Below are positions 1-52,165 of a stretch of 52,165 bases of DNA, piece after piece. Position numbers and translations under genes: made by a program. The notes under the pieces are model-generated. The model ran no database searches. It saw only the letters and a program-made list of their open reading frames with translations, and was not told where the DNA came from. The stretch covers positions 1 through 52,165 of the forward strand of contig JAGCPJ010000065.1 of assembly GCA_017965765.1 (NCBI GenBank). Direction: 5' to 3'. The stretch comes from Bacteroidales bacterium (GTDB taxonomy: Bacteria > Bacteroidota > Bacteroidia > Bacteroidales > F082). The stretch's first letter is position 1; each line of letters begins with the position of its first letter.

Positions 1-57
1 GCCGCACTCGGCACTAACCCCGCAAAGTAGCGTGTCGACCAATTTCACCACCTGGGC
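1..57 (-). tRNA. Leu-type (class II) tRNA, 5' part only, anticodon position reads GCG
   Basis: Read on the minus strand from position 57, the sequence begins with a GCCCAGG acceptor strand, TG, and a Leu-like D arm with GGT. An anticodon arm follows (CTACT, loop TTGCGGG, GTTAG), then a perfect 4-bp long variable arm (GCCG/CGGC, loop AGTG). The long variable arm and overall layout match tRNA-Leu. The T arm and 3' acceptor strand lie outside the window. The three bases in the anticodon slot (21-23 on the plus strand) give GCG, not the GAG expected for this Leu isoacceptor, and the anticodon stem has one C-T mismatch. It may be a degenerate copy, an edge-of-contig error or a real odd tRNA. A good promoter precedes it. 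Confidence 0.75.
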
Positions 58-70
58 TTGATTTCGGCTG

Positions 71-100
71 CAAAGGTACTACTATTTTTGAAACTAGCAA
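71..100 (-). promoter_or_regulatory. Bacteroidota promoter for the tRNA
   Basis: On the minus strand TTG (98-100) lies exactly 19 bases upstream of a TAccTTTG -7 box (71-78). The box ends 13 bases before the first tRNA base, which suits a short leader that would be trimmed off. Confidence 0.7.
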
Positions 101-124
101 GTGTTTTTTCAACTTTTTTTCAAT

Positions 125-156
125 AAAAAAAACGCGGCCGTAGGACCGCGTTTTTT
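125..156 (-). terminator. Rho-independent terminator after rplT
   Basis: AACGCGG and CCGCGTT arms (stem bases 131-137 and 146-152, 8-base loop) are flanked by A-run and T-run on both sides, so the hairpin works in either direction. It lies just past the rplT stop and before the tRNA promoter, closing the thrS-rplT operon. Confidence 0.8.
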
Positions 157-174
157 ATAGCTGACAAGCGTTGT

Positions 175-519
175 TTACTTCACTTTTTCAACGATAGCCT
201 TGAAAGCTTCCGGGTTGTTCAGGGCCAGGTCGGCCAAGACTTTGCGGTTGATTTCGATACCGGCCTTGTTCAGCTTGTCGATGAACACGCTGTAAGACAT
301 GTCGTATTCACGGACGGCTGCGTTGATACGGACGATCCACAGGGATCTGAAGTCACGCTTCTTGTTCCTTCTGTCGCGGTAAGCGTAGGTTTGTCCTTTT
401 TCGTAGGAGTTTTTCGCCACAGTCCAGACATTCTTTCTGGTTCTGAACTGACCTTTGGTCTTTTTGAGGATTTTCTTGCGCCTGGCTCTAGAGGCCACAG
501 CATTGACTGATCTTGTCAT
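175..519 (-). CDS. rplT: 50S ribosomal protein L20
   Basis: The 114-residue basic protein has the family's usual length and its Arg/Lys-rich N-terminal helix (residues 1-60, with [13 protein letters not shown] near 11-23), which threads into 23S rRNA, followed by the compact C-terminal domain. L20 is needed early in large-subunit assembly. It is the last gene of thrS-infC-rpmI-rplT and is followed at once by a terminator. The 75-base gap to rpmI contains a GC-rich patch (544-562). In other bacteria L20 represses its own operon by binding the leader; I did not identify such a site here. Confidence 0.97.
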
Positions 520-594
520 TTCTTTTGATTTTTTCGTTCAGCGCCCCGCCCCATTGCGGGATCTTTTCTGCTGAGACAAAGTTAAACAATTGAT

Positions 595-789
595 TTACTT
601 GAGAAGCATTTGTTTGACGACTTTCTCATCCGCTCTCTCGACGATGGCGGTATGATCCAGATTGCGTTTTCTCTTCTGGCTCTTCTTGGTCAGAATGTGG
701 CCATGATAGGCATGCTTCCTTTTGATTTTGCCGGTACCCGTCAATTCGAAACGTTTCTTAGCACCGGACTTGGTCTTCATTTTCGGCAT
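595..789 (-). CDS. rpmI: 50S ribosomal protein L35
   Basis: The 64-residue, very basic protein starts [14 protein letters not shown], the hallmark L35 N-terminus, and contains the conserved [13 protein letters not shown] stretch near residues 30-42. It is a small component of the large ribosomal subunit. It lies between infC (39-base gap) and rplT (75-base gap) on the same strand, the standard operon order. Length and sequence are ordinary for the family. Confidence 0.97.
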
Positions 790-828
790 TTTACTATATA
801 GTTAACAGTTAACGGTTTGTATTTTCAG

Positions 829-1395
829 TTATTTCTTGGTGCTTTTAGGAGCGATCATCATCATCATGCGCTTGCCTTCCAGCTTCGGCATCATCTCCAC
901 CTTGCCAAACTCTTCCAGCTCCTGGGCGAACCTAAGCAACATGATCTCGCCTTGGTCCTTATAGACGATGGAGCGTCCTCTGAAGAGCACTTCCACCCTT
1001 ACCTTGTTGCCGTCTTGGAGGAAACGCTTGGCGTGGTTCAACTTGAACTCAAAGTCGTGATCGTCCGTTTGGGGGCCAAGTCGGATTTCCTTGATCACGG
1101 TCTTGCTTGCGTTCGACATGATCTCCTTTTGCTTTTTCTTTTGGTCGAAGATGAACTTCTTGTAGTCCATGACCTTGCAGACCGGAGGATTGGAGTCCGG
1201 AGAGATCTCCACCAGATCCAGCCCCATGTTCTCTGCGATGCGCAGAGCTTCCTTGATGGGATAGATGTTGGTATCGATGCCTTCGCCGACCACTCTTACC
1301 ATCGGAGCCTTGATTTCTTCGTTGATCCGATGTTGGTCTTCGCCTTTCTTGTTGTTACGCGGCGCGTTGTTTCCTCTGTTGGGGAGCTGTGCTAT
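829..1395 (-). CDS. infC: Translation initiation factor IF-3 (non-AUG start)
   Basis: IF-3 binds the 30S subunit, keeps the subunits apart and checks initiator tRNA and start codon. Family motifs include HRINEEIKAP, LDLVEISPDSNPPVCKVMDYKKF and GPQTDDHDFEFKL. The first in-frame ATG (1302) falls after the conserved HRINEEI block, so it cannot be the start. Reading upstream, the frame stays open through AQLPNRGNN to a stop at 1410-1408. The only plausible starts are ATA at 1395-1393, nine bases after an AGGAG Shine-Dalgarno, or ATT at 1404-1402, which touches that AGGAG. I chose ATA (188 residues, beginning MAQLP). Rare start codons are characteristic of infC and allow self-repression, because IF-3 discriminates against them. 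Operon: thrS lies 47 bases upstream and rpmI follows. Confidence 0.93.
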   Translation of the reverse strand: MAQLPNRGNNAPRNNKKGEDQHRINEEIKAPMVRVVGEGIDTNIYPIKEALRIAENMGLDLVEISPDSNPPVCKVMDYKKFIFDQKKKQKEIMSNASKTVIKEIRLGPQTDDHDFEFKLNHAKRFLQDGNKVRVEVLFRGRSIVYKDQGEIMLLRFAQELEEFGKVEMMPKLEGKRMMMMIAPKSTKK

Positions 1396-1442
1396 TGTTT
1401 TAATCTCCTATACTTTTGTTAAACACCTTATTTATTAATGCA

Positions 1443-3389
1443 TCATCTGATGCTTTGTTCTTCTTTTACTTTTTCGTTGATCATCTTGGCGAAATCCTCG
1501 ATGCTCATCGATCCCATATCCACCTGGCCGTGGGCTCTGACGGAGACCGCATTTTCGTTCTCCTCCTTCTCGCCCACGATGACCATGTAAGGATACTTCT
1601 TCATTTCGGCATCGCGGATCTTACGACCGATCTTCTCGTTGCGTTCGTCAATGAGGCTGCGAATATCGGACTTTTTCAGATAGGTTTGCACTTTCTGGGC
1701 AAAATCCATGTATTTTTCGCTCACCGGGAGGATGATGACCTGGTCAGGAGCCAGCCACAGCGGGAATTCACCGGCACAGTGCTCGAGCAGCACGGCGACG
1801 AAACGTTCCATGGAGCCGAACGGAGCTCTGTGGACCATCACGGGACGGTGTTTCTCATTGTCGGCACCGATATAGCTGAGGTCGAAACGCTCCGGCAGGT
1901 TGTAGTCCACCTGGATGGTACCCAGCTGCCACTTACGACCCAGGGCGTCTTTCACCATGAAGTCGAGTTTCGGTCCGTAGAACGCGGCTTCACCGTATTC
2001 CACATGAGCCGGAAGACCTTTCTCGGCACAAGCTTCCTGGATGGCTGCCTCTGCCTTTGCCCAGTTCTCGTCGGTACCCACATACTTCTCATGATCGTTG
2101 GGGTCGCGGAGCGAGATCTGAGCCTCGAAGTTCTGGAAGTTCAGCGCCTTGAAGATGATCTCGATGATTTCCATCACGCGGATGAACTCTTCCTTCACCT
2201 GATCGGGACGGCAGAAGATATGGGCATCATCTTGGGTAAACGAACGCACGCGGGTCAGGCCGTGGAGCTCGCCGCTCTGCTCATAGCGATACACCGTACC
2301 GAACTCAGCGCAGCGGAAAGGCAGGTCTTTGTAGGAACGCGGCTTGTTCTTGAAGATCATGCAGTGATGGGGGCAGTTCATGGGCTTCAGCAGGTACTCC
2401 TCTCCTTCTTCCGGAGTGGTGATCGGACGGAAGCTGTCCTCGCCGTAGTGATCCCAGTGACCGGAGGTGACATACAGTTGCTTGCCACCGATATGAGGAG
2501 TGATGACTTGCTCGTAGCCATATTCCTTCTGGATCTTGGTCAGGTAGTCCTGAAGACGCAGTCGGAGTTCAGTGCCTTTGGGCAGCCAGATCGGGAGGCC
2601 CTTACCCACCATGTCGCTGAACATGAACAGTTCCAATTCGCGACCGAGTTTGCGGTGGTCACGTTTCTTGGCTTCCTCCAGCAGCACGAGGTACTCTTCG
2701 AGTTCCTTCTGCTTCGGGAAGGTGATGCCATAGACGCGGGTGAGCTGCTTGCGCTTCTCATCACCACGCCAGTAGGCACCAGCCAACGAAGTCAGCTTCA
2801 CAGCCTTGATGAAACTGGTGTTCGGGATATGGGGACCACGGCAAAGGTCGGTGAAGTTGCCATTCCTATAATAGGTAATGGTACCATCCTCAAGATCGTT
2901 GATCAATTCCACCTTATAAGGATCGCCCTTCTCGGTGAAATATTTGAGTGCATCGGCTTTGCTGACTTCAACACGCTCGAAGGTCTCCTTCTCGCGGGCC
3001 AGTTCAAGCATCTTCTTCTCGATGTTGGCCAGGTCGGCTTCCGTCAAAGTGATGTCGCCGGTGTCTATGTCATAGTAAAAACCATTGTCAACGGCAGGGC
3101 CGATGCCAAACTTCACGCCAGGATACAGCGCTTCAATAGCGGCGGCCATCAAGTGGGCTGAAGAGTGCCACATCGCGGCCTTACCTTCAGGATCGTTCCA
3201 GGTGAAAAGCTGGAGGGTAGCGTCTTCCTCAATCGGTCTGGTAGCATCCCATTTCATGCCATTGACATTGGCAGCAAGGACGTTACGGGCCAGACCCTCG
3301 CTCAAACTCATGGCGATATCGAGCGGAGTGACGCCGGATTCATACTGTCTGACACTCTGGTCAGGGAAGGTTATATTGATCATTGTCAT
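1443..3389 (-). CDS. thrS: Threonyl-tRNA synthetase
   Basis: The enzyme charges tRNA-Thr with threonine in the cytoplasm. The 648-residue length is typical. Domain order: TGS (about 1-62), the editing/SAD domain with its HxxxH (HSSAH, about residue 75), the class II catalytic core and the C-terminal anticodon-binding domain. The zinc-binding triad is visible as the Cys of MNCPHH, the His of QDDAHIF and the His of MVHRAPFG. Motif 2 ([13 protein letters not shown]) and motif 3 (GSMERF) are present. It is the first gene of the thrS-infC-rpmI-rplT operon. A possible -7 box lies 20 bases upstream of the ATG. Confidence 0.98.
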
Positions 3390-3408
3390 ATCCTTTTAAA
3401 AAAGCGTG

Positions 3409-3440
3409 CAAAAATACAATTTTTTTTGATACAAATTCAA
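3409..3440 (-). promoter_or_regulatory. Possible promoter of the thrS operon
   Basis: A minus-strand TAttTTTG box lies at 3409-3416. The nearest TTG (3438-3440) is 21 bases upstream, slightly longer than the usual 19, so the -33 assignment is uncertain. Confidence 0.5.
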
Positions 3441-3441
3441 T

Positions 3442-6225
3442 TTATTGTAAAATATTGTTTTTGATTAGTTTGACCACGGTATTTCCCTGGTCGCATTTCA
3501 AGTTCAGGAAATAGGTTCCTTCTGAAAGATGTTGAATATCAATAACTTGTGTTTCTTCATTGGATTTCTGCACAAGAACCACTTGGCCAAGCAAGTTGAT
3601 CACGGACACTTCCCGAAGTCCCTTGGCACATACACGAACCTGGTCGCAAGCGGGATTAGGATACACTGATACGGCATCTTCGGCGACATTCGGGACACTG
3701 GAGGACCCATTGAAACAAATCGTCATGGAAGCATACTCCGACATCGTCGGGGTCTTCCCTACCACAAAATAGCAATAGGTTTGGTCAACGGTGGCATTCT
3801 CATCGACGTAGCTGTTTTCCGTGAGGTGATCCGCCAACAGTTCGCCATTGCGATACACTGCATACTCCTCGGCGACGTAAGCGTCTGTCCATGTCAAGGC
3901 CAGACCCTGCTCAGTAACGGCACAGGTCAGGTCTGTTGGGATCACGGTCTTGTTGAAACCCACAAAGTTCAACTCAGGTTGATCCATGGCATTGGCGTAA
4001 GTTGAAACGTTGTCCACGTTGGTATAACAGGCGGCCACTGCATATTCATAGAAATCGCAAGGAAGTATCTTGACATTATCGGCGTATGTCGTGGAAGTGG
4101 TTGCCTTGATGCGTTTGAACGCTCCTCCCTTAGGTCTCCGATAGACCACATACCCTGTCTCTCCACCCTCGGCGGAGGGTTCCCAAGTCAGCTGAAGTTT
4201 TCCTTGGGCGTTGAACTCCCAACGGAGATTGGAGGGACAAGCGTAGGTCGATTCCGGTTGGACATTGCAGATGTTGGAGGGAGCCGACTCCACGGCACCA
4301 TCAAACGAAGTGACTTTATAGGTATGGAAGAGTCCTTCTGTATTGGCATCGACAAAAACGGTCGATGAAGTCACATCATACAATAGTCCGTCGCGATATA
4401 CAAAGTAAAGGTTGTTGGTCCCGCCCTTGACTTCCCATTGCAACTGGGCAGTCTGGCCGTTGGCAACCCCTGTCAAATTGAATGGGGATGCGCCATTTTC
4501 CGAGTCATCGCAAGCATTGGACACGACAAAGAAGGTTCCTTCCTCCAAGTCTGCGGAAGAACCGTTGAAGACAACCATCTCTCGGTTGTTTCCATCAAAG
4601 ATGGTAAACCCAAGTTGCTCCACGGCTTGCTGAGGTTTCACCCAGGCAAAGGAAAGGTCTCCTAGGGGCATGTTGAAGCTCATTGACCTAGCTTTTGAGT
4701 CAGGCGTAAGTTGTGCAAACTCAACACCTTTCCCATCGCGGACAGACACGTATGCGCCTTGCCACCCTTCCGCGTCGGAAGAAGTCATCTCGATGGACCA
4801 AGGACAAGTCGGGCCTAATGCCACATCTTCAGCGACAACCTTGGTGCTGGAAACTCCATGGGACACGGCATAGACCGAATAGCTCGCTTTGACGGGGAGG
4901 AAATGGTCAGTAAAGGTCAGGGTCTCTCCCACTGCTGGAGCTTCAACGGTATAGATGACATCCCCATTCCTGCAGACCACGATGCTGTCGATGTCATCGA
5001 TGGCATCGTCATGGATGGTTTTGGTAGGATTGGTCCAAGTCAAGGTAGCGCTGAACTCCGTATCTTCGTGCGACACCACACTGAAGTCCGTGGGGCATTG
5101 CGGCATATAGTCATACACGTCAGCAGGAACATAGCAAGTGATGGCGGAAGCCCAATTGGCGTAGTCGATTTCGTCGATGACGAAAAAGCCATCGCTGCTG
5201 CCGCCCCAACCCCAATTGAAATGGAACATGTCGTTATCGTCGTAGCCGTCGCAAACGAAAGCATGTCCCCCACTGTTGCTATAGCCGCCATAATACACTG
5301 GCCATCCGAGGTCGATTTGTTCTTTCAAGAGCATCTGCCATTCAAACAGGTCGTAGTAGTCACGATAATTCTGTTCAGCATGGCCAGAGTAGTTGAAATA
5401 CTTGTTGATGGCGCGAGGCACATCCTCGGAAAAGGCTCCGCTACCGTTGGGTCCGAAAGCCATATCCACGGCGATGGCGCAATGGTACATGAGCAGTGCC
5501 ACCGCTTCGATTTCTTCCGTTGTAGAGGAAGAGGTCGAGATATGGTCAGGCATGTGTTCCCAATTATAGGTAGTGGCGCCGAAGTTGGCCGAAAGATGTC
5601 CGTAGGAGCTATAGTAGGAGTGCGTTCCTCTGCCTTGGGCAGGTGCGTTCCATTGCTTCATGACCTGAGACATGGCGGTGGCTACACAACCGGCATAGCA
5701 ACGGCCGCCGGGACCGCTGGCGGCTTCCGGTGCATAATAATTATAAGGTGCGTTCTGATTCCATTTGGTCTCACAAATAAAAGAGGCTTCCTTGCCACCG
5801 TTGCGAGAGATTGGTTTTCCTCCCTGAAGCAGCGACTGCCATTCCTCTTGGGCATCCGATGGCAAGACCGCCTTGGTGCTGGAGCGGGCTTCGATGATCT
5901 TATCCAGATAGAACATCATCTCCGGAGATCTGTTTTCCTTCGGGAAGGCACCTTCTTCGGAATAGCCCACCACGGGACGGAAACGGTCATCGGCAGAGAT
6001 GATGACGAAGCCGTTGTCACCGACATTAAACACATAGAAGCAGGGCTCACCCTTTTCCATTGTCCCTGTATAGACCAGCTGCAGGTCTGCGGCCCTAGAG
6101 CATTGAGCGAAAGAGCTCGCAACAAATTGTCGGCCAGCTATTTCAGCTTTATCTACAGCGACTGGCCCAGCCTTAAGGGATAGCACGGCTGAGATGATGG
6201 CCAAAGTAATCAGAATTCTTTTCAT
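3442..6225 (-). CDS. Secreted C10-family (streptopain-like) cysteine peptidase with T9SS C-terminal signal
   Basis: The 927-residue exported protease starts at the Met followed by KRILITL, a clear signal peptide (about 1-19) preceded by AGGA; longer in-frame starts would add a charged non-signal extension. An inhibitory propeptide-like domain (about 25-125, with GFVIISADDRFRPVVGYSEEG) is followed by the peptidase domain. Catalytic Cys180 lies in CYAGCVATAMSQVMKQW, His321 in SGGHAFVCDGY, and Trp338/Trp340 in FNWGWGG. Several beta-sandwich/fibronectin-like modules follow. The last 80 residues carry a T9SS type A sorting domain (VSVYPNPACDQV, then VINLLGQVV, then GTYFLNL and VVKLIKN), which predicts outer-membrane translocation and surface attachment or release. 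Substrate unknown. Confidence 0.93.
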   Translation of the reverse strand: MKRILITLAIISAVLSLKAGPVAVDKAEIAGRQFVASSFAQCSRAADLQLVYTGTMEKGEPCFYVFNVGDNGFVIISADDRFRPVVGYSEEGAFPKENRSPEMMFYLDKIIEARSSTKAVLPSDAQEEWQSLLQGGKPISRNGGKEASFICETKWNQNAPYNYYAPEAASGPGGRCYAGCVATAMSQVMKQWNAPAQGRGTHSYYSSYGHLSANFGATTYNWEHMPDHISTSSSTTEEIEAVALLMYHCAIAVDMAFGPNGSGAFSEDVPRAINKYFNYSGHAEQNYRDYYDLFEWQMLLKEQIDLGWPVYYGGYSNSGGHAFVCDGYDDNDMFHFNWGWGGSSDGFFVIDEIDYANWASAITCYVPADVYDYMPQCPTDFSVVSHEDTEFSATLTWTNPTKTIHDDAIDDIDSIVVCRNGDVIYTVEAPAVGETLTFTDHFLPVKASYSVYAVSHGVSSTKVVAEDVALGPTCPWSIEMTSSDAEGWQGAYVSVRDGKGVEFAQLTPDSKARSMSFNMPLGDLSFAWVKPQQAVEQLGFTIFDGNNREMVVFNGSSADLEEGTFFVVSNACDDSENGASPFNLTGVANGQTAQLQWEVKGGTNNLYFVYRDGLLYDVTSSTVFVDANTEGLFHTYKVTSFDGAVESAPSNICNVQPESTYACPSNLRWEFNAQGKLQLTWEPSAEGGETGYVVYRRPKGGAFKRIKATTSTTYADNVKILPCDFYEYAVAACYTNVDNVSTYANAMDQPELNFVGFNKTVIPTDLTCAVTEQGLALTWTDAYVAEEYAVYRNGELLADHLTENSYVDENATVDQTYCYFVVGKTPTMSEYASMTICFNGSSSVPNVAEDAVSVYPNPACDQVRVCAKGLREVSVINLLGQVVLVQKSNEETQVIDIQHLSEGTYFLNLKCDQGNTVVKLIKNNILQ

Positions 6226-6252
6226 TGGTTTTCCTTTTTGTTTTGTTACCGC

Positions 6253-6286
6253 AAGACCCCGTTTCAGGCATCTGGAACGGGGTCTT
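6253..6286. terminator. 11-bp perfect stem-loop upstream of the C10 peptidase
   Basis: The arms AAGACCCCGTT (6253-6263) and AACGGGGTCTT (6276-6286) pair perfectly around a 12-base loop. It lies between the small lipoprotein gene and the peptidase, both on the minus strand, 28 bases before the peptidase ATG. No clean T-run follows, so it may be a weak terminator or a 5' leader structure of the peptidase mRNA. Confidence 0.55.
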
Positions 6287-6342
6287 AATTTACGTTTGGA
6301 GATCTTCTTTAGGTTGCCGATCCCCATCTAGATAGGAATGCT

Positions 6343-6720
6343 TTATTCCTCTTCTTCGACGGGTTCGTCAAAAGCGGAGTCGTCTTCGTCTCCCATACCA
6401 AAGAAGTCGTCTTCCTTGCAGCCCAATTCGGCTTTTTTCTTCTGCATGGTCTCAGTCAAAGACTCTGAGTACTTGTTGAGTTCTTCTTGTTCAGCCTCTG
6501 AGATAGCGTCGATACCTTCAACGCCGAGCATTCCAAGCAGACCAAAGGCGGCCATGTCAACATCGTCGCAAGTCTTTGCTTTTTCTACGTTCTTGGCAAC
6601 TTTGTCAAGGACCTTCTTTGCACCATTGAAAGCCTTTGAATGGCCATTATCACCACCGCCGCAAGCGGCAAAGCAGAACATGAGCACTGTCATGACTGCA
6701 CCGAGCAATACTTTTTTCAT
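6343..6720 (-). CDS. Small acidic lipoprotein, function unknown
   Basis: The 125-residue protein has a lipoprotein signal peptide ending in FAAC, with Cys20 as the predicted lipidated residue followed by GGGDNG. The mature part is mostly helical, with two more cysteines in KTCDD and LGCKE. It ends in a strongly acidic tail (DEDDSAFDEPVEEEE). I do not recognise a family. It lies upstream of the secreted C10 peptidase on the same strand but is separated by a stem-loop. A TAtaTTTG box lies 26 bases before its ATG. The location is most likely periplasmic or outer-membrane anchored. Confidence 0.8.
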   Translation of the reverse strand: MKKVLLGAVMTVLMFCFAACGGGDNGHSKAFNGAKKVLDKVAKNVEKAKTCDDVDMAAFGLLGMLGVEGIDAISEAEQEELNKYSESLTETMQKKKAELGCKEDDFFGMGDEDDSAFDEPVEEEE

Positions 6721-6746
6721 AGTTTTAATAATTGTAAATTAGCGGA

Positions 6747-6754
6747 CAAATATA
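6747..6754 (-). promoter_or_regulatory. -7 box of the small lipoprotein gene
   Basis: Minus-strand TAtaTTTG. A TTG 16 bases upstream could be the -33 element, closer than usual. Confidence 0.5.
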
Positions 6755-6869
6755 CATATTTATTTTGAAACAACCTCTATTTTCTCCTAAAAAAAAGTTT
6801 TCAACAAATAATGTTGATTTTTCGTATCAAAAAGTCGGGATTGGGAGGCCAACCTAACGTAGCTTTTGT

Positions 6870-6877
6870 TATTTTTG
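6870..6877 (+). promoter_or_regulatory. -7 box upstream of the Oar-like receptor
   Basis: TAttTTTG about 67 bases before the ATG, giving a leader of about 60 bases. No TTG lies at the right distance, so only the -7 element is supported. Confidence 0.45.
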
Positions 6878-6944
6878 CGCAACGGTTGGAACGAGTATTT
6901 TTTTTAGTTAAATCACATTATATTTCTAACTTAATAGTATCATT

Positions 6945-9900
6945 ATGAAAAGGTTATTTACTTTGTTTCTGGTGATGGCTTTTTCCATCACCCTGATGGC
7001 GCAAGTGACGACATCAAGCATCGGAGGTAAGGTCGTTGACGCAAGCGGTCCGCTACCTGGTGCAACGGTCATTGCTACCCACGTCCCTTCTGGCACCTAC
7101 TATGGTACCACCACCAACAGTGAAGGCCGCTATAGCATGCAAGGCATGAGGGTCGGCGGTCCTTACACCATCGAAGTACGCTTCATCGGCTACAAATCCA
7201 CAAAAGCAGAAGGCGTCAATTTGAAATTGGGTGAGGTTCATCGCGCCGACTTCGTGCTGCAGAGCGAGGCCATCGGTCTTGGCGAGGTAGTCATCTCAAA
7301 CGAGGCCGTGAAAACGATTAGCAAATCAGCCTCAACAACCATTAGCACTGAGGAGATTGCCAATCTGCCCACCATCAACCGTAGCATCACCGACGTGGTC
7401 AAGGTGTCGCCCTACGCCAACGGCATGAGCTTTGCCGGTAGCGACGGACGTTCCACCAACTTCACCGTTGACGGTGCCAACTTCAACAACAACTTCGGTC
7501 TGAGCAGCAACCTCCCCGGCGGTGGCACACCTATCTCCGTGGATGCTCTTGAAGAAATTCAAGTGGTGATCGCTCCTTTTGACGTCCGCCAGTCCAACTT
7601 CGTCGGCGGTGGCATCAACGCCATCACCAAGTCAGGCACCAACCAATTCCACGGTTCAGCCTACACCTATTACAACAACCAGACCATGCGTGGCAACACC
7701 CTGATGGGTGAAACCCTTGAAACTCCTCGTCCGGAAGAAAGCGTCTTCACTTACGGCGCCACGGTCGGCGGTCCTATCGTGAAGAACAAATTGTTCTTCT
7801 TCTTGAATGCTGAAAGAACCGAGGAGCCCTCTGAGGTCATCCAATACCGTCCGGATGATGCAAATGCCGCTATCCTTGACAAGGTCTATGACCATTTGAA
7901 GAACAAATACAACTACGACGCAGGTTCTTATACCAACTATCCTGGCGGCAACAACAACCTGAAGCTTTTGGCCCGTATCGACTGGAACATCAACGACAAC
8001 AATAAATTGATGTTCCGTTTCAACAGGACCGGCAACACCCAATGGTATGCCCCCAACGGCAACTCCTGCGACGATAACTTCCGCAACTATTCCTACAACC
8101 GCTCCAGCGCCATTTCCTTCCCGTTCTCGAACAACATGTATTCCCAGCGTAACGATGTAACGTCGTTCGCCACTGAATTGAACAGCCGTTTCTCAACCCA
8201 GTTGAGCAACCAGTTCTTGTTCACCTTCTCTGACATCAACGACCAACGCGGTTCCAACTCCAGCATCTTCCCCCACATCGACATCATGAGCGGTTGGGAT
8301 GATTTTCAGGAGACCGGCAACTTCATCCCGTTCACCAGCGTCGGCTACGAGCTCTTCACCTATAATAATGGTGTGAAAAACAGAGTGTTCAACGCCACCG
8401 ACAACATCACCTACTACACGGGTAACCACAAGATCACCGCAGGTGTCAACTGGGAACGCCAAACTGCCAGCAACTCCTACATGCGTAACGGTACCGGTTA
8501 CTATCGTTTCGCCAGCGTTGACGACTTCCTGACCGGTGCTCGTCCGTTGAGCTTTGCCCTTACCGCTGGTAACAATGGCGAAATGAACCCCCGTGGTGAA
8601 GTCACCTACAACCAATTCGGTTTGTATGCCCAGGATGACTGGAACATCACTGACAACTTCAAACTGAACTTCGGTGTCCGCGCCGACGGTATGTTCTTCG
8701 ATGACTCACAACTGATGACCAACAATGCCATCCTCAATTACAACATGGGCGGCAACGTTGTCAACACCGGCAAGTGGCCCACCAACCGCGTTCAGGCTTC
8801 ACCTCGCGTTGGCTTCACTTGGAATGCCACCGATGACCTTACCGTGCGTGGCGGTACTGGATTCTTCCAAGGCCGTCTGCCCCTCGTATTCTTCACCAAC
8901 ATGCCTCAGAACGCCGGTATGATCCAGTCCAGCTGGAACAAGAACGGATTCAGCGGTAGCATCGTCAATGATTCAATCCAAGGTTATATTGTCAACTATA
9001 CCGATGTAACTGCAGCCCACTTGGATGCACTGGTAAAACCCGACGGTACCTATATCACCGATGTCAATGAAATGATCAACGCACTCGGCCTCAACACCAC
9101 CGTTACCGAGGAAGACGGTCAACTCACTGGCGACATCAACGGTGTTGATCCCAACTTCAGAATGCCTCAGATTTGGAAATCCATGCTCGGCGTTGACTGG
9201 GATGTCCCGGTATCCTTCCCGTTGACCTTCACTGTTGAAGGTATGTTCAACAAGACCCTCTGGGGTGTCCGCCTTGTGGACTGGAACCTCAAGTATGACA
9301 TGATTGCCAACGCAGGCAAAGAATACCGTTTCGATGGTCCCGACAATCGTATCAACTACGCTCTCTTTGTAGATGAAGAAGGCAACCCGAACTACACGTA
9401 TGGCACACATAGCGCTTACGTCCTGACCAACGACAGAGAGGGCTATGGCTATACCATCAACGTCGCCGTCAACACTACTCCTTTCAAGAACTTCAACCTC
9501 AGTGCTGCTTACACCCACACTGAAAGCAAGGAGATCTCCGGCATGCCCGGCAGCGCCGCCTCTTCAGCTTACAGCGGACTCTACAGCATCGACGGTCCTA
9601 CCTTCTCCCTCCTGCAGCGCAGCCAATATGTCATTCCTGACAAGGTCACCGCTTCTGCCAGTTACATGTTCCCGAGCCTCTTCGATGGCGACGGCGTTAG
9701 AGTCAGCTTGTTCTACACAGCCTTCTCACAGGGTGCCTACAGCTACATCTACTCCAACGACCTTAACGGTGACGGTATCAAGACCGACCTTCTGTTCATT
9801 CCGAACAGCGCCAACGACCTTCTTTGGGTCAGCGATGATGACAAGGCCGCTTTCCAAACCTTCATGGACAACGACCCGTATCTGAGCTCACACAAGGGAC

Positions 9901-10250
9901 AGTATGCCGAGGCTTATGCCGGCCGCTCACCTTGGGTCCACTACCTCGATGCCCGTATTGCCAAGACCTTCAAGAAGACCATCGGCAAGACTACCCATTG
10001 CTTCGAGCTTAGTGCCAACTTCGACAATGTTCTCAACATGTTCAACTCCTCATGGGGCCTCTACAAGTACGGTTGCTATGGCAACAGCAACACCATCGCT
10101 CCTCTGAAGGTTGACCATATCGAAAACAACCAACCTGTTTACTCAATGAACAAGGTTAACGGCGAATACCCGACCCAAACCTTCACTGAGACCTACATCA
10201 ACAGCAACCAATGCTGGTCTGTGCTGTTAGGTCTGAAGTACAGCTTCTAA
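6945..10250 (+). CDS. Oar-like TonB-dependent outer-membrane protein
   Basis: The 1101-residue protein has a signal peptide (about 1-19, cleaved after LMAQ) and a carboxypeptidase-regulatory-like beta-sandwich (about 24-105, [16 protein letters not shown] to LGEV). A TonB plug domain (about 120-235) carries [11 protein letters not shown] and [35 protein letters not shown] in sequence. The remainder is a large beta-barrel ending in the aromatic residue of GLKYSF, as outer-membrane insertion requires. This is the Oar-like family, larger than and distinct from SusC; the ligand is unknown and no SusD partner lies nearby. It is monocistronic: a strong terminator follows at once. Codon usage is biased to C/G-ending codons, which suggests high expression. 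Confidence 0.92.
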   Translation: [1101 protein letters not shown]

Positions 10251-10267
10251 TAGGTTTTATAACATTG

Positions 10268-10297
10268 AAAAAGCGCCTCGGTAACGGGGCGCTTTTT
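10268..10297 (+). terminator. Rho-independent terminator after the Oar-like gene
   Basis: AAAAAGCGCCTCG and CGGGGCGCTTTTT pair with one T-G wobble around a GTAA loop, followed by more T. The stem starts 18 bases after the stop codon. Confidence 0.9.
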
Positions 10298-10308
10298 TTT
10301 GATATTAA

Positions 10309-10328
10309 AATTATCAATTTTGATAATT
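10309..10328. promoter_or_regulatory. Perfect palindrome in the higBA promoter, candidate operator
   Basis: AATTATCA and TGATAATT are perfect inverted copies around ATTT. The palindrome covers the region expected for the -33 element of the -7 box at 10345-10352 (TAttTTTG). HigA proteins repress their own promoter by binding such palindromes, so this is the natural operator candidate. The assignment is inference. Confidence 0.5.
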
Positions 10329-10344
10329 ATTTCATAAGTTTTAT

Positions 10345-10352
10345 TATTTTTG
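10345..10352 (+). promoter_or_regulatory. -7 box of the higBA remnant
   Basis: TAttTTTG about 50 bases before the higB ATG. A TTTG at 10319-10322 lies 22 bases upstream, inside the palindrome. Confidence 0.5.
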
Positions 10353-10402
10353 CAACACAAATGAACCATTAGTCAATTAGTCACCTTAATACAAGGAGTA
10401 GT

Positions 10403-10486
10403 ATGATTATTGAGTTCAACGACCCTTCTTTAGAAGATCTTTATTTAAATGGAACAACAAAAGATCACAAATATTGGAAACTATAA
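10403..10486 (+). pseudogene. higB: Remnant of HigB (RelE-like) toxin
   Basis: After a strong GGAG Shine-Dalgarno, an open frame of 27 codons gives MIIEFNDPSLEDLYLNGTTK and then DHKYWKL before TAA. This matches the N-terminus of RelE-family HigB toxins, which are normally about 100 residues. A second frame from about 10482 gives YNSCIRQNLKAL before the higA start, resembling the next conserved HigB helix (KYxxxIxxLKAA). The toxin has therefore lost its C-terminal two thirds, including the catalytic strands, and is frameshifted. The remnant is AT-rich compared with the flanking genes. The resemblance is from memory of the family; a structure-based search would confirm it. Confidence 0.7.
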
Positions 10487-10516
10487 TAGTTGTATTAGAC
10501 AAAATCTCAAAGCCTT

Positions 10517-10876
10517 ATGAATAAAAAACAAATTCCATTCGTAGCAACACATCCTGGAGAATTAATCAGAGATGAACTTAGAGAAAGACACATGACCCAA
10601 AAGGCCTTAGCTCTTGAGACTGGTATTAAAGCCTCCATTCTTTGTGATACCATTCATGGAAAGCGCTCGATTTCCATCGGAGTAGCCAAAGCTTTGGAAA
10701 AGGCTTTGGGCATACCCGTATATATCTGGATCAATCTTCAAACCCAATACGATCTCGATTCAGCAAATATTATAAAGAAAAATATTGAAATGGAAACCAT
10801 CAGAATTACCATTCCTTCTACCGATAAAACACTAATTAAAGAATTATCTAGAAAATTTGGATGGGCTATGGCATAA
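10517..10876 (+). CDS. higA: HigA-family antitoxin (XRE helix-turn-helix)
   Basis: The 119-residue protein begins with the HigA signature THPGELIRDELRERHMTQKALALETG. A complete helix-turn-helix (about residues 24-62, with SILCDTIHGKRSISIGVAKALEKALG) is followed by the small beta/helix tail ITIPSTDKTLIKELSRKFGW typical of this family. In the family it neutralises HigB and represses the operon. Here its toxin is a remnant, so HigA may survive only as an autoregulator or as protection against other HigB copies. Its last 11 bases overlap the 3' end of aroC on the other strand. AT-rich composition suggests acquisition by transfer. Confidence 0.9.
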   Translation: MNKKQIPFVATHPGELIRDELRERHMTQKALALETGIKASILCDTIHGKRSISIGVAKALEKALGIPVYIWINLQTQYDLDSANIIKKNIEMETIRITIPSTDKTLIKELSRKFGWAMA

Positions 10877-11813
10877 ATCGCATCACTATCAACGCTGCCA
10901 TCGCCTCTACAATGACCGTAGCCCTAGGCAGGGCGCAGACATCATGGCGGTCACCCCTACCCAAGGTGGGAATCGGCTTGAAGGCCACATTGAAGAACAC
11001 TTCTTCTCCGTTGGTGATACCACCTTGTATGCCTCCCGAGTGGTTTGAAAGGAACTTCACGAAACCCTCCTGAACGGTCATCGTGTCGTTGGCCTCAGAG
11101 CCTTTCATGGCTGCCATGGCAAAACCGTCGCCGTACTCAAAGCCTTTTACCGCAGGGATAGTGAACATGGCCTTGGCCAGACAAGCTTGGAATTTGTCCT
11201 CCAAGGGCTCACCCAAACCCGCAGGCAGGCCTTTGATGCTACCATGGACGATGCCTCCTACCGTGTCGCCATTGGACCGGCATTGTGCCAAGAGGGTTTC
11301 CATCTTTGAAGGATCCGTCTCGCCACCGATGCTCGACACTTCAGCGGTAACACAGATGCCGTGTTGCGCCAACAACTGTTTGGCGATGGAGCCGGCCACC
11401 ACGTAAGGGAGCATGGCTCGCGCAGAAGCCCTTCCCCCGCCCCTCCAGTCGCGGATGCCGTATTTGCACTGATAGGTATAGTCTGCATGGGAAGGTCGGA
11501 AGGAATCCTTGAAAGGTTCGTAATCCTCGGGTTTCGCATCGATGTTGCGCACTAGAAAAGCGATGGGAGTGCCCAAGGTGACACCATCGAGCAGCCCCGA
11601 TAAAAACTCAACCTCATCGGGTTCCCTACGTTGGGATTCCGATGAGGTTTTTCCAGTAGCCCTACGGGCCAGATCTTCGGCGATCAGCTGATGGTTGATT
11701 CGCAAGCCGGAGGGACATCCCTCGATGACGCCTCCGATGGCCACTCCATGGGATTCACCAAAGGTCGTCAAACGAAATTGCTGTGGCCTTTCGACTGCTG
11801 ACTTCTCAATCAT
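10866..11813 (-). CDS. aroC: Chorismate synthase (short form)
   Basis: The last shikimate-pathway enzyme removes phosphate from EPSP with reduced FMN to give chorismate. Motifs visible: RLTTFGESHG (about 14-23), FRPSHADYTYQCKYGIRDWRGGGRASAR, GDTVGGIV, NHSGGIQGGITNG, and GRGDRHD with PRATVIVEAMAAL. Length is 315 residues against roughly 355 in Bacteroides relatives. About 20 residues before the RHD motif are missing, and the C-terminus is clipped to VMRFMP where relatives have about seven more residues. All active-site blocks are present, so I expect function. The start overlaps the end of the DUF349 gene by 8 bases (coupling). The 3' end overlaps higA, so a TA insertion may have set the present end. 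Confidence 0.93.
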   Translation of the reverse strand: MIEKSAVERPQQFRLTTFGESHGVAIGGVIEGCPSGLRINHQLIAEDLARRATGKTSSESQRREPDEVEFLSGLLDGVTLGTPIAFLVRNIDAKPEDYEPFKDSFRPSHADYTYQCKYGIRDWRGGGRASARAMLPYVVAGSIAKQLLAQHGICVTAEVSSIGGETDPSKMETLLAQCRSNGDTVGGIVHGSIKGLPAGLGEPLEDKFQACLAKAMFTIPAVKGFEYGDGFAMAAMKGSEANDTMTVQEGFVKFLSNHSGGIQGGITNGEEVFFNVAFKPIPTLGRGDRHDVCALPRATVIVEAMAALIVMRFMP

Positions 11814-13683
11814 TAACGATCTTCAATTTGGCTTCCAAAACCTTGAGGTCATTCTTTGCCTTGTTGATCTTCTTCTCGTATTCGGCGCGCATCAGCTCCG
11901 AGTTCTTGCTGTTGGAGAAGAAACCGATGTTGTTCTCGAGGACGGCGATCTCATCACGAAGTTTCTGGATGCGGTTGGTGAGGTTGGTTCTTTCCCTTCT
12001 CACTTTGTCGCTAGCCTCCGGATCATCTTTCATGACGTCCATCATCTCTCTGAACTCATTGGTGGAGATCTCGTTTTGGTTGCTTCTCATCTTGTCGAAG
12101 AGTGCGTCAACGGCCTTACGGTATTCGCTGTTGATGGTATCTTTGACCTTCATCGGGACATGACCGATCTCGATCCAGCGTTTCTGCAGGGCTTTGATGG
12201 CTTCCATATTCTCTGCGCGGCTCGGCAGAAGTTCAAAGTTCTTGATTTCTTCGATCAGTGCCTGTTTGGCCGTAAGGTTGGCAGCTTCTTCCTCTTTCAG
12301 TCCACCGAAATGTTCGGCTTTGCGTCCGAAGAAGGTGTCGCAAGCGGCTCTGAAGCGCTTCCAGATCTTGTCGGCATGACGTTTGGGCACTGGACCGATG
12401 GTCTTCCACTCTTCCTGGAGTTTCTTGAAGCGTTCAGTCGCTTTCTTCCATTCCGTGGATTCCTGCAGACCTTCAGCCTCGATACAGAGGTTGATCTTGC
12501 GTTCCAGGTTTTCCGTCTGTCTGTCTTTCAGGTTGGCGAAGAACTCCTTTTTCTTGGCGAAGAAGGTATCCATAGCCGTCTTGAAGCGTGTCCAAATCTC
12601 TTCGTTCTGTTTTTTGGCGGCTGGACCGACAGTCTTCCACACCTTGAACAGGTCGCTCAGTTCGGTGGACTTGTTCTGCCAAGCGTTGATGGAACCATAT
12701 TCTTCGGACAGCAACTCCTCTGCTTTCTCGCACAGGGCCGTCTTGGTGGCCAGGTTGGCATTCTGTTCGTCTTGGATCTTGGAATAGTGTTCGCGGCGGA
12801 TGGCGTTGATCTTGTCAGTGGCTGCTTTGAAGCGCTCCCAGATCTCATCTTTCTTGTCCTGAGGCACTGGTCCGATTTCCTTCCAGTCCTCATGCAGTTT
12901 CTGGAGGGCTTTGAAGGCTTTGGTCATGGATTTCTCATCAAGGAGTTCCTCGGCTTTTTCGCAAAGTTCGATCTTGGCATCAAGATTCTTCTTCATGTCA
13001 AGGTCACGGAGTTCACGGTTGATGTTCACCTTGTCGAAGAACTTCTCCACCAGGAAGTGGTAGTTGTTCCAGAGGTTGGCGTTTTCGGTGGCAGGCACCT
13101 GACCGATGGTCTTCCATTTATCCTGAAGGGCACGGAAGTCGTCGTACGTCTTTTTCAGCGTCTCTTCCGAAGCGATGAGTTGTTTCAGTTCCTCAAGGAT
13201 GGCTTGTTTTTGGGCAAGGTTCTCCAACTTCTGGGCATCGAGAATCTCATTCTGCTTGGCGCGGTTGGACTTGAAGATGCCAAAAGCGTTGTTGAAGCGG
13301 ATTTCTGCATCGTCCTGAACATGTTGGTAGCTCTCTTTATCGCCACCGCCTTCCAGGAAAGCTTCCATTTCCTTGTCCATGTCCTCTTTGTTAAGCTTCA
13401 TAAAATGAACACGGATAGCAGTGACTAGGTCCTTGATTTTCATCACATCGGGATCCTTGACAAGTTCTTCCAGCATGGATGCCAATTCTTCTTTGGACTT
13501 GCCTTGCACATCGATCTCAACTTCTTCAGTGCTTTCATCTTCCTCAAGTTCCTCGTTGGTGACGATTTCCAAGATTTCTTCTTCAGGAGCGGTTTCAGCT
13601 ACCGGGAGTGTTGTCGATTGATTCAAATTGACGATTCTTTGTTTCTCATTAACGTCAATGGTTTTAAACTCTTTGCTTTCCAT
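11806..13683 (-). CDS. DUF349 repeat protein, function unknown
   Basis: The 625-residue cytoplasmic protein has an acidic N-terminus (residues 30-60 rich in Glu) and then five DUF349 repeats. The conserved Trp of W-K-x-I-G-x-V-P falls at residues 190, 267, 349, 426 and 503, a period of 77-82. Each unit adds an IWxRFxxAxDxFF-type helix. The rest is highly charged helix, probably a spectrin-like or extended coiled-coil rod. It is a common Bacteroidota protein whose function I do not know. Operon: aroC starts inside its stop codon. A good TTG-N18-TAaaTTTG promoter lies upstream, divergent from the kinase/RapZ gene. Confidence 0.9.
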   Translation of the reverse strand: MESKEFKTIDVNEKQRIVNLNQSTTLPVAETAPEEEILEIVTNEELEEDESTEEVEIDVQGKSKEELASMLEELVKDPDVMKIKDLVTAIRVHFMKLNKEDMDKEMEAFLEGGGDKESYQHVQDDAEIRFNNAFGIFKSNRAKQNEILDAQKLENLAQKQAILEELKQLIASEETLKKTYDDFRALQDKWKTIGQVPATENANLWNNYHFLVEKFFDKVNINRELRDLDMKKNLDAKIELCEKAEELLDEKSMTKAFKALQKLHEDWKEIGPVPQDKKDEIWERFKAATDKINAIRREHYSKIQDEQNANLATKTALCEKAEELLSEEYGSINAWQNKSTELSDLFKVWKTVGPAAKKQNEEIWTRFKTAMDTFFAKKKEFFANLKDRQTENLERKINLCIEAEGLQESTEWKKATERFKKLQEEWKTIGPVPKRHADKIWKRFRAACDTFFGRKAEHFGGLKEEEAANLTAKQALIEEIKNFELLPSRAENMEAIKALQKRWIEIGHVPMKVKDTINSEYRKAVDALFDKMRSNQNEISTNEFREMMDVMKDDPEASDKVRRERTNLTNRIQKLRDEIAVLENNIGFFSNSKNSELMRAEYEKKINKAKNDLKVLEAKLKIVND

Positions 13684-13746
13684 TTTGATTCATTTTAGAG
13701 GTTATCAGGACTAAGTCGTCCCGTATGAAGTTTACAAATGCGGGGG

Positions 13747-13775
13747 CAAATTTAATAATAAAAAGCAGACTGCAA
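13747..13775 (-). promoter_or_regulatory. Promoter of the DUF349-aroC operon
   Basis: Minus-strand TTG (13773-13775), 18 bases, then TAaaTTTG (13747-13754). The ATG is 64 bases further. Confidence 0.65.
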
Positions 13776-13797
13776 TCATTTTTTTCAAATAGTTTTG

Positions 13798-13805
13798 TAT
13801 TTTTG
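13798..13805 (+). promoter_or_regulatory. -7 box of the kinase/RapZ operon
   Basis: TAttTTTG, 25 bases before the ATG at 13831. It rules out the longer in-frame TTG start at 13795, which overlaps the box. Confidence 0.6.
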
Positions 13806-13830
13806 TAATGATAAAAACATCATCATTTCC

Positions 13831-15285
13831 ATGCTTGCTATTGATATTCAGAACACCTTGTCGTCCCTCGCCCAATCCATCGGCTTGAAGGCGATGGACA
13901 TCAAGCCCATCGCAGCCTCCGGATCGTCAAGGCAATACTATAGAATCCTCACTGAAAACAACAGTGTCATAGGCACATACAACGCAAATATCGAGGAGAA
14001 CGAAGCCTTTTTCTACCTGACTACCCATTTCGGGGGGAAAGGCCTACCCGTCCCAAAACTCCTGGCCGTCAATGACCAGCGGGACTGTTATCTGCAGACA
14101 GACCAAGGTGACACCACCCTCTTTCAACACGTCCAACGATCAATCGCTTCAGGCCGTTACGATGAAACCACCATCGCCCTGTTCCGACAGACTCTGGAAG
14201 CTCTTGTCCGGTTTCAGACGGAAGGACACGAAGGGCTGGATTACAGCAAGGTCTATCCCACACCCTGCTTTGACAAGAGTTCCGTCATGGATGACCTGGA
14301 TTACTTCAAATATTATTTCGTGAAGCCCCATGCTGAGGTGGTCTTCAACGAACAGCGGCTCAAAGGCGAATTCAAGGCCTTTGCCGAGGTGTGCTGCCAG
14401 GCTTACCATGAGGCTTTCATGTACCGCGACTTCCAGTCGAGAAACGTGATGGTTTACGAAGGCCAGCCCTGTTTCATCGACTATCAAGGAGGTCGTCAGG
14501 GACCCTTGCAATACGATGTGGTCTCACTGTTGTTTCAGGTAAAGGCCCAGATGCCACAAACCCTCCGTGACGAACTCCTTGAACATTATAAGGGCATCTT
14601 GGCCCAACGTCTGGATCTCAAGGCGATCGCCTTTGACCAATACTATCCCTACTTCGTGTATCTCCGTTTGCTTCAAGTACTTGGAGCCTACGGTTTCCGT
14701 GGGTTGATACAGAAAAAGGCCCATTTCCTCGAAAGCATCCCTTATGCTTTGAAAGAACTGGCCGCCTGGACTGAAAGGCATCCCCTGACAGGCTATCCCG
14801 AGTTGGAAAGCGTCATCCGTCAAGTGATCGGCCTACTCCCAAAATATGATTCCACTTTCCACTCTCCACTTTACACTCTCCACTTCCCACTCACCGTCAC
14901 CGTCAACAGCTTTTCGTTCAAAAAAGGCTATCCCGACGATTTCAGCGGCAACGGAGGCGGCTTTGTGTTCGACTGTCGCGCACTCCCTAACCCGGGGAGA
15001 GAGCCACAATTCAAGACCAAGACCGGCCGTGACTGGGAAGTGATTGAATACTTGGAAGAAAAGCCCCAGACCCACCTGTTTCTCGAACATGTGAAAGGGC
15101 TGGTCGGCCAAAGCATCGACAACTACCTGGAACGCCATTTCACCCATCTGATGCTCTCTTTCGGCTGCACTGGAGGCCAGCACCGCTCCGTCTTTTTCGC
15201 GCAAAGCATCGCCGATTGGATCAGATCCAACTACCCCACCGTCCACGTCGCACTCAACCATATCGAACAAAACATCCATGAATAA
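13831..15285 (+). CDS. Aminoglycoside-phosphotransferase-like sugar kinase fused to a RapZ C-terminal domain
   Basis: The protein has 484 residues. Residues 1-335 form an APH/ChoK-type kinase like AmgK: a Gly/Ser-rich loop (ASGSSRQYYRI, 29-39), the Brenner catalytic motif (YRDFQSRNVM, 198-207) and the metal motif (FIDYQGG, 215-221). AmgK phosphorylates N-acetylmuramate/GlcNAc at C1 in peptidoglycan recycling. Residues 355-484 match the C-terminal half of RapZ (VTVNSFSFKKGYP, FDCRALPNPG, GCTGGQHRSVFFAQ at 445-458), the part that in E. coli binds glucosamine-6-phosphate and GlmZ RNA. RapZ's own N-terminal P-loop half is absent. The linker (340-354) is encoded by a 42-base heptamer array. MurU starts inside the stop codon (8-base overlap), supporting a cell-wall recycling role. 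Substrate specificity is inferred. Confidence 0.88.
   Translation: MLAIDIQNTLSSLAQSIGLKAMDIKPIAASGSSRQYYRILTENNSVIGTYNANIEENEAFFYLTTHFGGKGLPVPKLLAVNDQRDCYLQTDQGDTTLFQHVQRSIASGRYDETTIALFRQTLEALVRFQTEGHEGLDYSKVYPTPCFDKSSVMDDLDYFKYYFVKPHAEVVFNEQRLKGEFKAFAEVCCQAYHEAFMYRDFQSRNVMVYEGQPCFIDYQGGRQGPLQYDVVSLLFQVKAQMPQTLRDELLEHYKGILAQRLDLKAIAFDQYYPYFVYLRLLQVLGAYGFRGLIQKKAHFLESIPYALKELAAWTERHPLTGYPELESVIRQVIGLLPKYDSTFHSPLYTLHFPLTVTVNSFSFKKGYPDDFSGNGGGFVFDCRALPNPGREPQFKTKTGRDWEVIEYLEEKPQTHLFLEHVKGLVGQSIDNYLERHFTHLMLSFGCTGGQHRSVFFAQSIADWIRSNYPTVHVALNHIEQNIHE
14851..14892 (+). repeat. Six tandem 7-bp units inside the kinase/RapZ coding sequence
   Basis: Units are TCCACTT, TCCACTC, TCCACTT, TACACTC, TCCACTT and CCCACTC. 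The total is 42 bases, divisible by three, so the frame is kept and the array encodes the interdomain linker (STFHSPLYTLHFPL). The reverse strand reads GTGGARA-type units, close to the other heptamer arrays of the window. Confidence 0.85.
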
Positions 15286-16009
15286 AACCGCCATGATTCT
15301 TGCCGCAGGGCTGGGCACACGGCTCAAGGAGAAAACCCAAGACCGTCCCAAAGCACTCGTCGAAGTCGCCGGAAAGCCCCTGCTGCAACACAATATCGAA
15401 AACCTCATCAAGCAAGGTTTCGACACCATCATCGTCAATATCCACCATTACGGCGACCAGATCATCCGATTCCTCGAAACGCACGACTTCCCTGCCAACA
15501 TCTATATCTCCGATGAACGGGGCTTGCTGATGGACACGGGTGGCGGCATCATCCAGGCACTCCCCTTCTTCCACGACACTCAAGCCGTGCTGGTTCACAA
15601 CGTGGACATCCTCAGCGACCTCCCGCTCATGGAACACTACCAGCAATTCCTCTCTTCTGGCGACGACGCCTGGCTGTTGACCCAAGACCGGAACACCAGC
15701 CGAAAACTACTCTTCAACGAAGACAAGCTATTGATCGGATGGCGTAACCTGAATGAGGGCAGCTATAAATGGGTCAATGGCGAGAAGAAACAATTCAAAG
15801 AACTGGCTTTCAACGGAATACATATATTCAATCCTTTTATCTTTGCGAATTTCCAGTGGCAACGTTACAGCATCATCGATCTTTACCTCCTACTTGCAAG
15901 CAAGTACACCGTTCGCGCTGTGGAAATCAATCCCAGTCTCTGGTTTGACATTGGGAAAATCGAGGATTTTGAACGCATCAACCAAGCAATAACGGACCGT
16001 CTATCATGA
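15278..16009 (+). CDS. murU: MurU-like sugar-1-phosphate nucleotidyltransferase
   Basis: The 243-residue enzyme begins with the nucleotidyltransferase signature MILAAGLGTRLKEKTQDRPKALVEVAGKP (residues 5-33), then has the metal/substrate blocks DERGLLMDTGGGI and VHNVDIL. The length and single Rossmann-like domain match MurU, which makes UDP-MurNAc from MurNAc-1-phosphate and UTP. It follows the AmgK-like kinase with an 8-base overlap and is followed by the AddB-like gene with a 4-base ATGA overlap. The kinase plus uridylyltransferase pair would recycle cell-wall amino sugars while bypassing the fosfomycin-sensitive MurA step. Specificity for MurNAc, GlcNAc or another sugar cannot be read from the sequence. 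Confidence 0.82.
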   Translation: MNKTAMILAAGLGTRLKEKTQDRPKALVEVAGKPLLQHNIENLIKQGFDTIIVNIHHYGDQIIRFLETHDFPANIYISDERGLLMDTGGGIIQALPFFHDTQAVLVHNVDILSDLPLMEHYQQFLSSGDDAWLLTQDRNTSRKLLFNEDKLLIGWRNLNEGSYKWVNGEKKQFKELAFNGIHIFNPFIFANFQWQRYSIIDLYLLLASKYTVRAVEINPSLWFDIGKIEDFERINQAITDRLS

Positions 16010-18870
16010 AAAGCAACTTCATCAACCACCTCGCAGAACAAATCAAAGATAAATACAACCTCCGTGAAGAAGAACTCACGGTGGTCTTTCCCAACAAACG
16101 CGCCGCTTTCTACCTCCGGTCGCAATTCAAGAAGATCTACAATCAAGATATCTGGCTCCCCCAGATGCTCTCCATTCAGGAAGCCATGAGCCAGTGGAGC
16201 GGTATCCAGTTGGTGGACAACCTTGAACTGATGTTCGAGTTGGTGGCCATCAACTCAGCCTTGTATCATGGCAGAGAGAGCCTCAGCATCTTCGGAAGCA
16301 TGGCTCCTCAGATGGCAAACGACTTTGACGAGATTGACCAATATGCGGTGGACGCCAACCACCTGTTTTCCTATCTGGTGGATGAAAAGAGCCTTGGCGT
16401 ATGGCAGCCAGGCGAGCAGATGACCGAGAAAGAGAAGGCCTACCTGGATTTCTTCAAGAATCTGAAGCAATACTACGACCAACTGCGAGAACGGCTTGAA
16501 ACGCAAGGCAAGGGCTACTACGGAATGATCACCAGGAAACTGGCAGGAATGCGCGATGAGGAGCTTTTGGAGATGACGGACCATCGAAAGATCATCTTTG
16601 CCGGATTCAATGCCATCACCCCCACGGAGAAAGCCATCATCGACAAGCTGTATCGCAATGGCGTTGCCGAGGTGGTCTGGGACTTCGACCAATATTATGT
16701 TGAAGACGCAAATAACGAAGCAGGCTGGTTTGCCAGACGGTACCAGGACGTACCCTGGAAACCTCATGGATTCTCTTCCAACCTTCTTGATGAGGCCAAG
16801 GACATCCATCTGGTCGGTGCCATGGGCAACACCATCCAGGCCAAGGCCCTTCAAAGCCTTCTAGAAGTCGAAAAAGACAAGAACACCGCGGTGATTTTGG
16901 CGGACGAGAAGTTGCTGATCCCCGTGCTTAACGCCATTCCCGATGATCCGGAACGCTTTCCGAACATCAATGTCTCCATGGGATATCCTCTGAGGCAAAC
17001 GGCAGTGTATGACTTGGTCAACGCCTTGTTCCTGCTACATCGGAGAGGCCGAAAAGTCAAGGGTGGCGGATGGTACCTTTGGCCCATCTTGCGTATTTTG
17101 GACTTGGAATTGGTCAAGGTGATTTTCACCAAAGAAGAAATCGATGCTATCAACGACTACAAGAACAAGGTTACCAAACAATCCGGTTTCATTTACATTG
17201 CCAAGAATTTCTCCGACACCTGCAAAAGTGCGGATGTCATCGAATTCCTAGGCCTGGTGACCGGCGAGCCGGCAGACATGACGCAGCCGCAGCAGTTTTT
17301 GAAAGGATTGACTTCCCTGTTGTCGTTCATCGCCAACAAGATCCATCGCAACGAAAAGGAAACGGAAGGTCTGTTCCTCTTGAACCAGATCAGCGAAATC
17401 GGGAAAACCATCAACCGATTGGACGGCATCTTGCACCGTTACCAACGCTATGTGGAGCATCTGGATGATCTGAACCTGTTGTTCAACATCGTATCCAACA
17501 ATTCAGCCATCAAACTCAACAGCAGTGCCACTTCCGGACTTCAGGTCATGGGCCTGCTCGAAGCCAGAAACCTGGACTTCGACACCGTTTACATGATTGG
17601 CGTCAACGAGGGCGTGTTACCTTCCGGCAAAAGCCAAAGCAGTTTCATCCCCTATCAGATTCGGAAGGAAACCGGACTCCCCGACTATAGGGAAAAACAG
17701 GCGGTTTACGCCTATCACTTCTACCGTCAGTTGCAAGGCGCCAAGCATATCCATCTCCTCTACAATGCCAGCAGCGCAGAAGCAGGAGGAGAACAAAGCC
17801 GGTTCCTTCTGCAACTCAAATACGAGTTATGCCAACGCAATCCCAAAATCAGTTTGTCCGAGGAGATCTTCACCAACAAAACGACGAAAGATCCTTCCCC
17901 GAACGCTTTGTCGGCCGAAAAAACTGATGATGTTATGGTAAAACTAAGGCGCAAGCTACAAGTGCCGGAGACGCCAGAACAACTCCGCTATGCCATGGCA
18001 CCGACCTCCATCTCCACTTACCTGAAATGTCCTTTCCGCTTCTACATGAGTTATCTGATGGGCGTCAAAGACGACAGCATGGACGAAGAAGTGCAATCGA
18101 ACGTCATCGGAACCATCGTCCACGAAACCCTTAAAAAGCTCTACCATCCCTATCGCAACCAGTTCATCAGCAAGTCGATACTGGAGCACGACATCATTCC
18201 CATTAAAGACAAGTCCCTTGACGTTGTTGTTCATGAAACAATGGTTCAGGGTTTGTCCGATGTCGGTTTCAACTATCTCAACAAACTGAATATCGATAAA
18301 CTATTTGATTGTTACTTCAATTATGAACTCCAAGCAACGGATGGGCACACGCTCACCATGGTGGACCTGGAAGAGCTTTATCATGCCTCGCTGGATGTCA
18401 ACGGTATCCCTTGCGTCATTGCAGGAACCATAGACCGCATCGACCGCTATGACGGGAAACTTCGCATCATCGATTACAAGACCGGCAGGGTAGAACAAGA
18501 TGACCTCGTCGTGAAAAACACGATCAAGGGTCCCGAAGACATCCCGGAGAAAGCAATGCAGTTGTTGATCTACAAATACCTGTATCTACGCACCCATCCC
18601 GACACTGATCCGAACAACGTCACGGCTTTCATCTTCGGATTGAGATACCAGAAGATAGCCTACGAACTCGTTGTTGAAAAGGAGGACCTGAAAACGGATT
18701 TCCTAGGGACGATGGAAGGCTATCTTCGAAGCATCTTTCAAGAAATGACAGACAAGAGCATTCCTTTTGTACAAAAGACAGACAAGCAGCGCAAACAATG
18801 TGAATATTGTGACTTAAGGATCATCTGCCTCAATACTTCAGTAGGATCCTCACTGGAAGATGATCACTGA
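16006..18870 (+). CDS. AddB-like PD-(D/E)XK nuclease / inactivated helicase
   Basis: The 954-residue protein is of the Bacteroidota AddB-like family. The N-terminus (VVFPNKRAAFYLRSQ, about 24-38) and the middle block MGLLEARNLDFDTVYMIGVNEGVLP (about 508-532) mark a UvrD-like fold without a strong Walker A. The C-terminal nuclease has GTIVHETL, then AGTIDRIDRYDGKLRIIDYKTGR with the Asp and the D-x-K catalytic pair. Cysteines in CPFRFY and in the final CEYCDLRIIC are placed to hold an iron-sulfur cluster, as in AddB. With an AddA helicase-nuclease, not in this window, it would process double-strand breaks for RecA. Its last 41 bases overlap the converging endonuclease gene. Confidence 0.9.
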   Translation: MKSNFINHLAEQIKDKYNLREEELTVVFPNKRAAFYLRSQFKKIYNQDIWLPQMLSIQEAMSQWSGIQLVDNLELMFELVAINSALYHGRESLSIFGSMAPQMANDFDEIDQYAVDANHLFSYLVDEKSLGVWQPGEQMTEKEKAYLDFFKNLKQYYDQLRERLETQGKGYYGMITRKLAGMRDEELLEMTDHRKIIFAGFNAITPTEKAIIDKLYRNGVAEVVWDFDQYYVEDANNEAGWFARRYQDVPWKPHGFSSNLLDEAKDIHLVGAMGNTIQAKALQSLLEVEKDKNTAVILADEKLLIPVLNAIPDDPERFPNINVSMGYPLRQTAVYDLVNALFLLHRRGRKVKGGGWYLWPILRILDLELVKVIFTKEEIDAINDYKNKVTKQSGFIYIAKNFSDTCKSADVIEFLGLVTGEPADMTQPQQFLKGLTSLLSFIANKIHRNEKETEGLFLLNQISEIGKTINRLDGILHRYQRYVEHLDDLNLLFNIVSNNSAIKLNSSATSGLQVMGLLEARNLDFDTVYMIGVNEGVLPSGKSQSSFIPYQIRKETGLPDYREKQAVYAYHFYRQLQGAKHIHLLYNASSAEAGGEQSRFLLQLKYELCQRNPKISLSEEIFTNKTTKDPSPNALSAEKTDDVMVKLRRKLQVPETPEQLRYAMAPTSISTYLKCPFRFYMSYLMGVKDDSMDEEVQSNVIGTIVHETLKKLYHPYRNQFISKSILEHDIIPIKDKSLDVVVHETMVQGLSDVGFNYLNKLNIDKLFDCYFNYELQATDGHTLTMVDLEELYHASLDVNGIPCVIAGTIDRIDRYDGKLRIIDYKTGRVEQDDLVVKNTIKGPEDIPEKAMQLLIYKYLYLRTHPDTDPNNVTAFIFGLRYQKIAYELVVEKEDLKTDFLGTMEGYLRSIFQEMTDKSIPFVQKTDKQRKQCEYCDLRIICLNTSVGSSLEDDH

Positions 18871-19849
18871 ATCCCCCATGATACCTTGGACCCACGTAGG
18901 TACGGTTCAGTTTCAGCCCATGGTACGTCTCGTCTTCTTCCAATAAAAATGGCTCATGTATTATTAAAGCGTCGCTTGAAGTACATTGAATTAAATCACT
19001 GTTTATCAAATATTTTGAAACAATGATTTGATCAAAAATCATCCATTGTTCCCGGTACTTCAGCGTGCCTTTGAATCCCAATTGTCGGGGATTGGCAAAC
19101 AGGTTGACCAGGGCGTTTTCAGGCAGTGAATCTTGCCCAAGCCCCGCCCCTAGCACCTTACGGATGCAGGGGGCTTCAGGCGTGTCATTGAAGTCGCCCA
19201 TGATGATGATCTTGGGACAGGCCACCTTCGCAAAGAGGGAGTCCACCTTCCGCCTGAGCATCTGAGCCGCCGCGTTTCGCATCTCCTCAGTTTCCAACTC
19301 CCCCCGGTATTTTGAAGGCCAATGGTTAACGAAGCAGTGAAGGGTATCCTGCCGATAATCAAAAAACTTGGCGTAGAGGATGTCGCGAGAGACTGCGGTA
19401 GTATCCTCGTGATTATGGTATGGAATCGCCTCGCTATGAACCAATTGGAAAAGGTCTTTTGAATAGACAATGGCGGGATCGATGCCACGACGGTCAGGAC
19501 CCTCGTAATGCACCCAGCGGTAGTTGAAACGTTTCAGCGGTGTTTGAGCGAACAACGCATTCAGCACATAGTCGTTTTCCACCTCACAAACACCGAAAAG
19601 ACCGATGGGCAAGCCCTTTGAAAAGGACAATATGGCCTTATAGAGGTTGTTCCTTTTCCGGTAGAAACGTGAGGCAGTCCAATGCTGTTCACCATGTTCC
19701 GTAAAAGCGTTATAGGAGCGCGTGCTGTCAGTAAACGGGTCGAAAAAGTTCTCCATATTCCAGAAAACCACCATGACGGAATCCGCCTGTTGCCCATACG
19801 CCACATCTAAGAACAAGATCCAAATGGCAAACAGAAATATCTTTCTCAT
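18830..19849 (-). CDS. Exported endonuclease/exonuclease/phosphatase-family protein
   Basis: The 339-residue protein has an N-terminal signal peptide (about 1-19, ending AYG before QQADS) and the EEP fold. Visible motifs are VVFWNMENFFDP (about 28-39), the metal/catalytic block IIMGDFNDTPEA and the C-terminal GGFSDHLPVRI with the catalytic Asp-His pair. Members hydrolyse phosphodiester bonds (DNases, sphingomyelinases, inositol phosphatases); the substrate here is not evident. Export suggests periplasmic nucleic-acid scavenging, but that is inference. The 3' end overlaps the AddB-like gene by 41 bases on the opposite strand. Confidence 0.88.
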   Translation of the reverse strand: MRKIFLFAIWILFLDVAYGQQADSVMVVFWNMENFFDPFTDSTRSYNAFTEHGEQHWTASRFYRKRNNLYKAILSFSKGLPIGLFGVCEVENDYVLNALFAQTPLKRFNYRWVHYEGPDRRGIDPAIVYSKDLFQLVHSEAIPYHNHEDTTAVSRDILYAKFFDYRQDTLHCFVNHWPSKYRGELETEEMRNAAAQMLRRKVDSLFAKVACPKIIIMGDFNDTPEAPCIRKVLGAGLGQDSLPENALVNLFANPRQLGFKGTLKYREQWMIFDQIIVSKYLINSDLIQCTSSDALIIHEPFLLEEDETYHGLKLNRTYVGPRYHGGFSDHLPVRILLKY

Positions 19850-19905
19850 ATATTAATAACGAATAATACCACAAAATTATATATTTTAATTTAATTTCGA
19901 CATTA

Positions 19906-19936
19906 TTTGTTATTAATTCAGAATTATTTATCTTTG
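19906..19936 (+). promoter_or_regulatory. Consensus Bacteroidota promoter of aat
   Basis: TTTG (19906-19909), exactly 19 bases, then TAtcTTTG (19929-19936). The ATG lies 12 bases beyond the box, so the 5' leader is only about 9 bases. This also rules out the in-frame TTG at 19907 as start. Confidence 0.8.
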
Positions 19937-19948
19937 CATGTTGAACAA

Positions 19949-20734
19949 ATGAACCGCATTTTTCAGTTAAACGACGACAATTACAACTTTCCTCCGGCAA
20001 ACTTGGCGAACAAGGACGGACTGTTGGCTTTTGGAGGCGACCTTTCGCCCGAGAGGCTTATCATTGCCTATGCTAACGGCATCTTCCCTTGGTACAGCGA
20101 GAACGAGCCTTTGCTTTGGTGGTCGTTGGATCCCCGTCTGGTCATCCGACCAGGTGAGATGCGTGTCTCCAAGTCGCTACGTCACACGCTCCATTCTGGT
20201 CTTTTCGAAAGCCGCATCGACACGGCTTTCGAGGAGGTGATGCGGCATTGTGCCCAGACGCCCCGCGAAGGACAAGATGGCACATGGATCACCGATGAGA
20301 TGCTTGACGCCTACATCCAGCTGTATCGGATGGGACTCGCCCACTCCTTTGAGACCTACCATGAAGGGACGTTGGTGGGTGGACTCTATGGCGTCTCTTT
20401 GGGCAAGCTATTCTGTGGGGAGTCGATGTTTCACCTGATGAGCGACGCCTCCAAGGTAGCATTCTACCAGCTCCATCAGTTTTTGGTAGCCCACGATTTC
20501 AAACTCATCGATTGCCAGCAAGAGACCAAGCATCTCGTGAGTCTGGGCGCTTATTCCATCGACCGTCAGGACTATCTTGACGAGATCCATGCCTTGGTGA
20601 AAGAACCCACCTTGAAAGGCAACTGGGGAGACGGCACAGCGGAAGATTATTTAATTACGATAACCCAAGCCGAAAAGGCCAGATTCAGGGCATACAACCT
20701 GGACTCCGATTTGGCGTTAAACTCTGACGACTAA
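19949..20734 (+). CDS. aat: Leucyl/phenylalanyl-tRNA--protein transferase
   Basis: The enzyme moves Leu or Phe from aminoacyl-tRNA onto proteins with N-terminal Arg or Lys, making N-degrons for ClpS-ClpAP. The 261-residue protein begins MNRIFQLNDDNYNFPPA, and carries the family blocks ANKDGLLAFGGDLSPERLIIAYANGIFPWY and WWSLDPR, and later GGLYGVSLGKLFCGESMFH and DCQQETKHLVSLGA. The start is set by the promoter. Its stop codon overlaps the sirtuin start by one base (TAATG). No clpS lies nearby. Confidence 0.96.
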   Translation: MNRIFQLNDDNYNFPPANLANKDGLLAFGGDLSPERLIIAYANGIFPWYSENEPLLWWSLDPRLVIRPGEMRVSKSLRHTLHSGLFESRIDTAFEEVMRHCAQTPREGQDGTWITDEMLDAYIQLYRMGLAHSFETYHEGTLVGGLYGVSLGKLFCGESMFHLMSDASKVAFYQLHQFLVAHDFKLIDCQQETKHLVSLGAYSIDRQDYLDEIHALVKEPTLKGNWGDGTAEDYLITITQAEKARFRAYNLDSDLALNSDD

Positions 20735-21486
20735 TGGAACTTCAAGACAAAATCAAAGAAGCAGCCCGAATCTTATCTGGAGCCAAGCGGATTGTAGGCT
20801 TCACGGGCGCAGGCACCTCGGCCGAAAGCGGCATCCCTCCTTTCAGAGGCGAAGGAGGCATCTGGAATAAATACGATCCAAACGCCCTTGACATTGATCA
20901 TTATTTCCGGCACACCCAGGATTCATGGAAGATCATCCGTGAAGTGTTCTACAACTACTTCAACAACAACGAAGTAAAGCCCAATCCCGGTCACGAGATC
21001 CTAGCCAAGTGGGAACAGGAAGGCCGACTGACTTGCGTCATCACGCAGAACATCGACGACCTGCATACCGTGGCAGGCAACAAGACCGTATATGAATTCC
21101 ACGGCAACATGTCGCGCTTTATCTGCACCAAATGCGGTCATAAGTTCCCAGCCCGAGAGATACAGCTGACGGAAAGACCTCCCCATTGCGAGAAATGTGG
21201 TGGTTTGCTGAAACCCGATTTCATCTTCTTCGGCGAGGGCATCCCGGAGGACGCTTATTTCAACTCCATCAAAGCCGCTGAGAACTGCGACGCCTTCGTC
21301 ATCATCGGCACTTCAGGACAGGTGAGCCCCGCCAACATGATCCCCGGCATCGCGAAACGCAATGGTGCCAAGATCATTGAAATCAACATGGAACCTTCCA
21401 CCTACACGAACTACATCTCCGACCTATACCTACAAGGCAAATCCGGTGAGATCTTGCCGCAGATCGACGCGTTGATGGAACGGTGA
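20734..21486 (+). CDS. cobB: NAD-dependent protein deacylase, sirtuin family
   Basis: The 250-residue Sir2 enzyme removes acyl groups from lysine, using NAD and releasing nicotinamide. Motifs: NAD-binding FTGAGTSAESGIPPFR (23-38), TQNIDDLH (104-111), catalytic His123 in EFHGN, four zinc cysteines (131, 134, 152, 155) and the GTSGQVSPAN loop. Length is typical of bacterial CobB. It is coupled to aat through TAATG. The fucosidase gene on the other strand ends on the very next base after its stop, leaving no spacer. Confidence 0.95.
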   Translation: MELQDKIKEAARILSGAKRIVGFTGAGTSAESGIPPFRGEGGIWNKYDPNALDIDHYFRHTQDSWKIIREVFYNYFNNNEVKPNPGHEILAKWEQEGRLTCVITQNIDDLHTVAGNKTVYEFHGNMSRFICTKCGHKFPAREIQLTERPPHCEKCGGLLKPDFIFFGEGIPEDAYFNSIKAAENCDAFVIIGTSGQVSPANMIPGIAKRNGAKIIEINMEPSTYTNYISDLYLQGKSGEILPQIDALMER

Positions 21487-22917
21487 TCAATACGCCGCCA
21501 CCTTCGACATGCACAAGGTTCCTTTTGCCACCCAAAAACGAATCCTCAACTTCTCCACCTTCACGGGGTCAAAGCGCACCAATCGCATGTATCCTATCGT
21601 GGTCAGCTCCTCTTCCATATCGATCGGAAGCCATTTTCCATTGACATAGCGGCTGAGCGTGAAATGCTTCACATTTTGGCCCAAAGGGATGTATTCCTGC
21701 AGTAGCAAACTCGTGATTTCGGTGGACTCAGGAAACTCGAAGACCAGATCCGCTCTTCGGATGCCATCTTCCGTTGCCCAATACTTTGTATCGTCTTCAT
21801 CCAGGACACATTTCGGGCTAAAACGACTAGCACGAGTGTTGCTCGCAGTAACCTTGCATCCTTGCAACAAGTCTTTCTGAAATAAAGCTCCCAAAGAGCG
21901 GTACCATTCCGCCGCCCTCAAGGAATCGATGGATGGAATCCTCCCCTCTTTGTTGACGGGGAAATTCAAGAGCAGATTGGCGTTGCGCCCTACACTATGG
22001 AAATAGATATCCGTCAATTGCTCCAAAGACTTCACCTCGTCATCTTCCCTTTCATGGTAGAACCATCCTGGCCGGATGGAGACATCCACCTCCGCAGGAA
22101 GCCAAGCCTCGCCGTCAACGAAACCATGGGACAAGGCTTTGGTGTCGTTCAGCGACACATAATCCGGGTGATAGTTGGACCACATCGTGGTTCCCGCGAC
22201 CCCTTCTTCATTGCCAATCCACCGCAGCGTAGGCACCGTGCCGCCAAAGATTGCCGCATGGGGACAATGGCTCCACACGATGTCCCGAGCCTTCTCATAG
22301 TCATAATAATGCTCCGCCACGATGGAACGCATGTCATTGGCCCCACCATACCAACCTGTGCCTCCATTGGCCCCGTCAAACCAGAACTCAAACAGCTCCC
22401 CATAGTTGCTCGTGAGTTCCTTGATTTGTTGGTGATACACCTGAACATAACCCTGATAGCCATAGTCAGCTTGGTTCCGATCCCAAGGCGAGAGATATAA
22501 TCCGAATCTCATGCCATGCTTTTTGCAAGCCTCAGAAAGCTCACGAACCAGATCGCCATGGCCCTCTTTGTAATAGGTGTTCTTGATGGAATATTCCGTC
22601 GTTTCCGTCGGCCACAGACAGAATCCGTCATGATGTTTGGCGGTAAAAATGATGCCCTTCATGCCACAATTCTTCAGCGTCAAGACCCATTGCTCACAAT
22701 CCAAGTTCGTAGGATTGAAGGTATAAGATGGCGTATCGCCGAAGCCCCACTCCATGTCGTTGAAGGTATTCAGTCCGAAATGGATGAAGGCATACGTCTC
22801 CAACTGTTGCCATTCCAACTGTTGTCGGGTAGGCACAGGTCCGACAGGCTTTGGCGCTTTCGTACAGGAAGCCAACAAGGCCAGTGAAAGGATAAAAATC
22901 GAGGGTATTTTTTTCAT
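21487..22917 (-). CDS. Alpha-L-fucosidase (GH29), lipoprotein
   Basis: The 476-residue enzyme has a lipoprotein signal ending LLASC (Cys18), so it is anchored in the periplasm or on the outer membrane. GH29 motifs are FIHFGLNTFNDMEW, TAKHHDGFCLWPT (93-104) and FWFDGANGGTGW, where Asp181 is the probable nucleophile. A C-terminal region of about 110 residues (from about 365) looks like an F5/8-type carbohydrate-binding sandwich. It should release alpha-linked fucose from glycans. It is divergent from galK, galM and a permease, so the region may process fucosylated galactosides. The -7 box lies only 4 bases before the ATG, predicting a leaderless mRNA. Confidence 0.92.
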   Translation of the reverse strand: MKKIPSIFILSLALLASCTKAPKPVGPVPTRQQLEWQQLETYAFIHFGLNTFNDMEWGFGDTPSYTFNPTNLDCEQWVLTLKNCGMKGIIFTAKHHDGFCLWPTETTEYSIKNTYYKEGHGDLVRELSEACKKHGMRFGLYLSPWDRNQADYGYQGYVQVYHQQIKELTSNYGELFEFWFDGANGGTGWYGGANDMRSIVAEHYYDYEKARDIVWSHCPHAAIFGGTVPTLRWIGNEEGVAGTTMWSNYHPDYVSLNDTKALSHGFVDGEAWLPAEVDVSIRPGWFYHEREDDEVKSLEQLTDIYFHSVGRNANLLLNFPVNKEGRIPSIDSLRAAEWYRSLGALFQKDLLQGCKVTASNTRASRFSPKCVLDEDDTKYWATEDGIRRADLVFEFPESTEITSLLLQEYIPLGQNVKHFTLSRYVNGKWLPIDMEEELTTIGYMRLVRFDPVKVEKLRIRFWVAKGTLCMSKVAAY

Positions 22918-22921
22918 AAGG

Positions 22922-22929
22922 CAAAGATA
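22922..22929 (-). promoter_or_regulatory. -7 box abutting the fucosidase start
   Basis: Minus-strand TAtcTTTG with four bases between its last G and the ATG. No TTG is seen 18-20 bases upstream. If used, transcription would begin at or next to the A of the start codon. Confidence 0.5.
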
Positions 22930-22988
22930 AAAATTGTTTGTCTCACTTCGACTTTTTTTCGTAACTTGCGCCCTTAATTTGAATTGTT

Positions 22989-24140
22989 ATGGACATCACC
23001 GAACTCAAAAGCATCTTCTCCGAGCGTTTTGGCAAGGAATGTTGCGTCTATACCTCGCCGGGACGCATCAATCTTATCGGCGAGCATACCGACTATAATG
23101 GAGGCTTCGTGTTTCCCGGAGCCATCGACAAAGGGATCTACGCCGGCATCTGCCTCAACGGCACCGATACGATCCGCGCCTACTCCATTGATTACCAAGG
23201 ATCGAGTGAGTTTGGCTTAAATGAAGAAGACAAACCTAGCGAAGCATGGGCTCGTTATATCTTCGGCGTTTGCCGCGAAATCCAAAAACGAGGCTATAGC
23301 CTTGGCGGTTTTGACACGGTCTTCTTCGGCAACGTCCCCTTGGGTGCGGGCATGTCGTCTTCCGCTGCCTTGGAGAGCACCTTCGCCTTCGCACTAAACG
23401 ACTTGTTCCAACTTGGTATCGACAAGTTCGAGTTGGCACGTATCGGACAAGCTACAGAACACAACTACTGCGGTGTGAAGTGCGGCATCATGGACCAGTT
23501 CGCCTCCCTCTTCGGCAAGGCAGGCCACTTGATGCGCTTGAACTGCGCCACCATGGAATTCGAGTATTTCCCCTTCAACCCTAAAGGCTACAAGGTGGTG
23601 CTGCTCGACACAGTGGTAAAGCATGAACTGGCCTCTTCGGCCTACAACCGCCGCCGCGAATCGTGCGAAAACGCCTGTGCCCACATCGCCAAGAAACATC
23701 CCGAGGTGAAGTACCTTAGTGATGCCACCATGGCCATGCTCAATGAGATCGATGTGGAGATCCCAGCCGAGGACTACATGCGTGCGGAATATGTCATCGG
23801 CGAGAAACAGCGTGTCCTTGATGTGTGCGATGCCTTGGAAAAAGGAGATTATGCAACCGTTGGTGACCGCATGTACGGCACGCACTACGGCATGAGCAAA
23901 CTCTATGAAGTCAGCTGCGAAGAACTCGACTTCCTCAACGACATCGCAAAAGAATGCGGCGTGACGGGTTCCCGCGTGATGGGCGGCGGCTTCGGTGGCT
24001 GCACCATCAACCTGGTGAAGGAGGATCTCTATGATTCCTTTATCGCTACCGCCAAGGAGAAGTTCAACGCCAAATTCGGCCATGAGCCCAAAGTCTATGA
24101 CGTCGTCATATCCGATGGCGCAAGAAAACTTGACAATTGA
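22989..24140 (+). CDS. galK: Galactokinase
   Basis: This GHMP-family kinase phosphorylates galactose at C1 with ATP. The 383-residue length is standard. Motifs: substrate signature GRINLIGEHTDYN (25-37), ATP-binding LGAGMSSSAALE (118-129) with the Ser-rich loop, catalytic Asp in CGIMDQFASLFG, and the C-terminal GSRVMGGGFGGCTI. It is the first gene of galK, nucleotidyltransferase, galM, permease (gaps 21, 21 and 13 bases). No galT or galE is in the window, so the nucleotidyltransferase next door is the obvious candidate for the next step. Confidence 0.97.
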   Translation: MDITELKSIFSERFGKECCVYTSPGRINLIGEHTDYNGGFVFPGAIDKGIYAGICLNGTDTIRAYSIDYQGSSEFGLNEEDKPSEAWARYIFGVCREIQKRGYSLGGFDTVFFGNVPLGAGMSSSAALESTFAFALNDLFQLGIDKFELARIGQATEHNYCGVKCGIMDQFASLFGKAGHLMRLNCATMEFEYFPFNPKGYKVVLLDTVVKHELASSAYNRRRESCENACAHIAKKHPEVKYLSDATMAMLNEIDVEIPAEDYMRAEYVIGEKQRVLDVCDALEKGDYATVGDRMYGTHYGMSKLYEVSCEELDFLNDIAKECGVTGSRVMGGGFGGCTINLVKEDLYDSFIATAKEKFNAKFGHEPKVYDVVISDGARKLDN

Positions 24141-24161
24141 TTAACTGAACAATTTTATAAA

Positions 24162-25067
24162 ATGAAACCAACTCTATTAGTTTTAGCCGCTGGCATGGGT
24201 TCCCGCTACGGTGCCCTGAAACAAATGGACGGCGTCGGCCCGAATAACGAGGCTATCCTGGATTACTCCATTTTTGACGCCAAGCGCGCCGGTTTCGGCA
24301 AGGTAGTCTTCGTCATCCGCGAGGACTTCGCCGAGGCCTTCAAGAAAGTCAACAACTCCGAGAAATACGGCATCCCCGTAGAATATGTCTATCAATCGCT
24401 TGACAAATTGCCGGAAGGCTTCAGCGTCCCTGAAGGTCGCGTGAAACCTTGGGGTACCTGCCATGCCGTCTTGATGGCCAAGGACGTGATTCACGAACCC
24501 TTCGCCGCCATCAATGCCGATGACTTCTACGGCAAGGAAGCCTACGAGGTGCTGGCCAAGTATTTGATGGAATGTGAGGGTAAGACAGGCGCCTACAGTA
24601 TGGTCGCCTACAAGCTGCGCAATACCATGTCGGACTTCGGCACGGTGAGTCGCGGCATCTGCACCGCCGACGCAGAAGGCAACCTCCAGACCATCGTGGA
24701 ACGCACCGCCATCGGTCACACCGAGGACGGCGGCGCAGCTTACACCGACGAGACCGGTAGCCATCCGTTGGACATGGATTCGCTCGTTTCCATGAACTTC
24801 TTCGGCTTCACCCCCGATTTCTTCGCCTACTCCGAGAAAGGCTTTGTCGAATTCCTCAAGGGACCGGCACAGACCAACATCAAGGCGGAGTTCTTCATCC
24901 CGCTGATGGTGAACCAAAGCATCCACGACGGCTCAGCCAAGCTGAAAGTACTCTCGAGCAACGCCTCCTGGTTTGGTGTCACCTATAAGGAAGACAAACC
25001 CGAGGTGATGCGTAAAATCCGCGAGTTAATCGAAAAAGGCACCTATCCTAACGATCTTTGGAAATAA
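24162..25067 (+). CDS. Sugar-phosphate nucleotidyltransferase
   Basis: The 301-residue protein starts with the pyrophosphorylase-type signature LLVLAAGMGSRYGALKQMDGVGPN (4-27), and has VKPWGTCHAVLMAKDVI and INADDFYG with the metal-binding Asp. It belongs to a family common in Bacteroidales and annotated only generally. It sits directly between galK and galM in the same operon, so I infer that it activates galactose-1-phosphate or a related sugar phosphate to an NDP-sugar, replacing a galT-type step. Nucleotide and sugar specificity cannot be read from the sequence. Confidence 0.88.
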   Translation: MKPTLLVLAAGMGSRYGALKQMDGVGPNNEAILDYSIFDAKRAGFGKVVFVIREDFAEAFKKVNNSEKYGIPVEYVYQSLDKLPEGFSVPEGRVKPWGTCHAVLMAKDVIHEPFAAINADDFYGKEAYEVLAKYLMECEGKTGAYSMVAYKLRNTMSDFGTVSRGICTADAEGNLQTIVERTAIGHTEDGGAAYTDETGSHPLDMDSLVSMNFFGFTPDFFAYSEKGFVEFLKGPAQTNIKAEFFIPLMVNQSIHDGSAKLKVLSSNASWFGVTYKEDKPEVMRKIRELIEKGTYPNDLWK

Positions 25068-25088
25068 TACTCCTAACTCCTCACTAAA

Positions 25089-26144
25089 ATGAACATCGAA
25101 TCCAAGATCTGGGGCAAGACACCGGACGGGAAAGACATCAAGCTCTACACGATGACCAACGGGAACGGCATCCGTGTCCAACTCTGTGACATCGGCGCCG
25201 GCATCGTTTCCATCCTCACACCCGACCGGGAGGGACATCTCGACGACATCGTGTTGGGCTATCCCGACCCTTTGTCCTATTATGGTGACGGTCCCTGCGC
25301 CGGAAAGGTCCCGGGCCGCTTTGCCAACCGCATCGCCAATGGCAGGTTGAGCATCGACGACCGGACCTACCAGCTGGAACTGAATACAGGGGATGGCAAG
25401 CACCACCTCCATGGCGGGCGCATCGGCTTCGCCAACCAAAAATGGGCTAGCCGTATCGAAGGCGAGAGCGTGGTCTTCACCTACCTCAGTGCCGACGGCG
25501 AGGCAGGCTATCCTGGCGAACTCGTAGCCAAAGCCAGCTATACCCTCAACGATGAGGGCGAACTCAACCTCCGGCTGTCCGCATGGACTACTGCCACCAC
25601 CGTGGTCAACCTCACCAACCACACCTATTTCAACCTCAAAGGCGAAGGCCATGGCGACATCTTGGACCACAAGTTGCAGCTAAACGCCTCCCGCTGGCTG
25701 CCAGCCACCGAAGAGCTCATCACCACCGGAGAGATCGCACCCGTGACGGACACCCCCATGGACTTCACCGAGGGAAAACTCATCGGGCGCGACATCCACG
25801 AGCAGTTCGACGCACTCATCAACGGCAAGGGCTACGACAGTTGCTGGGTCATCGATAACCTAGGCAAGGAAAAACTCAACCTTGCGGCGGAGCTTTCACA
25901 CGATGGCACTGGTCGTAAAGTACAGCTCTACACGACCCAGCCCGGCATCCAAGTCTATACAGGCAACTGGCTCAGCGGATGTCCCCAAGGCAAGAACGGC
26001 CACGTCTATCATGACTACGAAGGCGTGGCGCTGGAATGCCAAGCCCTCCCCGACTCCCCCAACAAACCCAACTTCCCGAACACCTTCCTGAGACCCGGCG
26101 AAGAATACAAAGAAATCATCATATTTAAATTTACAACGTTCTAA
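25089..26144 (+). CDS. galM: Aldose 1-epimerase (galactose mutarotase)
   Basis: GalM interconverts the alpha and beta anomers of galactose so that GalK receives the alpha form. The 351-residue protein has the family blocks GRFANRIANGRLSIDD, HLHGGRIGFANQKW (active-site His), NLTNHTYFNLKGEG (second His) and VALECQALPDSPNKP (catalytic Glu). No signal peptide is present, so it is cytoplasmic, unlike several secreted Bacteroidota homologues. It is third in the galactose operon, with 13 bases before the permease. Confidence 0.96.
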   Translation: MNIESKIWGKTPDGKDIKLYTMTNGNGIRVQLCDIGAGIVSILTPDREGHLDDIVLGYPDPLSYYGDGPCAGKVPGRFANRIANGRLSIDDRTYQLELNTGDGKHHLHGGRIGFANQKWASRIEGESVVFTYLSADGEAGYPGELVAKASYTLNDEGELNLRLSAWTTATTVVNLTNHTYFNLKGEGHGDILDHKLQLNASRWLPATEELITTGEIAPVTDTPMDFTEGKLIGRDIHEQFDALINGKGYDSCWVIDNLGKEKLNLAAELSHDGTGRKVQLYTTQPGIQVYTGNWLSGCPQGKNGHVYHDYEGVALECQALPDSPNKPNFPNTFLRPGEEYKEIIIFKFTTF

Positions 26145-26157
26145 TTCACTCAACATT

Positions 26158-27453
26158 ATGGAAAACACTGCAAACAAAAAGAACTACACCATCCCGATCA
26201 TCGTGATGATTCTGCTTTTCGGCATGATTTCCTTTGTCACCAACCTGGCCTCGCCCATGGGTGACATTTTGAAAAACCAATTCAACATCCCCAACTGGCA
26301 AGGCACCTTGGGCGTGTTTGCCAATTTCATCGCATACGCGGTGATGGGCATACCCGCAGGCAACTTGCTGCAAAAGAAAGGTTACAAGAAAACCGCGCTG
26401 GTGGCAGTCACCGTCGGTTTCATCGGCGTGGGCATCCAGACCATCTCCGGCTATGTGGGCAGCTTCGGCATCTATCTCCTCGGCGCCTTCGTGGCAGGCT
26501 TTAGCATGTGCCTCCTCAACACAGTCGTCAACCCGATGCTCAACAAGCTGGGTGGCGGCGGTAACAAAGGCAACCAGCTCATCCAAATAGGTGGTACCTT
26601 CAACTCCTTGTGTGGCACCGCCGTCATCATCATCACCGGACTGCTGATCCCGAGCATCGTCGATGCCAAGATCAGCGACGTGGTCCCGCTCATGTATGCA
26701 GCACTGGCAATCTTCGCTGTCGGCTTCCTCGTCATCCTCCTCACCAAGATCCCTGAGAACGAGCAGAAATCCGTTGAGCAGGTGAAAGGCGGCAAAGGCC
26801 CCATGGCATTCCGCCATTTCGTACTCGGCGCCATCGCCATCTTCATCTATGTTGGTGTGGAAGTGGGCATCCCGAACATCCTGAACAAATGGTTGCAGAA
26901 TCCCGAACTCAACGTGCTGGGCGCCGGAGTCAACGCCGAAGCCGTAGCTGGATCAGTCGCAGCTACCTACTGGTTCCTGATGCTTGTGGGTCGTCTCATC
27001 GGCGGCATCATCGGCAACAAGGTGTCGGCCAAGGCCATGCTCACCGTTGTATCGTTGGTGGGCATCATCCTTACGTTGTTGGCCATGTTCGGTCCACAGA
27101 CCATGGTGAAGTTCCCTGCCTTCAACGGTGCAAAGGGCTTCGGACTGGAGCGCATTCCGCTCAATGCGGCCTTCCTGGTCTGCATCGGCCTCTGTACCTC
27201 TGTGATGTGGGGCGGCATCTTCAACTTGGCTGTTGAGGGGTTAGGCAAATATACCGAGAAAGCTTCTGGCATCTTCATGGCGCTGGTCTGTGGTGGTGGC
27301 ATCCTGCCGCTGCTCCAAAACGCCATCGTTGACGGTCTTGGCGGCGTCGGCTACCTCCAGAGCTACTGGGTCATCGTGGCCGGTCTCGCCTTCTTGCTGT
27401 TCTACGCCCTTTGGGGTTCGAAGAACGTCAACAAAGATATTCCTGTCGAATAA
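26158..27453 (+). CDS. MFS sugar permease, fucose/galactose/glucose (FHS) type
   Basis: The 431-residue inner-membrane protein has about 12 predicted membrane segments. It starts with a charged N-terminus and a first helix TIPIIVMILLFGMISFVTNLA, then has GIPAGNLLQKKGYKKTALVAV, the conserved inter-helix loop. It resembles the FucP/GluP fucose- and glucose/galactose-proton symporters. The operon with galK and galM points to galactose; the divergent fucosidase leaves fucose possible. It is followed by a tandem repeat array that can form terminator-like hairpins. Confidence 0.9.
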   Translation: MENTANKKNYTIPIIVMILLFGMISFVTNLASPMGDILKNQFNIPNWQGTLGVFANFIAYAVMGIPAGNLLQKKGYKKTALVAVTVGFIGVGIQTISGYVGSFGIYLLGAFVAGFSMCLLNTVVNPMLNKLGGGGNKGNQLIQIGGTFNSLCGTAVIIITGLLIPSIVDAKISDVVPLMYAALAIFAVGFLVILLTKIPENEQKSVEQVKGGKGPMAFRHFVLGAIAIFIYVGVEVGIPNILNKWLQNPELNVLGAGVNAEAVAGSVAATYWFLMLVGRLIGGIIGNKVSAKAMLTVVSLVGIILTLLAMFGPQTMVKFPAFNGAKGFGLERIPLNAAFLVCIGLCTSVMWGGIFNLAVEGLGKYTEKASGIFMALVCGGGILPLLQNAIVDGLGGVGYLQSYWVIVAGLAFLLFYALWGSKNVNKDIPVE

Positions 27454-27464
27454 ACGGCACATTG

Positions 27465-27628
27465 AAAAACGGCGAATTTTACGAATTTTACGAATGATTA
27501 TTTGTTCGTTTAATTCGATTAATTCGCCGTTTTTTATTCGCTTAATTCGTTTAATTCGCCGTTTTTTTATTCGCTTAATTCGTTTAATTCGCCGTTTTTT
27601 ATTCGCTTAATTCGTTTAATTCGCCGTT
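27465..27628. repeat. Tandem array of 32-33-bp units with inverted flank
   Basis: Three nearly identical units (27519-27550, 27551-27583, 27584-27615) and a partial fourth (27616-27628) each contain TTAATTCGCCG, a T-run and TTCGCTTAATTCGT. They are built from TTCGnTTAA-like 9-mers. On the left, 27465-27500 has AACGGCGAATT and two GAATTTTAC copies in the inverted sense, so AACGGCGAATT can pair with any AATTCGCCGTT on the right. This gives alternative hairpins followed by T-runs. It fills the whole spacer between the converging permease and DUF1846 genes. Confidence 0.9.
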
Positions 27629-29091
27629 CATTGTTTTCTCACCGGGTCGCAGGTCAACCCCACTCCGAGTTTGCTAAAGATCTTTCGATCCACCTCGCTG
27701 AGCATCACGGTGGAATGGACTTGGCATCCTTCCAGCTGAGGTAACATCTCCAGCGCCTTGCGGCATTTCTCATCATCGGGACTCAACACCGAAAGGGCTA
27801 TCAACACTTCATCCGTGTGAAGACGCGGGTTGTTGCCTTGCAAGTAATCCACCTTGGTCTTCTGGATGGGTTCTATCATGTATTGGGGAATCAACTTGAT
27901 GTCGTGATCAACGCCCGCGAGATATTTGGTGGCATTGAGAAGCAACGCAGCACTCGGTCCCAGCAATGCACTGGTCTCCGCGGTGATGATGGTGCCGTCG
28001 GCCAATTCGATGGCGGTACAATCCACGCCGCAACGTTCTTTGCGTTCCCTAGCGGCAACCACACAACGGCGGTCCTCCACGGTAATCTTGGCTTGGTTGA
28101 GCAACATCTTGATCTTGGTGACCTCATTCTCATTGCCACCTCCTTCAGCCATGGTGTCCAATGCGGTGAAATAACGACGGATGATCTCGTCCTTGGCAGC
28201 TTTGCTACAGACTTCGTCATCGCTGATGCAGAAGCCCACCATATTCACCCCCATGTCGGTCGGCGATTTATAGGGACATTTCCCATAGATGCCTTCAAAC
28301 AAAGCATTCAGCACGGGAAAGATCTCGATGTCGCGGTTATAGTTGATGGCAATTTTTCCGTAGGCATCCAGATGGAAAGGATCGATCATATTCACATCGT
28401 TGAGGTCGGCCGTCGCCGCCTCGTAGGCCATGTTGACGGGATGCTTCAAGGGGAGACTCCACACCGGGAATGTCTCGAACTTGGCGTAACCGGCGTTAAT
28501 TCCTCTTTTCTGCTCATTGTATAGTTGGCTGAGGCAGACCGCCATCTTGCCGCTTCCCGGGCCGGGTGCGGTGACAATCACCAAAGGCTTGATGGTCTCC
28601 ACATAGTCGTTTTTACCGAAACCCTCGTCGGAATCGATCAATGCCACATTGTGTGGATAGCCATCGATAAGGTAATGGTAATAGGCTCGGATGCCGAGAT
28701 GCTCCAAGCGGTTGTGGAAAGCCGTAGCGCTACTCTGCCCGTTGTAATGGGTGATGACCACGCTACTGACCAGGAAACCGCGTTTTTGGAACTCGTTGCG
28801 AAGGCGAAGCACATCCACATCGTATGTGATGCCCAGGTCGTTTCTGATCTTGTTTTTCTCAATGTCGGAAGCGCTGATGACGATGACGATCTCGGCACTG
28901 TCGCTGAGGTTTTGCAGCATCTGCAACTTGCTGTCAGGCTTGAAGCCTGGCAGTACTCGGCTGGCATGGTTGTCGTCAAAAAGCTTGCCACCCAATTCAA
29001 GATAAAGCTTGTTGCCAAACTGACCTATCCGTTCACGGATGTGTTCACTCTGGATCTTGAGATATTTCTCGTTGTCGAATCCTATTTTCAT
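27628..29091 (-). CDS. DUF1846 family protein, function unknown
   Basis: The 487-residue cytoplasmic protein starts MKIGFDNEKYLKIQSEHI and has the family's glycine-rich block VIVTAPGPGSGKMAVCLSQLYNEQ (about 171-194), which looks like a nucleotide-binding loop. It also has QRGINAGYAKFETFPVWSLPL-like and ADLNDVNMIDPFHL stretches typical of DUF1846. The biochemical role is unknown to me. It is second in an operon: the MauE/DoxX-thioredoxin gene ends 3 bases upstream. Its stop codon lies at the edge of the 32-bp repeat array. Confidence 0.92.
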   Translation of the reverse strand: MKIGFDNEKYLKIQSEHIRERIGQFGNKLYLELGGKLFDDNHASRVLPGFKPDSKLQMLQNLSDSAEIVIVISASDIEKNKIRNDLGITYDVDVLRLRNEFQKRGFLVSSVVITHYNGQSSATAFHNRLEHLGIRAYYHYLIDGYPHNVALIDSDEGFGKNDYVETIKPLVIVTAPGPGSGKMAVCLSQLYNEQKRGINAGYAKFETFPVWSLPLKHPVNMAYEAATADLNDVNMIDPFHLDAYGKIAINYNRDIEIFPVLNALFEGIYGKCPYKSPTDMGVNMVGFCISDDEVCSKAAKDEIIRRYFTALDTMAEGGGNENEVTKIKMLLNQAKITVEDRRCVVAARERKERCGVDCTAIELADGTIITAETSALLGPSAALLLNATKYLAGVDHDIKLIPQYMIEPIQKTKVDYLQGNNPRLHTDEVLIALSVLSPDDEKCRKALEMLPQLEGCQVHSTVMLSEVDRKIFSKLGVGLTCDPVRKQ

Positions 29092-29094
29092 AAG

Positions 29095-30012
29095 TTATTC
29101 GTTTGCTTGAAAAAACGCCTTGATTTCCGCTTCCTTCATGTTTCTGAATCCGTATTCATGCACTACCTCTCCATCTTGCATCAGAAGTAGGATGGGGAAA
29201 TAGCCATTGTTGATTTTAAGAAGCTGGATAACATCTTCGTAGATGATATAGGGATAATGTGTTGATTCCGATGCCGTATAGAACTGCTCCACCCCTTCTT
29301 CCGTACCCATGAAGACATAGAGGACATCCTCTTCGGGGAAACCGTAGAATTGCTGCATCAAACTCAGTTTCTGTGCCGTCATCATGCAGAACTCACATCC
29401 TGAAGAGAAGATACCCACGACCTTCTTGCCTTCATCGAGCTTCAGGGTGTCCAAAGGAGAATTCTGTAACGCTTCTTGGAACAAATTCCGTTGTAGGTTG
29501 TTTTGCTCGTCGTAACTGGGCGTATAGTTGTCGGGCGGTGAGATGATGAATACCGCGACAGCACATCCCAAAGCGACGGCAGCCAAGGCGATCCAATCGT
29601 ATCTGAAGCGCCAGCCTTTCACCCGGTAAACCAGCAGGAACATAGCCATCAGGACAATGTTCTTGAGGATGGATTGCCAGGGATTGAACTGCAGATAGTC
29701 GCCAAAGCAATGACAGTTGTCGGTCCGGCCCAGGACAAGGGCATAGCACAGGAGACCCGTATAGCCGAGCAGCATGAGCACACTGCCCCACCACATCAGT
29801 TTGTGGAAGCAGTTCGATACCAAGCCGATGCCCAGCACCAATTCCAGGATAATGGCTGCCCGAGCGACCAAGAAAGAAAAGTTAAGACTGAAGAAATGGT
29901 AGCTATAGATATAGATCTCGAACTTGTCCATGTCGGCGATCTTCAGGATGGCAGAGACGACAAAGACAATTCCGAGAAGAACTTTTAAGATGGTTGTGAT
30001 GGCGTGTTTCAT
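29095..30012 (-). CDS. MauE/DoxX-type membrane protein with thioredoxin-like domain
   Basis: The 305-residue inner-membrane protein has four helices in residues 1-130, with the MauE-like loop DNCHCFGDYLQFNPW (about 97-111), and a fifth helix at about 138-158. A periplasmic thioredoxin-like domain follows, with GIFSSGCEFCMMTAQKLS carrying a CxxC (Cys-Glu-Phe-Cys). This architecture moves reducing or oxidising equivalents across the membrane. Neighbours are two Cys-rich lipoproteins and a periplasmic WCGWC thioredoxin, consistent with a redox module. A strong hairpin with a T-rich tail ends directly at its ATG, so it may be transcribed only by read-through or from an unseen promoter. Confidence 0.87.
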   Translation of the reverse strand: MKHAITTILKVLLGIVFVVSAILKIADMDKFEIYIYSYHFFSLNFSFLVARAAIILELVLGIGLVSNCFHKLMWWGSVLMLLGYTGLLCYALVLGRTDNCHCFGDYLQFNPWQSILKNIVLMAMFLLVYRVKGWRFRYDWIALAAVALGCAVAVFIISPPDNYTPSYDEQNNLQRNLFQEALQNSPLDTLKLDEGKKVVGIFSSGCEFCMMTAQKLSLMQQFYGFPEEDVLYVFMGTEEGVEQFYTASESTHYPYIIYEDVIQLLKINNGYFPILLLMQDGEVVHEYGFRNMKEAEIKAFFQANE

Positions 30013-30047
30013 AAAACAAGGAGGACGACTAATAAATAGTCGTCCTC
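30013..30047 (-). terminator. Terminator-like hairpin abutting the MauE/DoxX gene start
   Basis: GAGGACGACTA (30021-30031) and TAGTCGTCCTC (30037-30047) pair perfectly around a 5-base loop. On the minus strand it is followed by CTTGTTTT, which runs directly into the ATG at 30012. It lies 20 bases after the 79-residue lipoprotein stop. Confidence 0.75.
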
Positions 30048-30067
30048 TAAGTCAATAAGTGATTGGG

Positions 30068-30307
30068 TTACTTTCTTTCGCAATGGAATGTGGCATCGCC
30101 CAAAGCGCCCACTTGGAGGTTCCATGCTCCTGCGTTTTCGAGATCACGGCATGAACCATGGTCAATAACCTTTTCGCCCAACGGAATCGTTGATTCAACA
30201 CCCAACACGTTGATTGTGTAGGTGCAAACGCAAGTCTTTTCTTTGTTGCATGAAGTACTAGCGAAGAGCATAGCAATCACGCCAAGAGCTAAAAGTACTT
30301 TCTTCAT
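30068..30307 (-). CDS. Small Cys-rich lipoprotein (paralogue 2)
   Basis: The 79-residue protein has a lipoprotein signal ending STSC (Cys20) and then NKEKT-Cys26-Val-Cys28, IPLGEKVIDHGS-Cys53-RD and Cys76 near the end. Its upstream neighbour has the same Cys20, Cys26, Cys28 spacing and the same LGE...GxC...C order, so the two are paralogues. The pattern suggests two disulfides in a small periplasmic or surface domain. I do not recognise a named family. It lies 25 bases downstream of the paralogue and is closed by a terminator. Confidence 0.82.
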   Translation of the reverse strand: MKKVLLALGVIAMLFASTSCNKEKTCVCTYTINVLGVESTIPLGEKVIDHGSCRDLENAGAWNLQVGALGDATFHCERK

Positions 30308-30332
30308 CTTTTTGAGTTTTAAGAGTTAATAT

Positions 30333-30737
30333 TTATGGTTTTCCTGAATTACCGTTATTGTTTCCGGTGTTATTGTTGTTATTGTTGTTGTTATTTCCTC
30401 CTCCGAAGAGTTTGTTGAAGATCCTTTCATACCAGGTACCTTCGGGATCCTTGGGGTCAACTTCCTTGCAGGTCACCTGTCCCCATCCTGTAATCTCCTT
30501 GGCCTTGTCACTGCAAGTGCCCTCTTCGATGACATACACATTCTCCTTGAAGTTGTCGTTCTGGATCAGCGTGAGCAGCGTCTCTTCTGTCATGGAGGCG
30601 ATATCGACATCTTCTCCTAGAGAGATGTCCTCGTTGTCGTCATTGATGGCAAAACACTGGCAATAGGTGTTCTTCTGGCACGAAACCACGCCCAGGGACA
30701 ACACAACCACCGCCAAAAGGAACAAGTACTTTCTCAT
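30333..30737 (-). CDS. Cys-rich lipoprotein with poly-Asn tail (paralogue 1)
   Basis: The protein has 134 residues from the Met of MRKYLFLLA; longer starts would include the promoter. The lipoprotein signal ends VVSC (Cys20), followed by QKNTY-Cys26-Gln-Cys28, then LGEDVDIAS, EEGT-Cys75-SD and QVT-Cys90. This is the same cysteine plan as the 79-residue neighbour with an insertion of about 20 residues. The C-terminus (about 112-134) is a Gly/Asn low-complexity tail with nine consecutive Asn, encoded by AAT/AAC triplets that could slip. It has its own -7 box in the gap after the thioredoxin gene. Function unknown. Confidence 0.82.
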   Translation of the reverse strand: MRKYLFLLAVVVLSLGVVSCQKNTYCQCFAINDDNEDISLGEDVDIASMTEETLLTLIQNDNFKENVYVIEEGTCSDKAKEITGWGQVTCKEVDPKDPEGTWYERIFNKLFGGGNNNNNNNNNTGNNNGNSGKP

Positions 30738-30751
30738 TACTATAGTTTCTG

Positions 30752-30759
30752 CAAAGATA
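30752..30759 (-). promoter_or_regulatory. -7 box of the Cys-rich lipoprotein pair
   Basis: Minus-strand TAtcTTTG 14 bases before the ATG at 30737. It lies in the 28-base gap after the thioredoxin gene, so the lipoprotein pair can be expressed apart from smpB. Confidence 0.6.
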
Positions 30760-30765
30760 AACAAT

Positions 30766-31281
30766 TTATTTTTGATATTCATCCAAAAATTCTTTCCAAG
30801 TTTTTGACAAAAACGCGTCATCACCGAAAAAGTGCAGGATAGGCAGGAAATTCTTGGCTTCCTGATACCCTGGAATCACCTGGACCAGCTGTTGTTGCTC
30901 GTTGAAGATGACGTATGATGGATACGACATTTTGTTTTGCAACATCGCGGCAGCCAGCTGATGGGTGGCCTTGCGACCGAACTGGCTCATGCCAGAAACG
31001 AAGTCGTGTCCCATGAATCTTACGGTATCTGTCCGTTCCGCATCGAATTTGACGGCGTAATAGTTCTCGTTCATGTACTTCACCACGGCAGGATCCTGGA
31101 ATGTCGTCTGATCCATGCGTTTGCACCACCCGCACCAGTCGGTATAGACATCGACAAAGATTTTCTTTGGGTTGGATTGTGCTGCAGCGACAGCTTCTTC
31201 GAAATCCATCCATTGGATCTTCTCTTGCGCCGAGGCGGCCACACACAGCAAGGTCATCAGGACGACCAACAGTCTTTTCAT
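30766..31281 (-). CDS. Periplasmic thioredoxin-family protein (WCGWC)
   Basis: The 171-residue protein has a signal peptide (about 1-18, ASAQ) and a thioredoxin fold of the DUF255/thioredoxin_7 type. The active site is VYTDWCGWCKRMDQTTF (about 45-61), the cis-Pro region is MSYPSYVIFNEQQQ (about 117-130), and the end is helical. CGWC in a periplasmic protein points to disulfide reduction or exchange. It lies one base after smpB and upstream of two Cys-rich lipoproteins, which are plausible but unproven clients. Confidence 0.9.
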   Translation of the reverse strand: MKRLLVVLMTLLCVAASAQEKIQWMDFEEAVAAAQSNPKKIFVDVYTDWCGWCKRMDQTTFQDPAVVKYMNENYYAVKFDAERTDTVRFMGHDFVSGMSQFGRKATHQLAAAMLQNKMSYPSYVIFNEQQQLVQVIPGYQEAKNFLPILHFFGDDAFLSKTWKEFLDEYQK

Positions 31282-31282
31282 C

Positions 31283-31747
31283 TCAATAGTTTTTTAGTTG
31301 TTTTTCCACATCACGTTTCGAATCCTTGTTTTTCAAGGTCTCCCGCTTGTCATAATAATGTTTTCCTCGAGCCAAGGCAACATCCAGCTTCGCAAGCCCT
31401 TTGTCATTGATGAAAAGCACCACCGGGATGATGGTCAGGCCTTTCTCCTGCACCTTGACTTTCAGTTTTCGAAGTTCACGGGCGGTAAGCAGCAACTTGC
31501 GGTCGCGCTTGGGATTGTGGTTGTTGTAGGTGCCTTTATCGTACTCCGCGATATGCATGCCAACCACAAACAGTTCATTCTCCTTGAACATGCAATAGCT
31601 CTCGGAGAGGCTTGCCTTGCCTTCACGGATCGACTTGATCTCGGTCCCCGTCAGGACAATGCCTGCAGTGAGCGTGTCAAGCAAGAAATATTCATGCCCG
31701 GCACGTTTGTTTTTTATCGTAACAGTATTGGTATTCTTCTTTTCCAT
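31283..31747 (-). CDS. smpB: SsrA-binding protein SmpB
   Basis: SmpB binds tmRNA and brings it to stalled ribosomes for trans-translation. The 154-residue protein has the OB-fold blocks [53 protein letters not shown] and [34 protein letters not shown], then the basic tail with [13 protein letters not shown] that folds in the mRNA channel. No tmRNA gene is in this window. It lies in a tight run: barrel gene, 9 bases, smpB, 1 base, thioredoxin gene. Confidence 0.97.
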
Positions 31748-31756
31748 TTTCTAGTC

Positions 31757-32335
31757 TCACCTTCTCCTCCAGTCGAACCCCACACAATAGCCAACCCTGA
31801 CAATAAACGGGCTGACATAGGGCGACTCGCCATAGATATAGTCAAACGACAGATCGTACAAAAGCGAGTAATAAACGTAGCCTGTAGGGCTGAAATACTG
31901 ACGGTAACCACCGCCAACCAAGATGCTATTGTACCATTGCGCCGGTGTCGGATTAATATTTTCGCCTCTGACGATGCTACAGACTTCCTCATCTTCCACA
32001 TGGACATACAAACCACTGAAAATCTCGTAGTTGGCATATAGTGAAGCATTGAAGAAATGGCAGAAATAACTGCCATAGTATCCGTAATAATCATGGTAGA
32101 AATTCATGTTATACCCCAAACGGGCGCCCACCTCCAAATCTTTGGTGATTCGGTAACCCAGTTGTGGGGCGATGGAAAAATACAAAGTCCTACCCGAGTA
32201 TCCGGCACCGATGTTGCCACCCGTGACGAACTTGCCTCTCATCGTCTCAGGAGCGCCAAAGCGTTGGGCCTGAGCTTCAATAGTGAACATGGACATCAAA
32301 ACCATGGCCATGACAAATGCAGCAATTCTTCTCAT
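31757..32335 (-). CDS. Small outer-membrane beta-barrel protein
   Basis: The 192-residue protein has a signal peptide (about 1-24, ending EAQAQ) and alternating aromatic/Gly strands such as GNIGAGYSGRTLYFSIAPQ, YGYYGSYFCHFFNASLYANYEI and FIVRVGYCVGFDWRRR, as in 8-stranded barrels of Bacteroidota. It also contains three cysteines. The start is the Met of MRRIAAF, because the longer in-frame ATG (32356) overlaps the -7 box. It is the first gene before smpB. Function unknown; probably a structural or adhesion-type barrel. Confidence 0.82.
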   Translation of the reverse strand: MRRIAAFVMAMVLMSMFTIEAQAQRFGAPETMRGKFVTGGNIGAGYSGRTLYFSIAPQLGYRITKDLEVGARLGYNMNFYHDYYGYYGSYFCHFFNASLYANYEIFSGLYVHVEDEEVCSIVRGENINPTPAQWYNSILVGGGYRQYFSPTGYVYYSLLYDLSFDYIYGESPYVSPFIVRVGYCVGFDWRRR

Positions 32336-32353
32336 AATTATACTATTTCGCAG

Positions 32354-32361
32354 CAAAGATA
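32354..32361 (-). promoter_or_regulatory. -7 box of the barrel-smpB-thioredoxin operon
   Basis: Minus-strand TAtcTTTG 18 bases before the ATG at 32335. Confidence 0.6.
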
Positions 32362-32393
32362 GTTATTATTACACCAAAATAAATTAAAATAGC

Positions 32394-32401
32394 TATTTTT
32401 G
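32394..32401 (+). promoter_or_regulatory. -7 box of the beta-helix lipoprotein gene
   Basis: TAttTTTG 16 bases before the ATG at 32418, divergent from the barrel operon. No -33 TTG was seen at the usual distance. Confidence 0.55.
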
Positions 32402-32417
32402 TGCCAAAATTCACGCA

Positions 32418-33875
32418 ATGAGACGGTTTTTTCTCCTCATCACTGGTTTTCTGATTCTTTTTTCCGCCTGCCGGAAAGAAAACCCAATCAACACGGACCC
32501 AAGCCTCAAACTTTCCTTCTCCGCTGACACCGTGCTATTCGACACCGTATTCACCACCATCGGCTCTTCCATACATCAACTAAAGGTTTATAACAAGTAC
32601 GATGATGATTTGAATATCAGTGAAATACGACTATTCGGAGGAGAGCAATCCCGTTTCAAGCTCAACATGGACGGTGAGAGCGGCTGGGAGTTTCACGACA
32701 AGGTCATCACGGCCAACGACAGCCTTTTCACCTTCTTGAATGTGACCATCGACCCCAACGACCAAAGCAGCCCCTTTGTCGTTGAGGACAGCCTCCTTTT
32801 CGTCACCAACGGCAACCAGCAGATGGTCAAGTTGGTCGCTTGGGGACAAAACGCCCACTACATCATCGCCGACCGCAAGGTGCAGGGGCTGCCAAAATTC
32901 ATCATCGTTGCCGACAGTTTGGAAACCACCCATTGGTACAACGACCTCCCCTACGTCATCTATGGCTATGCGCTGATCAACTCGTACGGCACGTTGCACA
33001 TCCACGAGGGCGTGAGAATCTATATGCACGACCTGGGGTACGACGACCATTGCGGACTATTGTCTTGGAGCGATGGCCAGCTGATTATCGAAGGCACGGC
33101 CGAGAATCCCGTGACCATCCAGGGTGACCGCATGGAGCCTTACTTCAAGGATCAACCGGGACAGTGGGACCGCATCTGGCTCATGGACGGAAGGCCTGGA
33201 GGTGACCATATCATCAGTCATGCCATCCTACGTAACGCATTCGTTGGCATCCAGGCAGAATCCTTCCTAAAAGCGACGCAAGCGGCTTTGTATATCGACA
33301 ATACCGTGATTGAGAACAACACGGGTTGGGGAATCCTTGCCCGTAACTACGCCATCGGTGCGGATAACCTGGTCATCGACAACTGCGCAGGATACAACTT
33401 CGAGGCACAGATGGGCGGCTATTATGTTTTCCGCCATACCACCATGGGTAACTACTGGTGGCAGTCCCCGCGCACCACACCTTCCATGCTCTTCTCCAAC
33501 GTAGTCGAAGACCAAGACGGTGTTCAACATGAGATTCCTTTCCATTTCGAAATGGGCAACAGCATCGTTTACGGCTCTGCGGAGGATGAGTTCAAGACCG
33601 CCTTGAGAGGCAACGAGGTGGACACCACCTACCAGTTTGACCATTGCCTCATCCGAAGCCTGAAGCATCAATCCTCAGAGGCTTTCGTCAACTGCATCTT
33701 CAATCAAGACCCGATGTTTGTGGATTATCGCTCCTTCGACCTTCACCTCAGCGATGCGCTCTCTCCAGCGGTAGGTACTGGAAGCCCTGTCATCGGCGCT
33801 ATGGTTCCTTATGACATAGAAGGCAACAGCAGACTAGGCACCCCAGACCTGGGAGCCTATCAGCATAGAGATTAA
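32418..33875 (+). CDS. Surface or periplasmic lipoprotein with right-handed beta-helix-like region
   Basis: The 485-residue protein has a lipoprotein signal ending LFSAC (Cys18, then RKENP). Residues 25-150 look like a beta-sandwich (LSFSADTVLFDTVFTTIGSS, a start shared by many Bacteroidota lipoproteins). Residues 150-460 have repeated short strands (GTLHIHEGVRIYMHD, LIIEGTAENPVTIQGD, AILRNAFVGIQAE, YIDNTVIENNTGWGILARN) typical of parallel beta-helices. The DLGAYQHRD ending resembles choice-of-anchor/parallel beta-helix proteins. No catalytic motif was recognised. It is monocistronic and ends just before an inverted heptamer array. Confidence 0.85.
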   Translation: MRRFFLLITGFLILFSACRKENPINTDPSLKLSFSADTVLFDTVFTTIGSSIHQLKVYNKYDDDLNISEIRLFGGEQSRFKLNMDGESGWEFHDKVITANDSLFTFLNVTIDPNDQSSPFVVEDSLLFVTNGNQQMVKLVAWGQNAHYIIADRKVQGLPKFIIVADSLETTHWYNDLPYVIYGYALINSYGTLHIHEGVRIYMHDLGYDDHCGLLSWSDGQLIIEGTAENPVTIQGDRMEPYFKDQPGQWDRIWLMDGRPGGDHIISHAILRNAFVGIQAESFLKATQAALYIDNTVIENNTGWGILARNYAIGADNLVIDNCAGYNFEAQMGGYYVFRHTTMGNYWWQSPRTTPSMLFSNVVEDQDGVQHEIPFHFEMGNSIVYGSAEDEFKTALRGNEVDTTYQFDHCLIRSLKHQSSEAFVNCIFNQDPMFVDYRSFDLHLSDALSPAVGTGSPVIGAMVPYDIEGNSRLGTPDLGAYQHRD

Positions 33876-33880
33876 TTAAG

Positions 33881-33953
33881 AATTCGGAATGCGGAATGCG
33901 GAATTATTACCTCCGGAGGCCAATTCCGCATTCCGCATTCCGCATTCCGAATT
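33881..33953. repeat. Inverted pair of heptamer arrays (GCGGAAT / ATTCCGC)
   Basis: The left arm has TCGGAAT, GCGGAAT, GCGGAAT (33884-33904). The right arm has three ATTCCGC and one ATTCCGA (33923-33950). The 25 bases of the left arm are perfectly complementary to the last 25 of the right arm. Between them is a second palindrome, CCTCCGGAGG. The right arm runs into the stop codon of the LpxD-like gene. It is the whole spacer between two converging genes and may end transcription both ways, although no T-run is present. Confidence 0.92.
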
Positions 33954-34896
33954 AGTATTCCGGGTTTTTCTTGTAAAACTCTTGGAGGAATTCAGGCAAT
34001 TTGCGCATGGCGGCCTGTTCGCGCCATTGTTTGCGTACGTCTTGGGCGGGGACACCGAAGACTGCTTTACCGGGTTCGATGTTTTTGTCCACGGCTGAGG
34101 TGGCCAGCACCACAGCGCCTTCCCCGATGACCAAGTCTTTGTTGACACAGACACGGCCCCAGAGGATGACATCGTCCTCGATACGGGTCACGCCTGCAAT
34201 GGCCGCGTGGCTACCTATCAAGCAGTTGCGACCGATATAACTATCGTGACCTACCTGACAATGGTTATCCATCTTCGTACCTTTCCGGATCGTCGTGTCG
34301 GAAGTCACGCCCTTGTCGATACTGCACAAGGCGCCGATCTCGACATCGTCTTCGATCACCACCCGGCCGAACGACTCGAACTTCTTGTAGCTGTCCGACC
34401 TCCTTTGGAAATAATAGGCATCGGCACCGATGACGCTGCCCGAATGGATCACGACATTGTCGCCAACCACGCAATAGTCATAGATGGTGACATTGGGATG
34501 AATGACGCAGTTCTTCCCTATTTTGGCGTGGTTGCCCACAAACGAGCCCGGCATGATCACCGTCCCCTCCCCAATCTCAGCACTGGGACTGATGGCTTGG
34601 GTGCAAGACTCGATGGGACGGTAATGACGCATTGCCTTCAGGAACGCGTCGAAAGGATCGTCATGAATGAGCAAAGCCTTGCCCTCGGGACACTCCACGC
34701 GCTTGTTGATGAGCACGACGGTAGCAGCAGAGTTCAAGGCTTTGCCATAGTATTTCGGGTGATCCACAAACGTCACGTCACCCTGCTCCACCTTGTGAAT
34801 CTCGTTGAAGCCAGTGATCGGAAACTTGGGATCTCCGATGAATTCAGCGCCGATGAGTTCGGCGATTTGTTTTAATGTGGTTTTCTCGATTTTCAT
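33952..34896 (-). CDS. LpxD-like UDP-3-O-acyl-glucosamine N-acyltransferase
   Basis: The protein has 314 residues from the Met of MKIEKTTLKQ, whose A is the last base of the efp TGA (TGATG). An N-terminal substrate-binding domain (1-95) is followed by left-handed beta-helix hexapeptide repeats (about 100-265, for example AEIGEGTVIMPGSFVGNHAKIG) and a C-terminal helix. DNHCQVGHDSYIG holds the His expected for LpxD catalysis. LpxD adds the N-linked acyl chain in lipid A synthesis. Bacteroidota often carry two LpxD-like genes, one linked to efp as here. Whether this copy acts in lipid A or on another sugar is open. Confidence 0.87.
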   Translation of the reverse strand: MKIEKTTLKQIAELIGAEFIGDPKFPITGFNEIHKVEQGDVTFVDHPKYYGKALNSAATVVLINKRVECPEGKALLIHDDPFDAFLKAMRHYRPIESCTQAISPSAEIGEGTVIMPGSFVGNHAKIGKNCVIHPNVTIYDYCVVGDNVVIHSGSVIGADAYYFQRRSDSYKKFESFGRVVIEDDVEIGALCSIDKGVTSDTTIRKGTKMDNHCQVGHDSYIGRNCLIGSHAAIAGVTRIEDDVILWGRVCVNKDLVIGEGAVVLATSAVDKNIEPGKAVFGVPAQDVRKQWREQAAMRKLPEFLQEFYKKNPEY

Positions 34897-35459
34897 CAGG
34901 CTTTCACTCGCTCGCAATATTCACCGGTGCGCGTGTCAACTCTGATCAGGTCATCCGTATTGATGAACAACGGCACTCTTACCATAGCGCCGGTCTCAAC
35001 GGTGGCTTCCTTCATGGCATTGGTGGCGGTGTTGCCCTTTTCGCCAGGCTCAGTATAGGTCACCTGAAGCACGGTCTTCACTGGCATTTCAGCGTACAGG
35101 ATGGTCTCGGTGGAGGCATCGACGACGACATCGACGATGTCGTTTTCCTTCATGAACTTCACGCCCGTGATATTGTCTTCGGCGATCGGGATCTGGTCAT
35201 AGGTCTCGGTATGCATGAAGATGAAGTCTTCACCTTCCTTGTAGAGATACTGGTACGGACGATGTTCCACACGGACTTCTTCCAGTTTCACACCGATGTC
35301 GAATCTCTTTTCAAGCACGTTACCGCTGAGCACATCTTTCAGCTTGATACGCATGATTGTGTTGCCCTTACCAGGCTTAACATGTTGGAAGTCAATGCAG
35401 AAATAAATCTTACCATCCATACGGATTGCACTTCCGATCTTTACATCTTGACTAAGCAT
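34896..35459 (-). CDS. efp: Translation elongation factor P
   Basis: EF-P enters the ribosomal E site and rescues stalling at polyproline. The 187-residue protein has the three-domain sequence, with the modified-residue loop FQHVKPGKGNT placing Lys31 at the tip, and the C-terminal VETGAMVRVPLFINTDDLIRVDTRTGEYCERV block. Relatives have Pro or Ala after KGN; Asn-Thr here is a small variation. It is first in a two-gene unit with the LpxD-like gene. A TAatTTTG box lies 46 bases upstream. Confidence 0.97.
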   Translation of the reverse strand: MLSQDVKIGSAIRMDGKIYFCIDFQHVKPGKGNTIMRIKLKDVLSGNVLEKRFDIGVKLEEVRVEHRPYQYLYKEGEDFIFMHTETYDQIPIAEDNITGVKFMKENDIVDVVVDASTETILYAEMPVKTVLQVTYTEPGEKGNTATNAMKEATVETGAMVRVPLFINTDDLIRVDTRTGEYCERVKA

Positions 35460-35505
35460 AGTATTATTTCAGTTTTTAAAATGATAATTTGATGATTTAA
35501 AGGGG

Positions 35506-35513
35506 CAAAATTA
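35506..35513 (-). promoter_or_regulatory. -7 box of efp
   Basis: Minus-strand TAatTTTG between the recF-operon terminator and efp. No clear -33 element was seen. Confidence 0.5.
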
Positions 35514-35543
35514 AGAAAAAAGATTGAAAACTAGTATTCTTTT

Positions 35544-35568
35544 AAAAAAAATGGAGGTACAACCCTCC
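35544..35568 (-). terminator. Rho-independent terminator of the porQ-recF-DUF721 run
   Basis: On the minus strand GGAGG and CCTCC pair around a 6-base loop, followed by A and eight T. It starts 17 bases after the DUF721 stop codon. Confidence 0.8.
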
Positions 35569-35584
35569 TCCCGTCGGCTCCCCA

Positions 35585-35875
35585 TTACCTGAAAACGATG
35601 TTGGAAAGCAGGTCGTAGCCCACCAGGGCATTGAGGTTTTTGCACAGCAGCGACTTGGAATAACTCAACTCGGTACGGAGGCTGTCGGAAACGATTTTCA
35701 CATAAAGCACACCTTCTTTTATATAAAGCTCCCTCGAGTACTGCGCGATGAAAGGTCCCACCACGCCATTCCAACCGTTGATGATCCGCTGCTCATCAAG
35801 ATACGACGAACCCTTGTGCTCTTCATAGAAAGCCTTGATCAATTCCCCCACCGTGTTTTGATTCGGATCACTCAT
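35585..35875 (-). CDS. DUF721 (DciA-like) protein
   Basis: The 96-residue protein has the DUF721 fold: GELIKAFYEEHKGSSYLDEQRIINGWNGVVGPFIAQYSRELYIKEGVLYVKI, with the conserved W-x-x-VVG, and then SLRTELSYSKSLLCKNLN. The family includes DciA, a loader of the replicative helicase in many bacteria, and is usually linked to replication or repair genes. The start chosen is the Met of MSDPNQN, which overlaps the recF stop by 8 bases. A terminator follows. Confidence 0.88.
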   Translation of the reverse strand: MSDPNQNTVGELIKAFYEEHKGSSYLDEQRIINGWNGVVGPFIAQYSRELYIKEGVLYVKIVSDSLRTELSYSKSLLCKNLNALVGYDLLSNIVFR

Positions 35876-36983
35876 TATACATCGCTTTGACATGCCCCGA
35901 GTCCACCTCGAAGATCTTATGATTGATATTGGTATCGTCGAACAGACGTTCTATTCGCTGTTGCTGGGTATCCGTGATAAACACCTGCCCAAAATGGTTG
36001 TCACCCACCAGCCGCACCAGTTTCTTCACCCGTTGGTCGTCCAGCTTGTCAAAGATATCATCCAATAGCAATATGGGCTTGTACCCAATCTTTTGGTAGT
36101 TGTATTCAAATTGGGCCAGACGGATGGACACGACGAACGACTTTTGCTGGCCTTGCGAGCCGAACTTCTTCAACGGATGACCGTCCAAGCAGAACTCCAG
36201 ATCGTCCTTATGGATACCCACGTTGGTGTAGCACGAGTAACTGTCCTGTGGTAGGCTTTCCTCGAGCAGCTGCGCCAAGGGCTTTTGGTCCAATTTCGAG
36301 GAATAGGTCACTTCCACCTGTTCGCGCCCACCGGAGACCACCTCATAATAGTGCTGGAAAATCGGATGGAATTCTTCCAGGAAGGTATGGCGTTTCTTAT
36401 GGATCTCTGTGGCACAACCGCAGAGCTGCTCGTCCCAAAGTTGCAGCAGCGCCCTGTCGAAATGCCTGCTGTCGGCAAACTGCCGCAGCTGCATGTTGCG
36501 TTGCAACAGCGCACGGTTGTATTTCAGCAGGGCATTAAGGTATTGCGGGTCAAACTGGGAGATCACTCCATCGATAAACTTCCTCCGCAACTCGCTACCA
36601 TCATTGATCAGGTCGCGGTCGTATGGCGAGATCATCACCAACGGAAACTTCCCGATATGATCCGAAAGACGATCGTATTCTTTCTTGTTGAATTTGAACG
36701 ACTTCTTGGAATCCCGTTTCTGGACGCAGGACACCGACTCGTTTTCTTTGTCGTCGAAGCTATACGTTCCATGGATGCTGAAGAAGTCCTGATCGTGACG
36801 GATGTTCTGCTTATCGACTGAGCTGAAAAAACTCTTGCAGAAAGAAAGGTAATAGATGGAATCGAGGATGTTGGTCTTGCCTGCCCCGTTGAGGCCCACA
36901 AAACAATTCAATTTCTCCGAAAACACCAATTCGGCGGATTCGCAGTTCTTGAAGTTGGCCAATCTCAATTCCTTCAGATACAT
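35868..36983 (-). CDS. recF: DNA replication and repair protein RecF
   Basis: RecF is an SMC-like ATPase that, with RecO and RecR, loads RecA at gaps. The 371-residue protein has Walker A (FVGLNGAGKTNILDSIYYL, about 28-46), the ABC-type signature near FGSQGQQKSFVVSIRLAQ and Walker B (ILLLDDIFDKLDDQR, about 308-322). Length is normal. It lies between porQ (stop immediately upstream) and DUF721 (8-base overlap). Confidence 0.97.
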   Translation of the reverse strand: MYLKELRLANFKNCESAELVFSEKLNCFVGLNGAGKTNILDSIYYLSFCKSFFSSVDKQNIRHDQDFFSIHGTYSFDDKENESVSCVQKRDSKKSFKFNKKEYDRLSDHIGKFPLVMISPYDRDLINDGSELRRKFIDGVISQFDPQYLNALLKYNRALLQRNMQLRQFADSRHFDRALLQLWDEQLCGCATEIHKKRHTFLEEFHPIFQHYYEVVSGGREQVEVTYSSKLDQKPLAQLLEESLPQDSYSCYTNVGIHKDDLEFCLDGHPLKKFGSQGQQKSFVVSIRLAQFEYNYQKIGYKPILLLDDIFDKLDDQRVKKLVRLVGDNHFGQVFITDTQQQRIERLFDDTNINHKIFEVDSGHVKAMYNE

Positions 36984-38015
36984 TTAGAACTTGTTGAGAT
37001 CCATGCTGATGGTAAGGTAATTCGGAGAGGCTGTGATGGACTGGCGGGAGCGCGCATAGCTGATTTCGAACATCTTGACCTTAACGGCGACACCGACAGA
37101 GAAGCCCACCAAGGTACGGTCTTTCGGGACATCCATGGCGTAACGTTGTCCGTAATCAAACGCCGAACGCAATGCGATGTTTTTGCCCAAGGCCAGTTCC
37201 CCGCCAACGACAAAGTGACATGCCAGGTTCCTGGCAAAACGGGCCACTGCGTTTTCCGGGGTAAACTCACCGGTAAGCGGGTTGGTATGCTGTTCGATAT
37301 AGACGGGGGTCATCAGCAGTTTGTTCCATCGCTGGATGTCGTCATACCAAAGCATCACTGTCAGCGGAAGATGGTCTAGTTTCTTGGAAGCGCCAAAATC
37401 CATGGAAAAAGGAAGTCGGCTGCCATGGTAGTCAAAGTTGTTGAACAGCTCCACGCCCAGGTTGCGCGCTGTAAGGGCAAACACCCAGCCGTTGTCGGCG
37501 AGGTATGAGCCAGCGACATCTACGGCGAGGGCACCGCCGGAGTACGACTCATATTGATGTCCCGCATACTTGAGTGCGGCACCGATGCGCCAGTTGGGGG
37601 TAAGTTGTCGTCCCCAACCGAGGGTGGCGGCATAGTCGGAACAAGAGAATTCTCCTGTCTGCACCCCTCCTTCCGAAGTCTCTACAAAACGGCCATAGTT
37701 GAAATACTGCACCGTCCCTACGAAACTTCCCAGTTTTTCAAAGGTACGGGAATACTGCGCCGTGACATAGTTGATATCCGTAAAATAGTCAACGTATGAC
37801 AGGCTTAACTTGTTGTGCATGGTAGCGTCGATGGCCGATGGGTTGAAGGTAGATACCTCGATATTGCCATCAGCCAGTGGCAAAGGCAGTCCGCCCAATG
37901 CAGCCACTCTCGCAGAATTGGAAGCGCGGAGGAAAGAATAGGTGCCGTTGGCCTGTTGCGCCGAAGCTCCCAAAGCCATCACGAATACCAATAATGTGAT
38001 AATGTATCTTCTCAT
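36984..38015 (-). CDS. porQ: Type IX secretion system protein PorQ
   Basis: The 343-residue outer-membrane barrel has a signal peptide (about 1-19, ASAQ), followed by GTYSFLRASNSARVAALGG, a typical PorV/PorQ-family start, and strand pairs throughout, for example VGTVQYFNYGRFVETSEGG. In Porphyromonas PorQ works with PorU, PorV and PorZ in the attachment complex that cleaves T9SS C-terminal signals and attaches cargo. Two cargo-like proteases are in this window. The ATG at 38015 was chosen because the longer frame only translates the heptamer repeat. recF starts on the next base after its stop. Confidence 0.9.
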   Translation of the reverse strand: MRRYIITLLVFVMALGASAQQANGTYSFLRASNSARVAALGGLPLPLADGNIEVSTFNPSAIDATMHNKLSLSYVDYFTDINYVTAQYSRTFEKLGSFVGTVQYFNYGRFVETSEGGVQTGEFSCSDYAATLGWGRQLTPNWRIGAALKYAGHQYESYSGGALAVDVAGSYLADNGWVFALTARNLGVELFNNFDYHGSRLPFSMDFGASKKLDHLPLTVMLWYDDIQRWNKLLMTPVYIEQHTNPLTGEFTPENAVARFARNLACHFVVGGELALGKNIALRSAFDYGQRYAMDVPKDRTLVGFSVGVAVKVKMFEISYARSRQSITASPNYLTISMDLNKF

Positions 38016-38025
38016 AATATTAACT

Positions 38026-38060
38026 TTCCGTTTTCCGTTTTCCGTTCTCCGTTCTCCGTT
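38026..38060. repeat. Five tandem 7-bp units (TTCCGTT / CTCCGTT)
   Basis: Three TTCCGTT and two CTCCGTT units follow without gaps and end on the first base of the nusB stop codon as read on the plus strand. The array fills most of the 44-base spacer between nusB and porQ. On the minus strand the unit is AACGGAA/AACGGAG. Confidence 0.93.
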
Positions 38061-39019
38061 CACGCCAGTCCTCTCCCAGTTTTCACGATCTTTCCTTGTT
38101 CTTTCAGTTGTCCGGAGAGCTTGTCCAGCAAGCCATTGACAAACCTATGGCTTTCAGCGGTGCTGAAATACTTGGAGAGCTCGATATATTCATTGATGGT
38201 GACCTTTGTGGGAATGTCTTTGCACTGGCAGAACTCCGTCAAAGCCATGAAGATGATGATCTTGTCCATCAAAGCCACTCGGTCGTAGTCCCAATTGGAC
38301 AGGTTCGACTTGACGAGTTCCTGATATTCATCCGCATGGCGCAACGTTTCCCTGAAAAGCTTGACCACAAACTTCTTGTCATCGTTTTCAGCTTCATTCT
38401 CCGTCTTATATACCTCAGGAAGCTTGGTGTCGGCATCAAAACGTTCATCCATCTCGTTGATGAACTTCCAAAGCAGGAAGACGCCCAGCTGGTAGTCGGT
38501 ATTGTAAAGCAGGTTTTTATCGGAATAGTAATCCATCAGCACTTCGTCCTCGGCCATAAGGTTGTCGATGACATCGAGAATCAGTTTCTTGTCGTGAGCG
38601 AAGCTGTCCTTCTCGCTAGTCATATACTCTTGGTATTCCGGGCAAGCACGAAGGCGGTTGTAAAAACCACGAACGATATCCTCGCGATCGTTGGACCAAT
38701 CGATCTTGTACTTCTCTTGCAGCGACTTGAGATCGCGGTTGCTTTCCAAAACACCCAGCACACGATTGTCAACGAACTTGCGGTTGGGATGCAGATCTTC
38801 TTCTGTGGGGAAGTTCTTATGCATATTCTCCTCAATCCTTCGTTCAGCGAAATACTTCACCTCAACCCAAAATGACAACTGACGGAGGAATAAACCATAG
38901 AGGCTATCCACATTGTTGAGCAGACGACGTTCAGCTGCGGGCAAATCTGTTTCTCCAGCCTGGTGATACGCATAGATTTCTTGTAACACCTTGACTCTCA
39001 AGAACCTTCTGTTAAGCAT
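38060..39019 (-). CDS. nusB: Transcription antitermination factor NusB (long Bacteroidota form)
   Basis: The 319-residue protein, against about 140 in E. coli, begins MLNRRFLRVKVLQEIYAYHQ. Its C-terminal 130 residues carry the NusB core: FVVKLFRETLRHADEYQELVKSNLSNWDYDRVALMDKIIIFMALTEF and then TKVTINEYIELSKYFSTAESHRFVNGLLDKL. The N-terminal extra region is usual in this phylum. NusB with NusE/S10 binds boxA RNA in rRNA antitermination. The longer in-frame ATG (39055) overlaps a -7 box, so 39019 is the start. Confidence 0.95.
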   Translation of the reverse strand: MLNRRFLRVKVLQEIYAYHQAGETDLPAAERRLLNNVDSLYGLFLRQLSFWVEVKYFAERRIEENMHKNFPTEEDLHPNRKFVDNRVLGVLESNRDLKSLQEKYKIDWSNDREDIVRGFYNRLRACPEYQEYMTSEKDSFAHDKKLILDVIDNLMAEDEVLMDYYSDKNLLYNTDYQLGVFLLWKFINEMDERFDADTKLPEVYKTENEAENDDKKFVVKLFRETLRHADEYQELVKSNLSNWDYDRVALMDKIIIFMALTEFCQCKDIPTKVTINEYIELSKYFSTAESHRFVNGLLDKLSGQLKEQGKIVKTGRGLA

Positions 39020-39052
39020 AGGAACAATGAAATATACTTTGATACTAATCTG

Positions 39053-39060
39053 CAAATTTA
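39053..39060 (-). promoter_or_regulatory. -7 box of nusB
   Basis: Minus-strand TAaaTTTG 33 bases before the nusB ATG. The -33 element is not clear. Confidence 0.5.
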
Positions 39061-39104
39061 AGAAATTATTCTTTATTGAAGTGGATAAATCGAAAAATAA
39101 AAGT

Positions 39105-39112
39105 TATATTTG
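39105..39112 (+). promoter_or_regulatory. -7 box of the rubrerythrin gene
   Basis: TAtaTTTG 57 bases before the ATG at 39170, divergent from nusB. Confidence 0.55.
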
Positions 39113-39169
39113 CAGATTCAAAGTTCAAATTGTCAATTGTCAATCATTAACTCATAAAAGAAAACAAAC

Positions 39170-39715
39170 ATGAAGAAAAAATTCATTTGTCCCATCTGCG
39201 GATTTGTTTATGAAGGGGAAGAAGCCCCGGAACGTTGCCCTCAGTGCAGGCAGATTGTTGAATGGAAAGTCGTTGACGAAAACGCTGCCTTGAATTTCGT
39301 CACCGAGCATGTCATCGGCATCGCCAAGGACACAGGCGACGAGATGATCAAAGACCTCAACGCACAGTTTATGGGGGAAGCTACAGAGGTAGGCATGTAC
39401 CTGGCCATGAGCCGCCAAGCCGACCGCGAAGGCTATCCTGAGATCGCCGAGGCCTTCAAGCGCTATGCTTTCGAAGAGGCCGACCACGCTTCTCGCTTTG
39501 CTGAACTGCTGGGCGAGGTGGTTTGGGATACCAAGACCAACCTCTACAAGCGCATGATCGCCGAATGTGGCGCCTGCGAAGAGAAAATGCGCATCGCCCG
39601 TGTGGCCAAAGAACGCAACCTTGACGCCATCCACGACACCGTCCATGAGATGGCCAAAGACGAAGCCCGTCACGGCAAAGGCTTTGAAGGTCTGTACAAG
39701 AGATACTTTGGTTAA
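39170..39715 (+). CDS. Reverse-type rubrerythrin (peroxide-scavenging non-heme iron protein)
   Basis: The 181-residue protein has an N-terminal rubredoxin-like iron site (Cys7, Cys10, Cys23, Cys26 in [22 protein letters not shown]). A four-helix di-iron domain follows, with Glu residues and ExxH motifs ([33 protein letters not shown]). Having the rubredoxin part first is the reverse rubrerythrin order seen in anaerobes, where it acts as NAD(P)H-linked peroxidase. Ferritin follows after a heptamer repeat, so the pair handles peroxide and iron together. This supports an anaerobic or microaerophilic host. Confidence 0.95.
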
Positions 39716-39716
39716 T

Positions 39717-39744
39717 GCGGAATTCGGAATGCGGAATTCGGAAT
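39717..39744. repeat. Four tandem 7-bp units (GCGGAAT / TCGGAAT)
   Basis: Alternating GCGGAAT and TCGGAAT begin one base after the rubrerythrin stop and occupy half the spacer to ferritin. The same two unit types occur in the inverted array at 33881-33953. Confidence 0.92.
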
Positions 39745-39771
39745 TATTAACTACCTTAAACAAAGATAACT

Positions 39772-40284
39772 ATGATTAGCAAGAAATTAGCAAAAGCAAT
39801 CAACGACCAGATCAATGCAGAAATGTGGTCGGCATACCTTTACCTAAGCATGTCACAAGACCTCTACGCCAAAGGATTCAAAGGCATCGCTCATTGGTAC
39901 AAAGTTCAATTCCTTGAGGAGCAGGCTCACGCTGCCATCATGATCAACTACCTGCATTCACAGGACGAGAGAGTGGTGTTGGCTCCCATCGCCAAAGTCC
40001 AAACCAACTGGAAGACCATCCTCAGCATTTTCGAGGACACCTTGGCTCACGAGAAAAAGGTGACCGCCATGATCAACAACCTCTGCGACATCGCTGATGC
40101 TGATCACGACCGTGCTGCCGGCAACTTCCTCGCCTGGTTCATCGACGAGCAGGTGGAAGAAGAAGAAAACGCCCGCGACCTCATCGCCCAAGCCAAGATG
40201 ATCGGCGACCATATCGGTGGCATGATCATGCTCGACAAAGAGCTCGGCGCCCGCGAGTACCACACACCGGCTCCGCTGAAATAA
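39772..40284 (+). CDS. ftnA: Bacterial non-heme ferritin
   Basis: The 170-residue four-helix protein oxidises Fe(II) and stores iron in a 24-mer shell. Ferroxidase-type residues are visible: Glu in INAEMWSAYLYLSMS (about residue 17), EEQAHAAIM (Glu and His near 50-53), and later Glu/Gln in WFIDEQVEEEENARDLIAQ. It follows rubrerythrin at 56 bases. The stop codon is followed directly by a heptamer array and then a strong terminator. Confidence 0.96.
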   Translation: MISKKLAKAINDQINAEMWSAYLYLSMSQDLYAKGFKGIAHWYKVQFLEEQAHAAIMINYLHSQDERVVLAPIAKVQTNWKTILSIFEDTLAHEKKVTAMINNLCDIADADHDRAAGNFLAWFIDEQVEEEENARDLIAQAKMIGDHIGGMIMLDKELGAREYHTPAPLK

Positions 40285-40312
40285 ACGGAAAACGGAAAAT
40301 GGAAAACGGAAA
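40285..40312. repeat. Four tandem 7-bp units (ACGGAAA / ATGGAAA)
   Basis: Units ACGGAAA, ACGGAAA, ATGGAAA, ACGGAAA start on the base after the ferritin stop codon and stop just before the terminator hairpin. Confidence 0.92.
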
Positions 40313-40315
40313 ATT

Positions 40316-40345
40316 AAAAAAGCCTCGATTCCTCGAGGCTTTTTT
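40316..40345. terminator. Bidirectional terminator between ferritin and the subtilase
   Basis: AAAAAAGCCTCGA and TCGAGGCTTTTTT pair perfectly around TTCC. A-run and T-run on either side let it serve both converging genes. Confidence 0.92.
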
Positions 40346-40365
40346 ATGTCTTATCTAATTCTATA

Positions 40366-42012
40366 TTAGTTCGCAACCACCAGTTTCAACGTCTGCGTCC
40401 CGATGCTCGCATCGGCCTTGATGAAATAGACACCGCCCGTCAGGTTATTCAGAAATTCTTCAATACCAACATGGTTGAAGCCATTGAAATGGCAGGTCTT
40501 CAACTGGCGACCCATGAGGTCATAGACCGTCAACTCAGCCACACAACCTTCCTTCAGGGAAATACGGACGTTGCCCTTGGCAGGATTGGGATAAACTGCG
40601 ATGATGTCCTCTCGCTGTGCGAAGGTGTCATCCACATGCAACGCATCCAACACCTTGGTACAATCCGGGATGCCGTACCCGTACTGGTTGTCAGGATTGT
40701 CGGCGCGGTTGCCGCTTTGGCGAATGGCTTCGAAGAGCTCATCAACGGAAGCGTAGGGCAACGCTTGACGCAGACAGGCCACTGCACCAGCCATCACTGG
40801 ACAGGCAAACGAGGTGCCGTCACCATTGTAATATGGCCACCAACTGCCCCAGCCAGAGGCGACATAGGTACCCTCTCCCATCGCCATCACATCGGGTTTG
40901 ATGCGGCCATCGTAGGTGGGACCCACGGAACTGAAATAAGCACGCTGACCGGCACTGTTCACAGCACCAATAGTGAGGATGTGTTCTGCATCGCCAGGGA
41001 TGCCCAAGGTACATGTGCCATCACCTTCGTTGCCTGCAGCATTCACACAGAGCAGGCCACGACTGGCAGCGATCTCAGCACCAATGGTCATCGGAGCCGT
41101 ATGGCCATCAAAATGCTCAAACGGATGGTCCCACTGTGACAGGTCAAATCCAATGTAGCCCAACGAGGTGGAACAGACGTCCACGCCGAGACTGTCGGCA
41201 AATTCCGCTCCTGAAACCCAGTTGTATTCCTCAATGATGTTCTCGCTATCCCCATCTTCCGTGTGGATCAGGAAATAGGAGGCCTTGGGAGCTGTCCCCA
41301 CAAACTCGTTCGGGAGGTAGGCACCCATGGTGCTCAAGCAGGAAGTGCCATGCGTGCTCTGGGTATAGACAGATGTGGATCCATAAACGAATTCACGGGT
41401 TCCGAGGAAGCGACCCTCCTCACGCATATTGTCGAAACAATCATAATCCTCAGTACCGATGAACCCACCATCGAGAATGGCAATCATAATACCCGTCCCA
41501 TCATATCCCATATCATGCAATTCATTGACTCTCAGCTGAGTCACTTGATCATGGGCGCCGCCGTAAAAGTCGTACATGTTACGCGGTGCTTCTGCAGGCA
41601 TCATCTCCTTGGCCATCCAACGCTCCTTGGCGATTTGGGCTTCAGGATAGTCCTGGCAGTTTCTGACGGCAGCGACGAATTCCAAGGCATTGATGGATTC
41701 AATCACCGAAGGATTGTTCGTATAGACGGAAACGCCATTCAACCATTTCGAAGGGTTAATCAACTGCGCACCACAATCTGCTACAGCTTGTAAATATTGG
41801 GGATTCACAGGAATATCATATTCATCGATGGCAATACCCAAACGGGCACGGCGATCCAAAGCACGCTGACTCAGATAGGCGTCAGGTGCGTCAATGGAAT
41901 AAGGCGAGTCATTCTTGTCAGTAAACTGAATCCAATAGATGTTGGTGGAAACTTGCGCATTGGTCAACAATGTAGTTGCCAAGCAAAAAAGCAAAAAGAA
42001 TAGTTTTTTCAT
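40366..42012 (-). CDS. Secreted subtilisin-family (S8) serine protease with T9SS C-terminal signal
   Basis: The 548-residue protein has a signal peptide (about 1-19, LLTNAQ), a propeptide-like N-terminal region to about 140, and an S8 domain. The triad is Asp181 in AILDGGFIG, His221 in STHGTSC and Ser401 in GDGTSFACPVMAG; the oxyanion Asn is in NAAGNEG. The C-terminal 75 residues form a T9SS sorting domain (IIAVYPNPAKGNVRI, VYDLMGRQL, GGVYFIKA, LKLVVAN). It should be exported through the same system as the C10 peptidase and PorQ. The longer in-frame start lacks a signal peptide. Confidence 0.94.
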   Translation of the reverse strand: MKKLFFLLFCLATTLLTNAQVSTNIYWIQFTDKNDSPYSIDAPDAYLSQRALDRRARLGIAIDEYDIPVNPQYLQAVADCGAQLINPSKWLNGVSVYTNNPSVIESINALEFVAAVRNCQDYPEAQIAKERWMAKEMMPAEAPRNMYDFYGGAHDQVTQLRVNELHDMGYDGTGIMIAILDGGFIGTEDYDCFDNMREEGRFLGTREFVYGSTSVYTQSTHGTSCLSTMGAYLPNEFVGTAPKASYFLIHTEDGDSENIIEEYNWVSGAEFADSLGVDVCSTSLGYIGFDLSQWDHPFEHFDGHTAPMTIGAEIAASRGLLCVNAAGNEGDGTCTLGIPGDAEHILTIGAVNSAGQRAYFSSVGPTYDGRIKPDVMAMGEGTYVASGWGSWWPYYNGDGTSFACPVMAGAVACLRQALPYASVDELFEAIRQSGNRADNPDNQYGYGIPDCTKVLDALHVDDTFAQREDIIAVYPNPAKGNVRISLKEGCVAELTVYDLMGRQLKTCHFNGFNHVGIEEFLNNLTGGVYFIKADASIGTQTLKLVVAN

Positions 42013-42060
42013 GATGACAGATAAAAGTAAATACGAAGTAGTTAGGTGCATTTAATCCGG

Positions 42061-42091
42061 CAAAAATAACACTTTTCATGTACCAATGCAA
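42061..42091 (-). promoter_or_regulatory. Promoter of the T9SS subtilase
   Basis: Minus-strand TTG (42089-42091), 20 bases, then TAttTTTG (42061-42068). The ATG is 48 bases further. Confidence 0.65.
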
Positions 42092-42108
42092 GATTAATGA
42101 AAAAACAC

Positions 42109-42116
42109 TACTTTTG
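42109..42116 (+). promoter_or_regulatory. -7 box of trmD
   Basis: TActTTTG 22 bases before the ATG at 42139. It shows that the longer in-frame ATG (42097) is not the start. Confidence 0.55.
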
Positions 42117-42138
42117 CACAACAATCAATTCTCAAGCC

Positions 42139-42831
42139 ATGCGCATCGACATCATCGCCATCTTCCCGGAAATGTTCGAGGGTCCCTTCACGGAATCCAT
42201 CATCAAACGCGCCGTCAACAAAGGCATCGTGGAAATCGAGCTCCACAACTTGCGTGACTACAGCACCGACAAGCACAAGAAAGTCGATGACTATCCATTT
42301 TCAGCAGGTGCAGGCATGGTAATGATGGTGGAGCCGGTGGACAACTGCATCAGCCATCTCAAATCCCAACGTGACTACGACGAGGTCATCTACATGAGTC
42401 CCGATGGTGAACTGCTCGACCAACCCTTATGCAACAGACTGTCGCTGAAACAAAACCTTATCATCCTCTGCGGACACTACAAAGGCATCGACGAACGCAT
42501 ACGGGAGCACCTGGTAACCAAAGAGATATCCATCGGCAACTATGTGCTCTCCGGTGGCGAACTGGGAGCCGCCGTCCTCGTGGACAGCCTCGTCCGCCTC
42601 ATCCCAGGCGCCTTGGGCGATGAAACCTCCGCCCTCTCGGACTCTTTCCAAGATGGTCTGGTCTCCCCTCCCGTCTATACCCGCCCCCGTAACTACAAAG
42701 GCTGGGAGGTCCCCGAAATCCTCCTCTCGGGCAACGACGCGAAGATCAACGAATGGAAACTGGAACAAGCATGGCAACGCACCAAGCAACGCAGACCCGA
42801 AATGTACGAAATATTGAAAAAAAGCGAATAA
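42139..42831 (+). CDS. trmD: tRNA (guanine-N1-)-methyltransferase
   Basis: TrmD methylates G37 next to the anticodon, preventing +1 frameshifts, using SAM. The 230-residue protein begins [17 protein letters not shown] and has the knot-forming SAM site blocks [28 protein letters not shown] and [28 protein letters not shown], then [26 protein letters not shown]. rplS follows 77 bases later with its own -7 box, keeping the common trmD-rplS order. Confidence 0.97.
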
Positions 42832-42857
42832 TTTCTGCGTAGCATTGGAATTTTTTG

Positions 42858-42865
42858 TATATTTG
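42858..42865 (+). promoter_or_regulatory. -7 box of rplS
   Basis: TAtaTTTG 43 bases before the ATG. The leader in between is very AT-rich. Confidence 0.55.
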
Positions 42866-42908
42866 CACCCGTTTTTGACGAAAAATATATAAAAAAATAT
42901 TATAAAAA

Positions 42909-43265
42909 ATGAAGAACGCATTAATTCAATTCGTTGAGGATCAAGTCGTTGTAAAAGACTTTCCTAAGTTTAGAGCTGGTGACACAGTCACCGTCACTTA
43001 CAAGATCGTTGAGGGTAACAAGGAACGTCTGCAGAAATTCCAAGGTGTTGTCCTGAAGCGCAGCGGCGCTGGCAAGACTGCCACCTTCACCGTGAGAAAA
43101 ATCTCCAACAACATCGGTGTTGAGAGATGCTTCCCCATCGCTTCTCCTATGATCGACAGCATTGAGCTGAACAAGGAAGGCGCCGTCCGCAAATCACGCA
43201 TCTACTACCTCAGAGGTCTGCGTGGTAAGAAGGCTCGTATCAAGGAAGCCAAACGCAAGGACTAA
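42909..43265 (+). CDS. rplS: 50S ribosomal protein L19
   Basis: The 118-residue protein has the L19 blocks FRAGDTVTVTYKIVEGNKERLQKFQGVVLKRSGAGKTATFTVRKISNNIGVERCFPIASPMIDSIE and the basic end RGLRGKKARIKEAKRKD. It sits at the interface of the two ribosomal subunits. Strong codon bias fits high expression. A terminator follows 22 bases after the stop. Confidence 0.97.
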   Translation: MKNALIQFVEDQVVVKDFPKFRAGDTVTVTYKIVEGNKERLQKFQGVVLKRSGAGKTATFTVRKISNNIGVERCFPIASPMIDSIELNKEGAVRKSRIYYLRGLRGKKARIKEAKRKD

Positions 43266-43287
43266 AAAGTTTATAGGATTAAAGTTT

Positions 43288-43319
43288 AAAAAATCCCGAC
43301 CAATTGGCCGGGATTTTTT
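43288..43319. terminator. Terminator between rplS and the glutamate symporter gene
   Basis: AAAAAATCCCG and CGGGATTTTTT pair around a 10-base loop, with A- and T-runs giving two-way action between converging genes. Confidence 0.88.
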
Positions 43320-43327
43320 ATTTTCCG

Positions 43328-44743
43328 TTATTCTTTATCCGATTTCCGTTTGAAGATCTTCTTCCTCAGCATGAATACGGTGAGTATCGCCCAGAAGGCA
43401 ACCAAGATGCCCAGAGTAATCCAAGTGGACTGGAGACTCTTCGGCGCGAAGCCCATCAGCAACAACACGGGGAATCCCAGCACGATGGCAGCGAGCGTCT
43501 GCAACACCAAGTTGTTGGCAGCTGGTGTCTCAAACTTCGGGTCAATCTCACGCAGCAGGATCATGCCGTTGGAAGCCGTTCCCGTCAACATGCCGAACAT
43601 GGAGAAGAAGCCCTCGTACTTGTAGTTGGGATACAGGTGTTTGCTGATCCAAAGCACATAGAAGAACGTGACAAGAGCGCCCAAAGCACAGATGATGGTG
43701 AAAGGCAGGACGAACTTGCCAAACTCATCGAAGCTGATGGCCGCGGTGCCAGCCACAATCATGATATCGAAGCAGAAACCACTGATGCGGTTCAGCATAT
43801 AATTATTAATGTATTCACGCTCCATGATGCGTTGCTTCTTAAACAACCTCAAGATGTTCTTGAAAGCAATGCCGAACAGGGTACCCAGCAGGAAGTTGAA
43901 GCCCCACAACATCGGCTTCAAGGTCTTTTCCCCGAAGTTGCCCAACTCCATGCCTTGGATCCAGTTGGTGAACAGATACACCAGGAAATAGACGAAGAGC
44001 ACCATGCAGATCTGCACCGAAAGCTTGTCGATCGACTCGGCATCGGGAATCTCGTTCTTTCCTTCGTAATCTTCCAGCTTGTTCACCTGCGCTTCGGTAA
44101 TCTTCTTGGCGGAGAGCTTGCCCTTACGGCGCAGGTAGTTCATATAGATCACGCCGATCACACTACCCACGATAAATCCCGTAGCAGCGATGGATAAGCC
44201 AAAGTCTGCCCCAGCGAATTCCAAGCCCTGGTCAGTGGCAGCCTGGGTGAAGATCTTACCGAAATTCAGTGCCTGCCCTGGTCCCTGGCCATATCCCATA
44301 GGGAGCAGCAGTCCCGCCGAATAAAACAGTTTCTTGCCAAAGATGAAGAACGGGATGGAGACCAAGAGTCCGACAATGCCTTGGATGACATACGAGGAAG
44401 CCGTCAAGGCACCGGTCTCAATGACCTTCATCGTGGAGGATTTCGACTCCACCTTGTTGTTCTTCAACGCTAAAGCCACAAATCCAAGGCCCAGGGCGTG
44501 GAAAGTGACAATCTCCATCATCGGCTTGTTGATGATTTCCCGGCATCCCGGGAAGGCTTTGAAGATCAAGAGCAACAAACCGCCGAGCAAAGCCGAAGGC
44601 AAAAGGCTCTTCCTCAAGAAAGGCACCTGAGTCCTTAGCACGTTGCCCAGGAGCAATGCCGTGGCAAGAATACAAAACTGGACCAACCATTGCCATGCTT
44701 CCGGCCGGTCGAAAGTCATAACTGAAACGTCAAGAAGCGTCAT
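43328..44743 (-). CDS. Sodium/glutamate symporter-like permease (ESS/GltS family)
   Basis: The 471-residue inner-membrane protein has two inverted halves. The first has LLPSALLGGLLLLI and the reentrant-loop motif LPMGYGQGPGQALNFG (about 148-163). The second has MLTGTASNGMILLREIDP (about 390-407). A cytoplasmic charged loop separates them (about 205-245). This arrangement and the glycine-rich motifs match GltS-type glutamate/Na+ symporters, although Bacteroidota members form a divergent branch, so the substrate is inferred. A -7 box TAtaTTTG lies 33 bases before the ATG. Confidence 0.85.
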   Translation of the reverse strand: MTLLDVSVMTFDRPEAWQWLVQFCILATALLLGNVLRTQVPFLRKSLLPSALLGGLLLLIFKAFPGCREIINKPMMEIVTFHALGLGFVALALKNNKVESKSSTMKVIETGALTASSYVIQGIVGLLVSIPFFIFGKKLFYSAGLLLPMGYGQGPGQALNFGKIFTQAATDQGLEFAGADFGLSIAATGFIVGSVIGVIYMNYLRRKGKLSAKKITEAQVNKLEDYEGKNEIPDAESIDKLSVQICMVLFVYFLVYLFTNWIQGMELGNFGEKTLKPMLWGFNFLLGTLFGIAFKNILRLFKKQRIMEREYINNYMLNRISGFCFDIMIVAGTAAISFDEFGKFVLPFTIICALGALVTFFYVLWISKHLYPNYKYEGFFSMFGMLTGTASNGMILLREIDPKFETPAANNLVLQTLAAIVLGFPVLLLMGFAPKSLQSTWITLGILVAFWAILTVFMLRKKIFKRKSDKE

Positions 44744-44776
44744 ATCGATAGTCTTTTAGATTCTTTAAGGTGAATG

Positions 44777-44803
44777 CAAATATAATGTTTTTTTAATACC
44801 CAA
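44777..44803 (-). promoter_or_regulatory. Promoter of the glutamate symporter-like gene
   Basis: Minus-strand TAtaTTTG (44777-44784) with TTG (44801-44803) 16 bases upstream, shorter than the typical 19. Confidence 0.5.
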
Positions 44804-44815
44804 ACGAAAAACCCT

Positions 44816-44823
44816 TAATTTTG
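44816..44823 (+). promoter_or_regulatory. -7 box abutting the chromate transporter start
   Basis: TAatTTTG with four bases between its last G and the ATG at 44828, which predicts an mRNA starting at or beside the start codon. Confidence 0.5.
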
Positions 44824-44827
44824 CAGC

Positions 44828-45403
44828 ATGAAAACCGCGTTCCAGCTTTTCTTCACCTTCTTTAAAATAGGCGCCTTCACCTTGGGTGGCGGCTATGCCA
44901 TGCTCTCCATGGTGGAGAAGGCAGTTGTGGACAAAAAGAAATGGATCGCCTCGGATGAGTTCTGGGACATGATCGCCATCATCCAGTCGCTCCCCGGCGT
45001 CTTTGCCGTGAACACCGCCTTGTATGTGGGGCATAAGATCGATGGGCGCAAAGGTGCCATCGCCGCCATGCTGGGAGCCATCATCCCTTCCATCGTGATC
45101 ATCCTGCTGCTGGCCACGGTCTTCCGCGAATACCGCGACCTCCCCGTTGTGGAACGCATCTTCAAAGGCATCCGTCCCTGCGTGGTAGCCTTGATCCTCG
45201 CTCCTTCCCTACGCATGATCAAGTCGGCCAAGATCACTTGGAAGACCGCCATCATCCCCATCGCTACGGTGCTACTCATCTGGCTGTGCAAGATCTCCCC
45301 GGCCATCGTCATCTTGGCGGCCATTGCCGGAAGCCTGGCTTATGCGCTTGTCATGCAGAAAAAAGCCAAGCAGGCCATGGAAAGAAAGGAGGACCAAGCA
45401 TGA
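44828..45403 (+). CDS. Chromate transporter, N-terminal half protein
   Basis: The 191-residue membrane protein is one CHR domain with about five or six helices. The signature FFKIGAFTLGGGYAMLSMVEKAVVDKK lies near the N-terminus, then IIQSLPGVFAVNTALYVGHKIDGRKGAIAAMLGAIIPS. CHR proteins export chromate, but in anaerobes the physiological ion is often unknown. It works as a pair with the next gene, whose ATG overlaps its TGA (ATGA). Confidence 0.92.
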   Translation: MKTAFQLFFTFFKIGAFTLGGGYAMLSMVEKAVVDKKKWIASDEFWDMIAIIQSLPGVFAVNTALYVGHKIDGRKGAIAAMLGAIIPSIVIILLLATVFREYRDLPVVERIFKGIRPCVVALILAPSLRMIKSAKITWKTAIIPIATVLLIWLCKISPAIVILAAIAGSLAYALVMQKKAKQAMERKEDQA

Positions 45404-45939
45404 TCTACCTGCAACTGCTATGGGTCTTCATCAAAATTGGCGTACTGGGCTTCGGGGGCGGTTATGCCATGCTCTCGCTGATTCAGCACGAGGTCGTCGA
45501 GAACTATGCTTGGATGAACACCACGGAATTTGCCGACATGGTGGCCATCTCGCAGATGACGCCGGGACCCATCTCCATCAACATGGCAACGTATGTAGGC
45601 TATACTGCCGGGGGCTTCCCTGGTTCCCTCCTCGCCTCTTTCGCGCTCTGCCTGCCATCCATCATCATGGTCTATCTGATCATCCGTCTTTTCATGAACA
45701 AGAAAAGCGGCACCTTGATGGCCAACCTGCTGAAAGGACTGAAACCCGCCATCGCCGGATTGATCTTCGCTGCGGGTCTCTCGATGATGAATGGCCAGAA
45801 TTTCGTGCAGATAGGAAAAGGCGAGAACAACATCAGCATCGTGATTTGTGTCCTCGCCTTTGTGGCCTCCTATTTCTTCAAGGCCAACCCGATACTCTTG
45901 ATCGTATTATCGGGTGTCGTCGGATTCTTTGTGTATTAG
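45400..45939 (+). CDS. Chromate transporter, C-terminal half protein
   Basis: The 179-residue CHR-domain protein starts MIYLQLLWVFIKIGVLGFGGGYAMLSLIQHEVVEN and has ISQMTPGPISINMATYVGYTAGGFPGSLLASF, the conserved second signature. A split pair of short CHR proteins replaces the long two-domain ChrA. The start was placed at the ATGA overlap with the first half; the longer open frame upstream is only a shadow of that gene. Its stop shares bases with the stop of the converging acyl-CoA synthetase gene (TTAG). Confidence 0.92.
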   Translation: MIYLQLLWVFIKIGVLGFGGGYAMLSLIQHEVVENYAWMNTTEFADMVAISQMTPGPISINMATYVGYTAGGFPGSLLASFALCLPSIIMVYLIIRLFMNKKSGTLMANLLKGLKPAIAGLIFAAGLSMMNGQNFVQIGKGENNISIVICVLAFVASYFFKANPILLIVLSGVVGFFVY

Positions 45940-47711
45940 TTCGCCTCGAACATCTTTTCGATGACGTCCTTGTAACGGGCGGTGATCACCTTGCGTTTGG
46001 CTTTCAAGGTAGGTGTCAACATGCCGTTGGCAATGGACCATTCGTCGGCAAGCAGCACGTGCTTCTTGATCTTCTCGGTCTCACCCAGACTCTTGTTCAG
46101 TTCGTTGACTTCCTTGGCAAAATGCTTCATCACCTCAGGATTGTGAATCATCTCCTCATTGGTGGTGTAGTTGATCTTTTCCTTGACGCACCATGCCTTC
46201 AATTCGGTGAAGCTTGGGATGATGAGCGCACCGGCGAACTTCTGGTTTTCACCGACCACAAGGATCTGCTCGATCAACTTTGAGGAGCAGAATTTAGCCT
46301 CGATCACATCGGGGTTGATATACTTGCCGCCCGAAGTCTTGAAGAGGCTCTTGATGCGGCCTGTGATTCTCAGACGGTTGTATTGGTCGATCTCACCCAT
46401 ATCGCCCGTGTGGAACCAGCCATCCTCGTCGATGACCTCTTTGGTAAGTTCGGGATGTTTGTAGTAACCCATCATCACATTGTGGCCGCGGCAGAGGATC
46501 TCACCACTCTCGGCAATTTTCACCTCGGTGCCAGGCAGTGGCTGTCCCACATAGCCCACCTCTCTTCCGTGAGGGTTACGGTTGCTGACGGCAATGACCG
46601 GTGAAGTCTCGGTAAGGCCGTATCCTTCAAACACAGGCATCTTGATGGCAGAGAAGAAGCCTGCGATCTTTTGTGAGATGGCAGCGGCGCCTGACACGAT
46701 GATATCGAAGTTCTCGGCACCGATGTTGGCTCTGATCTTGCTGTAAACCAACTTGTCGGCAATACCCAACTTCCAATCATAGAACCAATGGCGGTTGACC
46801 GAGTCGATCTTGTATCGCTCGCCAAGATGCAGCGCCCAGAAGAAAATGGTTCTTGCGATGCCTTTCTGTTTCTTTCCCGACTGGTAAATCGCCTCGTAGA
46901 AACGCTCCAGCACTCGTGGCACGGCGCACATCATCGTGGGATGGATCTCACGCATGTCGGAAGCAATGGTTGCCAGGCTCTCGGCATAGTAAATGGACAT
47001 GCCGCGATACTGGTAGCAGTAGATCAGCGCACGCTCATAGGCATGGCATACCGGCAGGAAGCTGAAAGCCTTGTTGGAATCGTCGCTGATGGTGTAATGG
47101 AAGTTCGGGAACTGATTCATCAAGTTGTGGTGCGAAAGCATCACGCCCTTGGGCGTACCCGTGGTACCCGAGGTATAGATGATGGTGGCACACGACATCT
47201 CGTCAACAGCGGCCTTCCTGGCTTCAAGCTCCTCAACATGGGGATGTTCCCTACCCAACTGCAGCAACTGGTCGAAGTATGGATACTTCTCGCGGTCAAT
47301 CATGGTATAGACCATCTTCACATTGGGTGCATCGGGCAAGATGTTGGTCACCTTGTTCATCACAGACAGGCCGTCGATGATGACCAGCTTGCAGTCACAA
47401 TCGGCCAAGATGAAGCGGTAGTCTTCCTCGCTGATGGTGGGATAGATCGGGACGGTGACTGCACCCACCTGGCTGATGGCCATGTCAAGCATATTCCACT
47501 CGGGTCGGTTGGTCAAAATCATCGCCACCTTGTCACCAGGTTGAATGCCCAACTCAATGAAAGCATAACTAAGCAAGTTGGTACGTTCAACATAGTCCTG
47601 GATGCTGTATTTCACCCATTCCCCGTTCTTCTTTCCAGCAAGGGCAACCTGCTGATTGGGATACTTCTCCAGATAATTCTGAAGAAGATCAAATACTCGT
47701 TTGATTTCCAT
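45936..47711 (-). CDS. Long-chain fatty-acid--CoA ligase (AMP-binding)
   Basis: The 591-residue enzyme activates fatty acids to acyl-CoA through acyl-AMP. Motifs: P-loop ATIIYTSGTTGTPKGVMLSHHN (about 173-194), FEGYGLTETSPVIAVS (about 364-379), and the adenylate/hinge block GWFHTGDMGEIDQYNRLRITGRIKSLFKTSGGKYINP. It lacks a signal peptide and has the FACL-type length of Bacteroidota homologues. A consensus promoter precedes it. The stop codon overlaps the chromate transporter stop on the other strand. Confidence 0.94.
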   Translation of the reverse strand: MEIKRVFDLLQNYLEKYPNQQVALAGKKNGEWVKYSIQDYVERTNLLSYAFIELGIQPGDKVAMILTNRPEWNMLDMAISQVGAVTVPIYPTISEEDYRFILADCDCKLVIIDGLSVMNKVTNILPDAPNVKMVYTMIDREKYPYFDQLLQLGREHPHVEELEARKAAVDEMSCATIIYTSGTTGTPKGVMLSHHNLMNQFPNFHYTISDDSNKAFSFLPVCHAYERALIYCYQYRGMSIYYAESLATIASDMREIHPTMMCAVPRVLERFYEAIYQSGKKQKGIARTIFFWALHLGERYKIDSVNRHWFYDWKLGIADKLVYSKIRANIGAENFDIIVSGAAAISQKIAGFFSAIKMPVFEGYGLTETSPVIAVSNRNPHGREVGYVGQPLPGTEVKIAESGEILCRGHNVMMGYYKHPELTKEVIDEDGWFHTGDMGEIDQYNRLRITGRIKSLFKTSGGKYINPDVIEAKFCSSKLIEQILVVGENQKFAGALIIPSFTELKAWCVKEKINYTTNEEMIHNPEVMKHFAKEVNELNKSLGETEKIKKHVLLADEWSIANGMLTPTLKAKRKVITARYKDVIEKMFEAN

Positions 47712-47747
47712 ATCGTAATATTTGTTCTGCTCTCAATTAGTAAACCG

Positions 47748-47778
47748 CAAAGGTAACAAGCTTTGCGCACATTTCAAA
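47748..47778 (-). promoter_or_regulatory. Consensus promoter of the acyl-CoA ligase gene
   Basis: Minus-strand TTTG (47775-47778), exactly 19 bases, then TAccTTTG (47748-47755). The -33 element borders the stop codon of the EamA gene. Confidence 0.75.
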
Positions 47779-48730
47779 ATAAATTCTTGATCCAGGCAAA
47801 AAAAGCACCCACCAGGTCACTCTTCACACACATGAACAGCAGGGCGACCAGTACCATCAGCAAGGGGACGATCTTACTGCGGATGTTCTTCTCCTTGAAG
47901 CAAAGGGCGCCATACACGAACGACACCACCAAACGGACTCCGTATAAGATAAGAGGTATCAGAACGATGACCGCCGCCTCCTGGGCCAAGCCAGAAAGGT
48001 AGATCACGTCGGCCACCGTCACAAAGACCGCCATGGCCGCGATGCCCCAACGCCATTCAAAAGGCTGCTCCACACGCTTGGGACGCCAAAGGGCAAAGAA
48101 CAGCACCGCCATCATCATAAAGTCATAGATCGTGTACCAAGCCTGAATGGTGACCGGCGAGATGGTCTCCTTACTCAAGAGGAACTTGTCATATACCCCA
48201 CTCAGCGCCACAAGCATCGCTGAACCCAGTAGCATGTAAACCCATTTGTTCGTCTTGAAATGAATACCTTCCTTCTTGCCCGAACGTCCCATCAGCCAGA
48301 ACGAGACCATGGCCAGCACCACGCCAGCGCACTGTGTCCCGTTGAGATGCTCCCTGAAGATAATGAACAACAGCACCAAAGAGATGGCGGGACGGAGTTG
48401 GTTGACCGGACCCACCACCGTGATGGGAAGGTTTTTCATGGCGGAATAGCTGAACATCCAAGAAGCAAGGATCAAGGCGGTCTTGCCCATGATCAGCAAA
48501 TGCTGTCTGCCCGTTAAAGGCTCCACATAGAACAGCCGCCAGAAGTCACTGGCGAACCAGTCCGGACACAGCAAGGAAAGGACGACAAAGGGCAAGAAAA
48601 GCAAGGCACTGATCATGGTGCTGTAAAACAAGACCGGAATGATGGCATTGTTCACCACCGTGCTTTTCTTGAAGATATCGTAAAAGCCTAATAGAAAGGC
48701 AGATATCAAAGAAAGGAGAACCCACTGCAT
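47774..48730 (-). CDS. EamA-family (DMT) permease
   Basis: The 318-residue inner-membrane protein has about ten helices in two EamA repeats. The first has FLLGFYDIFKKSTVV and ITVVGPVNQLRPAISLVLLFIIFREHLNGTQCAGVVLAMVSF. The second has LGSAMLVALSGVYDKFLL and VLIPLILYGVRLVVSFVYGALCFKEKNI. The substrate cannot be read; DMT proteins export amino acids, nucleotides or sugars. The start is the Met of MQWVLLS, since the longer frame runs through the promoter. Confidence 0.87.
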   Translation of the reverse strand: MQWVLLSLISAFLLGFYDIFKKSTVVNNAIIPVLFYSTMISALLFLPFVVLSLLCPDWFASDFWRLFYVEPLTGRQHLLIMGKTALILASWMFSYSAMKNLPITVVGPVNQLRPAISLVLLFIIFREHLNGTQCAGVVLAMVSFWLMGRSGKKEGIHFKTNKWVYMLLGSAMLVALSGVYDKFLLSKETISPVTIQAWYTIYDFMMMAVLFFALWRPKRVEQPFEWRWGIAAMAVFVTVADVIYLSGLAQEAAVIVLIPLILYGVRLVVSFVYGALCFKEKNIRSKIVPLLMVLVALLFMCVKSDLVGAFFAWIKNLF

Positions 48731-48750
48731 GACGCTCGTTTTTGAACGCG

Positions 48751-48780
48751 CAAAATTAGACAATTATTCCAAATAAACAA
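48751..48780 (-). promoter_or_regulatory. Promoter of the EamA permease gene
   Basis: Minus-strand TTG (48778-48780), 19 bases, then TAatTTTG (48751-48758). The ATG lies 20 bases further. Confidence 0.7.
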
Positions 48781-48812
48781 GCTGTCAAATTGGCATAACA
48801 ACCTCGGATAAT

Positions 48813-48926
48813 ATGTCGTATTGTCATAAAAACAGGGTTTGGCCAAGGGTTTGCGGGTCGAAGGACGAGTCCCTTTTTGGGGTCGCCTCCCCTGTTTTTG
48901 CAATCAATAAAACAACCATATCATGA
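48813..48926 (+). other. Structured clpB leader with possible 37-codon leader ORF
   Basis: AAAAACAGGG (48828-48837) can pair with CCCTGTTTTT (48890-48899). Inside, AAGGG (48845-48849) pairs with CCCTT (48871-48875) and GGGTCG with CGA..CCC around the AAGGA loop. An ATG at 48813 opens a frame of 37 codons (starting MSYCHKNRVWPRVCG) whose TGA overlaps the clpB ATG as ATGA. No Shine-Dalgarno precedes clpB. The layout fits a leader RNA or translational coupling, but the ORF could be chance. Confidence 0.35.
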
Positions 48927-51079
48927 CACAACAAAACCATCAAAACAACAACAAGTTCGAGTCGCTAAACCGCTACGCCAAGAACCTTAACGAACTGGCG
49001 AAGGCGGGTAAGCTCGACCCCGTGATCGGGCGTGACGAAGAGATCCGTCGTGTGCTACAGATCTTGTCGCGCCGAACGAAAAACAACCCTATCCTCATTG
49101 GTGAGCCAGGCGTTGGCAAGACCGCCATCGTCGAAGGCCTCGCCCAGCGTGTGGTCAATGGCGACGTGCCAGAGAACCTGAAAAACAAAACCGTCTTCTC
49201 GCTTGACATGGGCGCATTGATCGCCGGCGCCAAGTACCAAGGCGAGTTCGAAGAACGTCTGAAAAGCGTCATCAAGGAGGTGGTGGACAGCTCAGGCGAC
49301 GTGGTGCTGTTCATCGATGAAATCCACACCCTAGTGGGTGCGGGCGCCACCGGAGGTGCCATGGATGCCGCCAACATCCTGAAGCCCGCCCTTTCACGTG
49401 GCGAACTCCAATGCATCGGTGCCACCACCTTAAAAGAATACCAACAGTATTTCGAGAAAGACAAGGCCCTGGAACGTCGATTCCAGATCGTCATGGTCGA
49501 TGAACCTGACGAAGCTTCAGCTATCTCCATCCTCCGTGGCTTGAAGGAGCGCTACGAGAACCACCATCACATCCGAATCCTCGATGAAGCCATCGTGGCA
49601 GCGGTACAGCTGTCGGTACGTTACATCTCCGACCGTTTCCTCCCCGACAAGGCCATCGACTTGATCGACGAAGCGGCGGCGAGATTGCGTTTGCAGATCG
49701 ACTCCGTCCCCGAAGACCTTGAGAACGTGGAACGCGCCATCCGCCAACTCGAAATCGAGCGCGAAGCCTTGAAGCGTGAAAACGACACCAAGAAAGTCAA
49801 CGAACTGGGTTTGGAACTTGACAAGCTAAATGTCCAGAAGAACCAGATCAAGGCAAAATGGGAGCAAGAACGCAAGTATGTGGAGATGATCCAAAAAGAA
49901 AAGGACAACATCGAGCAATACAAGCACCAGGCTGCCGTGGCCGAACGCGACGGCGACTACGGCCGGGTGGCCGAACTGCGTTACGGCAAGATCCGCGACG
50001 CTGAAACCGCCATCGAAAAGGCCAAGGCCGACCTGTTGAAGGCGCAAGGCGACCACCCGTTAATCGACGAGGAGGTCTCCTATCAGGATGTCGCAGAGAT
50101 CGTCTCACGATGGACCGGCATTCCCGTGAAGAAGATGATGCAGAGCGAACGCGAGAAGCTCTTGAACCTGGAAAACGAGTTGCACAAACGTGTCGTTGGC
50201 CAGGACGAAGCCATCCGTGCCGTTTCCGACGCCATCCGCAGAAGTCGCGCTGGTCTGCAAGACGCCAAACGACCTATCGGATCCTTCATCTTCATGGGCA
50301 CCACGGGCGTCGGCAAGACGGAACTTGCCAAAGCCTTGGCCGAGTTCCTGTTCGACAACGAAAACAACATGGTCCGTATCGACATGTCGGAATACCAGGA
50401 GCGCCATACCGTGTCGCGACTCATCGGTGCACCTCCAGGATACGTCGGCTACGAAGAGAGCGGACAACTGACGGAGGCCGTACGACGCAAGCCGTATTCG
50501 GTCATCCTGCTCGACGAAATCGAGAAAGCCCACCCAGACGTATTCAACATCCTGCTTCAGGTACTGGACGATGGACGGCTCACCGACAACAAGGGACGTA
50601 CCGTTGACTTCAAGAACACCATAGTCATCATGACGTCCAACATCGGCGCCAACATCATCCAAGAACGCATGTCAGACGCTGCCACCGCCACCTCAGAAGT
50701 GGTGTTTGAGAAGACCCGTAACGAGGTCATGGACCAACTCAGGATGTTCATGCGCCCCGAATTCCTTAACCGTGTCGATGACATCATCATGTTCCGACCG
50801 CTTAACGAAAGCCAAATCGCCGAAGTGGTCAGGATGCAATTCAACCAAGTCAAACGGATGCTTGCGGACAACAACATCAGCATCAACATCACCGATGCCG
50901 CCGTGGACCTCATCGCACGACAGAGCTACGACCCGCAATACGGCGCTCGTCCCGTGAAACGTATGATGCAACGTGAACTGCTCAAGGAGCTTTCAAGAAT
51001 GATCCTCGCCGACCAGGTGGACAAGACCAAGCCCATCACCGTGGACGTCAGCGAAGGACACCTCTGCTTCAACAATTAA
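48923..51079 (+). CDS. clpB: ClpB-type disaggregase lacking the N-terminal domain
   Basis: The 718-residue AAA+ protein works with DnaK to pull proteins out of aggregates. AAA1 has Walker A GEPGVGKT (60-67) and Walker [11 protein letters not shown]. The middle region (about 260-372) is the ClpB coiled-coil M domain ([34 protein letters not shown]). AAA2 has GTTGVGKT (459-466), a pore motif [13 protein letters not shown] and [27 protein letters not shown]. There is no ClpP-binding loop. Full ClpB is about 860 residues; this one begins just before AAA1 ([25 protein letters not shown]) and lacks the roughly 145-residue Clp_N domain, with no trace of it upstream. Confidence 0.94.
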
Positions 51080-52165
51080 TGCTTGACATTGGTCCTCGTC
51101 ACCCATGTCGAGCGGAAGAAGACCAGGAATACCGTGACGATCTCCAAACGGCCGATCATCATATCCAAGGCAAGAACCCATTTGGACAATGCCGGAAGAT
51201 CTGCGAAACAAGCGCCTGGGCCTGTGGCTCCCGAGCCAGTGCCCAGGTTGCTGAAGCAGGTCACGAAGGCAATGCTGGCATCTTCCAGACTCATCCCCGC
51301 CGCCGCCAACACGAGCACATTCACGACAAACAGGATAATGAACAACGACAGAAAATGGATCACCCGCCTAAGTGATATCCCATCGACATTCTGTCCAGAC
51401 ACCTTTACAGTGAACATCCCCGTGGGATGAATCAACTCTTTGATGGCGTTCTTGATCACCTTGAAAATGACCATGACACGTACGATCTTGATACCACCGC
51501 TCGTGGATCCCGCACAACCACCGATGATCTGCATGAGCATCGTGGGGATCACGAACAAAAGGCCCCAGACGTCATAATTCCCACACTCGGCCTGGAATCC
51601 AGTATTCGACAACATCGACGTTACATGGAAGAAGGCCGTACGCACCGTAGGCTCTCCCTTCTCCGGGTAATACTCCAACTGCCATGGACGCACCCCCTGG
51701 AAACCAGGCGTCACATAGAACAGCAATATGAACAACCCTGTCAATGCAACGGTAGAGATCAGATACACCCGCAACTCCTCGTTCTTGCGGATGACATCAA
51801 ACCGCCGGATAATGAAAAAATGATACATGGCGAAGCTAATGCCAGCCATCATCATGAACACGCTGCATACGTATTCGATATAACTCGAATGGAAATAACC
51901 AATGCTGTCCTGATGCGTGCTGAAACCGCCTGTACCGATGGTAGTCATCGCATGACATATCGCATCGAAGAAGTCCATAGGGCCAAGCCAGTAAAACAAG
52001 GCACAGAGCAGCGTCAACAAGATGTAGATGGTCCAAAGGATGAGCGAGGTGCCCTGCATCGTGGGAGCCAGCTTCTCCACGCTCAGACCAGGAGCCTCGG
52101 CAGCAAAAAGCGACATCTTGCCGGATCCTTTGGCGACAGATGGAATGAAAGCCAACGTGAACACC
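51076..52165 (-). CDS. TrkH-family potassium transporter (5' end outside window)
   Basis: About 362 C-terminal residues are visible. Selectivity-filter loops of the TrkH/KtrB type appear as TTIGTGGFSTHQDS, SNTGFQAECGNYD and SNLGTGSGATGPG, with GGCAGSTSGGIKIVRV between helices. These proteins take up K+ with a TrkA/KtrA regulator, which is not seen here. The frame continues past the window edge, so the apparent GTG at 52164 is not a real start. The stop shares TTAA with the clpB stop on the other strand (4-base overlap). Confidence 0.93.
   Translation of the reverse strand, partial: VFTLAFIPSVAKGSGKMSLFAAEAPGLSVEKLAPTMQGTSLILWTIYILLTLLCALFYWLGPMDFFDAICHAMTTIGTGGFSTHQDSIGYFHSSYIEYVCSVFMMMAGISFAMYHFFIIRRFDVIRKNEELRVYLISTVALTGLFILLFYVTPGFQGVRPWQLEYYPEKGEPTVRTAFFHVTSMLSNTGFQAECGNYDVWGLLFVIPTMLMQIIGGCAGSTSGGIKIVRVMVIFKVIKNAIKELIHPTGMFTVKVSGQNVDGISLRRVIHFLSLFIILFVVNVLVLAAAGMSLEDASIAFVTCFSNLGTGSGATGPGACFADLPALSKWVLALDMMIGRLEIVTVFLVFFRSTWVTRTNVKH

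Follow-up and report, generated by a model that had tools for sequence, protein, structure and literature searches.

Heptanucleotide tandem arrays behind stop codons in a Bacteroidales-type bacterium and its relatives: a constant period with changing units

The cyanobacterial STRR sequences are tandem repeats of heptanucleotides in several related versions, and so are the arrays described here, in a different taxon. The likeness is one of form, as a 7-nt unit holds too little information to trace common descent. An earlier note on this DNA had seen that likeness and held that no named Bacteroidales equivalent was known, which does not stand if Paludibacter belongs, as we take it to, to that order. 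The TAACTGA direct repeats of marine Beggiatoaceae are also present in some Cyanobacteria and in five Bacteroidetes, including Paludibacter (MacGregor, 2015; PMC4679880). They resemble the present arrays in forming 7-nt tandem arrays at many sites per genome. However, they are built from one unit and lie mostly just upstream of start codons (PMC4679880), whereas here many units are found, for the most part at stop codons; of 268 arrays, none has TAACTGA as its consensus and two contain a copy of it.

Heptad repeats near stop codons have already been published for Xanthomonas (unit GGGAATC) and for Nostoc/Anabaena (GGGGA(C/T)T), in line with the cyanobacterial likeness drawn by the earlier note (PMC4692102). 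Most of the Xanthomonas repeats are flanked by the same genes in two species, with variable length and sequence, and the coding-strand repeats of both lineages are mostly found 0-50 bp from the stop codon, overlap included (PMC4692102). The arrays studied here share the 7-nt unit, the mostly intergenic location and the stop adjacency, and they occur genome-wide and far above chance. Differently from those repeats, whose units are G-rich and quadruplex-capable, GGG is present in only 15 of the 268 arrays, and several families coexist per genome where one unit type was studied per lineage (PMC4692102). Both strands are used in the published cases (30% and 35% in Xanthomonas), and the parts of that paper drawn on here report no sense bias, whereas in our material the purine-rich strand at stops is mostly, and strongly, the sense strand. 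Whole-unit swaps at common sites, together with a common site in coding sequence, further set the present arrays apart. They are a new form of an already published, unexplained kind of repeat. The constant-size, variable-sequence tandem repeats of Bacillus offer another parallel, their length being fixed within and between species and their sequence species-specific, as here; however, their units measure 52 or 20-21 nt instead of 7, and no stop-codon placement is mentioned in the parts of that paper drawn on here (PMC8161180). In the open-access literature, no paper on heptanucleotide or 7-bp repeats in connection with Bacteroides or Bacteroidales was found.

The window, the whole stretch of DNA analysed, is a 52,165-nt contig of an uncultured Bacteroidales-type bacterium (genome G000; other G-numbers denote the genomes compared). 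Tandem Repeats Finder reports period 7 in the window at 14850-14891, 33880-33904, 33923-33953, 38025-38060, 39714-39745 and 40283-40313, which recovers the five arrays of the earlier note (six with both arms of an inverted pair), its coordinates being right to 1-3 bases. The arrays and their neighbours are as follows.

13795 to 15285, plus strand: gene with APH and RapZ C-terminal domains
14850 to 14892, minus strand: array of six TCCACTY units in coding sequence 13795-15285, in the linker between the APH and RapZ C-terminal domains; purine-rich strand antisense
33880 to 33904, plus strand: left arm, GGAATGC/GGAATTC, 3.6 copies, 4 nt past the stop of the gene at 32418-33875; purine-rich strand is the sense strand of that gene
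33905 to 33922, no strand: loop with palindromic CCTCCGGAGG
33923 to 33953, minus strand: right arm, GGAATGC (minus-strand reading), 4.4 copies, starting in the lpxD stop codon
33952 to 34917, minus strand: lpxD
38025 to 38061, minus strand: AACGGAR, five copies, between the nusB stop and the next start (38015); sense strand purine-rich
38060 to 39055, minus strand: NusB-family gene
39128 to 39144, no strand: short heptad repeat, AATTGTC, 2.4 copies, 5' of the rubrerythrin start
39170 to 39715, plus strand: rubrerythrin
39714 to 39745, plus strand: GGAATGC/GGAATTC, 4.6 copies, from within the rubrerythrin stop codon, ahead of the ferritin gene
39772 to 40284, plus strand: ferritin-family gene
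40283 to 40313, plus strand: AACGGAA, 4.4 copies, from within the ferritin stop codon; a separate intrinsic terminator comes after it
40315 to 40346, plus strand: intrinsic-terminator-like hairpin and T-run, 3' of the ferritin array

The claim that the arrays sit at gene ends fails only for 14851-14892, which lies inside coding sequence. Four of the six overlap the stop codons of rubrerythrin (39713-39715), ferritin (40282-40284), nusB (38060-38062, minus strand) and lpxD (33952-33954, minus strand), the last being the overlap of the right arm with the lpxD stop that had been pointed out; the left arm lies 4 nt behind a stop. A GGA-type core, also proposed earlier, fits all five window arrays, and a GAR triplet is present in 37 of 48 distinct units pooled from several species.

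Beyond the window the observation is confirmed and is larger than the earlier note stated. Rates were taken from a first G000 sample of 344 kb (the window plus 20 stretches), not aimed at arrays and yet not randomly drawn; a second set of 20 stretches and those from G009 and G019 were aimed at array matches or at nusB, and the 710 kb examined hold 138 arrays in total. In the first sample 48 period-7 arrays reach a score of at least 11 and 45 a score of at least 12, against 0.0 in dinucleotide shuffles, so that the comparison with shuffled sequence proposed by the earlier note comes out in its favour. Periods other than multiples of 7 give 0-5 arrays each at a score of at least 12, the commonest being period 9 (nine arrays at 11 or above, five at 12 or above). 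The exact period of 7 holds whatever the unit sequence. Genome-wide, CGGAANNCGGAANNCGGAA has 136 overlapping matches vs one for the reversed control. Called genes contain 16 of the 48 arrays, although some of these genes may be no more than open frames that happen to cross an array. In a 343-kb sample of 20 other members of the genus, 19 period-7 arrays were found against 0.4 in shuffles, with seven, six and five arrays for periods 24, 12 and 8. At 26 named loci around nusB (477 kb), the counts were 40 for period 7, 18 for period 15 and 10 for period 9. In other families of the order, two period-7 arrays were found in 249 kb (16 genomes, short uneven stretches of 1 to 40 kb each). Many relatives of the source bacterium also carry large numbers of exact 7-step repeats, mostly right behind stop codons.

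Most intergenic arrays start within a stop codon or immediately after it. Of the 23 arrays in clean, stop-flanked spacers, 21 lie at -12 to +5 nt of the stop, where a placement null expects 39.6% (p=3.5e-7), and the link to stop codons suggested by the earlier note thus survives its test. Under a looser nearest-gene rule 23 of 30 arrays are at a stop, and five of the seven outside -12 to +5 are at least 319 nt away. The first sample has 32 intergenic arrays, of which only two are flanked by divergent genes; a start codon lies within 30 nt of 13 of these 32, all with the purine-rich strand as sense, a count that may include short spacers behind a stop. In most arrays next to a stop the purine-rich strand coincides with the sense strand: 21 of 24 in the first sample (one-sided p=1.4e-4) and 61 of 71 over all 710 kb. 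The unit was not found to keep one register relative to the stop codon: many arrays are flush with the stop, yet in several registers. A general role as backup stop codons in all frames was rejected, as AACGGAR and GGAATKC contain, by inspection, no stop codon at all.

The palette of unit families, spread over unlinked loci, is particular to each genome. Counted as overlapping three-unit matches, AGGTGAR has 218 in G009 and none in G000 and G022; AGTKAGG has 111 in G093, 50 in G000 and none in G009, G004 and G067; and AACGGAR has 217 in G000, 154 in G022 and none in 89 of 99 genomes. The reversed controls of these counts, AGTGGAR and GGAKTGA, are not clean, being themselves heptad units with up to 82 (G074) and 19 (G093) matches. 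The earlier note had preferred local copying of a unit type to one dispersed element; this does not hold as a full account, since a few unit families recur at dozens of unlinked loci per genome and since families are swapped between species at orthologous sites.

Sites are common to species while the units often differ, and this includes one antisense site in coding sequence. For genes of the window between 28,001 and 50,000, compared with 14 near and phylogenetically non-independent relatives at a score of at least 9, arrays are present at 17 of 61 orthologous stops where G000 has one and at 0 of 191 where it has none. The nusB stop carries AACGGAR in G000, AGGTGAR in G019 and AGTKAGG in G074, G098, G056 and G093; in G022, AACGGAG is followed by AGATAAR in the same 7-nt register. 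At this stop no array with a score of at least 9 was found in eight of the 15 nearest genomes (in G100 degenerate heptads are visible by eye), and none in 15 of 15 more distant ones. The APH-RapZ linker holds arrays in 22 of 30 species, again with differing units. By eye, the unit there follows the genome in seven: TCACCTY (AGGTGAR on the other strand) in G009, G019, G004 and G067, and CTCCTCA (AGTGAGG) in G093, G056 and G012. Exceptions are G000, whose linker unit AGTGGAR is a minor family in that genome (six matches as reversed control), and G074, whose unit is outside the counted families.

What process could keep the period and the site and change the letters? The account we favour, held with less than even confidence, is that the arrays are DNA-level satellites with 7-nt copy-number steps, exchange of units between loci, and birth or tolerance where the ribosome leaves the transcript. 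Such heptad satellites would be dispersed short tandem arrays with the period fixed at 7 bp and a sequence that may vary so long as it stays loosely purine-rich, mostly with a GAR triplet on one of the strands. Copy number would shift in 7-nt steps through slippage or repair synthesis, and short-patch template switching or ectopic conversion would carry unit types from one array to another. Copying of this kind would explain the genome-specific palettes and, acting on DNA, the turnover in the coding linker, whose RNA is of the opposite strand. Arrays may be born, or tolerated, at stops because the purine-rich untranslated RNA left by the terminating ribosome can form R-loops and because a 7-bp step would shift the frame inside a gene and disturb a promoter upstream of it. 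Within species, units at different sites are more alike than under shuffled species labels (4.49 vs 4.04 of 7, p=0.0005, 29 pairs), in a test of 30 hand-picked arrays at five sites that left out 11 RapZ and three rubrerythrin rows of a far clade, G100 at lpxD and a sixth site (the 32418-33875 gene). However, likeness at the same site between species is as high (4.71, 94 pairs), so that inheritance by site is no weaker than any homogenisation. Several observations count against the heptad-satellite account. The strand bias is absent more than 20 nt from a stop (11 sense, 14 antisense in 710 kb), and same-strand neighbouring arrays share a register (offset 0) in only two of seven cases. The match of palette and site is not general, given the RapZ exceptions and G098, which has AGTKAGG at nusB yet only three matches genome-wide. 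Nor does a step of 7 rather than 6 or 8 follow from this account.

It is possible, though we consider it doubtful, that the arrays are instead selected 3'-UTR elements, each heptad setting the binding register of an RNA-binding factor, multimeric or processive, which would protect mRNA ends or shield the untranslated stretch behind the stop from Rho, and the palettes following the specificity of that factor. The sharp start at the stop codon, the sense-strand purine bias there and the sharing of sites are all in its favour, and one pattern fits the distinct units better than expected (5.41 bits vs at most 4.79 in 100 letter shuffles). The ferritin array lies between the stop and the terminator-like hairpin and is thus, judging from this layout, probably transcribed. 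However, several unlike unit families coexist side by side within one genome, the antisense array of the RapZ linker also varies in unit by species, and no nusB-stop array reaches the score of 9 in the near and distant genomes counted above.

Neutral microsatellites are an unlikely source. Here polymerase slippage would favour 7-nt loops, kept where a frameshift is harmless, with no exchange between loci. Loops of 7 nt should escape mismatch repair, which fits. In most genomes rich in long simple repeats, heptanucleotides are reported to be the commonest class of these (Mrazek, 2007, as summarised in PMC4679880). However, independent slippage accounts neither for the recurrence of identical units at dozens of unlinked loci nor for the genome-specific palettes, the strand bias or the tight fit to the stop rather than to anywhere in the spacer.

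A family of hairpin elements, acting as bidirectional terminators or REP/MITE-like, with single arrays as remnants, is less probable still. The arms of the inverted pair in the window do fold as a long hairpin (-45 to -47 kcal/mol, z -8 to -9), which has no T-run. The loop core CCTCCGGAGG recurs between heptads, exactly or with one base changed, at four further positions in the 710 kb, the five loops having the common core CC(T/C)C(C/A)GGAGG; a related core, CTACCGGTAG, is present in three pairs of G009. Among 21 neighbouring array pairs, 19 run purine-then-pyrimidine and none the reverse; nine of the 19 lie between convergent genes, five between co-directional genes and five inside called genes, so that the pair is not simply two stop arrays. 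Against this, most of the 138 arrays are single and no second arm was found at the nusB stop in any species with an array there. None of the three single arrays folded has a hairpin of its own: those at 39714 and 38025 have no strong fold (z -0.7 and -1.9), and 40282-40350 folds through the separate intrinsic terminator 3' of the ferritin array. A GC-rich hairpin with a T-run was found in none of these three arrays nor in the inverted pair, and a terminator role for all arrays is not supported by the folding of the single ones.

Templated writing, in which heptads would be added by a reverse transcriptase from a short RNA template, in the manner of DRT10 or telomerase, is very improbable: DRT10 (UG17) does produce tandem-repeat cDNA (PMC12632851), G000 encodes a UG26-class enzyme, and full-length UG26 is present in seven of the seven nearest genomes with a nusB-stop array vs three of eight without (Fisher p=0.026, post hoc, 15 genomes), but it is found in only 24 of 99 genomes of the genus, has no match in array-rich G009 (84% complete), is the only RVT_1 match in the incomplete G000, where no UG17-class enzyme with a unit-matching template was found, and would require several templates for the several units per genome. 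This candidate was rejected, as the genome-wide counts of three unit families do not differ with and without UG26 (nearest genomes, p=0.58) and inspection by eye of the sequence upstream of the UG26 gene showed no heptad unit.

The preference of bacterial simple repeats for exactly seven nucleotides was an open remark of earlier repeat surveys (cited via PMC4679880 and PMC4692102). A single genus now provides a natural experiment, in which sites, strand and period are common while the units vary by species, at a coding-sequence site too. What is constrained (period, stop codon, strand and purine-rich core) is thereby separated from what is free (the letters), and mutational and binding-site explanations become testable against each other. 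On a wider and speculative view, to which we give little credence at present, bacteria of several phyla would have a common process, acting on DNA and moving in steps of 7 nt by its own nature, by which heptads are written and rewritten just behind the terminating ribosome, with units drawn from a genome-specific palette and unlinked sites evolving in concert. If true, such a process would be a bacterial counterpart of satellite DNA.

All of the arrays named in the earlier note, short tandem repeats of a 7-bp unit lying mostly behind stop codons, were found present in the window, where the surrounding genes encode APH and RapZ C-terminal domains, lpxD, nusB, rubrerythrin and ferritin. The source genome (G000) is incomplete (2.0 Mb in 78 contigs, 76% complete; the window is its contig C64), and nusB searches led to named relatives, all of them MAGs of uncultured Bacteroidales/Bacteroidia, several labelled with a ruminant or buffalo source (for example RGIG7248, RUG14679 and RUG12856). 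In a first sample of 343,755 bases (the window and 20 further stretches that had not been chosen for repeats), 25 exact-match runs had period 7 (shuffles, 0.0); harmonics showed at periods 14 and 21, and any other period had 0-5. A mismatch-tolerant scan (score ≥12) gave 45 period-7 arrays against 0.0, and 0-5 at each period not a multiple of seven. Across G000, CGGAANNCGGAANNCGGAA has 136 matches (reversed control, 1) and AACGGARAACGGARAACGGA 217 (control, 0), counting overlapping matches rather than arrays. Sampling of 20 other genus members (343 kb) yielded 19 arrays against 0.4 in shuffles, at least one in 10 of the 20; 249 kb from 16 genomes in other families of the order held two.

Most intergenic arrays lie close to a stop codon. 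Intergenic positions account for 32 of 48 arrays in the first sample, of which 25 lie between co-directional, 5 between convergent and 2 between divergent genes; spacers of at least 35 bp in all 710 kb (array- and nusB-aimed stretches included) number 179, 39 and 89, respectively. In clean first-sample spacers with a flanking stop, 21 of 23 arrays start at −12 to +5 nt of the stop, where random placement in the same spacers puts 39.6% (p=3.5e-7), and under a looser nearest-gene rule 23 of 30 are stop-adjacent. Many of 77 tabulated stop-adjacent arrays are flush with the stop, often including its last two bases. The sense strand is the purine-rich one in 21/24 stop-adjacent arrays of the first sample and in 61/71 of all 710 kb; more than 20 nt from the stop the bias is absent in the 710 kb (11 vs. 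14 arrays).

The GGA core proposed in the earlier note stands as the common form of a wider, purine-rich rule: 48 distinct heptamers, each counted once, fit one loose pattern with 5.41 bits (letter-shuffled units ≤4.79, 100 shuffles), and GAR occurs in 37 of them, against a mean of 25.8 and a maximum of 37 over 500 shuffles. Arrays usually have few units; one AACGGAR array in genome G009 (G009:C71:12283-12442) extends over ~160 bp with more than 20.

Shared sites carry different units. Within one genus, the unit at the nusB stop is AACGGAR, AGGTGAR, AGTKAGG, or AACGGAG then AGATAAR, depending on the species. Among the 15 nearest genomes, six have an array there with score ≥10, G093 scores 9, and eight have none, including G100 with degenerate heptads visible by eye; none of 15 more distant genomes has an array. 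The stops of rubrerythrin, ferritin and lpxD likewise show different units in different species. At the lpxD stop of a more distant clade (stretches L164-L169), degenerate ATGGCNN heptads form two facing arms by eye; most score below the cut-off, so heptad sites in this clade are possibly undercounted. For the genes of window 28,001-50,000, the orthologous stops of 14 near relatives carry an array in 17/61 cases where G000 has one and in 0/191 where it does not. The APH-RapZ gene has a period-7 array in the linker between its two conserved domains in 22 of 30 species (TCCACTY, CTCCTCA, TCACCTY, AACTCTC and others), with the antisense strand purine-rich. Among the matches to this protein in G011, G047, G080, G087, G055, G023, G052 and G098, several far-clade orthologues are reported with 1-3 internal TAG codons, possibly recoding, frameshift or alignment overrun.

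Unit palettes are sharply genome-specific: of the 99 genus genomes, 13 have AGGTGAR, 30 AGTKAGG and 10 AACGGAR. By eye, seven species have a linker unit that agrees with their palette, namely TCACCTY (= AGGTGAR) in G009, G019, G004 and G067 (218, 42, 53 and 35 genome AGGTGAR matches) and CTCCTCA (= AGTGAGG) in G093, G056 and G012 (111, 48 and 33 AGTKAGG matches). In G000 and G074 it departs from the palette, and G098 has AGTKAGG at nusB, yet only three matches genome-wide. Across 30 arrays picked by hand from five sites, cross-site likeness within species exceeded that under permuted species labels (4.49 vs. 4.04, p=0.0005); same-site likeness across species was as high (4.71), and inheritance of the site is therefore at least as strong.

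Other elements lie near the arrays or in the same genomes. Window 27501-27628 holds four tandem copies of a 32-bp unit (TTTATTCGCTTAATTCG..., inner 9-nt periodicity), and this repeat ends at the end of the minus-strand frame 27628-29091. A GTCATTGCGAGGAGCGGAG...GCAATCC element, similar to a REP-like repeat of many bacterial genomes, sits between heptad arrays in the genomic stretches L045 (6486-6540) and L106 (about 216-338). ACCGAT(A/G)TTTAACCCCGATGGGGTA adjoins arrays in L107 (about 53-89) and L109 (about 11564-11610), in the latter tandemly repeated together with them. A UG26-class reverse transcriptase, a candidate defence RT, lies at G000:C67:31315-32505 (L201 about 1306-2511); the ends of the stretch before it are complementary (AAAAAGGGGAT...ATCCCCTTTTT), and this stretch may represent the enzyme's non-coding RNA. 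The full-length enzyme occurs in 24/99 genus genomes, twice in G074; arrays at nusB are in step with it (7/7 vs. 3/8), genome-wide array numbers are not.

Do the heptads act through RNA or on DNA? A selected RNA-binding element is a serious rival. That units also change inside coding sequence, in an array oriented against the mRNA, favours action on DNA over action via an RNA ligand. A hairpin element, improbable in our judgement, would fit the facing array pairs: 19 of 21 neighbouring pairs run purine-then-pyrimidine, none in reverse and two on the same strand, and the window pair (33880-33953) has a predicted hairpin of −45 to −47 kcal/mol. The 19 pairs lie between convergent genes (9), between co-directional genes (5) or inside called genes (5), and between convergent genes each arm can be assigned to one gene's stop. 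A palindromic core near CCTCCGGAGG is common to five inter-heptad loops, 5/9 occurrences of the core pattern.

In the available text of the sources, heptameric repeats adjoin stop codons in Xanthomonas and Nostoc without overall coding-strand bias (PMC4692102), TAACTGA heptamers occur in Beggiatoaceae, Cyanobacteria and five Bacteroidetes (PMC4679880), and Bacillus repeats of 52 or 20-21 nt keep their length while varying in sequence (PMC8161180). Compared with these accounts, only the heptads of this genus appear to combine several units per genome with the replacement of whole units at sites common to several species and with an array site in coding sequence that species also share. A search of the open-access literature for heptanucleotide repeats in connection with Bacteroides or Bacteroidales yielded no paper.

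A link with translation termination is favoured by the tight placement at the stop, the strand bias there and the small number of arrays between divergent genes. Purine-rich RNA, naked behind the last ribosome, could pair with the template to form an R-loop, and copy number would change by slippage and units by exchange between loci, with 7-bp steps presumably harmless behind the stop.
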